Source: Solirubrobacterales bacterium (GTDB taxonomy: Bacteria; Actinomycetota; Thermoleophilia; Solirubrobacterales; Solirubrobacteraceae). From it: a stretch of DNA of 35,100 bases. A program made the translations under genes and the position numbers. The notes under the pieces are model-generated. The model had not been told where the DNA came from, ran no database searches, and worked only from the letters and a program-made list of their open reading frames with translations. The stretch's first letter is position 1. Each line of letters opens with the position of its first letter. The stretch covers positions 1-35,100 of the forward strand of contig JAFASQ010000444.1 in assembly GCA_019244395.1 (NCBI GenBank), read 5' to 3'. Below are positions 1-35,100 of the stretch, one piece after another.

Positions 1-284
1 GGACACCGGTGCGATGCTATGGACTACTGCGGCGCGCTGGCGATCTCGTCATTCAGCTCGACCCGCACTCGAGCCGCGCCCCGAGGCGCCGCGACGCGCC
101 CAGATCGCAAAGCGCTAAGTGAACTCGCGAGGACCGGGTGCCCTCCCCGTCCGGTTAACGTTCGGCAACTGCGACGTACTTGCCGCGCGCGATGACGCTC
201 TCGAGGCCGCGAGGGTCGAGTGTTCGATCGGCCTACGGCCACACCGACCATGAGCTGGGGACTGTTGCTAGTACCCTGAACGTC

Positions 285-470
285 ATGTCCGCTGAGCCTG
301 TGATGACGGTCGAGGAACTGGCCGAAGCGTTGTGCCACGCTCCGCCGCCGACGCCAGATGAGGTGACGATCCTCCGGGATGGCCGCCGCATCGACTCGCG
401 CGAGAGCGCGATGGCATGGCTCGCCGATCTGGCCGCCGAGCGCGCCGGCGCCGATGCCGGCGACCGATAG
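285..470 (+). CDS. Small antitoxin-like protein (61 aa) upstream of nucleotidyltransferase
   Basis: A 61-residue acidic protein whose last 17 bases overlap the start of the downstream nucleotidyltransferase gene, so the two are probably translationally coupled. I chose the ATG at 285 because it gives a compact protein beginning MSAEPVMTVEEL. An upstream in-frame ATG at 180 would add an Arg-rich, low-plausibility stretch. Visible features are a short amphipathic start (VEELAEALCHAP) and a C-terminal segment TILRDGRRIDSRESAMAWL that may form a helix. I do not recognise a family by sequence. Small proteins in this position next to AbiEii/MNT-type nucleotidyltransferases commonly act as cognate antitoxins, so an antitoxin role is inferred from context only. 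Confidence 0.55.
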   Translation: MSAEPVMTVEELAEALCHAPPPTPDEVTILRDGRRIDSRESAMAWLADLAAERAGADAGDR

Positions 471-987
471 CTCCTCTCCTCGTCACGACCTGATTCGTCT
501 CGTCGAGGTTCTCGACAGCCACCAGGTTGAGTACCTCCTCGTCGGTGGTGCGGCCGCTCGGGCCTACGGGGCCAAGCGGCCGACCGAAGACGCTGACTGC
601 GTAGTGCGCCGAGAGCGCGCCAACCTCGATCGGCTCGCGGGGGCCATGCGTGAGCTGAACGCCCGCCTGAGGGTCCACGGCATGACCGACGATGAGGCAC
701 GCCAGCTCCCGGTCCAACTCGACGGCAAGATGCTCGCCAGCGCGGAGATCTCCACGTGGATGACGGACGCCGGCGGACTGGACGTTCTCTCAGGCCTCAC
801 AGGCGCCGACGGCAGTCTGCTGCCCTACGAGGACCTGGTCGCGCGAGCAACGGTCATCCGAGGGGCCGGTTTCGCGATCCGGGCGGCGGCTCTGCAGGAC
901 ATCATCACGGCCAAGGAGCACGCCGACCGACCCAAAGACCGCGACGCGTTGCCCGAGTTGCGCACCCTGCGCGATGCCGCCTCGTGA
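454..987 (+). CDS. Nucleotidyltransferase, AbiEii/MNT-like (putative toxin)
   Basis: A protein of about 177 aa with the signature of the DNA polymerase beta-like nucleotidyltransferase fold near its N terminus: LLVGGAAARAYG followed by KRPTEDADCVV, i.e. the GG motif and the T-x-D-x-D metal-binding pair. The later TAKEHADRPKDRDALPEL segment matches the K..A.R.KD..DL tail often seen in this superfamily. Such proteins transfer nucleotides to RNA or protein and frequently form the toxin half of type IV-like or AbiEii systems. The start at 454 (MPATDSSSPRHDL) overlaps the upstream small gene by 17 bp. The ATG at 379 would put about 25 Arg/Ala-rich residues in front and lies deep in the upstream gene. 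A housekeeping or resistance nucleotidyltransferase role cannot be excluded. Confidence 0.7.
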   Translation: MPATDSSSPRHDLIRLVEVLDSHQVEYLLVGGAAARAYGAKRPTEDADCVVRRERANLDRLAGAMRELNARLRVHGMTDDEARQLPVQLDGKMLASAEISTWMTDAGGLDVLSGLTGADGSLLPYEDLVARATVIRGAGFAIRAAALQDIITAKEHADRPKDRDALPELRTLRDAAS

Positions 988-1534
988 CATCACCACAATC
1001 CCAGCCGCCCGGAGAGTGTGGCACTCGACGGGCCGCTTGCGCAGGCGTTGCGCAACAGTTCGGCGGTCGCGGTGGCGCTCTCGCCCTGGACGTCCAAAGG
1101 GGCGGAGATGCAGGTCGCGCCGCGCTCGCGCAATGCCTGGCCGAACAGCAGTCGAGCGTTCGCCCCCGGGCGCCGATTGTCGTTGTGTGAGATCGCCACC
1201 AGGTTGAGGGTACAGACGATCGAGCTGACACGCTCGGCTCCGGACCGCAGTGAGCTTTGCAACTTGGGCGAATGAGTTGCGCTCGGGGGCCACCAAGCGT
1301 AGGCGGTATCGATGATCGACTGGTGCCGCCGCGGGATGGATGAGTTGGTAGGTGTGGCGAGGGAGGGCGCCTGACATGTAGGCAATCGTGTTCGTCCTGG
1401 ACCCACGGTCCGCCTAACGTACCGCGGCCGTGATGGTCGCTTGACGTATCGATGGCATCCCGTTTGCGCGGACACTTCACCCCGGGTCGTGGTGCTGGGA
1501 CACGGTCGGCGTCCCAGCACCGCTGCGCGGGCGG
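988..1534. other. Intergenic stretch without a supported gene
   Basis: About 550 bases between the nucleotidyltransferase and the secreted hydrolase. On the minus strand one frame (about 1270 down to 990) reads VAISHNDNRRPGANARLLFG and ends SGRLGLW. It looks more protein-like than the other frames but has no convincing start or ribosome-binding site, and I recognise no family. It may be a gene remnant. No promoter, RNA gene or strong repeat was found. Confidence 0.4.
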
Positions 1535-3737
1535 TCAGCCTATCGAGATGCTGCGGTGGCAGCCGGCGAGTGTTATCAGTGCCGGTCCGTCGGATTTCGC
1601 GTGGATCCTGACGCCACAGTTGAGCCGGGCGCGTTGGATGTTGACGGTGACGGCACCGACGTTGGTCAGCGTGAGGTCGAGCTCGTTGCTGGCCTGGATC
1701 GGCTGCGGATTCTGCCAGGTGCGAATCTGGCCCTTGAACACGAATGGCCTGCTGCTTCCGGAGGTGTCCTGCGGCGGGTTTGGCTGCGGATCGGCTAGTC
1801 CGAAGCCGTGCGAGAACGCGTTCACGGTGCCGAGCTCCGGACCCTGCGGACCGGTTGCGTTCCGCAGCTGTATGCCCGAGAGCCAGTAGACGTGGTTGGA
1901 GGTCAGGCCCCATTTCGGTTCGTTCATGGCCTCGTTCAGCACCCTGGTCACGTGTGGCGGGTTGGGGTTCACCTTGGCGTCGCCCAGGAAGTCCGCGGAC
2001 TCCTGGAAGGTCGGGTAATAGGGGCCGTGCCCGCCGGTGTACTCCCGCCAGTCGTAGCGATACCCGAGCGCGTACAGGCGTGCGAACACCTCCAGCTTGC
2101 TACTGGTGACGCACAGCGTGTCTGCGTTGGCGTTGGCCGACAGGATCGGGACGTTGCGGAACGACGGGACCGGGTTGATGATCTCAGCGTCCGGGCCGCT
2201 GATGGATGGAGTCGGTTCGCCCGGCCAGCCCGTCTCGGCGCTCACGCATCCGATGTCGGGCAGCGCCCGCGCGAATAGGTCGGGGTACTGGGCCAGCAGC
2301 TTGTAGGTGCCGTACCCGCCCATCGACCAGCCCGAGATGGCGTTGTAGGTGGGATCGAGGTTGAAGTGCCGCGCGACATCGGCCAATGCCTCGAACACGT
2401 CGGCACCGCCCTCGCTCCAGTACCACCCGCATGGTATGCGTCCCTCTGGGGTGAGGACCACCGAGCCCGTGGCCCGATCGGCCAAGGCCTGGTCGTCGGG
2501 CGGGCCTTGGTTGTAGTTCCCGCCGCAGTAGTGCAGGTTCAACGTCAGGCCGTACCCGCTCGGCGGCGCCGGCTTGTCGGGCACATACAACGCGTACGGC
2601 TGCAACTGGCTGGCGCAATCCGGCGCGCGCGGGCAGGGCTCATGACAATACGTCGTGGGCGGCTGGGGTCCGCGGCCCTGGGCGTCCTCGAAGTGGCTGG
2701 CGAAGATGCGGTCCTCATAGCCGTGGGTCGGTACGCCCTCGGGCTGGTCGTCCATGTTGTCGGTCGCGCCTGCCCGCAGCTTGGCGAAGTCGACGTTGGC
2801 GGAGAACTGGCTCAGGTCTCCGGACTTCAGCGCGTCGGCCTGGTTGCCGTCTCGCCACGCGCCGGTCTCCCCGAAGCGGAACGCGACGTTGAACAGCGCG
2901 CTGCCGGTGGTTCCGTTGGCGCCCGGCTGAGTCGCGGTTGCGGCCCCAGGCACCGGCTGCAGGTACTGGTTGTTAGTGCTGTCCCACAGCCCCGACGCCT
3001 CGGCCACGCGGCACCGACACGGTGTCGGTGTTGACCACCGCACTGGGGAGGAAGATCTGGACCTGACGGCGGGTCAGATCCACGCTGGCCGCGGCCCCCG
3101 GCGCGTTGAGCTGCTGGCCGCTGGCGGCGTCGGTCACCACCACCGTGGTGCCATGCACGATGACGAAGTACCGAGCCGGTTCCTTCGCTCCCGCGTTGAG
3201 CGGCAGTGCGTACGCCACCGACGAGTCGCCGAGCGCGATCGTGGAGGCCACCAGCGACGGGTCAACCATCGCGTTGTAGGTCAGCCGGATCAGCAACCCC
3301 GATGAGTACGGCTTGAGCCGGAGCTCGACCAGGTCCGCGGCGTCACCGGCATAGCGCGGATCAGTCGGGTACGTGTAGGTAGATCCGGCGCCCCGGTCGT
3401 TGAACAGATAGTCCTGATCGACAAACTCCCCGTCGCGGTAGGCACTCGTACCCGACACCAGGATCGGCGCCGCATGCCAACGGCTGCCCGGAGCGTTCTC
3501 CAACTGCGGCGCCCGCGGTGGCGGCGCATATAGGATCGCGGGTCCCGGCCGGGGTGACACAGTGTGTACCGTCAGATGGCGCGAACGTTCCGACGACGAC
3601 CGGGTAGTCGCACCGACACTCCCAACCGCAGCCAATGCCACCGCCGAGCAGATCACGGTCCCCGTCACCACGCCCAAAATCACTCGCCGTTTCCTTCTAC
3701 GCCCAAACGCCGCCTTCGCCGAACGATGAGGCTTCAT
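1535..3737 (-). CDS. Secreted alpha/beta hydrolase with N-terminal glucodextranase-like domain; frameshifted
   Basis: Two overlapping minus-strand frames (3737-2973 and 3043-1535) join into one protein of about 733 aa if one G is removed from the GG at 3010-3011. The restored junction reads TVSVRVAEASGLW. The N terminus has a signal peptide: KAAFGRRRKRR, then a hydrophobic run ending GSVGATTRSS. Residues of about 80-250 resemble the DOMON-like C-terminal domain of glucodextranases (YTYPTDPRYAGDAADLVEL). The C-terminal half is an alpha/beta hydrolase with nucleophile motif GWSMGGYG (Ser about 471), an Asp in NANADTLC and a His in YTGGHGPYY. Several Cys pairs fit export. GGGAGG lies about 8 bases before the ATG at 3737. 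The substrate is unknown; an extracellular esterase, peptidase or polyester depolymerase is plausible. The frameshift is either real inactivation or an assembly indel. Confidence 0.75.
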
Positions 3738-5109
3738 CGCCAGGTACCTCCCTCAGGCCGGGCGCACGGACCCGACCCTGTCGTGACTAGCAAAGCGTCC
3801 GCTAAGCGAACAAAACCGACAAACGCCCTCCTATACCTAACAATTTACATCAACATTGGCGAAAGCTTGTGACGGCCGATCCTGCGCGCACCAGAAAGGC
3901 GACGCCCCACGGCGCGCGTTGCCACCAGACGACCGTCAGCGGCCTGCCATCGCCCCCCAAGCCGCACGACCTCTGAGTGGCGACAATCGGACCGCCGTTC
4001 ACGCCGATGCTCCAACGAGCGGACCCAACGCTGTACGAGACCGCTCTCACCACCATCGAGGTCTACTCTGCAACACCTCTCCAGCTACGTGCCACACCAG
4101 CCCGGTCGGTACCCCTGCCGGCGGGAGCCAAACAAAGAAGAGATTCGTTCTTGGCACCCGCCGCGTGTCGCCGCGTCGCACGGCGGTGTCCCCGGCGCGC
4201 CGAACCGGACCTCCAAGAAGGGCATGCCTCAGCGCTGCGCCGACCGGACCGCGGCCCCCGAGAAGAGCTTGGACCCACGCTCCGGGCAGCGGCTATCTTC
4301 CTGCTCCGCGAGAGCCCGCCCGAGGCAGCTCACGAGCTAGGCACGAGCTGCCCCCGACGCCGATCCAGGCCAGACCGCTGCTCAGCCAAGTGCTTGCGCG
4401 AGCCACCGTAACGGCGACCTTGCTGATGCTCGGGAAGGGGGCAGCACGTAACGCGGCACCGGCGATGCTCTCGCTCCACCAGGCGAACGGGCCTCCCATG
4501 TCGGACGTGACTGTCGCGTTCCTGGGCCTCCCATGTCGGACGTGACTGTCGCGTTCCTGGCGTTGCAGGCACCTCATCGATCGCCACTGTGGCCCTCGGA
4601 TCGGACGAGGACCACTCGTCTCGCGGCGCGCTCGAGACCGTCGCATCCCCGCGATGGTGCAGAGGTCGGCGCAGCCGGAGTTGGCGCCGATGCCGAAGCA
4701 CTCCTGCTTCGCGAGGCGGAACACCTGCGACCCGGGAGCAACGTAATGCATGCTCAGGCTCGCAGCCGGCCGCTGCGAGCAAGCGACGGCGCCGGCGCAC
4801 GACGCGCGGCGGATAGACCAGAGCCGGCCGCGTCGCGCTGTCGCAATCGGAAAAGCAGACGTCCGCCGGCCGGGCACCGGACGAGCGCAACGCCACGTAC
4901 ACGATCACGCCGCCCGGAGCGACGCGACGATCGCATTCGGGTACTGGCGTGAACGCCGCGCTATCGCAAAGGCAATGGACCGCTGAGGGGATTCCCCGGA
5001 AGCGATTTCTTGATCGATCGTTGCCCGTGACCGTTGCCCGGCCCTCAGGCGCTGCTGACCGTTTCGCGCTGCACGGTCGAAAGTCCGGGATTTACGGGCC
5101 CTTAGCGAG
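3738..5109. other. 1.4 kb region with no supported gene
   Basis: Many long overlapping frames exist here on both strands, as expected in GC-rich DNA, but none has a family motif with a credible start. An AT-rich patch at 3825-3860 lies upstream of the secreted hydrolase and may hold its promoter. The minus strand between about 4908 and 4640 contains two pieces in different frames that look protein-like: RSSGARPADVCFSDCDSA, and further on PGSQVFRLAKQECFGIGANS. This suggests a decayed gene that I cannot name. A 35-bp tandem duplication is listed separately. Confidence 0.4.
4489..4560. repeat. 35-bp tandem duplication
   Basis: Two directly adjacent identical 35-bp units (4489-4523 and 4524-4558, plus two further matching bases), each beginning GGGCCTCCCATGTCGG. 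The period is not a multiple of three, so it would break any reading frame through it. It looks like a recent slippage or assembly duplication in a non-coding or decayed region. Confidence 0.85.
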
Positions 5110-5155
5110 TACCCCCAACCGGATTCGAACCGGTGATCTCCTGCGTGAAAGGCAG
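5110..5155 (-). pseudogene. 3' fragment of a tRNA-Glu(TTC) gene, probable att site
   Basis: Read on the minus strand this is the 3' part of a tRNA. It has an anticodon arm with loop CTTTCAC (anticodon TTC, Glu), a 5-base variable loop AGATC, a perfect T arm ACCGG-TTCGAAT-CCGGT, the 3' acceptor strand TGGGGGT and discriminator A. Upstream of the anticodon stem the expected D arm and 5' acceptor strand are absent: no ACCCCCA-like partner and no GG of the D loop. Position 27-43 is also mismatched. Integrases of many islands and phages recombine at the tRNA anticodon/T-arm region and leave just such a 3' copy at the far end. By orientation, the element side is the higher coordinates. Confidence 0.75.
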
Positions 5156-5259
5156 TGAGCTCGACGAATCGGCGCCCGGCGGCGGTCAGACTGCAAGCGC
5201 GGTCGGGGGCACACGGGCGCTACGCGAGGCGTAGAACGATTCGTGTTACAGTGCCGGCA

Positions 5260-5505
5260 ATGGCTCGGTCAATCCACGTGCGACTCGATGATGCATCGGT
5301 AGCGGCTCTGGACGTTGTGCGAGCGTCCGGCATGAGCGACTCCGATGCCGTCCGGACAGCACTTCGCGAAGCCGCCGCGCGTCGACGCGCACGATCGGCG
5401 CTGCGTGAAGAGGTGCTTCGTATCGCCGCAGACGACGCCGACCGCGAGGAGATGCGGATCATTCGAGAACAGATGGCCGACCTCGCGCCCGCCACCGACG
5501 CTTAG
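5260..5505 (+). CDS. Ribbon-helix-helix antitoxin of a MazEF-like pair
   Basis: An 81-aa protein. The N-terminal ARSIHVRLDDASVAALDVV is the beta-strand plus first helix of a ribbon-helix-helix (CopG/MetJ-like) DNA-binding domain. SGMSDSDAVRTALREAA forms the second helix, with the S-x-S-x-A/V start typical of the family. The acidic C-terminal region (ADDADREEMRIIREQMADL) is the likely toxin-neutralising segment. I chose the ATG at 5260 because the RHH fold begins immediately after it; the open frame extends upstream only into the tRNA fragment. The toxin gene follows after 3 bases, so the pair is one transcript. Antitoxins of this type normally repress their own promoter. Confidence 0.85.
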   Translation: MARSIHVRLDDASVAALDVVRASGMSDSDAVRTALREAAARRRARSALREEVLRIAADDADREEMRIIREQMADLAPATDA

Positions 5506-5508
5506 GCG

Positions 5509-5826
5509 ATGGTCCGAGGCGACGTGTTCGATCTACCCCCGCCACGCTCCGCGCGCGGGCGGGAGCAGCGCGGAGCGCGCTACGCCGTGGTCGTGCAAGC
5601 CGACGAGTTCCTCCACCTGAGCACAACCATCGTCGCCCCCACATCGACGAGCGCCACAGCCGCAACGTTTCGTCCCGTGATCAGCGTCGGTGGAGAAGAC
5701 ACGCGCGTGTTGGTCGAACAGACAACCGTCGTCGATCCGCGGCGTCTTGGGCAATCGGCGGGGCGACTCAAGGTCCATGAGCTGCTGGCCGTCGACAGCG
5801 CCCTGGCCTTGATCCTAGGTCTCTGA
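5509..5826 (+). CDS. MazF/PemK-family endoribonuclease toxin
   Basis: A 105-aa protein of normal MazF length. Visible family features are the opening VRGDVFDLPPP (RGDV/I-hxxh strand), RGARYAVVVQAD (the R-P/Y-hVV core), then STTIVAPTSTSA, and RVLVEQTTVVDPRRLG, equivalent to the conserved hhh-Q-hxxhD..R segment, ending in GRLKVHELLAVDSALALILG. MazF toxins cleave single-stranded RNA at short motifs and are neutralised by the co-encoded antitoxin directly upstream (3-bp gap). The pair sits just inside the tRNA fragment, a typical place for an addiction module that stabilises an integrated element. Confidence 0.88.
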   Translation: MVRGDVFDLPPPRSARGREQRGARYAVVVQADEFLHLSTTIVAPTSTSATAATFRPVISVGGEDTRVLVEQTTVVDPRRLGQSAGRLKVHELLAVDSALALILGL

Positions 5827-5897
5827 TCCTCGCTTCACGCGATTGGGCGGGTGAAACGGGCGGCTGGTGTCGGCCTCCGGCGGGGGGTGGCGGCGTC

Positions 5898-6671
5898 CTA
5901 TTGTGCGCCGGGGATCCGCGCGGCACTGTAGAAGGCGACGTATCGGTCGATCTCGCCCTCGCGGCTGATCTCGGCGGTAGAGAAGAACGTGCCCCCGGCG
6001 GGGATGCCCTCGATGATCCCTTCGACAAACACCCGGCTGTCCCGTTGCCAGAGATTGGTGACGATCTGGCGCGCCGGGCTCGCTCCGCGCTCGGTGGCGA
6101 ATCCGAGCTCGAGCGCGTCCCGGCCCCGGAAGAGGACGCGCGCGTCCCCGCCCGCATAGGGTGGATGCGAGTAGAGCGTGCCCGCGGCGAAATGCGCCGC
6201 GGCATCGCGGAACCTTGACGCCACGAGGTCGGCGAAATATCGCTCGAGGATCGGTCGCCCGTCCGGGACGGATTCGACGTCGTCCAGCGCGCTTGGCGGG
6301 ACCAGCGGCGCTTGGAGCCACACGAGTCGGGACACCTGGCCACCGGGCCCGTAGGTGAGGCCAGCGAGGCAGGTCTCGGGTTCGGCGTCGCTGTGACGAG
6401 CGATCTCCGCCCAGCAGGCCTGGTCCGAGCGCACGGTCGCAACCACCGCGAGGCTCGACGGCGCGAGACGGGCGAGTGCCGCGGTGCTGGCCTCGGCGCC
6501 GCTCACCGACTCGATGGCCGCGGTCAGGCCCTGCTCGGAACTGGCGAGCCAGGCCCGTGCGTCGGGGGCCAAGCAGCTTGCAGGCGTCCGGCCCGTCGTC
6601 CGGCTTGAGCCCTCTACGAGCGCGAGGACATCCTCGAGGGCATCCAGGCCCGGTGCCTGAAGTGAAGTCAT
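5898..6671 (-). CDS. SnoaL/NTF2-like fold protein (257 aa)
   Basis: The C-terminal half (about residues 140-250) reads as a SnoaL-like NTF2 domain: ILERYFADLVASRFRDAAAHF, then LYSHPPYAGGDARVLFRGRDAL and a final strand GEIDRYVAFYSAARI. The N-terminal half (LDALEDVLALVEGSS...) is not recognised; it may be a second degenerate cone-shaped domain. Such proteins are small-molecule cyclases, isomerases or binding proteins; the substrate is unknown. The start ATG at 6671 is embedded in the operator-like sequence TGAAGTCA. A -10-like TAGCAT lies 6 bases upstream, which predicts a leaderless mRNA. This is the leftmost gene carrying the window's shared operator. A second SnoaL-like gene lies at 29306. 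Confidence 0.65.
   Translation of the reverse strand: MTSLQAPGLDALEDVLALVEGSSRTTGRTPASCLAPDARAWLASSEQGLTAAIESVSGAEASTAALARLAPSSLAVVATVRSDQACWAEIARHSDAEPETCLAGLTYGPGGQVSRLVWLQAPLVPPSALDDVESVPDGRPILERYFADLVASRFRDAAAHFAAGTLYSHPPYAGGDARVLFRGRDALELGFATERGASPARQIVTNLWQRDSRVFVEGIIEGIPAGGTFFSTAEISREGEIDRYVAFYSAARIPGAQ
6663..6670 (-). promoter_or_regulatory. TGAnnTCA operator overlapping start of SnoaL-like gene
   Basis: On the minus strand the site is ACATGACTTCACTT, an exact TGAnnTCA core overlapping the ATG. The -10-like TAGCAT (6683-6678) ends 6 bases before the start codon. Confidence 0.55.
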
Positions 6672-6725
6672 GTAGTCATGCTACAGCGCTGCCGTGCGCC
6701 GTCTAGGAGCTCGGGTGTCGCGGAG

Positions 6726-7197
6726 CTAGCGCGCCGTCGGAAGCCCGAGGGGCGCCGTGAAACTGCGAGGCGCCTTCTGGTACTGCGGCTCGGAGGTCAG
6801 GGCGCTGCTGATCGCGTCGGCCGCGCGGATCATGCGCCGACCCTGGCGGCGGACCCTCTGCGCTGTCGGCGTATTCCAGCCCACTGGATTCGCCAGCCGT
6901 TCATGGCCTCCGTCGAAGAGATCCAGGGCGATCGTCTCGAGGAAGAATCGGGGCGCGATCATTCGCACCTCGTCCGACGGCTCTCCCCAAGCGAGGGTCT
7001 CGAGCTGGTCGACGCACAGATCGAGGATTGCGCGCAACCGCGCCGCGTCCTTCCGACTCGGCAGAGGCTCGTCAAAAGGCCGGTCGAGCTCGGACGCGAG
7101 CTGGATGCGCAGCGCGCGAGCAACTTCCCTGGCAACAGCGGATTCAGCGTCACGCCAATCCGTTACTCATCGCGTGTCCGAAAGGCGATGTCTGCAT
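6726..7197 (-). CDS. Unknown protein, probably frameshifted
   Basis: From the minus-strand ATG at 7197, preceded by GAGGGAGGGAG, the frame reads MQTSPFGHAMSNGLA and stops. Shifting by one base at the AA of 7157-7158 gives a long open frame (WRDAESAVAREVARALRI... to GLPTAR) ending at 6726. The joined product is about 156 aa, with helical segments such as AILDLCVDQLETLA and MIAPRFFLETIALDLF. I do not recognise the family. It lies divergent from the TetR gene at 7400 and in line with the SnoaL-like gene. The good Shine-Dalgarno and consistent downstream frame favour a real gene with a single indel, but a chance open frame remains possible. Confidence 0.4.
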
Positions 7198-7399
7198 CTC
7201 CCTCCCTCTTTTCCCGGCGAGCTGGCTGCGGCGGTGACCTTGCCCCACCGACGGCGGCCGTGGTATTCCCAGAGCCGGATTCAGGTCAAACGGCGCGATG
7301 GCCGCCGTCCGGGTCGGACCGCTGACATTCGTTGCAACGGTCCCGCGAGGCGCCTGCGCCTATCATTGCGGCGTTCGTTCGCTCCCGCGAGGAGAGACT

Positions 7400-8152
7400 T
7401 TGCCGCCCACCCGGTCGGGGCCCCCATCCAGCCGAAGCAACTCTGGCGCCGGCGCATCTTCGCGCAGCAAGCGGGAGGAGATCCTGCGGACCGCGACCGC
7501 GTACTTCGGCGAGAACGGTTATGAGGCGACCAAGCTCGCCGATGTGGCGGCGGCGGTCGGGATCGGATCGACCGCCCTGTACCACTACTTCGAGTCCAAG
7601 CTTCACTGCCTCTACGTCATCATGGCGGACGCCCTCGAGTTCTTCCACAGGGAGTTCGACCGCCAGACGAGCGCACATGACGATTACCTCGACGCGCTGC
7701 TCGCGGTGCTCTCCGGCTCGTATGAGTTGAGCGACCAGGACATTCTCCGCAATCGCGTGCTCGTCGCCGAACTGGGGCTCATGGGTGTTCCGAGGACGTC
7801 TCCTCGCGAGGAGGAGGCCCGCACGCTCGCGCGCTCTCGGATCCGGGACGTCGAGTTCGCCTGGGCCACGTTCCTCGTGCGTGGCATGGAGCAGGGAATC
7901 GTGCCCGAGGCCGACCCCCGTCTTCTCACTCGTGCGCTCCTCGGTCTATACAACAGCATCTGGCACTGGTATCGCCCGCGGGGGTCGATCAGCCTGGACG
8001 AGGTGAAGGAGTTCTTCCTTCGCCGGCAGTTGGCCGTGCTCGGCCTTCCGCCCGAGCTGGCGGATGGCGACCGGTCGCTCCAGCCCGCCGGCGGGGGCAA
8101 AGCGGCCTCGGCCTCGCGCAGGTCCCGCGGGCGCCGGCGCGCGGCTACGTAG
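7400..8152 (+). CDS. TetR/AcrR-family regulator (paralogue 1)
   Basis: A TetR repressor of 250 aa. The N-terminal DNA-binding domain is [20 protein letters not shown] followed by [20 protein letters not shown] (helix-turn-helix). The ligand domain carries [20 protein letters not shown] and a C-terminal [14 protein letters not shown] motif shared with the other two TetR proteins at 22112 and 25987. I chose TTG 7400 because GGAGAG lies 3 bases before it and the family-like sequence begins soon after; an ATG at 7298 would add residues unlike the paralogues. The tail is Arg/Ala-rich. TetR proteins next to acyl-CoA dehydrogenases, thiolases and ligases typically sense acyl-CoA thioesters; by location this one may control the adjacent phasin/hydrolase divergent promoter. 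Confidence 0.88.
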
Positions 8153-8513
8153 GTGTAGACGGTCGACCTTGCGGGCCGGATGGATATTCGACCCGGCCAC
8201 CGGTCCCGCGGTCCGGTAGGGCCTACTTAATCCGTCACGCCGAGCCCGCCCACGCTCCCGTGACTGGGTGGGCGTGTGGCTCGTAATGCGACGCTTGATC
8301 TCGCCCTGCGTGACGGGTTGCAGTGAACGCGAGGGGCGCTGGCACAGGCTCTGCTGGACGGGAGCCTGGAGCGGTCGGAAGACGGTTGGTGCCGGCGGCT
8401 CGGTAGTCGCGTGGCCGGAGATCGTCGTGCCCTGGAGTGGTACGACGCGCGGATAGCTGAAGTGGTGATCGTTCATCGAAATCGACGGGGGAGGTTGTCG
8501 GGATGACCGCTCG
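8153..8513. other. Intergenic region between TetR gene and phasin-like gene
   Basis: Both flanking genes end here (convergent). A GC-rich dyad at about 8248-8277 (CGCCCA paired with TGGGCG around a 16-base loop) could act as a bidirectional terminator, but it has no T tract. A minus-strand frame starting MNDHHFSYPRVVPL (8479) has no ribosome-binding site and runs into the TetR gene, so I do not call it. Confidence 0.35.
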
Positions 8514-8816
8514 CTACGACGCTGCGGCCATCCCGAACATTTCAGGAACGAGCTCGCGAACCGTGCTGGTGTAGGCGCGGGTAAGCTCGCGGCTGGCGTC
8601 GGCCTGCAGGCTCGCGATGCTGGCGACCCAGTCGACCTTGGTCGCGGTGGCGGCCTTCTCGTACGTGTCAACCAGCGCGACGACGGCCTTCTCGTAGGAC
8701 GACATGTAAGCCTCGCTCGCCTTCTTGCTGGTGGCGACGGACTTCTCGTGGATGTCCGCCACACGCTCGGTTGCGGCTTCGACAGAATCGATGATCGAGT
8801 TGGACTTCGGGGCCAT
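8514..8816 (-). CDS. Small phasin-like granule-associated protein (100 aa)
   Basis: A 100-aa protein, almost entirely amphipathic helix, rich in Ala, Ser, Lys and Glu, with no Cys and few aromatics: SIIDSVEAATERVADIHEKS, then SYEKAVVALVDTYEKAATAT and LQADASRELTRAYTSTVREL. This composition and size fit phasins, which coat polyhydroxyalkanoate granules. The segment DTYEKA recurs as DTYETA in the second small protein at 12132-12395 in the PHA synthase operon, which strengthens the assignment. GGGAG lies 8 bases before the ATG at 8816. Transcription starts from a divergent region shared with the hydrolase gene at 8921, which holds the TGACGTCA operator and a separate TAGCAC-type dyad. Family membership is inferred, not proven. 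Confidence 0.6.
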   Translation of the reverse strand: MAPKSNSIIDSVEAATERVADIHEKSVATSKKASEAYMSSYEKAVVALVDTYEKAATATKVDWVASIASLQADASRELTRAYTSTVRELVPEMFGMAAAS

Positions 8817-8845
8817 CGATGGCTCCCTTTGCTGTGGTGATCTGT

Positions 8846-8879
8846 GTGCTAGCGGGTTAGCACGACTTGAGCTAGCACA
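8846..8879. promoter_or_regulatory. Second dyad (GTGCTA..TAGCAC) in the phasin promoter
   Basis: GTGCTA-gcgggt-TAGCAC (8846-8863) is a perfect 6-bp inverted repeat with a 6-base spacer, and a third half-site GCTAGCACA (8871-8879) pairs with TGTGCTAGC (8845-8853). It lies between the minus-strand phasin start and the TGACGTCA element, and is unlike the other operators in the window. A repressor site in the phasin leader/promoter, as with PhaR-type autoregulation of storage granules, is plausible. Confidence 0.45.
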
Positions 8880-8889
8880 GCAACTGAGA

Positions 8890-8897
8890 TGACGTCA
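8890..8897. promoter_or_regulatory. TGACGTCA operator in the phasin/hydrolase divergent promoter
   Basis: An exact TGAnnTCA palindrome between the divergent genes. Toward the plus strand, -10-like TAAGCT (8909-8914) ends 6 bases before the ATG at 8921 (leaderless). Toward the minus strand the site itself supplies a -35-like TTGACG for the phasin gene, with CTAGCT-type sequence about 17-18 bases on. Confidence 0.6.
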
Positions 8898-8920
8898 ATT
8901 CAGTTTGCTAAGCTGTCGCG

Positions 8921-9733
8921 ATGACGAGTGGCGCACCCGCCGAATCGCGCACCCGGCCGCCAGTCCTGTTTCTGACCGGTGTCGGCCTCACGGCGGCGGT
9001 GGCCCTTAGGGCGATCGCCGAGCTTCGGACTCGCTTTCGGCTCCTGGAGCCGCGGCTCGGCGAGCCGCGCCAGACGAGGCGCACCCCCGTGCCTACGGCC
9101 GAGGGCGCGCTCAGGTCGCTTGATGCGGCCGACGTCGACCAAGCGCACATCGTCGGCCTGTCGTTCGGGGCAACCGTCGCCCAGGAGATCGCCACCCGGT
9201 ACCCGCAACGCGTCCGCTCGCTCGTCCTCGGCTCATCCACTGCCGGCGGCGAGCTGTACACCCCGCCGGAGCCGGCGGTCCGCGACTTCATCCGCCGCCT
9301 CGCCGAACTGCCGGCCGAAGAGGGGTTGTGGGCGTCGGTTCCGTATCTCTACGCCCCAGGCACCCTCCGCCGGCATGGGCTGCTGATCGGCGCGGACATC
9401 ACGCAGCGGCTCCGCCTGCCGCTCGATCCGGAGACCTACCGCGGTCAACTGGACATCGCCCGCGGCCATGACAGCGCAGCGCGCCTAGCCGAGATCTCCG
9501 CGCCGACACTCGTCGTTCACGGAGCGCAGGACCGAATCCTGCCCCTCGACAATGGCCGCTTGCTGGCCGAGGGCATCGCGGGAGCGCGGTTCCTGCCCCT
9601 GCCGGGCGCCGCCCACGCCTTTCCTACCGACGTGGCCGAAGCGAACCAGGAGCTCGTCAGCTTCCTGCTGGCCCACTCGCCGCGGCGACGGGGCTCGCCG
9701 GCGAGACGTACCGGGCGCGCAGCTCGCGCTTGA
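8921..9733 (+). CDS. Alpha/beta hydrolase (divergent paralogue A)
   Basis: A 270-aa hydrolase with catalytic Ser81 in GLSFG, Asp204 in HGAQDRIL and His232 in GAAHAFPTD. It is a paralogue of the hydrolase at 11320-12135: both share RSLVLG, WASVPY.Y, APTLVVHGA.DR and the overall cap layout. Unlike that copy it lacks the usual HG oxyanion motif and D-x-RG-x-G loop; the N-terminal strand reads VLFLTGVGLTAAVALRAI and the next 40 residues are shortened. The substrate is unknown. Next to a phasin-like gene and the PHA operon, an intracellular PHA depolymerase, oligomer hydrolase or lactonase is a reasonable inference. The start ATG is predicted leaderless. The 3' end overlaps the convergent ligase gene by 77 bp. 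Confidence 0.8.
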   Translation: MTSGAPAESRTRPPVLFLTGVGLTAAVALRAIAELRTRFRLLEPRLGEPRQTRRTPVPTAEGALRSLDAADVDQAHIVGLSFGATVAQEIATRYPQRVRSLVLGSSTAGGELYTPPEPAVRDFIRRLAELPAEEGLWASVPYLYAPGTLRRHGLLIGADITQRLRLPLDPETYRGQLDIARGHDSAARLAEISAPTLVVHGAQDRILPLDNGRLLAEGIAGARFLPLPGAAHAFPTDVAEANQELVSFLLAHSPRRRGSPARRTGRAARA

Positions 9734-11231
9734 GCACCTTGCCGGCGGGGCTGTGCGGAAGCTCGCCGACGAACTCGATCGAGCGCGGCAGCTTGTAGCC
9801 GGCCAACCGGTCACGAGCGAACGCCACAAGCTCATCGGGATCGATGGCCACTCCCGGGGCGGGAACGACGAGTGCCTTGACCGTCTCGCCCCATCTTTCG
9901 TCAGGAACGCCGATCACCGCGACCTCGACGACGGCGGGATGTTGGGAGATCACCTCCTCGACCTCGATCGGGTAGATGTTCTCCCCGCCACTTACGATCA
10001 TGTCCTTGATCCGGTCGGTGAGGAACAGGTAGCCGTCCTCGTCGAGGTAGCCGCCGTCACCGGTGCGCAGCCAGCCGTCCGGGGTGAGGGCGGCGGCTGT
10101 CTCGGCGCGACGGTTGTAGTAACCGACCATCACGTTGGGCGCGCGCAGCCAGACCTCGCCGACACGGCCCGCGGCGCAGTCGTGACCGTCCAACGGATCT
10201 ACGATCCGCATCTCCACCCAGGGGAGAGGATGCCCGGCGGATCGCAACAGGTGCTGACGCGCGCCGGCGGCATCGTGGTCCTTCGGACGCAGCTGAATAA
10301 CGCCGCCGGTCGTCTCGGTCAAGCCGTAGACGCCGAACAGGGGACAGCGGAAGGTCCGCAGCGCGGCCCGGAGAACGGGCGTGGTGATCGGCGAGGCGCC
10401 ATAGGTGATCGAACGCAGACTCGAGTAGTCGCGCTCGGCCGCGCCGGGGACGGCGGCCAGCAATTGCAGGATCGTGGGGACGAACACGGCGTTTGTCACC
10501 CGTTCGCGCTCGAGCAGATCGATGACCCGTGCTGCGTCGAACTCGCTGACGAGGATCGTCGTAGCACCTTTCACGAGTCCGAGGTAGGCCCAGCCGATCC
10601 CGCCGATGTGGAACATCGGCAGCGGGGTCACACTGACCGATCGGGAGTCGAACAGCCACACATCGGCGCTCAGGTAGGCGGCGGCGAGGTTCCGCTGGGT
10701 CGTCAACACACCCTTCGGCAGGCCGGTGGTCCCCGACGTGTACATCTGCACCGCGACGTCACTCGCCGCCCCGCGGTGGCCGGGGTCAGTGGCAGCGGAC
10801 GCCTGCAGGCGCTGCTCGTAGTCATCGCCCGTGTCGATCACCTCCAGCCGCTGCGGCAGCACTCGGGCGATGTTTCGCGCGACCTCGCGGTAGCGCGGCC
10901 CGGCGATCATCATGCGGCAGCCCGCGTCCGCGACGATCGTCTCGAGCTCGGCCGGCGCCAGCCGCCAGTTGAGCGGGACCGTGACGGCTCCGATCTTGCT
11001 CGTCGCGAACAGCAGCTCGACGATCTCGGGCGCGGTGCGGTCGAGGTGCGCGACTCGGTCCCCGGCGTGCACCCCGGCCGACAGCAACGTCTGAGCCAGC
11101 CGGTTCGAGCGGTCGTCGAGCTCGGCGTAGCTCAAACACCGCGCGCCACAGCGAAGCGCAACCACGTCCGGTCGACGCAGCGCGTGCTCCCGGACGACGT
11201 CGGCGACGCGAAGATCCTCGAGAACCTGCAC
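9657..11231 (-). CDS. Acyl-CoA synthetase, AMP-forming (fatty/aromatic acid-CoA ligase)
   Basis: A 524-aa ANL-superfamily enzyme that activates a carboxylic acid to its CoA thioester through an acyl-adenylate. Motifs in order are the P-loop YTSGTTGLPKG, FHIGGIGW, GYGLTETTGG-like VYGLTETTGG, the hinge region GWLRTGDGGYLDEDGYLFLTDRIKD, SGGENIYPIEVEE, and the catalytic Lys near the C terminus in SPAGKVLKRELR. I chose GTG 11231 (VQVLEDLRVADVV) because family alignment begins there and the operator TGACCTCA abuts it; an in-frame start at 11300 would run through the operator. It lies 88 bp downstream of the hydrolase gene, with its own promoter. It may supply hydroxyacyl-CoA or fatty acyl-CoA to the pathway. 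Confidence 0.88.
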   Translation of the reverse strand: MQVLEDLRVADVVREHALRRPDVVALRCGARCLSYAELDDRSNRLAQTLLSAGVHAGDRVAHLDRTAPEIVELLFATSKIGAVTVPLNWRLAPAELETIVADAGCRMMIAGPRYREVARNIARVLPQRLEVIDTGDDYEQRLQASAATDPGHRGAASDVAVQMYTSGTTGLPKGVLTTQRNLAAAYLSADVWLFDSRSVSVTPLPMFHIGGIGWAYLGLVKGATTILVSEFDAARVIDLLERERVTNAVFVPTILQLLAAVPGAAERDYSSLRSITYGASPITTPVLRAALRTFRCPLFGVYGLTETTGGVIQLRPKDHDAAGARQHLLRSAGHPLPWVEMRIVDPLDGHDCAAGRVGEVWLRAPNVMVGYYNRRAETAAALTPDGWLRTGDGGYLDEDGYLFLTDRIKDMIVSGGENIYPIEVEEVISQHPAVVEVAVIGVPDERWGETVKALVVPAPGVAIDPDELVAFARDRLAGYKLPRSIEFVGELPHSPAGKVLKRELRARYVSPASPVAAASGPAGS

Positions 11232-11239
11232 TGAGGTCA
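11232..11239 (-). promoter_or_regulatory. TGAnnTCA operator abutting the ligase start codon
   Basis: The minus strand reads TTGACCTCA immediately followed by the GTG start at 11231. A weak -10-like TTGAAT (11245-11240) precedes it by 8 bases, so the transcript would be leaderless or nearly so. Confidence 0.5.
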
Positions 11240-11319
11240 ATTCAATCAGACGGGCCGCGCGACGCCTCGACGAGAGAGGATGCGGGGCGGCGGGACGCAA
11301 CCGGGAAGCGTGGCGGGCC

Positions 11320-12135
11320 TCACGCCTGCGCCGCGAAGAATTCCCGGATGGACTCGTCCACCCCGGGCTCCTCGGTCGGATAGAGATGGCCGGCGTCCTC
11401 GAGAATCGTCAGCCGCGCGCCCGGCACGTGTTGCGCGATCACGCGGGCGTTGGCCACGGGGATCATCCGATCGCGAGCCCCATGAACGACCAACGTAGGT
11501 GCCCCGATCCGATGCAGACGACTGAAGCAGTTATGCAGTGAGGCCGCGAGAAGTTGCGCTCGGTAAGCCCGCTCGTTGAAAGGGTTCTGAAGTCGCCGCT
11601 CGATGTCCTCAGCGATGCGGCCGACGTGCTCGATCCGGCTGCGCGGCCCGTAGTTGTACGGAACCGACGCCCAGGCGGCCTGCTCCGCGGGCATATTGCC
11701 GCGCCGCCGTATGAACCCCACCACGTCGGGGTCCGGAGATGTTGCTCGGCGCCCCCCGGAATGGGTCGCCCCGAGCACGAGTGAGCGAACCCGCGCCGGG
11801 TGCCGGAGGGCGATCTGCTGGGCGATCATGCCCCCGAGCGAGAACCCATAGAGGTGGACCCGGTCGATCCCCAGATCGTCGAGGATCGAGATAGCGTCAT
11901 CCGCCATCGCCTCGGTGGTGTACGCGTATGTCCACGACTGCGAGCGCCCGATCCCGCGATGATCGAACGTGAAGACGCACATCGCCGGGGCCAGCGCATC
12001 GACGGTCCGCCACCAGGCCCCTCCGCTCAGGCCGAGCCCGTGGACGAGGAGCACGGGATCTCCTCGACCGGTGGCCTCCCAGTAGAGCCGGGTGTGTCCG
12101 TCGAGCCCGTTGACGATGCCGGATCGGGGGCTCAC
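11320..12135 (-). CDS. Alpha/beta hydrolase (paralogue B) in PHA operon
   Basis: A 271-aa hydrolase with the full set of family landmarks: VLLVHGLGLSGGAW (oxyanion), FDHRGIGRS loop, nucleophile Ser99 in GFSLGG, Asp222 in HGARDRMIP and His250 in DAGHLYPTE. It resembles 3-oxoadipate enol-lactonase and esterase-type enzymes. Its GTG start overlaps the TGA of the phasin-like gene by 4 bp (GTGA), so it belongs to the PHA synthase operon and is translationally coupled. A role in PHA mobilisation or in hydrolysing acyl lactones/oligomers is inferred from context. It is paralogous to the hydrolase at 8921, which sits beside the other phasin-like gene, so phasin-hydrolase pairing occurs twice. Confidence 0.85.
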   Translation of the reverse strand: MSPRSGIVNGLDGHTRLYWEATGRGDPVLLVHGLGLSGGAWWRTVDALAPAMCVFTFDHRGIGRSQSWTYAYTTEAMADDAISILDDLGIDRVHLYGFSLGGMIAQQIALRHPARVRSLVLGATHSGGRRATSPDPDVVGFIRRRGNMPAEQAAWASVPYNYGPRSRIEHVGRIAEDIERRLQNPFNERAYRAQLLAASLHNCFSRLHRIGAPTLVVHGARDRMIPVANARVIAQHVPGARLTILEDAGHLYPTEEPGVDESIREFFAAQA

Positions 12136-12395
12136 ACGTCGAGGATCCAGCGGACGCTCGAGAGGTGGGCGGCGCCAAGGTCCCGCGTCAGGTGCGCCGA
12201 GGACGCGAGCGCGGACCGAAGCGGCTCGAGGTCGAAGGCCCGAGCCGCGTTCAGCTGAGCGTCAGCGACCGCGCGGATCGCCGTCTCGTACGTGTCGAGG
12301 CAAGCTTCGGCTCCTCCCCACGGAACCAGCGCGGTGCGGCCGATCTTCCCGACCACGTCCAAGACACGCTCGAGCACATCATCCGTGAGTGCCAT
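12132..12395 (-). CDS. Small phasin-like protein in PHA operon (87 aa)
   Basis: An 87-aa helical protein: LTDDVLERVLDVVGKIGRTA, then ACLDTYETAIRAVADAQLNA and EPLRSALASSAHLTRDLG. It lacks Cys-rich or catalytic motifs apart from one Cys. The DTYETA segment and spacing to the C-terminal helix match the 100-aa phasin-like protein at 8514-8816. AGGAGGGATC lies upstream of the ATG at 12395, a strong ribosome-binding site suited to an abundant structural protein. It lies 23 bp after the GNAT gene and overlaps the hydrolase gene by 4 bp. A granule-coat role is inferred from size, composition and the adjacent PHA synthase. Confidence 0.6.
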   Translation of the reverse strand: MALTDDVLERVLDVVGKIGRTALVPWGGAEACLDTYETAIRAVADAQLNAARAFDLEPLRSALASSAHLTRDLGAAHLSSVRWILDV

Positions 12396-12418
12396 ATCTG
12401 AGATCCCTCCTTGTTTAG

Positions 12419-12943
12419 CTAATGCAGCTGGTCGGCCACTCCGGCCGCGCTGAGTGCCGCGAACTGCTCGTCGACCGAGTTGGCTAGGACGATCAGATCG
12501 CGCGTCTGTCCGGAGCGATCGCGGACGTGATCGGTCAGCAGCGCCTCGGGTTCGAAGCCCAAGCCGCGAAACATCGCGATCAGCGGCGCCTGGTCCGAGA
12601 TCACCTCGACAACGAGCTTCCCCAAGCCCATGTCGACCGCATCGAGGACCGCCTGTCGCGCCAGTCGGCGCCCGATGCCGCGTCCCCGGTGGTCGGGGTC
12701 CACGACCAGCCGGACCTCCCCGACGTGGCTCGACCAGCCGACCAGGGGGACGACCGCCAGGGCGCCGACGACCTGGCCATCCTCCACGGCGATCGTCCGT
12801 CCAGTGTCTGGCTGCACCCAATCCGCGAGCACGCGCGGGTCGCCCACGTCTTCCTTCAGGAAGGTCCGATCGCTTTCGGGAATGCGCTCGAAGAAGCCAG
12901 ACAGCGCCAGGCTGTCGCCGGCTTCGATTGGTCGTAAGTCCAT
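12419..12943 (-). CDS. GNAT-family N-acetyltransferase
   Basis: A 174-aa GCN5-related acetyltransferase. Motif A is clear: VGEVRLVVDPDHRGRGIGRR, with the R-x-x-G-x-G/A acetyl-CoA pyrophosphate loop, followed by LARQAVLDAVDMGLGKLVVE and a C-terminal FRGLGFEPEALLTDHVRD strand. GAGGTG precedes the ATG at 12943. It is the third gene of the PHA operon, 14 bp after the synthase stop. The substrate is unknown. In this setting it could acetylate the synthase or a ligase, as protein acetyltransferases regulate acyl-CoA synthetases in actinomycetes, but the sequence does not show this. Confidence 0.85.
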   Translation of the reverse strand: MDLRPIEAGDSLALSGFFERIPESDRTFLKEDVGDPRVLADWVQPDTGRTIAVEDGQVVGALAVVPLVGWSSHVGEVRLVVDPDHRGRGIGRRLARQAVLDAVDMGLGKLVVEVISDQAPLIAMFRGLGFEPEALLTDHVRDRSGQTRDLIVLANSVDEQFAALSAAGVADQLH

Positions 12944-12957
12944 GCGGCACCTCGTTC

Positions 12958-14061
12958 TCAGGACGGCGAATCGCTGTGGTCGATGATCCAGCCGGTGAGC
13001 TTCGGCATGGTGTGCTTGAAGGCGGACTTGCCGGTTCCAAACGTGACGTGACCGCCGGGAAGCCGGAGCTCCTCGCGCCTGGCGGGGTCTCCCACCAGCT
13101 GCATAATCGGCTCCACGGCAGGCGGTGGGACGACGTTGTCGCGCTCGGCCATCGCGTTGAGGACGTTGCCGCGGAAAGTCCCGAGGTCGACCTGTCGACC
13201 ACCGAGGGGCATCGAACCGGTCATGAGGATGTTCCGGCGGACGAGCAGGTCAACCAGCTGGCGGAAGGCGGCGCCGGGAAAGGGCACATGGTCACGCGAC
13301 CACGTCGCCATTGCCTGGAAGCCCTCCACGAACTCGTCGTTCCAGAGGTTCTCCAGGAACGTCGCCTTCTGAGCCACCTCGACCGTGGGCGCGAGCATGT
13401 AAAAGCCGCTATAGAGCGCGTCGGCCGGAACGTTGCCGGTCTCGTCGATCAGCTCATCCGGATCGAGCCGGTCCTCGCGGAGTAGGGCGACCATCGCCCC
13501 CATCTCGCTGTAGTCAACCGGTGTGGCCATCAGGATCAGGTTGCGTACGCCCGGGTCCTCGTAGCCCGCCGCGTACAGGGCCGCGATGACGCCGCCCAGG
13601 CAATAGCCGGCGAGCGTGACCTCCTCATGGCCACTCGCGCTGCGCGCCGCCTCGAGCGCACGCGGCAGGTACCAGTCGACGTAGCGTTCGAAGTCGTTGT
13701 CGGCGTCGAGATCGTCGGGGACCCCCCAATCGAGCATGAACACGTCCAGCCCCGCGCGCGTGAGGTACTCGACCGTGCTGTTGCCCGGCCGCAGGTCGAG
13801 GATGTAGCTCCGGCTGACCAGGCTGTGGACGATGACCAGCGGCGGTCCGTACCGGCGGTCGCCGCCTTTGTAGCGCCAGAGCTCCGCCTTGTCGCGCTTC
13901 CAGACGACCTCCTTCGGAGTCATGCCGAGGGCCGGCCGATGGCTGCCCCGGACGTAGCGGATCCCGTTGCGTGCGCGCAGGACCGATCGCTCGACGTCGC
14001 GATTGACCCGGGTCAGCAGCTCGCCAGGATTGAGCGTGGACGGGATCCTCGGGTTTATCAC
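12958..14061 (-). CDS. phaC: Polyhydroxyalkanoate synthase, class III-like catalytic subunit
   Basis: A 367-aa PHA synthase that polymerises hydroxyacyl-CoA into granule polyester. The lipase-like box has Cys in place of Ser: Cys154 in AGYCLGG. Asp308 in AERDNVVPP and His338 in PGGHVTFG complete the triad, at spacings like those of class III PhaC. PPLVIVHSLVSRSYILDL and FMLDWGVPD are further PhaC signatures. I chose GTG 14061 because it overlaps the TGA of the upstream PhaE-like gene (GTGA, 4 bp) and gives the usual class III length of about 360 aa; upstream extension to 14346 would read antisense-like Arg-rich sequence. The partner subunit, GNAT, phasin-like and hydrolase genes form one operon. 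Confidence 0.92.
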   Translation of the reverse strand: MINPRIPSTLNPGELLTRVNRDVERSVLRARNGIRYVRGSHRPALGMTPKEVVWKRDKAELWRYKGGDRRYGPPLVIVHSLVSRSYILDLRPGNSTVEYLTRAGLDVFMLDWGVPDDLDADNDFERYVDWYLPRALEAARSASGHEEVTLAGYCLGGVIAALYAAGYEDPGVRNLILMATPVDYSEMGAMVALLREDRLDPDELIDETGNVPADALYSGFYMLAPTVEVAQKATFLENLWNDEFVEGFQAMATWSRDHVPFPGAAFRQLVDLLVRRNILMTGSMPLGGRQVDLGTFRGNVLNAMAERDNVVPPPAVEPIMQLVGDPARREELRLPGGHVTFGTGKSAFKHTMPKLTGWIIDHSDSPS

Positions 14062-14369
14062 ACGTCCGCGCCCGATCCGTCCTCGTCCAGCTCGCCGACC
14101 TCGTGGGACAGCTGGTTGAGTCGCCGCTCCATGCGGGCGAGCTGCTGGCGCATGCCGCGCATGTCCGATCCGGCGGGCAGATTCAGCAGGTGCAGGCATC
14201 GGCGCGATACCCCCTCGGCCGTGCCCATCACCTTGCGTCGCACGCGGGTCGTCGTGCTGACCAGGTCGAAGTAGGTGTCCGAACGGACCGCCGACTCGAT
14301 CGGCTCGCCAATCGCTCGCTCCAGTCGAATTACGGCGCGTAGCCATAGGGGCTGATTGTCTGGCATCAC
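14058..14369 (-). CDS. Very short PhaE/PhaR-like PHA synthase subunit (103 aa)
   Basis: A 103-aa helical protein directly upstream of and overlapping phaC. The C-terminal LNLPAGSDMRGMRQQLARME continuing into RRLNQLSHEVGELDE resembles the conserved tail of PhaE and PhaR: a 'lnlPtksD' turn followed by a heptad coiled coil with which they contact PhaC. PhaR is about 200 aa and PhaE about 350 aa in characterised bacteria, so this would be a minimal version; the N-terminal region is only about 65 residues (PLWLRAVIRLERAIGEPIES). The start is taken as GTG 14369 (GTG-ATG in frame) because -10-like TAGCGT ends 6 bases before it. Identification rests on position and the C-terminal pattern. Confidence 0.6.
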   Translation of the reverse strand: MMPDNQPLWLRAVIRLERAIGEPIESAVRSDTYFDLVSTTTRVRRKVMGTAEGVSRRCLHLLNLPAGSDMRGMRQQLARMERRLNQLSHEVGELDEDGSGADV

Positions 14370-14378
14370 GACTCGACG

Positions 14379-15242
14379 CTACCCCGGGGATGAGTTGACT
14401 TCAAGTTGCGCCGCGGGGACGCCTTCGCCCGTCCCGGCCATACTCCATTGGGCACCTCCGTCGACGGTCAGGATCGACCCGGTCGTGTATGTCGAGGCGT
14501 CGCTCGCCAGGTATAGCGCGGCTCCGACGATCTCGTCGGATTGACCGGCTCGCCGCAGGGGAAACGTCCTGGCGCGCTCGGCGAACTGCTCCATGTCCCA
14601 GTTTTGCGCGATCGTGGTCAAGAACGGCCCCGGCATCACGGCGTTCACGCGGACCGTCGGGCCGAAGGCGTGGGCGAGGCCGACCGTCATTGCGTTCACC
14701 CCCGCCTTGGCGGCCGCGTACGGCACGATGTCGCTGGTCGGGCGGATGGCGCCGGTGCTCGAGACATTGATGATCGAGCCGCCACCGGCCTGCACCATCC
14801 GCTCTCCGACGAGCGCCGCGAGGCGAAACGGTCCCTTGAGGTTGACGCCGATCACCTTGTCGAAAAGGCCCTCGGTGACCTCGGAGAGCTTTCCGTACAG
14901 GGGTGAGATTCCGGCGTTGTTCACGAGCACGTCGATCCGGCCGTAATCGCCGTAGATGCGCTCGACCAGCGGCTCGAGCTCGTCCCAATGCCCGACGTGG
15001 CAGGCGCACCCGGCCGCGTTCAGGCCCTCCGCTCGCAGGGTCGCGACGACGTCCTCGCAGGCTTCCGGCTTCCGGCTGACCACGACGACTTCGGCGCCGG
15101 CGGATGCGAAGGCGTGCACGATGGCGCGACCAAGGCCACGGGTGCCACCTGTCACGACGGCGAGGCGCCCGGTCAGGTCGAAGAGTTCACGCGCGTCCCG
15201 GGGGGCGGCTGGCGTGCCGGGGCTGTCACTCGAGCTAGGCAG
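14379..15242 (-). CDS. Short-chain dehydrogenase/reductase (SDR)
   Basis: A classical SDR of about 287 aa: the NAD(P) loop TGGTRGLG, VLVNNAG, catalytic Ser in NVSSTGA, Tyr-x-x-x-Lys in VPYAAAKAG, and a C-terminal LTVDGGAQWS. The first beta strand (GRLAVV) requires a start before 15155. The only well-placed Shine-Dalgarno, AGGAGG at 15256-15251, lies 8 bases before CTG 15242, so I propose a CTG start within the last codons of the MBL gene. The in-frame GTG at 15155 would cut off strand beta-1. Probably co-transcribed with the MBL-fold hydrolase. It would oxidise or reduce a hydroxyacyl-CoA or alcohol; an acetoacetyl-CoA reductase-like role supplying PhaC is possible but unproven. Confidence 0.85.
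   Translation of the reverse strand: MPSSSDSPGTPAAPRDARELFDLTGRLAVVTGGTRGLGRAIVHAFASAGAEVVVVSRKPEACEDVVATLRAEGLNAAGCACHVGHWDELEPLVERIYGDYGRIDVLVNNAGISPLYGKLSEVTEGLFDKVIGVNLKGPFRLAALVGERMVQAGGGSIINVSSTGAIRPTSDIVPYAAAKAGVNAMTVGLAHAFGPTVRVNAVMPGPFLTTIAQNWDMEQFAERARTFPLRRAGQSDEIVGAALYLASDASTYTTGSILTVDGGAQWSMAGTGEGVPAAQLEVNSSPG
14396..14403 (-). promoter_or_regulatory. TGAnnTCA operator for the PHA operon
   Basis: AGTTGACTTCAAGTT (14394-14408) has an exact core and near-perfect arms. It lies inside the 3' end of the upstream SDR gene. On the minus strand TAGCGT (14381-14376) follows, then 6 bases to GTG 14369. The PHA operon can therefore be controlled separately from the SDR gene. Confidence 0.6.
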
Positions 15243-16296
15243 GGCGATGACCTCCTGGATAGAGAATGGACGTTCCTGGACCTTGCCCGTTCGGGTTGCC
15301 GGCGCGGCGCTCGCCCTGCTTGCGCGGCGAGAACCGCGCCTTCCCGTAGCGGCTCCCGTCGTCGAAGATGTGCTCGGAGACCGTGCCTTCGTCCAAGAGC
15401 AGGTCGAGGTGGCTGAGGACCTCCCACACGACGAGCAGCGGCTGCTCCGCCACCGTGCGCGCCGACCACAGGTGCTGGGCTATCCCGTACGCGTGTGCGG
15501 GACCTTGCTCGAGCGCAGCCAGGATGCGCTGGCAGCGCCGTCGGTGTTCGGCAAAGCGGCGGCGCACCAACGCGCGGTGATCGGACACCACGTCACCGTG
15601 TCCGGACAGCAACACGCCGAGGGGCATCGACGCGGTCTGCTTGAGGCTGTCCAGGTACTGGATGCGCGCCTGCGGACGCGAGCCCGTGGGTTCTGCCACC
15701 GGCACGATCTCGGTGTTCGAGGATATGCCGGCGAGGAGATGATCGCCGACGAAGGCGGTGGCGCTCTGCTCGTCGACGAGAAGAGCGTCGGTCGTGCTGT
15801 GGCCGGGCCGAGCCAAGATCCGCAGGTTGCGCCCCCCGGCGGCGATGACATCGCCGTCGGACAGCACGACGTCGGTGCGATACGCCTCGGAGGTGTCGCG
15901 GATGTAGTCCCAGAATCCCTCATTGGCCTCGATCACCGACTCCGGCACGCCGTGATGGAGCATCAGCTCACGCGAGAACGACCGATCGGCCTCGGACCGC
16001 TCGACGTAGTGCGCGCCGTATTCGGCGGCGCGGTCGAGCGCCGCCACGCGGGCCCCGGAGCGAGCCACGATGGTGGCGATCAGCCCGGTGTGGTCGAGGT
16101 GGTGGTGAGTCGGGATGACCAGATCGATGTCCTCGATGCGCAGGCCTTCTCGCCCCAGGCCGGCCTCGAGTGCGCTAAGCCCCTCGTCAGAGCGGGGTCC
16201 GGTGTCGACGAGCGTGAGCGGATCCCCGCAGAGCAGCCAGATGTTGACCGAGTGGATGTGCGGCAGAGGTGCTTGGATCTGAACGGTGCGCTCCAT
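15235..16296 (-). CDS. Metallo-beta-lactamase-fold hydrolase (glyoxalase II/LACTB2-like)
   Basis: A 353-aa MBL-fold enzyme with the metal-binding motif THHHLDHTG (His64, His66, Asp68, His69), LVDTGPRSD on an early strand, the third metal His in ARPGHSTTDALL, FVGDHLLA carrying the bridging Asp, and SGHGDVV near the C-terminal part. The last about 90 residues form a winged-helix-like extension (GIAQHLW..., VVWEVLSHLDLLLDEG) seen in LACTB2-type proteins. Likely a thioesterase, lactonase or other ester hydrolase. I chose ATG 16296 because family sequence (IQAPLPHIHSVNIWLL) begins there; the open frame extends upstream through the operator. It is first of two coupled genes, ahead of the SDR. Confidence 0.87.
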   Translation of the reverse strand: MERTVQIQAPLPHIHSVNIWLLCGDPLTLVDTGPRSDEGLSALEAGLGREGLRIEDIDLVIPTHHHLDHTGLIATIVARSGARVAALDRAAEYGAHYVERSEADRSFSRELMLHHGVPESVIEANEGFWDYIRDTSEAYRTDVVLSDGDVIAAGGRNLRILARPGHSTTDALLVDEQSATAFVGDHLLAGISSNTEIVPVAEPTGSRPQARIQYLDSLKQTASMPLGVLLSGHGDVVSDHRALVRRRFAEHRRRCQRILAALEQGPAHAYGIAQHLWSARTVAEQPLLVVWEVLSHLDLLLDEGTVSEHIFDDGSRYGKARFSPRKQGERRAGNPNGQGPGTSILYPGGHRPA

Positions 16297-16328
16297 GTCA
16301 CTGGGGATCAGCCGCTGCCGTAGGCCTA

Positions 16329-16345
16329 ACTGAACCGAGTTCAGT
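16329..16345 (-). promoter_or_regulatory. 17-bp palindromic operator for the MBL gene
   Basis: ACTGAAC-tcg-GTTCAGT on the minus strand is a perfect 7-bp inverted repeat. It contains TGAACTCG, one mismatch from TGAnnTCA. A -10-like CATACT overlaps its upstream edge. Confidence 0.5.
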
Positions 16346-16450
16346 ATGTCACACCGGCGCGTTGACGTGGGCCCACCCCCAACGTTTGTCGCCTGGAGGG
16401 CGTAGTACCAGGGGAAAGATCCGCCCCTGGCCAAATCGATGATTACCCGA

Positions 16451-16465
16451 TATGATCTGAATTCA
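16451..16465 (+). promoter_or_regulatory. -10 box plus TGAATTCA operator of the crotonase gene
   Basis: TATGAT (16451-16456) is a good -10 hexamer, followed at once by CTGAATTCAG (16457-16466), a perfect palindrome over the expected transcription start. A bound repressor would block initiation. The transcript has a normal leader with GGAGAAG before ATG 16495. Confidence 0.65.
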
Positions 16466-16494
16466 GCTTAGGCAAATCCGAAGGAGAAGAGTCG

Positions 16495-17316
16495 ATGAGT
16501 GTTCAGGAGCAGGCTTCCCCGCCGACCTCCGAGGAAGGCGCCGTTGAGTACGAGGTCAGCGATGGCATCGCCACGATCTGGCTGAACCGGCCCCACGTCA
16601 AGAACTGCTTCAACTGGGAGCAGATCATCACGCTCGCCGCCGCGCTCGACCGCGCCGAGGAGGACGACGATGTGGGGGTCGTGGTGATCCGGGGCCGCGG
16701 CCACACCTTCTCCGCCGGCGCGGACCTGAACATGCTCGACTCCGAGTTCCTCGCCACCTCGGCCAACTCGATCAAGATCGCCCAGGTCTCCGCGCGGACG
16801 TTCGACCGCGCGTTCAACCTGGCCAAGCCCACGATCGCCGCCGTCGAGGGCCACGCGGTGGCGGGAGGCTTCGAGCTGTCGATCTCGTGCGACTTCCTGA
16901 TCGCCGCCGACGACGCGAAGATCGGCGATTTCCACATCCGCCGCGCGCTGTTCGGCGGCGCCGGGCCTATCTACCGCCTCCCCCGCTACATCGGCCTGCG
17001 CAAGACCAAGGAGCTCTTGTTTACGGGCAAGCTCCTCTCGGGCAAGGAGTGCTACGAGTGGGGTCTCGCCAACCTATACGTCCCGGCCGATCAGATGGAT
17101 CAGGCCATCGCCGACTTCGCCGCTCCGATGCTCGACAAGAGCCGCTTCACGATGCGGATCACCAAGATGGCCGCCAACCGCGGCCTCGACGGCGACACTG
17201 AGACGCTGATCGCGCTCGAGAGCATGACGTGCAACGTCGCGCACCAGTCCGAGGACGCGAAGGAAGGCGTTCAGGCTTTCCTGGAGAAGCGCGACCCGGT
17301 CTGGACGCACCGCTGA
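16495..17316 (+). CDS. Enoyl-CoA hydratase/isomerase family (crotonase) protein
   Basis: A 273-aa crotonase. The two oxyanion-hole segments are present: FSAGADLNML and AVEGHAVAGGFEL. The first acidic residue (Glu127, equivalent to Glu144 of rat enoyl-CoA hydratase) is kept, but the second position (usually PE-x-x-LG, Glu164) reads DFHIRRALFGG, putting His147 there. Simple syn-hydration may therefore not be the reaction; isomerase, hydrolase or a specialised acyl-CoA step is possible. GGAGAAG precedes the ATG at 16495. It lies 29 bp before the acyl-CoA dehydrogenase gene, forming a two-gene beta-oxidation-type operon. Confidence 0.88.
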   Translation: MSVQEQASPPTSEEGAVEYEVSDGIATIWLNRPHVKNCFNWEQIITLAAALDRAEEDDDVGVVVIRGRGHTFSAGADLNMLDSEFLATSANSIKIAQVSARTFDRAFNLAKPTIAAVEGHAVAGGFELSISCDFLIAADDAKIGDFHIRRALFGGAGPIYRLPRYIGLRKTKELLFTGKLLSGKECYEWGLANLYVPADQMDQAIADFAAPMLDKSRFTMRITKMAANRGLDGDTETLIALESMTCNVAHQSEDAKEGVQAFLEKRDPVWTHR

Positions 17317-17345
17317 GCCCGGCGGCCGATCGGTAGCCATCCAAC

Positions 17346-18578
17346 ATGGACTTCGCCTACGACGAAACCACCGTCGAGCTGCAACAGCGGCTGCTCGCGT
17401 TCATGGACGAGTGCGTGTATCCCGCGGAGGCGCGCTTTCGCGAGGAGGCGGAGTCGCTCGCCGACCGGTGGGGGACCCCGCCGGTCATCGAGGAGCTGAA
17501 GGTCGAGGGGCGGCGTCGCGGACTCTGGAATCTGTTCCTCCCGCGCACCCACGAGTACGGTGCGGGGCTGAGCAACCTCCAGTACGCGCCGCTGGCAGAG
17601 ATCACCGGTCGCAACCCGTGGATCGCCCCCGAGGCGATCAACTGCTCGGCCCCGGACACCGGCAACATGGAGCTCCTGTCGCTGTTCGGAACCGAGGAGC
17701 AGAAGGCGAGATGGTTGGAACCGCTCCTCGAGGGCGAGATTCGCTCCGCATTTTCGATGACCGAACCCGGGGTCGCTTCCTCGGACGCGACCAACATCGC
17801 GACTCGGATCGAGAGCGACGGCGATGCGTACGTGATCAACGGACGCAAGTGGTGGACATCGGGGGCGATGTCGTCACGCTGCACCCTGCTCATCGTGATG
17901 GGGGTCACCGACCCCGAGGCCCACCGCTACCGGCGCCAGAGCATGATCCTGGTGCCAAAGAACACGCCCGGGGTGAAGATCCAACGCTCGACGAGTCTGT
18001 TCGGCTATGACGACGGACCACACGGGGGCCACGCGGAGATCGTCTACGACAACGTGCGCGTCCCCGCCTCCAACCTCCTCGGCGAGGAGGGGGACGGGTT
18101 CCGGATCGCCCAGGAGCGCCTCGGCCCAGGCCGCATCCACCATGCGATGCGCGCGATCGGGATGGCCGAGCGCGCGCTCGAGATGATGTGCGAGCGGACG
18201 GCGCAGCGCAGCACCTTCGGGCGGCCGATCATCGAGCACGGCGTGGTCCAGCGCTGGATCTCGGAGGCCCGGGTCAGAATCGAGCAGGTGCGGCTGCTTG
18301 TGCTCAAGACCGCATGGCTGATGGACACCGCCGGCAATCGCGGCGCACGGATCGAGGTGTCCGCCATCAAAGTGGCCGCGCCCGAGGTGGCAACCTGGGT
18401 CATCGACCGCTCGATCCAGGCGCATGGCGGACTCGGCGTGGCGCAGGACACCGTGTTGCCCGGACTGTATGCCGTGGCTCGTATCCTGCAGATCGCCGAC
18501 GGACCGGACGAGGTCCATCATATGGCGATCGGACGGCGCGAATCCGCGCGGTACGAGCGGCAGCCCGTCGCGACCTGA
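17346..18578 (+). CDS. Acyl-CoA dehydrogenase, ACAD11-like
   Basis: A 410-aa flavin acyl-CoA dehydrogenase. AFSMTEPGVASSDATNI is the substrate/FAD-binding signature, INGRKWWTSGAM the FAD loop, ERLGPGRIHHAMRAIG the helix preceding the dimer region, and QAHGGLGV plus IADGPDEVHH the C-terminal FAD-contacting region. DGPDEVH in place of the YEGTxxIQ of MCAD, and the N-terminal region lacking a typical helix pattern, fit the ACAD10/ACAD11 group. In animals that enzyme carries an APH-like kinase domain; here a separate APH-type kinase gene lies convergently 3 bp downstream. The likely substrate is a long or 4-substituted acyl-CoA. Confidence 0.9.
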   Translation: MDFAYDETTVELQQRLLAFMDECVYPAEARFREEAESLADRWGTPPVIEELKVEGRRRGLWNLFLPRTHEYGAGLSNLQYAPLAEITGRNPWIAPEAINCSAPDTGNMELLSLFGTEEQKARWLEPLLEGEIRSAFSMTEPGVASSDATNIATRIESDGDAYVINGRKWWTSGAMSSRCTLLIVMGVTDPEAHRYRRQSMILVPKNTPGVKIQRSTSLFGYDDGPHGGHAEIVYDNVRVPASNLLGEEGDGFRIAQERLGPGRIHHAMRAIGMAERALEMMCERTAQRSTFGRPIIEHGVVQRWISEARVRIEQVRLLVLKTAWLMDTAGNRGARIEVSAIKVAAPEVATWVIDRSIQAHGGLGVAQDTVLPGLYAVARILQIADGPDEVHHMAIGRRESARYERQPVAT

Positions 18579-18581
18579 GGA

Positions 18582-19682
18582 TCAGGCGATCGGGCCGGTC
18601 CGGAGCTGCTGCCGGCCCGCTTCGACCAGCGGCGCCACAAGGCGCTCAGCCTGGTCGAAGCCTCCGCCCACCATCGATCCGCCGGCGGCCCGCGCGGCGA
18701 TCCCCTGGCAGACGACGGCGAGCTTGAAGTAGGCGAACGCCTGATACCACCCGACGTCTGACGGGTCGATGCCCGTTCGGCGCGCGTAGCGCTCGATGAT
18801 CTCCGAGCGCGTCGGGAATCCCTCGCAGGCGGTCAGCGGTGCCATGATCCGCGCCCGCCGCATGACATCGGAGTCGTCCGCCTGACTCCAGTAGGCGAGC
18901 ATCGCTCCCAGGTCGGCCAGCGGATCGCCGAGCGTGCTCATCTCCCAGTCGAGCACGGCGACGATCGCGCCCACCTCGGTCGGGTGGAGGATCGTGTTGT
19001 CGAGCCGGTAGTCGCCGTGGACCACGGCGCTCGCGCGCTGCGCGGGCAGCGCAGCGACGAGATCGCCGCGCAGGGCCTCGAGCGCCGGCAGGTCGACGGT
19101 CTTCGAGGCCTCCCACTGCTGCGACCACCGGCGCAGCTGCCGCTCCATGAAGCCGGCAGGACGTCCGAACTCGCCGAGACCGACTTGATCGGGTCGGACC
19201 GAATGGAGATCGGCGAGGACGTCGACAAGTGCCTCCCCGATCTTGCGGCAACCGTCCGGTGTCTCCGCGTACTTCGGCGGCAGCGCATTGCGGCAGATGT
19301 GACCGACGACGCGCTCCATGACATAGTACGGCGCCCCGAGCGGACTGTCGGCGTCACCGAGGTGAAAGGTCCGTGGAACCGGCACCGCCGTACCCGCGAG
19401 CGCCGTCATCACGCGATACTCGCGGCCCATATCGTGCGCGGTGGGCAGGATGTGGCCGAGCGGTGGACGCCGGAAGATGACCTCCCCCGCGTCGCAAGCC
19501 ACCCGATAGGTCAGGTTGGACTTGCCGCCCGAGATGAGCGCGACATCGCACTCCCGCCAGCGCGGGTCGTGCAGGACGTCGGCGAGCATCGGCCCGACGA
19601 TCTCGGGTGCGGCGCCCGTCGTGATTCGCTCCAGTCGCTGGGCGGTTGGATCGTTGAAGCCGAGTTGGTCGGTGGCGGTCAC
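18582..19682 (-). CDS. APH-fold phosphotransferase (ACAD10/11 or LvaA-like kinase)
   Basis: A 366-aa member of the aminoglycoside phosphotransferase (APH) superfamily. SGGKSNLTYRV is the ATP-binding loop, VVHGDYRLDNTI the catalytic Brenner motif (Asp224, Asn229), and VLDWEMSTLGDPLADLG the metal-binding segment (Asp245) with the wording typical of ACAD10/11 kinase domains. In Pseudomonas levulinate catabolism (LvaA) and in mammalian ACAD10/11, such kinases phosphorylate 4-hydroxyacyl-CoA so that an ACAD partner can eliminate phosphate. Its GTG start overlaps the stop of the upstream ACAD gene (GTGA), so it is translationally coupled to a two-subunit ACAD. It is a metabolic kinase rather than antibiotic resistance. 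Confidence 0.88.
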   Translation of the reverse strand: MTATDQLGFNDPTAQRLERITTGAAPEIVGPMLADVLHDPRWRECDVALISGGKSNLTYRVACDAGEVIFRRPPLGHILPTAHDMGREYRVMTALAGTAVPVPRTFHLGDADSPLGAPYYVMERVVGHICRNALPPKYAETPDGCRKIGEALVDVLADLHSVRPDQVGLGEFGRPAGFMERQLRRWSQQWEASKTVDLPALEALRGDLVAALPAQRASAVVHGDYRLDNTILHPTEVGAIVAVLDWEMSTLGDPLADLGAMLAYWSQADDSDVMRRARIMAPLTACEGFPTRSEIIERYARRTGIDPSDVGWYQAFAYFKLAVVCQGIAARAAGGSMVGGGFDQAERLVAPLVEAGRQQLRTGPIA

Positions 19683-20773
19683 ACCGCCACCCGTTCCCGA
19701 GTCGCCGCCCTGGCCAGGCTCCGGCCGAGCTCGCGCTCGTGATGGACCGCGTCTCCGAACTGCTGCTCGCGCGCGATGATCCTTCGCAGGAAACGGTGCG
19801 CGGGGTGCTCCTCGGTGAACGCGATGCCGCCGAACACCTGCATAGAGCCATGCGCGACCTCGCGCGCCGCGCGCGAGACATAGGCCTTGGCCACGGACAC
19901 CGTCTCACGCGCGCCCGACATGCGGTCGTCCAGAGTGGCCGCCGCGAACAGCGTCGTCGACCAGCCGCTCGCCTGCCGCACGTGGAGGTCGGCCATGAGG
20001 TGCCGCAGGGCCTGGTTCGAGCCGATCGTGCGGCCGAACTGGCGGCGCTCGGAGGCGTAGCGTCGCGCCCGCTCGAAGATTCCGGCCCCTGCGCCGACCG
20101 CCTCGGCGGCGGCGAGCAGCCCGCCGACGGCGATGAGGCGTTCGATGATCGTCTCGGCGAGCTCGCGGTCGACGAGCGCTTCGGCTTCAGCCTCGACGAA
20201 CGTCGCGCGGCTCAGGGGAACGCTCTCGTCTAGGACGGGCTGCGGCGCGAGCTCGAGCCCTTTCGTTCCTGTCCGCACCAGTGCCAGGCCCGGTTCTCCG
20301 TCCGCAAGGGTCACGACCGCGAGATAGTCGACATCGGCTGCGTGCTCGACCGCGGCTTTGCTGCCCGTCAGCCGGTTCGACTCCACCGTGGCGTGCGTGC
20401 TCGATACCGACCAGCTCCCACCGGGCTCGAGCAGCGCGATGGAGACCCGTGAGTCGCTCTCCAAGATTGCGCCGAAAGCCGCGGGTAACTCCGCCGCAAA
20501 CGGCGCGAGCGCATAGCGGACGCCGACGCCGCCGAGCAGCGGGACCGAAGCCAGATGAGCACCAACGGCTCGGGCGGCAAGACAGAGCTCGATAGCTCCG
20601 AGATCGCTCCCCGCGCCGCTGAGCAGGCCGAACTCGACTAAGCTCTCCCAGAGGCGCGTGCGCTCTGGCGCCCCGGCTTGCCAGGCGTCCTGCGCGGGCG
20701 GCCACTCGCGATCGAGGAGCGTGCCTAGTGACTCCTCGATCCAGACCTGCTCGTCGCTCAGCTCCAGGTCCAC
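19679..20773 (-). CDS. Acyl-CoA dehydrogenase, small (beta) subunit type
   Basis: A 364-aa acyl-CoA dehydrogenase-like protein lacking a canonical TEPxxGSD motif; the corresponding region reads SIALLEPGGSWSVSS. The C-terminal domain is recognisable: YASERRQFGRTIGSNQALRH, then AKAYVSRAAREVAHGSMQVF and GGIAFTEEHPAHRFLRR. This pattern fits one half of the alpha2beta2 heteromeric ACADs (FadE28/FadE29, ChsE types) known from steroid side-chain degradation in actinomycetes. The partner, with the EAGSDL motif, is encoded 2 bp upstream, and the kinase gene overlaps downstream. The GTG start at 20773 follows the partner's stop. Confidence 0.87.
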   Translation of the reverse strand: MDLELSDEQVWIEESLGTLLDREWPPAQDAWQAGAPERTRLWESLVEFGLLSGAGSDLGAIELCLAARAVGAHLASVPLLGGVGVRYALAPFAAELPAAFGAILESDSRVSIALLEPGGSWSVSSTHATVESNRLTGSKAAVEHAADVDYLAVVTLADGEPGLALVRTGTKGLELAPQPVLDESVPLSRATFVEAEAEALVDRELAETIIERLIAVGGLLAAAEAVGAGAGIFERARRYASERRQFGRTIGSNQALRHLMADLHVRQASGWSTTLFAAATLDDRMSGARETVSVAKAYVSRAAREVAHGSMQVFGGIAFTEEHPAHRFLRRIIAREQQFGDAVHHERELGRSLARAATRERVAV

Positions 20774-20775
20774 GC

Positions 20776-21951
20776 CTACTCCTTGGGGAGCGAGAGGATT
20801 CGATCGGCGATGATGTCCCGCTGGATCTGTCGCGCGCCCCCGTAGACGCTGGCCGCGCGGGAATACAGATACGTCTCGTACCAGAAGTCGTTTTCGGCAG
20901 TCTCATCGGGCGCGCCGGAGAGCAGCGTCGGTCCCAGCACGTCGAGCACGGTGGCGGCGAGCCGCTGCTCCGCTTCGGCCATGAGGAGCTTGACGCTGGA
21001 GCTCTCCGGGCCGACAGCACCGCCGCTGAGAAACTCGCCGACGGTCCGGTAGGCGTGGTGGCGAAGCACCTCGACTCCGATCAGGGCGCGAGCCAACGCG
21101 GTCTGGGCCTCGGGGTCCTCGAGCACGCGACGCCCGTCCAACTCGCGGTGGGCCGCGACCGACACCGCCCGATCGAGCCACGTCCGCAGCTTGACCTGCC
21201 GGGGGAGGGCCGCGGTGCCCCGCTCGTGCCCGAGGGTATGCATGGCGATCTTCCAGCCGTCGCCGAGCTGCCCGAGCAAGTTCGCGCGCGGGACCGCGAC
21301 ATCGTCGAGGAACAACTCGCTGAACTCCGCGTGGCCAGTGATCTGAGTCATCGGCCGCACCTCGACGCCGGGGGAGGACATGTCGACGAGCAGCATCGAG
21401 ATCCCGCGGTGGCGTGGCACCGAGTCATCGGTCCGCGCGAGTAGACCGCAGAACGTTGCGTACTGACCCCATGACACCCATGTCTTCTGACCGTTGATGA
21501 CGTAGGTGTCACCGTCCTGCACGGCCAGGGTGCGCAGGCTGGCCAGATCTGAGCCGGCTTCTGGCTCGGAGAAGCCCTGACACCAGATCTCCTCCGCGCG
21601 CAGGATCGGTGGGATGTAGCGCCGGCGCTGGTCGTCGGTGCCGAAGCGCAGGAGTGAGGGACCGAGCACATCGAGTCCGACGACATTCACGAACTCCGGC
21701 GCGCCGGCGGCAGCCAGCTCCTGGTCGACGATTATCTGCTCGGCCGGCGGACGGCCTCCGCCGCCGAACTCCGAGGGCCAGGCCCGTCCGACGAACCCGG
21801 CCTCGTAGCACGCAGCCTGCCAGCTCCGCAGCGCCACCATCCGATCATCGAGTTCACGCGGCAAATCCTCCGAGCGAAGGCGAGCGCGTGAAAGAAATGC
21901 GCGGACCTCGTCGGCGAGCACGCGTTCTGAGGCGGTCTCGGCCAGTTGCAT
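20776..21951 (-). CDS. Acyl-CoA dehydrogenase, large (alpha) subunit type
   Basis: A 391-aa acyl-CoA dehydrogenase with WPSEFGGGGRPPAEQII, the substrate loop CQGFSEPEAGSDLASL, the FAD loop VINGQKTWVSWGQYA, and a C-terminal VYGGARQIQRDIIADRIL. The Glu of the MCAD-type YEG motif is Gly here (YGG), so the catalytic base must lie elsewhere or in the partner, as in known heteromeric actinobacterial ACADs. First gene of a three-gene operon (ACAD alpha, ACAD beta, APH kinase). The ATG at 21951 is only 9 bases after -10-like TACGAT, so the leader is very short. A degenerate operator (CGATGTCAG on the minus strand) overlaps this promoter. Confidence 0.9.
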   Translation of the reverse strand: MQLAETASERVLADEVRAFLSRARLRSEDLPRELDDRMVALRSWQAACYEAGFVGRAWPSEFGGGGRPPAEQIIVDQELAAAGAPEFVNVVGLDVLGPSLLRFGTDDQRRRYIPPILRAEEIWCQGFSEPEAGSDLASLRTLAVQDGDTYVINGQKTWVSWGQYATFCGLLARTDDSVPRHRGISMLLVDMSSPGVEVRPMTQITGHAEFSELFLDDVAVPRANLLGQLGDGWKIAMHTLGHERGTAALPRQVKLRTWLDRAVSVAAHRELDGRRVLEDPEAQTALARALIGVEVLRHHAYRTVGEFLSGGAVGPESSSVKLLMAEAEQRLAATVLDVLGPTLLSGAPDETAENDFWYETYLYSRAASVYGGARQIQRDIIADRILSLPKE

Positions 21952-21956
21952 CGAAC

Positions 21957-21964
21957 TGACATCG
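21957..21964 (-). promoter_or_regulatory. TGAnnTCA-like operator of the heteromeric ACAD operon
   Basis: Minus strand CGATGTCAGTT, one mismatch from the core. It overlaps -10-like TACGAT (21966-21961) just before ATG 21951. Confidence 0.45.
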
Positions 21965-22058
21965 TATCAGGTTACGCGCGAGCGCTGGCGCCGGGCGTTC
22001 AGACCGTCGTAGGCGCATACTGGGCGAATCTGCGTTGTAATCCCCCATCGGACGGTGG

Positions 22059-22082
22059 TACCTTGTCCCTGACGTGAGTTCG
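22059..22082 (+). promoter_or_regulatory. Promoter and operator-like site of TetR paralogue 2
   Basis: TTGTAA (22035-22040) and TACCTT (22059-22064) are spaced 18 bp apart. TGAGTTCG (22075-22082), one mismatch from TGAnnTCA, covers the predicted start point. This would allow autorepression of the TetR-ligase operon. Confidence 0.45.
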
Positions 22083-22111
22083 AATCAGGCTCAAATGGCA
22101 GGAGTGAGCGG

Positions 22112-22747
22112 TTGACTCGCCGGTCCCGCGACGAAGGCGTGAGGCGAGTCGAGATTCTCGACGCGGCCATCGACCGCTTCGGCCGCAACGGCTATGAGAA
22201 CACCAAATGGGCCGACGTCGCCGACGATGTCGGCATCGGACCGACCGCCCTGTATCACTACTTCGACTCCAAGCAACACTGCCTTTACGTGATTCTCGAC
22301 GAGGCTCTGGACGAACTCCGCGAACGCTTCGACGCGATCACCGCGGAACATGCCGACCCACGAGATGCGTTGCGTGCGGTGTGCGCCGACTGCTTCGCGC
22401 TATCCGAACGTGAGGTGCTGCGCAACCGCGTGCTGGTTGCCGAGCAGGCTCTTCTGAGCGGGGCAAGCACCGCCCAGCGCGAGGAACAGGCTCGCCTGGC
22501 CGGCCGGGAGAAGACGCGTGCGCTGGAAGTTGCCTGGGCGCGCTTCCTGGCCGACGCGATGCGCCAGGGCGCAATCCCGGAGCGCAACCCCCGAATGCTC
22601 GCCCGCGCCATCCTCGGCCTCTATAACAGCATCTGGCACTGGTACCGTCCGGACCAGACGCTGGTACTGCCCACCCTCGCCGAGTTCTTCGGGGCGCGAA
22701 TGCTGGCCGTCGCCGGCGTACAGCGCGACCACGCGCCGGTGGTTTGA
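22112..22747 (+). CDS. TetR/AcrR-family regulator (paralogue 2)
   Basis: A 211-aa TetR repressor: VEILDAAIDRFGRNGYENTK, helix-turn-helix WADVADDVGIGPTALYHYF, a ligand domain with NRVLVAEQALLSG, and the [13 protein letters not shown] motif shared with the paralogues at 7400 and 25987. The recognition helix (PTALYHYFDSK) differs from the others by only a few residues, so all three may recognise the same operator. Start TTG 22112 has AGGAG 7 bases upstream. Its stop overlaps the start of the following acyl-CoA synthetase gene (TTGA), so regulator and enzyme are coupled. Divergent from the ACAD-kinase operon. Confidence 0.9.
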   Translation: MTRRSRDEGVRRVEILDAAIDRFGRNGYENTKWADVADDVGIGPTALYHYFDSKQHCLYVILDEALDELRERFDAITAEHADPRDALRAVCADCFALSEREVLRNRVLVAEQALLSGASTAQREEQARLAGREKTRALEVAWARFLADAMRQGAIPERNPRMLARAILGLYNSIWHWYRPDQTLVLPTLAEFFGARMLAVAGVQRDHAPVV

Positions 22748-24288
22748 CGGGACCGACCGAGATCCCGTCCACACTCGAGCGGTCGCGGCGCCTGGTGCTC
22801 CCGGAGCTGGCCGGTCGAGCCGCGCGATCGCGGCCGGACCGGCCCGCCGTCGTGTTCGGCGAAGAGGTCCGAACTCATGCGGAGCTTCATGATCGCGCTG
22901 CCCGCCTCGCCTCCGTCCTCGCCACGGGCGGGGTGCAGGCGGGGGACCGCGTGGCGCTGCTCCTCCATAACCGGATCGAGTTCGTCGAGGCGCTGCTCGC
23001 ATGTCACCGCCTGGCCGCCATCGCGGTCCCGATCAACTTTCGTCTAGCCGCCGACGAGATCGACTACATCCTCACCGATTCGGGTGCGGTCGCGCTGATC
23101 TGCGATTCGGGCCTGCCCGGCGCTCACGTTGGCCTGGTCCTTAAGATCGGACCGGGCTACGACGACGCCGTCGCCTCGGCGGCGCCGTGGCGCGAGATGC
23201 CGGAGGTGCTCGAGGACGACGTCGCGGTGCTGTGTTACACGTCCGGCACGACCGGCCGCCCCAACGGGGCGCTGCTCACCCACCGCAATCTCGTCGCCAG
23301 CACGCTGAGCTGGATCCACGAGATGCGCGCAGGTCAAGATGACGTGTGGCTCTCCGGTCAACCGCTGTTTCACATCGGCGGGATCAACGGCCTGCTGCCG
23401 TTTTTAGTGCTTGGAGCCACCGTGATCCTCACCCCCAGCACGACGTTCGATCCGCAGGAAACGCTCCGGCTCATCGGAGCGCACGGCGTGACCATGTGCA
23501 TCTTCGTCCCGACGCAATGGGCGGCAATCTGTCGCAGCCATTCCATGGTGCGCGTCGAACCGCGCCAGTTGCGCGTGGCGATGTGGGGTGCCTCGCCCGC
23601 TCCGGTGGAAACGCTTCAGGCGATGGCCAGCGCCTTTCCGCACGCCGCGATTGTGAGCGCGTACGGGCAAACCGAGATGTCCGGGGCCACCACGTTGCTC
23701 ATGGGTCCCGACTCGACGCGAAAGATGGGTTCGGTCGGCAAGCCCATGCTGGGGGTCGAGCTACGCGTGGTCGACGACGACCTGCGTGACGTTCCGGTCG
23801 GAGGGGTGGGAGAGGTCGTCTACCGCGGTCCGAATGTAATGGCGGGCTATCACCAGCAGCCGGACGCCACGCGGGAGGCATTTGCAGGCGATTGGTTTCA
23901 CTCCGGCGACCTCGCTCGACTCGATGAGGATGGGTATCTCTGGCTCGTCGAACGCAAAAAGGACATGATCGTGAGCGGCGGCGAGAACGTGTACCCCGCC
24001 GAGATCGAGCGGGTCCTTCTCGATCATCCCGCCGTTGCCGAGGCAGCGGTGATTGGCGCGCCCCATCCGCGCTGGGTCGAGACACCGGTGGCGTTCGTCG
24101 TGCTGCGCGGCCCGGGTGAGCTTGGCGAAGCCGAGCTGATCGCTCATTGCCGCGCGTACCTGGCCAGCTACAAGAAGCCCTCCGCGATCATCATCGTAGA
24201 GGAGCTACCTCGGAACACCGGCGGGAAGATCCTCAAGCGTCGCCTGCGTGAAACGTACAGTGACCAGTCCTCAGTCATCAGGGAGTGA
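22744..24288 (+). CDS. Acyl-CoA synthetase, AMP-forming
   Basis: A 514-aa ANL ligase. Motifs: CYTSGTTGRPNGALLTHRN (the usual Lys of the P-loop, PKG, is Asn here), PLFHIGGINGL, YGQTEMSG, the hinge DWFHSGDLARLDEDGYLWLV with ERKKDMIVSGGENVYP, and catalytic Lys in NTGGKILKRRLR. The C-terminal Lys needed for adenylation is intact, so activity is likely despite the P-loop change. The start TTG overlaps the TetR stop by 4 bp. It would activate a fatty, steroid or aromatic acid as the entry step for the nearby dehydrogenases. Confidence 0.9.
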   Translation: MTGPTEIPSTLERSRRLVLPELAGRAARSRPDRPAVVFGEEVRTHAELHDRAARLASVLATGGVQAGDRVALLLHNRIEFVEALLACHRLAAIAVPINFRLAADEIDYILTDSGAVALICDSGLPGAHVGLVLKIGPGYDDAVASAAPWREMPEVLEDDVAVLCYTSGTTGRPNGALLTHRNLVASTLSWIHEMRAGQDDVWLSGQPLFHIGGINGLLPFLVLGATVILTPSTTFDPQETLRLIGAHGVTMCIFVPTQWAAICRSHSMVRVEPRQLRVAMWGASPAPVETLQAMASAFPHAAIVSAYGQTEMSGATTLLMGPDSTRKMGSVGKPMLGVELRVVDDDLRDVPVGGVGEVVYRGPNVMAGYHQQPDATREAFAGDWFHSGDLARLDEDGYLWLVERKKDMIVSGGENVYPAEIERVLLDHPAVAEAAVIGAPHPRWVETPVAFVVLRGPGELGEAELIAHCRAYLASYKKPSAIIIVEELPRNTGGKILKRRLRETYSDQSSVIRE

Positions 24289-24292
24289 GCGC

Positions 24293-24448
24293 ATGCCATA
24301 CGTCTGTGGAGGACGCCAACACGGCGCCGAGCAGCTTTGCCGGCGCGCCGACGAAGATCCCGAGTTCGTGGCCGCGGCGACGCAGCTAGCGACGATCGCC
24401 GATCGCGACGTGCTCTCGCCGGTCACCGAGACCCCGTGCAGCCCCTGA
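24293..24448 (+). pseudogene. Truncated small ORF, possibly SCP2-like N-terminal remnant
   Basis: After the ligase stop, GGGAGTGAGCGC precedes an ATG and a 51-residue frame starting MPYVCGGRQHGAEQLC, with RRADEDPEFVAAATQL following. The pattern of a charged helix with DPEF..AA recalls the N terminus of SCP2 sterol-carrier-like proteins, but it stops early. I treat it as a probable remnant; assignment is tentative. Confidence 0.3.
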
Positions 24449-24513
24449 GCGCGACGCCCGCCAGAACCCGAGGCGCCCACCCTGAGTGTCCGGGCATTCG
24501 GGGGTCCACCCCC

Positions 24514-24640
24514 TCAGAACGCCTGCGATCGGCCGCCGTCGATGGGACGACCGCACCGTTGATGAACGACGGCTCGTCGGAGAAGAGAAAGCCACGAGAT
24601 GGCCGACGTCCTCGGGCTGACCGACTGAATCGTTCGCTGT
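24514..24640 (-). pseudogene. C-terminal remnant of an SDR gene
   Basis: On the minus strand, fragments in three frames join into the typical SDR ending: VGQPEDVGHLVAF, then LFSDEPSFINGAVV, then PIDGGRSQAF and stop. Two single-base losses (one C in each of two C runs) are needed. The Rossmann and YxxxK parts are missing upstream, so this is a decayed 3' end rather than an assembly slip alone. Confidence 0.6.
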
Positions 24641-24730
24641 CGACGGTGGGTCGCATGTGGCGGACTTGTTCTCTCAGCGGTCTGATAGTATTTGACTCGA
24701 ATTCACCTCAAGGAAGCGAGCGCGTCGGCC

Positions 24731-24930
24731 GTGTCCTCGGTACCGCAGCTCACGACGACAATCGAGCCTTCTGGACGAGCGGGCGCGACGGCGATCTGCA
24801 TCGTGCAATGCGACGACTGCGGGCACTACATCCATCCGCCCTTGGCGAAGTACCCGCGGTGCCTGAGGGTGGAACCGAAGCGGACGGCGTATGGGACCGC
24901 GAGCCCGTCGGCTACAAGGTCCGGCGCTAG
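24731..24930 (+). pseudogene. Decayed DUF35/OB-fold zinc-ribbon gene remnant
   Basis: From GTG 24731 the frame gives SSVPQLTTTIEPS and CDDCGHYIHPPLAKYPRC, i.e. the rubredoxin-like zinc ribbon of DUF35 proteins, but the third Cys is Tyr (YPRC instead of CPRC) and the OB fold is absent. A neighbouring frame ends GVWDREPVGYKVRR with TAG at 24928-24930, so a frameshift plus internal deletion is likely. The upstream sequence TTGACTCGAATTCACCTCAA (24692-24711) resembles a damaged operator. An intact DUF35 gene is at 29719. Confidence 0.5.
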
Positions 24931-24935
24931 CTGTC

Positions 24936-25973
24936 ATGCCTCGTAGCGCTCGACAGGTTCAGCTCGTTGAATACCCGGTGGGCGAGGTGACCCCGGATCA
25001 CTTCGTTACCGTCGAGGTTGAAGTTCCGGAACCGCAGGCGGGGCAGGTCCTCGTGCGCAACACGTTCACCTCGGTCGATCCCGGTATGCGGTTGCGGTTG
25101 CGGGAGAGTGGTCCCGCCGGCTATTTCAATTCGTTTTCTCTGGGCGCCGCGATGGATGACATCTGGGCGGTCGGTGAGGTGATCGAGTCACGAGCGGACG
25201 GGTTCGAAGCGGGCGACGCGGTGTGGCACGCGAAAGGCTGGCGCGACTACGCGATCGTCACGGCTGGGGAGCCGGCCCTGGCGGGCATCGCCACGCTGGC
25301 GCGAATCGACACCTCGGTGGCGCCGGCCGAGAAATATCTCGGTCCGCTGGGCGCGATGGGGGTCACCGCGTACGCGGGGCTCCTGGACGCGGCGCAGCTG
25401 CGGGAGGGCGACGTAGTCTGGATCTCAGCCGCCGCAGGCGCGGTCGGCAGCCTCGCGGCCCAGATCGCCAAGCTGCGCGGCCACCGCGTCATCGGAAGCG
25501 CAGGATCGGAGGACAAGGTCCGCTATGTGCTCGACGAGCTCGGGCTCGACGCGGCGTTCGACTACCGGGACAGACCCGTGGTCGATCGGGTGCAGGAGGC
25601 CGCCCCCGACGGCATCGATGTGTACTTCGACAACGTCGGTGGCGATCATCTCGAGGCTGCGCTCGCCACGTTGCGTCCCTGGGGGCGGGTCGCGCTTTGC
25701 GGCGCCATTTCGGAGTACGAATCGACCGGACCCACGCCCGGCCCCAGCAATCTGTTCCAGGCCACCGCGAACAACCTCACGCTGCGTGGGTTCCGCGGCA
25801 GCGCCTATCGGCATCGCCTCCCCGACGTCGTGCGCGAGCTCGGTGGCTGGCTTGCCGAGGGGCGGCTGCGCTACAGGGAGACGATCATCGACGGTCTGGA
25901 GCGGGCGCCGGAGGCGCTCATGCGGGTGCTGTCCGGGAACACCACCGGCAAGGCGCTGGTCCGGATCAGCTAG
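24936..25973 (+). CDS. MDR-family NADP-dependent oxidoreductase (CurA/prostaglandin reductase-like)
   Basis: A 345-aa zinc-independent medium-chain reductase. VDPGMRLRLRES near the N terminus, GPLGAMGVTAYAGLLDAAQL, the nucleotide loop AAAGAVGSLAAQIAKLRGHR, YFDNVGGDHLEAAL and GRVALCGAISEYE are all diagnostic of the leukotriene B4 12-hydroxydehydrogenase/CurA group, which reduce the C=C bond of enones or enoyl thioesters. No zinc ligands are present. I chose ATG 24936 because family sequence starts just after (RQVQLVEYPVGEV). It follows the pseudogene stop by 5 bp. The convergent TetR gene ends 13 bp downstream. Confidence 0.9.
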   Translation: MPRSARQVQLVEYPVGEVTPDHFVTVEVEVPEPQAGQVLVRNTFTSVDPGMRLRLRESGPAGYFNSFSLGAAMDDIWAVGEVIESRADGFEAGDAVWHAKGWRDYAIVTAGEPALAGIATLARIDTSVAPAEKYLGPLGAMGVTAYAGLLDAAQLREGDVVWISAAAGAVGSLAAQIAKLRGHRVIGSAGSEDKVRYVLDELGLDAAFDYRDRPVVDRVQEAAPDGIDVYFDNVGGDHLEAALATLRPWGRVALCGAISEYESTGPTPGPSNLFQATANNLTLRGFRGSAYRHRLPDVVRELGGWLAEGRLRYRETIIDGLERAPEALMRVLSGNTTGKALVRIS

Positions 25974-25986
25974 CCCGGTGCGCCGA

Positions 25987-26688
25987 TCAGGCTGCCTTGC
26001 GCGCGGCGCGTGGCTGGCGCTTGGTCGGCATCGACGCCGGCAGTGAATAACCGGCAACCGCGAGGCACCGGTCCACGAAGAACCCGCGAATCTCATCAAG
26101 CGACAGGCCGCCGCCCGGCCGGTACCAATGCCAGACGCTCTTGTACAGCCCGAGGATGGCGTGGGCGAGGAGGCGTGGATCGGCTTCGGGGATAACGCCC
26201 TGCTCCATTCCGCGGGTGAGAAACGCGGCCCAAGCGAACTCGATGTCGCGCATGCGCGCGCGGGCCGCCCTCCGTGCCTCTTCCTCCCGCGGCGACTTGC
26301 GCGGGACTGCGATGACGCCCTCCTCGGCCACGAGCACCCGGTTGCGCAGGACGTCGTGCTCGCTCAGATCGAACAGACCGTTGAGCAGGCGCGCCAGCGC
26401 CGGACCAAATTCAGTGTGATCTGCGGTCAGCCGATCAAACCTCTCCCGTTCGGACTCGAGCGCGTCGGCATGGATCTCGAACAGGCAGTGCAGCTTCGAC
26501 TCGAAGTAGTGATACAGCGCCGTTGAGCCAAGGCCGACATCGGCGGCGATGTCCGCCCATTTCGTGTACTCATACCCATCGCGGCCGAAATGCTCGATCG
26601 CCGACGTCAGGATCTCCTGACGCTTACTGCGCGAACTCACTGGGCTTCTTGCCCGGCGAGTCGCCTGAGTCTGCGGGTTCTTGGCCAC
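25987..26688 (-). CDS. TetR/AcrR-family regulator (paralogue 3)
   Basis: A 233-aa TetR repressor: [71 protein letters not shown] and LGLYKSVWHWYRPGGG. It is closest to the paralogue at 7400 (shared MEQG.(I/V)PEADPRLL). Start GTG 26688 (VAKNPQTQAT) has AGAGG 4 bases upstream; an in-frame extension to 26754 would cross the promoter and operator. The gene is divergent from the SDR at 26834, and both promoters carry the same GATAGAGTTG-plus-operator block, so this regulator probably represses itself and the SDR-ligase operon. Confidence 0.9.
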   Translation of the reverse strand: MAKNPQTQATRRARSPVSSRSKRQEILTSAIEHFGRDGYEYTKWADIAADVGLGSTALYHYFESKLHCLFEIHADALESERERFDRLTADHTEFGPALARLLNGLFDLSEHDVLRNRVLVAEEGVIAVPRKSPREEEARRAARARMRDIEFAWAAFLTRGMEQGVIPEADPRLLAHAILGLYKSVWHWYRPGGGLSLDEIRGFFVDRCLAVAGYSLPASMPTKRQPRAARKAA

Positions 26689-26703
26689 GATGCCTCTTTC
26701 TTT

Positions 26704-26719
26704 TGAAGTGATCCCAACT
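26704..26719 (-). promoter_or_regulatory. Promoter/operator of TetR paralogue 3
   Basis: Minus strand TAGAGT (-10-like) followed by TGGGATCACTTCAAAAG. TCACTTCA is one mismatch from TGAnnTCA. The arrangement is the same as at 26814-26832 on the other strand. Confidence 0.5.
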
Positions 26720-26813
26720 CTATCAACGGCAGCGGCCGGGCCAATCCGGATCACCGAAATCCCCCATTGGCCGGAGCTGCGTGCGTCGGGTTGCGCCCGG
26801 GAGCTCGGCTCGA

Positions 26814-26832
26814 TAGAGTTGAACTGACTTCA
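26814..26832 (+). promoter_or_regulatory. Promoter/operator of the SDR gene
   Basis: TAGAGT (-10-like, 26814-26819) is followed by TGAACTGACTTCAAGTG. The exact TGACTTCA core (26825-26832) ends one base before the GTG start at 26834, so the operator covers the start site and start codon. Confidence 0.6.
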
Positions 26833-26833
26833 A

Positions 26834-27595
26834 GTGAGAGAAAATGCTAATCAGCTCGACGGTCGTGTCGTCATCATCACGGGCGCCAGCTCCGGGCTGG
26901 GTGCCCAGGTCGCGCGCGCCATCGGAGAGGCCGGCGGGACTCCAGTTCTGGCCGCGCGGCGGGCCGAGCGGCTGGCCGCGCTCACTGAAGAGATTCCAAA
27001 CGCCGCGACGATCATCTGCGACGTCACCGATGGGTCCGACCGCGAGCGCCTCGTCGACCACGTCGCAGATCGGTACGGCCGGCTTGACGGGTTGATCAAC
27101 AACGCCGGCGCCGGCGCCACCGCTCCCGCCCTCCGGACCACGGCAGAGACCTTTGCCCGCGTTCTCGACCTGAACCTGGTCGCCCCGTATGCCCTCTCCG
27201 TCCTGGCCGCGCAGCGGATGCGGCACGGAGGAGGCCGCTCGATCGTCAACATTGCGTCGGTGATGGGATTACGTTCGATCGGGCCGATTCCGGACGCTGC
27301 CTACGTCGCGTCGAAGGCCGGCATGATTGGCTTGACCCGGGAGCTCGCGTCGCAGTGGGGTCGCTACGGGATCCGCGTGAATGCCGTCGCTCCCGGTTTC
27401 TTTGCGACCGAGATGAACCCGGGACTGGGTGAGGACCCCGAGCAGTTCCCAGAGTTCCTGCTGTCGCGGACGCCACTGGGACGCGGCGGCCGCGCCGGCG
27501 AGCTCAACGACGCCGTGCTCTTTCTGCTCGGCCCGGGCTCGAGCTTTATCACCGGAACCGTGCTCAGCGTCGACGGAGGGATGGCCATTGCCTGA
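26834..27595 (+). CDS. Short-chain dehydrogenase/reductase (SDR)
   Basis: A 253-aa classical SDR: VIITGASSGLGAQVARAI cofactor loop, ICDVTD, LINNAGAGATAP, catalytic Ser in VNIASVMG, Tyr-x-x-x-Lys in AAYVASKAGMIGLTRELA, the VNAVAPGFFATEM loop and a final SVDGGMAIA. Start GTG 26834 is the only in-frame start before the Rossmann strand; the codon three before it is a stop (TGA). It lies 45 bp upstream of an acyl-CoA synthetase gene. A hydroxyacyl-CoA or hydroxysteroid dehydrogenase role is likely; the sequence does not fix the substrate. Confidence 0.9.
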   Translation: MRENANQLDGRVVIITGASSGLGAQVARAIGEAGGTPVLAARRAERLAALTEEIPNAATIICDVTDGSDRERLVDHVADRYGRLDGLINNAGAGATAPALRTTAETFARVLDLNLVAPYALSVLAAQRMRHGGGRSIVNIASVMGLRSIGPIPDAAYVASKAGMIGLTRELASQWGRYGIRVNAVAPGFFATEMNPGLGEDPEQFPEFLLSRTPLGRGGRAGELNDAVLFLLGPGSSFITGTVLSVDGGMAIA

Positions 27596-27640
27596 TTGCC
27601 GCGCACTACGACTCGACTACATGGAAAGCGGAGGAAGGCA

Positions 27641-29218
27641 ATGCCGACCCTGAGATTTCAACCCGAAGCCGACCGCTATTACGCCGAGGGATACTGGCGG
27701 GACGGGGACCTGTGGAGCGACTTCGCCCGTCGCGCCGAGGAGAACCCGCAGAAGCCGGCGCTGATCCTCGACGATCGCGTGTTCACGTTCGATCGGCTCC
27801 GGCGTGCGGCAGTTGGCGTCTCGGTCCGGCTCGCCGAGGGCGGCGTCGAGCCCGGCGACGTCGTCATCCTCCTCGGCCGTCACTCGATCGAGGCGGCGGT
27901 GGCGATGCTCGGCTGCATGCACCGCGGTGTGGTCATCGCGCCGCTGCCGCCGATGTTCAACGAGAAGCAACTCTCGGCGTTGATCGCGCAGACCGACGCC
28001 AACGCCTTGCTCGGCTTCGGCGGGGACAAGGAGCTGGCCAAGTGCCGGCAAGTGGCCGATCAGGTCCCGCTCTTTCTAGCCGTTGCGCCTGAACTCGTGG
28101 ATCGCCTGGCCGAGGACGGCCATCCCGAAGAGCACGTACTGCGCCACGGCGACGATCTGGCCATGGTGCTCCACTCCTCCGGGACCACGTCCACCCCGAA
28201 GGGCATTTCGCACTCCAACAAGACGCTGCGTTACGCTACCGAGGGCATCTGCAAACGCTGGGAGCTGACTAGCGAGGACGTATACCTCGTGGTCTGCGAG
28301 TTCGGATTCGTGGGCGGCCTGGTGTTCGGTTACTTTCCGCCTCTGTTCAACGGCGCGACCGGGGTGCTCGTCAACCGGTGGAACGCCGAGGCCGCTCTGC
28401 GGTTGATTGAGGCGCACCAATGCACATATGTCCTCTCAATGCCGACACATTCGGCTGACCTGATTGAGGCAAAGGTGGCGAGCGGTCTAGAGCTTCCTTC
28501 AATGCGCGTGCTCGCCGCGCCCGGTCTCACGCGCGAGCGCCGGCTCGCCATGAGAGAGGCATTCGGCGTCTCGCCGCTCGGCGACTACGGCCTGTCCGAG
28601 GTCCCGGGGCACGCCGCACATGGGCTTCAAGAGCCCGAGGCGAAGATCGCCCTAACCGAAGGCCGTCCCTACGACGGCACCGAGATCCGGATCGTCGATG
28701 ACAATGAGCAGGCCGTCCCGCCGAACGCCGTCGGCTCGGTGATCGTCAACGGCCCGAGTCGCTTCCTGGGCTTCCTGGGCAACGACGAGCTGACGCGGGA
28801 GTCACTGACCGAGTGGGGCGGCTACCGAACCGGCGACCTAGGCTATCTCGATGAGGACGGGCAGTTCGTCTACGTGGGCCGCAGCAAGGACATCATCCGC
28901 CGCGGCGGCGTGACCATCGTCCCCTCCGAGGTCGAGCCCGTGATCATGCGCCATCCCAACGTTCGGGAGGTCGCGATCGTCCCGCTCCCCGACGAACGGC
29001 TGGGCGAACGCGCTTGCGCCGCGGTAATTCCGGTGGAGGGCAAACCAGCACCGTTGCTCGAGGAGCTGCAGCAGTTCCTCGATCAGGAGGGAGTGGCGAA
29101 ATACACGTGGCCTGAGTCGGTCGAGGTCTTCGACGAGTTCCCGCGCACGCCGTCACTCAAAGTGGTCAAGCGGGACGTCGTGACGCAAATCCTCGAGCGC
29201 TCGAGGGTGACGGCCTAG
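27641..29218 (+). CDS. Acyl-CoA synthetase, cyclohexanecarboxylate/benzoate-CoA ligase-like
   Basis: A 525-aa ANL ligase distinct from the two others: it opens RYYAEGYWRDGDLWSDFARR as in 2,3-dihydroxybenzoate-AMP ligase and AliA-type enzymes. Motifs: HSSGTTSTPKGISHSN, YGLSEVPGHA, GGYRTGDLGYLDEDGQFVYV with GRSKDIIRRGGVTIVPSEVE, and catalytic Lys in TPSLKVVKRDV. GGAGG lies 7 bases before ATG 27641 (the frame also has an ATG at 27596 without a site). Co-oriented with the SDR. Ring acids such as cyclohexanecarboxylate or a steroid-derived acid are likely substrates by family. Confidence 0.9.
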   Translation: MPTLRFQPEADRYYAEGYWRDGDLWSDFARRAEENPQKPALILDDRVFTFDRLRRAAVGVSVRLAEGGVEPGDVVILLGRHSIEAAVAMLGCMHRGVVIAPLPPMFNEKQLSALIAQTDANALLGFGGDKELAKCRQVADQVPLFLAVAPELVDRLAEDGHPEEHVLRHGDDLAMVLHSSGTTSTPKGISHSNKTLRYATEGICKRWELTSEDVYLVVCEFGFVGGLVFGYFPPLFNGATGVLVNRWNAEAALRLIEAHQCTYVLSMPTHSADLIEAKVASGLELPSMRVLAAPGLTRERRLAMREAFGVSPLGDYGLSEVPGHAAHGLQEPEAKIALTEGRPYDGTEIRIVDDNEQAVPPNAVGSVIVNGPSRFLGFLGNDELTRESLTEWGGYRTGDLGYLDEDGQFVYVGRSKDIIRRGGVTIVPSEVEPVIMRHPNVREVAIVPLPDERLGERACAAVIPVEGKPAPLLEELQQFLDQEGVAKYTWPESVEVFDEFPRTPSLKVVKRDVVTQILERSRVTA

Positions 29219-29292
29219 CCGGCGCGCGATCGCCACTATTGTCCGCTGCCGGTACCGCTACCCCACCCCGATCACGATTCCGCGGAATCCTG

Positions 29293-29314
29293 TATTGTCG
29301 CTGAAATGACTTCA
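29293..29314 (+). promoter_or_regulatory. Leaderless promoter with operator over the start codon
   Basis: -10-like TATTGT (29293-29298), 7-base spacer, then ATG 29306. The exact operator TGACTTCA (29307-29314), followed by AGT, overlaps codons 1-3, so the repressor would sit on the start of the message. Confidence 0.6.
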
Positions 29315-29722
29315 AGTCGGACAGACCCGCCGGCGCGGCGGGCACCCGGGAAGACGTTCTTCGAGCGGTACTTCGAGCTCCTCGACAGCGCGGATCCCCA
29401 CAGCTCGCTCGACCTGGTGGCGGGCGACCTGGAGTTCTCAATCCAGTGGGCCGCGGACGGCACGCGCAAGAGCAGTCAGTTCGTGGGCGGACGCGACGAG
29501 CTGCGCGGATTCATCGATGCGGGTGACATGGAGGGTTGGGCTCACTACGTGTTGCACAGCGGTGTCAGCGGCAAGGTGGAATTCGCCTTGGGGGAGACGC
29601 GCTGGGATAACGGTGCGCGCATAGGCACGTTTCTGGCCGTCGCCGAGCTCGACGAGTCGCGCCGGATGCGTCGGTACATGGTGGCGCGTTCTCCCGTGCT
29701 GACCTTTCCGCCCGATCCATGA
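29306..29722 (+). CDS. SnoaL/NTF2-like protein (138 aa)
   Basis: A 138-aa protein with the NTF2-like layout: TFFERYFELLDSADPHSSLD helices, GDLEFSIQWAADG strand, FVGGRDELRGFIDA, and late strands FALGETRWDNGARIGTFLAV and RMRRYMVARSP. SnoaL-like proteins in steroid and polyketide pathways act as isomerases, cyclases or hydratases. First gene of a tightly coupled operon: its TGA overlaps the ATG of the DUF35 gene by 4 bp, which in turn overlaps the thiolase-like gene. Predicted leaderless. Confidence 0.78.
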   Translation: MTSSRTDPPARRAPGKTFFERYFELLDSADPHSSLDLVAGDLEFSIQWAADGTRKSSQFVGGRDELRGFIDAGDMEGWAHYVLHSGVSGKVEFALGETRWDNGARIGTFLAVAELDESRRMRRYMVARSPVLTFPPDP

Positions 29723-30153
29723 CCAAGACGCGCCAGTTTCGCCTGATCGATCCTGAGCTGATCGGCGGCACCGAGCAGGTGCCGCGGCTGATCGGGTCGG
29801 TTTGCGCTGGGTGCGGTACGGTCACCTTTCCGCGCCAGCGTTCGTGCCCCCGGTGCACCTCCGAAGACGTCCAGCCCCGCGAGCTGGCGATACGCGGTGA
29901 GCTTTGGAGCTGGACGATCCAGTGCTTTGCACCGAAGGCGCCGCCGTACCTCCCGGGAGGGGTTGAGGAGTTCGAGCCCTACGGCGTCGGGTACGTCGAG
30001 CTCCCCGGTGAGGTCCGTGTGGAGGCCCGCCTGACCGAAAGCGATCCGGAGCGGTTGCGGATCGGCATGAGCATGGAGCTGACGCTGATCCCCGTTCCCG
30101 GAGCGAGCGACACGCTGACCTTCGCCTTTCGGCCGGTGGAGGAAGACGAATGA
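29719..30153 (+). CDS. DUF35 zinc-ribbon/OB-fold acyl-CoA-associated protein
   Basis: A 144-aa protein with an N-terminal zinc ribbon (CAGC at 29-32 and CPRC at 43-46) and a C-terminal OB fold (IRGELWSWTIQCFAP, GYVELPGEVRVEARL, IGMSMELTLIPV). DUF35 proteins bind acyl-CoA and partner with thiolase-fold enzymes; in actinobacterial steroid side-chain degradation the ChsH2 DUF35 domain forms the Ltp2 aldolase complex. Here the gene overlaps both neighbours by 4 bp (ATGA junctions) and directly precedes a thiolase-fold gene, so it is almost certainly that enzyme's partner. Confidence 0.92.
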   Translation: MTKTRQFRLIDPELIGGTEQVPRLIGSVCAGCGTVTFPRQRSCPRCTSEDVQPRELAIRGELWSWTIQCFAPKAPPYLPGGVEEFEPYGVGYVELPGEVRVEARLTESDPERLRIGMSMELTLIPVPGASDTLTFAFRPVEEDE

Positions 30154-31304
30154 GCGCCGGCGACGACGTCGCGGTCGTCGGCGTCGGCATCCACGTATTT
30201 GGCCGGCACGATGGCGTGACCGGGCTCGAGATGGGCGCGATAGCGGCCCGCCGCGCGCTGGCCGACGCGGGGATCACGTGGCAGGACGTCGACTTCGCCG
30301 CCGGCGGTTCGGATGCTGCCGGCAACGCGGACACCTCCGTCTCGATCCTGGGACTGACTGGCGTTCCGTTCATCAACGTCAAGAATGGCTGCGCGACCGG
30401 AGGATCCGCGCTGACCACCGCTCACGCCATGCTCGTTTCCGGTGCGGCCGACCTCGCGCTGGTCGTCGGCTTCGACAAGCACCCACGGGGGGCGTTCAAT
30501 CCTCTGCCGGAAGACTGGGGCATCGGCTCCTGGTATGGCGAGACTGGACTGATGCTCACGACGCAGTTCTTCGCTCTGAAGATCCGGCGTTACATGGAGG
30601 AGCACGGCATCACTGAGTCGACGCTGGCCAAGGTGGCGGCCAAGGCCTTCGCCAACGGCGCACGCAACGAGAACGCGTGGCGGCGAACCCCGCTCAGTGA
30701 ACAGGAAATCCTCTCCTCCCGGATGGTCAACCATCCGCTGACCCAGTATATGTTTTGCTCCCCGGGGGAGGGAGCGGTCGCGCTCGTCCTGGCCCGTAGC
30801 CGCCGCATACGCGAGCTGGCGAGGGTGCCAGTGTACCTGCGGTCCGTCGCTTTCCGGACGCGGCGCTTCGGGTCGTTCGAGGTGTTCAGCCCGTCGATCC
30901 CGATCGAGTCCGCGCCGTCGGCAACGACCGAGGCCGCTGCGGCCGCATTCGAGGAGGCCGGCATCGGACCCGGCGATGTCGACGTGGCGCAGATTCAGGA
31001 CACCGAGTCAGGAGCGGAGGTCATGCACCTCGCCGAGACCGGACTGTGTGAGCACGGAGAGCAGGAGTCACTCATCCAGAGCGGCGGGACCGAGCTCCAT
31101 GGCCGGCTTCCGATCAACACCGACGGCGGCTGTCTGGCCTGCGGGGAGCCGATCGGCGCCTCAGGGCTGCGACAGGTACACGAGGTCGTGCTTCAGATGC
31201 GCGGCGACGCCGGCGAGCGACAGGTTGCCAAGCACTGTCGTGTCGGCTTCACCCAGGTGTACGGAGCGCCCGGCGTGAGCGCCTGCACCGTGCTCACGGT
31301 CTGA
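30150..31304 (+). CDS. Thiolase-fold lipid-transfer-type enzyme (Ltp/SCP2-thiolase-like)
   Basis: A 384-aa thiolase-fold protein. The nucleophile-position Cys81 (KNGCATGGSA) is present. The C-terminal signature that in thiolases reads GHP reads ACGEPIGASG, so the catalytic His is Glu333, and the second Cys region reads VYGAPGVSACTVL. This fits the lipid-transfer-protein/thiolase-like subgroup that works with DUF35 partners, whose known members include retro-aldolases (Ltp2). Claisen-type thiolysis is therefore doubtful; an aldol-type C-C cleavage of a beta-hydroxyacyl-CoA is a reasonable hypothesis. Start ATG 30150 overlaps the DUF35 stop. Confidence 0.88.
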   Translation: MSAGDDVAVVGVGIHVFGRHDGVTGLEMGAIAARRALADAGITWQDVDFAAGGSDAAGNADTSVSILGLTGVPFINVKNGCATGGSALTTAHAMLVSGAADLALVVGFDKHPRGAFNPLPEDWGIGSWYGETGLMLTTQFFALKIRRYMEEHGITESTLAKVAAKAFANGARNENAWRRTPLSEQEILSSRMVNHPLTQYMFCSPGEGAVALVLARSRRIRELARVPVYLRSVAFRTRRFGSFEVFSPSIPIESAPSATTEAAAAAFEEAGIGPGDVDVAQIQDTESGAEVMHLAETGLCEHGEQESLIQSGGTELHGRLPINTDGGCLACGEPIGASGLRQVHEVVLQMRGDAGERQVAKHCRVGFTQVYGAPGVSACTVLTV

Positions 31305-31359
31305 GCGCGAGGGAGCCGGAGTGCTCCAGAAAGAAGGTCTGTGGCACCGCCAGCTAAAC

Positions 31360-31380
31360 TGAACTCAGGTTGGCTACAAT
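31360..31380 (+). promoter_or_regulatory. TGAACTCA operator and -10 box of an SDR gene
   Basis: AAACTGAACTCAGGTT with exact TGAnnTCA (31360-31367), then a near-consensus -10 TACAAT (31375-31380). Predicted start point is about 31387, leaving a leader of about 7 bases before ATG 31394. Confidence 0.65.
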
Positions 31381-31393
31381 GGGCTACCGGATC

Positions 31394-32185
31394 ATGGAGC
31401 GAAATTTATCTTCGGAGCCAGGCGGGGGGTTGGTTGGAGGCGGGCGCCTCGCCGGCAAGGTCGCGCTGATCACAGGTGCGGCGAGGGGGATGGGAGCAGC
31501 CCACGCGCGGGCCATGGTTCGGGAAGGAGCCGCCGTCGCCATTGTCGACATCGCTGCGGAGGCTGGCGAGCGTCTGGCCGCGGAGTTGCGGGACGGCGGC
31601 GGCCGAAGCTCCTACCACCACCACGATCTCATCGATCCGGACGCGTGGCTGGGGCTCGTTGACGCCGTGGAACGGACCCACGGGCCGATCGACGTGCTCG
31701 TGAACAACGCCGGTGTCCAGGTCCGTTCGGTCGGCATCGAGGCCGACGATGACGAGTGGGCGAAGGTCACGGCCATCAATCAGCGCGGCGTGTTCCTGGG
31801 TATGCGGGCGGTCATACCGGGCATGGCGCGGCGCCGAACCGGCTCGGTTATCAATGTGGCGTCGGTGGCGGCGCTGGTCGGCCTGCCCGGATCGATCCCT
31901 TATCAGGCGAGCAAGGCGGCGGTGCTCGGGCTTACTCGAGGCGCCGCGGTCTCATATGGTCCCGACAATGTCCGCGTGAACGCGATCTGTCCTGGTCTGG
32001 TCGTCACCGGGATGACCGACAGCGCACCGTCCGCAGCAGTCGACGCGATGAAGGCACAGATCCCACTACGTCGCGATGGTCGGCCCGCCGAAATCTCGGC
32101 CGCCGTCGTGTTCCTGGCCTCGGACGACTCGTCCTACATCACCGGCGTCGTGCTGCCGATCGATGGCGGCTTCGTCGCGCGGTAG
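31394..32185 (+). CDS. SDR, 3-alpha/20-beta-hydroxysteroid dehydrogenase-like
   Basis: A 263-aa classical SDR: GKVALITGAARGMGAAHARA, IDVLVNNAGVQ, Ser in INVASVAAL, Tyr-x-x-x-Lys in IPYQASKAAVLGLTRG, and LPIDGGFVAR. TGAARGMGAAHARA recalls 3-alpha(20-beta)-hydroxysteroid dehydrogenases, and resembles SDRs that use mycofactocin; an MftD homologue is encoded 1.8 kb away. I take ATG 31394 rather than TTG 31370 or ATG 31379 because the -10 box TACAAT covers those codons. Convergent with the FAD oxidoreductase. Confidence 0.88.
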   Translation: MERNLSSEPGGGLVGGGRLAGKVALITGAARGMGAAHARAMVREGAAVAIVDIAAEAGERLAAELRDGGGRSSYHHHDLIDPDAWLGLVDAVERTHGPIDVLVNNAGVQVRSVGIEADDDEWAKVTAINQRGVFLGMRAVIPGMARRRTGSVINVASVAALVGLPGSIPYQASKAAVLGLTRGAAVSYGPDNVRVNAICPGLVVTGMTDSAPSAAVDAMKAQIPLRRDGRPAEISAAVVFLASDDSSYITGVVLPIDGGFVAR

Positions 32186-32237
32186 CGCTCAGTCGCCCTC
32201 ATATCGAGGGGGGCGAGCTCCTCGACCCGGAGGAGGT

Positions 32238-32432
32238 TCACGTCGACCAGGGCGGGGTCGCGCAACACCCCTCCACCACGAGCCCGCGGAGGGCCTCCTC
32301 GCCGCAACGGAGGTGGTCGAAGCAGCATGGGCCGCAGGGCGCCGAGACCCGGGCGGCCGTTGGGATTTGCCCGTCCGCGTCCTGACCGTCGGCGACGCTG
32401 ACATGGTCTCCCACCGTCAGGTGGGTCACCAT
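32238..32432 (-). CDS. Small Cys-rich hypothetical protein (64 aa)
   Basis: Directly after the FAD oxidoreductase stop (3 bases) an ATG opens a 64-residue frame: VTHLTVGDHVSVADGQDADG, then APCGPCCFDHLRCGEE and VVEGCCATP. Six Cys residues in 25 could bind a metal or cluster. I do not recognise it and see no ribosome-binding site apart from possible coupling to the stop upstream. It may be a real small protein or the remnant of a larger one. Confidence 0.3.
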   Translation of the reverse strand: MVTHLTVGDHVSVADGQDADGQIPTAARVSAPCGPCCFDHLRCGEEALRGLVVEGCCATPPWST

Positions 32433-32435
32433 GTC

Positions 32436-33779
32436 CTACGCGGAGGCTGCGCGCTCTGCGATGGCGGTCGCTGCTGCCTGCAGGCCGAACACCAGCGCGC
32501 ACGCTAGACCGCCGGCGTACGCGCGGTTGAACACCCCGCCCGCATCCGCCCCGGCGGCAAGCAGGCCGGGAATCGCCTCGCCCGATTCGTCCAGTACGCG
32601 CGCCTGAGGATCGATCCTCAGGCCGCTGAACGTGAAGGTGATGGCGGGAATGACCTCGATGATGTAGTAGGGAGGGGTGAGCAGCGGCAGGGCATCGAGC
32701 TCGCGGCCGGGATTCGGCGCCCCGGCTTCGCATTGCCGGTTGAACTCGAGCAGGGTGTCGCGCGACGCCGGCCCCGGATAACCCCATTCGTCCGGCAGCG
32801 CCTCGAACTCCTCGATGGCGTCCGCGACCGCGGCGCGGGCGCTGCGGCGATACGCTAGCTGGAACTTATCGAGCGGCTCGACCCCCTCGACATAGGGCAC
32901 CATCATCCACTCGTCGCGTACGCGCTGGTCATATACGAGCAGCGCCCGCGCATCCGACTGGTCGAGCACATGTAGGGCATTCAGGTGATCGCCGACCGTC
33001 TCGTCGCAGAACCGCTTGCCCTCCAGGTTGAGCAGCACCCCGTGCTCGGAGTGGTAGAAGGTGAGGTCCGTGAACTCGTAGGGGTTGTTGTAGGCGACCT
33101 TCGAGGGGATTAGATGGCCGTAGAAGCCGGCATTCGGTGGGCCGAACATGGCGCCTACGGACAAACCGAGCCGAAGGCCGTCGCCGACACTGTTCGGATT
33201 GGCCCGCAGTGGCAGGTTCGCCGCCAGCGGATGGATGTGTTCGGCGCGCATCGCCGGATCGCCGCCGAAACCCCCGGTCGCTAGCAGCGTCGAGCGGGCG
33301 CGTATCACGCGCCTCGCGCCGGCTCCGTTTTCGACCTCCGCGCCGACGACGGCTCCATCCTCAAACAGCAGAGCATGCGCCGACCAACCGGTGAGCACCT
33401 CGCCGTGGTCGCGTACCAGCCGATCGCAAGCCAGCAGGTAGTTAGCCATGTCGGTCTGGCTCCCGCGCCCGTAGCCAAGCACCGTGACGGGATCCGCGAC
33501 ATTGACGCCGAGCGACCGGACCCAGTCCAGCGCCGCGGCGAAATGCTCGACCACCTGCGCCGACAACCCGGGGTCTCCATCGGGGTTGACCTCCCGCATC
33601 ACCTCGATCGTCGGTGCGGTCCAGATGAAGCCAGCGTAGATCGCGGAGCCGCCGATCGCCTCGCCCTTCTCGACGAGCACCACGCTGGCGCCGTCGCTGC
33701 ACGCGCGCGCCGCCGCGCTCATCCCGGCCATCCCGCCACCGAACACGAGCAGATCGACAATTGAATCTGAATCAGACAT
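32436..33779 (-). CDS. FAD-dependent oxidoreductase, KstD/fumarate reductase-like
   Basis: A 447-aa flavoprotein: VDLLVFGGGMAGMSAAARAC dinucleotide loop with VVLVEKGEAIGGSAIYAGF (Glu ligand of the ribose, then the GGS segment), STLLATGGFGGDPAM, FTFSGLRIDPQARVLDESG, and the C-terminal GADAGGVFNRAYAGGLACAL that binds FAD. The layout matches the 3-ketosteroid delta-1-dehydrogenase/fumarate reductase superfamily (447 aa, slightly short for KstD). It probably introduces or removes a C=C bond in a cyclic or steroid-like acyl substrate. AGGAGAGG precedes ATG 33779 by about 10 bases. Probably regulated through the dyad and operator-like site upstream. Confidence 0.88.
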   Translation of the reverse strand: MSDSDSIVDLLVFGGGMAGMSAAARACSDGASVVLVEKGEAIGGSAIYAGFIWTAPTIEVMREVNPDGDPGLSAQVVEHFAAALDWVRSLGVNVADPVTVLGYGRGSQTDMANYLLACDRLVRDHGEVLTGWSAHALLFEDGAVVGAEVENGAGARRVIRARSTLLATGGFGGDPAMRAEHIHPLAANLPLRANPNSVGDGLRLGLSVGAMFGPPNAGFYGHLIPSKVAYNNPYEFTDLTFYHSEHGVLLNLEGKRFCDETVGDHLNALHVLDQSDARALLVYDQRVRDEWMMVPYVEGVEPLDKFQLAYRRSARAAVADAIEEFEALPDEWGYPGPASRDTLLEFNRQCEAGAPNPGRELDALPLLTPPYYIIEVIPAITFTFSGLRIDPQARVLDESGEAIPGLLAAGADAGGVFNRAYAGGLACALVFGLQAAATAIAERAASA

Positions 33780-33795
33780 CGCTTGCTGCCTCTCC

Positions 33796-33835
33796 TGAAG
33801 TGTTGTAAGCTTCTGCGCTACATGAGCTTACTTCA
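33796..33835 (-). promoter_or_regulatory. Dyad and operator-like site upstream of FAD oxidoreductase
   Basis: GTAAGCT (33805-33811) and AGCTTAC (33825-33831) form a perfect 7-bp inverted repeat around 13 bases, flanked by TGAAG (33796-33800) and CTTCA (33831-33835). TTACTTCA (33828-33835) is one mismatch from the TGAnnTCA core. It could be a hairpin in the leader or paired repressor sites. Confidence 0.4.
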
Positions 33836-33975
33836 GTTTGGTTCCATTTGCCATACGAGGACGGCACTATCCGACCGGTCGACCTCCATGGTCGTCAATG
33901 GACGTCTCAAAGCGGATGCCCCGCTGCGGTCGGCGACACCTGCACTAAAACCGCACTCAAAGCGACCTTCCACCC

Positions 33976-35100
33976 ATGAGATTTGCGAGGATCCGTGGTT
34001 CGAGTCGGTCGCCGTGGCTCAGCGACGCGCGAAGCGACGCCTGCCAAGTCCGTGTACTCGGCACTGATCGCCCACGTCGAGACCGGGTTCACGCTGGAGG
34101 ACAACGTCGCCGCGTTCGGAGAGCTCGGCTTCGCCCCGCACGTCGCCGGCGCACCCGTGCAGCGCGACATGTCGACGTCCGTGATGGGCCAGCAGATCTC
34201 GCTGCCAGTCTTTATCTCTCCCACCGGCGTGCAGTCGGCGCAACCCGACGGCGAGGTGGCGGTGGCGCGCCGCAGCCGCCCGCGGCACCGCGATGGGCCT
34301 GAGTTCGTTCGCCAGCAAGCCCATCGAGGACGTGGTGGCGGCCAACCCGCAGACCTTCTTCCAGGTCTACTGGGCCGGTTCGCGCGAGCAGATCGGAACC
34401 CGGATCGACCGGGCTCGCGCAGCCGGCGCGTGCGGATTGATCGTTGCCCTGGATTGGACGTTCTGCCACAGCCGTGACTGGGGGAGTCCGAAGATCCCCG
34501 AGCAGATTGATGTCCGGACCGCGATCAAGCTGCTGCCGGAGGCGCTGAGTCGCCCGGCTTGGTTCTTGGCCTGGACCCGCGCCGGCGGGCCGCCCGACCT
34601 GACTGCCCCCAACATGGACAGCCCGGGGGCGCCGGCGCCGACGTTCTTCGGCGCCTATGGCGAGTGGATGCTGACGCCGCCCCCGAGTTGGGAAGACCTG
34701 CGCTGGCTGCGCGAGGAGTGGGACGGTCCGTTGATGCTCAAGGGCTTCATGCGCGCCGACGACGCCGGCCGCGCGGTCGACGCCGGGTTCAGCGCGATCT
34801 CGGTCTCCAACCACGGCGCAAACAACCTTGACGGCACGCCGGCCTCGATCCGCGCACTGCCCACGATCGCCCAGGCCGTGGGCGATCAGATCGAGGTGCT
34901 GCTCGACGGTGGCATCAGCGCGGGGCGACGTGGTCAAGGCGCTCGCGCTCGGCGCCAGAGCCGTAATGATCGGCCGCGCGTACCTGTGGGGCCTGGCCGC
35001 CGCGGGTCAGGCGGGGGTCGAGAAGGTGCTCGACATCATGCGCTCCGGCATCGACTCCACCCTGCTCGGCCTCGGTCGCGCCTCGGTGCGCGACCTTTCG
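33976..35100 (+). CDS. mftD: MftD-like FMN-dependent dehydrogenase (pre-mycofactocin synthase family), frameshifted and partial
   Basis: The sequence matches the FMN-dependent alpha-hydroxyacid dehydrogenase family in its MftD branch: [98 protein letters not shown], and [15 protein letters not shown]. It reads through only after four small indels: near 33990 (one base lost, restoring MRFARNPWFESVA), near 34045 (one base lost), near 34268 (two lost or one gained), and one extra G in the run 34922-34925. In known systems MftD oxidises the mycofactocin precursor. The 3' end lies beyond the window. It may be a recent pseudogene or carry sequencing errors. Confidence 0.8.

What the first reader, a model, noticed from the sequence alone, without database searches (positions are those of the whole stretch)
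6663..33835. One palindromic operator at nearly every promoter, with three TetR paralogues inside the same region
Seen: exact TGAnnTCA cores at 6663, 8890, 11232, 14396, 16458, 26825, 29307 and 31360, each at a gene start or -10 region. One-mismatch versions occur at 16331, 21957, 22075, 26704 and 33828. The arms trend toward ACTTGAnnTCAAGT. The TetR genes at 7400, 22112 and 25987 have near-identical recognition helices ((S/P)TALYHYF) and share a WHWYRP motif. Known: TetR repressors of acyl-CoA pathways bind such palindromes. Inference: these regulators, alone or interchangeably, coordinate fatty/steroid-type acid catabolism with PHA storage as one regulon. The motif does not match the KstR consensus I know.
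Basis: partly seen in the sequence, partly recalled or inferred. Interest (0 to 1): 0.8.

Follow-up and report, generated by a model that had tools for sequence, protein, structure and literature searches.

The report
One DNA switch across a catabolic island
A soil actinobacterium carries the same 20-letter DNA switch at almost every promoter of a gene island that probably breaks down fat- or steroid-like molecules and stores the carbon, with three sister repressor genes inside the island; the switch is real and shared with related bacteria, but repressor binding is inferred, not shown.

Summary
A matrix from relatives' sites finds 15 sites in the window and 1 in 169 kb of other contigs of this genome. 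Own-genome matches with up to 2 mismatches: 14, reversed control 1; 10 lie on the window contig or on C67, a second catabolic contig, and 4 inside called genes. In Solirubrobacter soli 18 sites fill 48 kb and 0 lie in the 32 kb around it. All 13 tested TetR genes of this subfamily have a site at their start; 0 of 5 of a sister subfamily do. In 299 genomes of the class, sites track the subfamily (4 of 4 against 13 of 295, P 7e-6). Sites abut -10-like hexamers, which suggests repression by occlusion. A phaC operon is included. Substrate and ligand are unknown. That several paralogues share the operator is inferred; AvaR1/AvaR2 of Streptomyces do so. New member of a known kind.

The parts
6657..6676 (.). 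operator, overlaps the start codon of the SnoaL-like gene 5898-6671(-)
   Evidence: 18.5 bits with the matrix from relatives
7270..7289 (.). weak operator upstream of TetR1
   Evidence: 13.7 bits; only 9.4 with the window-trained matrix
8884..8903 (.). operator, 0 mismatches to CTGANNTGANNTCANNTCAG, before the hydrolase at 8921
11226..11245 (.). operator at the start of the acyl-CoA ligase (9657-11231 or -11300, minus strand)
   Evidence: 22.2 bits
14390..14409 (.). operator in the 3' end of the SDR gene, just upstream of the small-protein/phaC operon
   Evidence: 16.9 bits; a site also lies before phaC in S. soli, G007 and G280
16330..16349 (.). operator, MBL/SDR side of a divergent promoter
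   Evidence: 16.7 bits; register 5 bp to the left nearly as good with the window matrix
16452..16471 (.). operator, ECH/ACAD side of a divergent promoter
   Evidence: 24.7 bits
21951..21970 (.). operator, ACAD-ACAD-APH operon side
   Evidence: 20.0 bits
22069..22088 (.). operator before the TetR2-ligase operon
   Evidence: 1 mismatch; 19.4 bits; identical 20-mer before the TetR2 orthologue of G007
   Evidence: 20.0 bits
26703..26722 (.). weak operator at the 5' end of TetR3
   Evidence: 12.2 bits
26819..26838 (.). operator between TetR3 (-) and SDR-ligase (+)
   Evidence: 25.0 bits
29301..29320 (.). operator overlapping the ATG of the SnoaL-like/ChsH2-like/thiolase operon
   Evidence: 25.0 bits
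31354..31373 (.). operator before SDR, next to TACAAT
   Evidence: 25.4 bits
33822..33841 (.). operator before the FAD_binding_2 dehydrogenase (32436-33779, minus strand)
   Evidence: 19.4 bits
7298..8152 (+). TetR1 (real start probably later, about 7373-7448; inference)
   Evidence: PF00440 + PF17932
22112..22747 (+). TetR2, member of the TetR2-type subgroup
   Evidence: PF00440 + PF17932; tree
25987..26754 (-). TetR3 (start may be 26685)
   Evidence: PF00440 + PF17932; model pLDDT 87.4
12958..14061 (-). phaC-like PHA synthase, lipase-box GYCLGG
   Evidence: 268.8 bits to TIGR01836, below its cut-off of 365.3; PhaC_N above Pfam's cut-off on the longer frame 12958-14346; sequence
14058..14366 (-). 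102-aa protein, PhaE/PhaR-like by eye only
   Evidence: no NCBIfam hit; Pfam not run on it; the protein in the same place in S. soli has no Pfam or NCBIfam hit
9657..11300 (-). acyl-CoA ligase
   Evidence: PF00501; PRK06187 subfamily above cut-off
14379..15155 (-). SDR
15235..16434 (-). metallo-beta-lactamase-fold protein
16495..18578 (+). enoyl-CoA hydratase and acyl-CoA dehydrogenase
18582..21951 (-). APH-domain protein and two acyl-CoA dehydrogenases
22744..24288 (+). acyl-CoA ligase
24891..25973 (+). CurA-like reductase
26834..29218 (+). SDR and acyl-CoA ligase
29306..31304 (+). 138-aa SnoaL-like protein (by eye, no Pfam hit), OB-fold ChsH2-C protein, lipid-transfer-type thiolase
31370..32185 (+). 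SDR
32436..33779 (-). FAD_binding_2 dehydrogenase

Best explanation
This is a local TetR-family regulon. Dimers of a distinct TetR subfamily (three intact copies here) bind a 20-bp two-step palindrome, YTGAACTGAV|BTCAGTTCAR, that lies on or beside the -10/+1 of nearly every promoter of a catabolic island, and block transcription. An acyl-CoA made by the island's own ligases probably lifts repression, switching on uptake, beta-oxidation-type degradation, the regulators themselves and PHA storage together. Shown here by sequence: operator, distribution, promoter position, co-occurrence with the TetR subfamily, conservation. Inferred: binding, repression, acyl-CoA ligand, substrate (an alicyclic, steroid- or isoprenoid-like acid), and that more than one paralogue uses the operator.
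For: Matrix from relatives: 15 window sites at 12 bits or more where 0.2 are expected; 1 in 169 kb of 20 other contigs. Own genome, up to 2 mismatches: 14 against 1 reversed control; 7 on the window contig (two of them overlapping registers of one site), 3 on C67, 4 inside called genes. Seven other genomes with the TetR subfamily: matches/control 10/2, 9/3, 6/2, 4/0, 7/0, 12/3, 9/1. 61 of 63 sites non-coding or within the first 30 nt of a gene. S. soli: 18 sites in C3 44-92 kb, 0 in the flanking 14 and 18 kb, with a matrix trained without S. soli (the edges were drawn after one search showed 8 of its 12 matches at 46.8-90.7 kb). 13 of 13 subfamily TetR genes carry a site of 12.9 bits or more between 250 bp upstream and 30 bp into the gene, against 0 of 5 sister TetRs (best 6.3). 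Class-wide: sites with up to 1 mismatch in 4 of 4 genomes holding the subfamily, 13 of 295 others, Fisher P 7e-6. TANNNT is 5- to 7-fold enriched at -20 to -6 from the site centre. Solved structures near the model include AibR with isovaleryl-CoA, KstR2, and B. subtilis FadR with stearoyl-CoA.
Against: No binding or expression data. Sister TetRs with the same TALYHYF helix lack the operator upstream. The site in front of TetR1 is weak: 13.7 bits, 9.4 with the window matrix. The matrix from relatives was trained on sites chosen with the window matrix, so it is not fully independent, and its training set includes sites before some of the relatives' TetR genes that it then scores (not those of the window, C67 or G242). 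In G242 the TetR has only a 12.9-bit site, its contig shows no homologues of the island's enzymes, and its one match with up to 1 mismatch is on another contig. 13 of 295 genomes without the subfamily also have a match with up to 1 mismatch, and 4 of S. soli's 12 matches lie off the island. DarR, a top structural match, is solved with a cyclic dinucleotide, so an acyl-CoA ligand is not certain. Four of the 8 genomes show only one TetR of the subfamily (drafts 73-92% complete).
Confidence: 0.85

Rival explanations
1. Several paralogues use the same operator but answer to different acyl-CoAs, with or without heterodimers, so that the island integrates several signals at one site. (This refines the best explanation rather than contradicting it.)
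For: Each intact window TetR and the truncated one on C67 has a site upstream. TetR2-type and other copies of the subfamily coexist in four genomes (window, G007, AC_49, S. soli), a split with 92/96 support. DNA-binding domains are 69-71% identical, ligand domains 51-63%. Precedent AvaR1/AvaR2: same motif, competition, heterodimer (PMC5744401, passages read).
Against: No binding data. DNA-binding-domain identity is no higher than to two sister TetRs that lack the operator (67-74%). Four of 8 genomes show one TetR only.
Confidence: 0.5
2. Only one paralogue runs the regulon; the others are duplicates on their way out or control something else.
For: Genomes with a single TetR found still carry many operators (G004, G280). 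A fourth copy on C67 has lost its middle. TetR1's own site is weak.
Against: TetR2-type and other copies are kept together, with operators, in four genomes.
Confidence: 0.35
3. The palindrome is the site of an unrelated regulator, and the TetR genes are merely targets.
For: A Crp-family gene on C67 also carries a site. I did not search all islands for other regulators.
Against: Sites co-occur with the TetR subfamily (4 of 4 genomes) and are absent upstream of the sister TetRs; the palindrome and the autoregulatory position are what a TetR would use (general knowledge).
Confidence: 0.05
4. Chance or low-complexity effect of AT-rich promoters.
For: TGAnnTCA alone is common: 3.9 expected in the window.
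Against: The outer arms were found independently; 18 against 0 across the island edges in S. soli; Poisson P 4e-23 in the window.
Confidence: 0.01

Closest known systems
KstR2 / KstR regulons (mycobacterial cholesterol catabolism)
   Same: TetR repressors over a local acyl-CoA catabolic cluster, palindromic operators in divergent promoters, autoregulation; KstR2 is among the structure and sequence matches
   Different: KstR2 motif AnCAAGnnCTTGnT with three sites per genome (PMC3068626, passages) is not clearly enriched here, nor is KstR's (recalled) motif; KstR model 24-35 bits against a cut-off of 280
AvaR1/AvaR2/AvaR3 (Streptomyces avermitilis)
   Same: three TetR paralogues at one locus; AvaR1 and AvaR2 share one motif (PMC5744401, passages)
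   Different: they control antibiotic and signal genes, not a catabolic island; the related ScbR model scores 32-41 bits against 150
PfmR / TTHA0973 of Thermus thermophilus
   Same: among the nearest solved structures (3vpr); local catabolic regulon. That 3vpr is TTHA0973 is recalled
   Different: motif AACnAACGTTnGTT (PMC6651687, abstract) is not enriched here
FadR of Bacillus subtilis
   Same: TetR with acyl-CoA ligand; similar fold; TGA-containing half-sites (recalled)
   Different: recalled motif TGAATGAnnnnTCATTCA absent; model 22-36 bits against 200
BkaR (mycobacteria)
   Same: TetR repressor of branched-chain acyl metabolism, autoregulated, dimer on a palindrome (PMC3920632, passages)
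   Different: core GTTAnTnnnnAnTAAC; not scanned for here
MftR (mycofactocin)
   Same: TetR with long-chain acyl-CoA effectors; a mycofactocin gene homologue sits in the S. soli island
   Different: motif T-N2-GGCA-N5-TGCC-N2-A (PMC8728441, passages; not scanned for here); model 30-49 bits against 224.9

Membership tests
TetR family | TetR_N helix-turn-helix (PF00440) and a TetR C-terminal domain | tested here: met
   PF00440 and PF17932 above cut-off for all three
KstR | NCBIfam KstR equivalog cut-off 280 bits | tested here: not met
   24-35 bits
KstR | operator TNNAACNNGTTNNA (recalled) | tested here: not met
   1 site with up to 1 mismatch, mean of 8 block shuffles 1.75
KstR2 | operator AnCAAGnnCTTGnT | tested here: not met
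   1 site with up to 1 mismatch, mean of 8 block shuffles 0.25, maximum 1
FadR (Bacillus type) | NCBIfam FadR cut-off 200 bits | tested here: not met
   22-36 bits
MftR | NCBIfam MftR cut-off 224.9 bits | tested here: not met
   30-49 bits
ScbR/AvaR autoregulator receptors | NCBIfam ScbR-type cut-off 150 bits | tested here: not met
   32-41 bits
acyl-CoA-responsive TetR repressors (as a way of working) | acyl-CoA releases the repressor from DNA | not testable with these tools
   fold neighbours only
local TetR regulon with one operator | the regulators' own promoters and the cluster's promoters share one palindrome, rare elsewhere in the genome | tested here: met
PHA synthase (PhaC) | lipase-box cysteine and PhaC homology | tested here: met
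   GYCLGG; PF07167 and PF00561 above cut-off; below the class III subfamily cut-off (268.8 of 365.3)

The most novel reading that the evidence does not exclude
One operator read by several paralogous TetRs with different acyl-CoA ligands: a many-inputs, one-site control of a whole catabolic island, with an old paralogue pair kept together across an actinobacterial class because the inputs differ, possibly through heterodimers.
Probability: 0.4. Interest if true: 0.65.

Novelty: new member of a known kind. Interest (0 to 1): 0.5.

Why it matters
It gives a clean, testable operator and regulator set for Thermoleophilia; two searches of the held library listed no paper that, by title and start of abstract, describes a TetR operator from this group. 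The whole island in the cultured strain Solirubrobacter soli DSM 22325 makes it accessible. The operator works as a tag that outlines a 48-kb pathway of unknown substrate, and the retained paralogues allow a test of whether sister repressors sharing one site add signal integration or mere redundancy.

Tried and rejected
KstR, KstR2, B. subtilis FadR, Thermus FadR and TTHA0973 motifs: none clearly above 8 block shuffles (KstR2 1 against a mean of 0.25, maximum 1). Curated TetR families: no model reached its cut-off. Recognition helix as sole predictor of the operator: rejected, the sister TetRs share it. Possible third locus C205:4693 (17.8 bits): a lone site just upstream of a large regulator-like gene, not followed further; C291, C210 and C165 stretches have single sites of 11.0-11.8 bits. 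The 3-mismatch genome search (77 against 30 control) was listed only in part, so I used only its totals; I rescored 10 of its listed places. Substrate from NCBIfam: among the best 25 models shown per protein, two ligases and one SDR passed broad subfamily cut-offs and no equivalog did for the window and C67 enzymes scanned, so no substrate is claimed. Rows dropped: L071-L075, fetched, are other TetRs (77 bits or less), left out of the counts (L071 served as outgroup only); L060, L061 and L062 are the contigs also held as L080, L083 and L104 and were counted once. Gene calls behind the coding/non-coding counts come from a simple caller of my own, which sometimes trims starts. The 280-bit line between subfamily and sister TetRs was drawn after seeing the result; one search scored 9 candidates per genome.


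Full report
WHAT WAS CLAIMED. A palindrome TGAnnTCA at nearly every promoter between 6.6 and 33.8 kb, three TetR paralogues inside, one regulon for fatty/steroid-type acid catabolism and PHA.

THE OPERATOR. All eight exact cores are present; the window has 10 exact cores against 3.9 expected. Aligning the 13 sites on their centre showed a second, outer arm that had not been selected for: CTGA at -10 to -7, with A at -7 in 23 of 26 half-sites. Leave-one-out outer-arm scores separate the eight sites (+2.7 to +12.6 bits) from all 13 TGAnnTCA found in 169 kb of 20 other contigs of the same genome (all negative) and from the two other exact cores in the window. From 44 sites in relatives (88 half-sites) the half-site is (C/T)TGAACTGAV, with A at -7 in 86 of 88, G at -3 in 81 of 88 and A at -2 in 85 of 88. 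These 44 sites were chosen with the window-trained matrix, so the two matrices are not fully independent, but no window letters went into the second. It finds 15 window sites at 12 bits or more; one such site occurs in the 169-kb control, so 0.2 would be expected in the window.

WHERE THE SITES ARE. In the own genome (5.69 Mb) the pattern CTGANNTGANNTCANNTCAG with up to 2 mismatches occurs 14 times against 1 for the reversed control. Seven are on the window contig (two of them overlapping registers of one site) and three on contig C67; the other four lie inside called genes and score 4.2 to 9.9 bits. C67 (19.1 kb) carries a branched-chain-amino-acid-type ABC transporter, a class III CoA-transferase, enoyl-CoA hydratases, SDRs and a molybdenum hydroxylase, with nine sites at 12 bits or more. 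Over twelve loci, 61 of 63 sites are non-coding or within the first 30 nt of a gene, where 6-26% of the sequence is of that kind; gene calls are from a simple caller of my own. The two exceptions are one site in L059 and 14390 in the window, which lies in the last codons of an SDR gene, directly in front of the phaC operon.

PROMOTER POSITION. In 83 site-to-gene orientations (divergent promoters count twice) TANNNT hexamers number 13, 9 and 9 in the three 5-bp bins from -20 to -6 from the site centre, where 1.8 per bin is expected and bins further upstream hold 0 to 3. The bins from +5 to +19 are raised too (6, 9, 7), partly because both directions of divergent promoters are counted. Some called starts lie inside the operator (29306, 6671, 26834). 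Operators that abut or cover -10/+1 fit repression by occlusion; this is inference.

RELATIVES. The TetR subfamily was found in Solirubrobacter soli, in Solirubrobacterales, Thermoleophilia and other actinobacterial MAGs, and in three of 24 same-genus genomes at E <= 1e-30. In S. soli, G004, G007, G019, G280 and AC_49 the contigs hold homologues of the same enzymes with operators between transcription units; the two G242 contigs do not show this: one site, and one weak enoyl-CoA hydratase homologue beside it. Genome-wide matches with up to 2 mismatches exceed the reversed control in all seven genomes (10/2, 9/3, 6/2, 4/0, 7/0, 12/3, 9/1). S. soli shows the whole island: SDR, MBL, ECH, ACAD, APH, phaC, thiolase, ChsH2-like, FadD, FAD dehydrogenase and SDR homologues of the window, two TetRs, 18 sites between 44 and 92 kb of its contig C3, none in the 14 kb before or the 18 kb after; this used a matrix trained without S. 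soli, but the edges were drawn after one search had shown 8 of its 12 matches at 46.8-90.7 kb; the other 4 lie elsewhere. In 299 genomes sampled from the class, the TetR subfamily (over 280 bits) occurs in four and all four have an operator match with up to 1 mismatch; of the other 295, two of which hold only the sister TetR and have none, 13 do (Fisher P 7e-6). A sister TetR subfamily (L065-L069), with the same TALYHYF helix, has no operator at the gene start in 5 of 5 cases (best 6.3 bits), against 13 of 13 in the subfamily (12.9 to 25.3 bits; the truncated C67 copy is one of the 13). The tree separates the two groups with 100/100 support. Some of the relatives' TetR promoters were in the matrix's training set; the window's three, C67's and G242's were not.

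THE REGULATORS. The three window TetRs are 52-62% identical, with DNA-binding domains 69-71% and ligand domains 51-63% identical. TetR2 belongs to a subgroup (92/96 support) that sits beside another copy of the subfamily in four genomes: the window's, G007, AC_49 and S. soli. Four other genomes (G004, G019, G242, G280; 73-92% complete) show one copy. C67 holds a fourth, truncated copy: the first part of the DNA-binding domain joined to the C-terminus, between two operators. The model of TetR3 (pLDDT 87.4) is closest to DarR, PfmR, AibR, an unnamed Thermobifida TetR, KstR2, B. subtilis FadR and BkaR; AibR and FadR are solved there with acyl-CoAs, DarR with a cyclic dinucleotide. No curated TetR model reaches its cut-off.

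THE PATHWAY. Acyl-CoA ligases, acyl-CoA dehydrogenases, enoyl-CoA hydratases, SDRs, an OB-fold ChsH2-like protein next to a lipid-transfer-type thiolase, and a FAD_binding_2 dehydrogenase. S. soli adds a P450, a ferredoxin and a ferredoxin reductase. This looks like degradation of an alicyclic, steroid- or isoprenoid-like acid; the substrate is not established. The phaC operon (a small PhaE-like protein, PhaC with GYCLGG, a GNAT-like protein, a small phasin-like protein, a hydrolase; the small proteins named by eye) has an operator in the window, S. soli, G007 and G280; in AC_49 the contig ends first.

COMPARISON WITH THE KNOWN. It works like KstR2 (PMC3068626), BkaR (PMC3920632) or PfmR, with a different operator, and the TetRs fall below the cut-offs of the curated families tested. 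Sharing of one operator by TetR paralogues, with heterodimers, is known for AvaR1/AvaR2 (PMC5744401). Papers: abstract and outline of PMC6651687 and PMC5597230; passages of PMC3920632, PMC8700777, PMC5744401, PMC3068626 and PMC8728441; the rest only as search listings. In the held library, the searches TetR + Solirubrobacter + operator (3 papers) and Solirubrobacter/Thermoleophilia + steroid/PHA/regulator (2 papers) listed nothing on this regulon by title and abstract start; subscription journals are mostly not held.

VERDICT. A real, well-bounded TetR regulon of a known kind, not described in what those searches could see. The open and more interesting question is whether the retained paralogues read the same site with different ligands.

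Noticed in passing
L018 (contig C67) 17030-17398: Truncated fourth TetR paralogue: first part of the DNA-binding domain joined directly to the C-terminus, with operators at 16978 and 17395 on either side; true deletion or assembly artefact not decided.
   Followed up: partly
L137 6539-7732 (S. soli C3 76.5-77.7 kb); L018 18519-19070: A gene passing the cut-off for pre-mycofactocin synthase MftD (694 bits, cut-off 471) lies in the S. soli island; a weak fragment match (59 bits) lies at the end of C67. Mycofactocin-coupled enzymes may be part of the pathway.
   Followed up: no
window 22069; L081 2545; L082 4951; L083 7354; L063 1362: The site next to these TetR genes carries TCG in place of TCA in the inner arm nearer the gene; S. 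soli's TetR2-type gene does not. Possibly a tuned autoregulatory site.
   Followed up: no
window 29306, 6671, 26834; L080 5975; L063 1367: Called start codons lie inside the operator, as if these transcripts were leaderless.
   Followed up: no
L065-L069 upstream of TetR: The sister TetR subfamily has its own conserved promoter block (about GTGTAGGGTTGCGCGCGTCC) and, in the loci gene-called, a neighbourhood almost without homologues of the island's enzymes.
   Followed up: no
window 5509-5826: PemK/MazF-like toxin gene (64 bits, Pfam) just left of the island; no operator of 12 bits or more near it.
   Followed up: no
L112 4693 (C205): Lone strong operator-like site (17.8 bits) just upstream of a large regulator-like gene.
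   Followed up: partly
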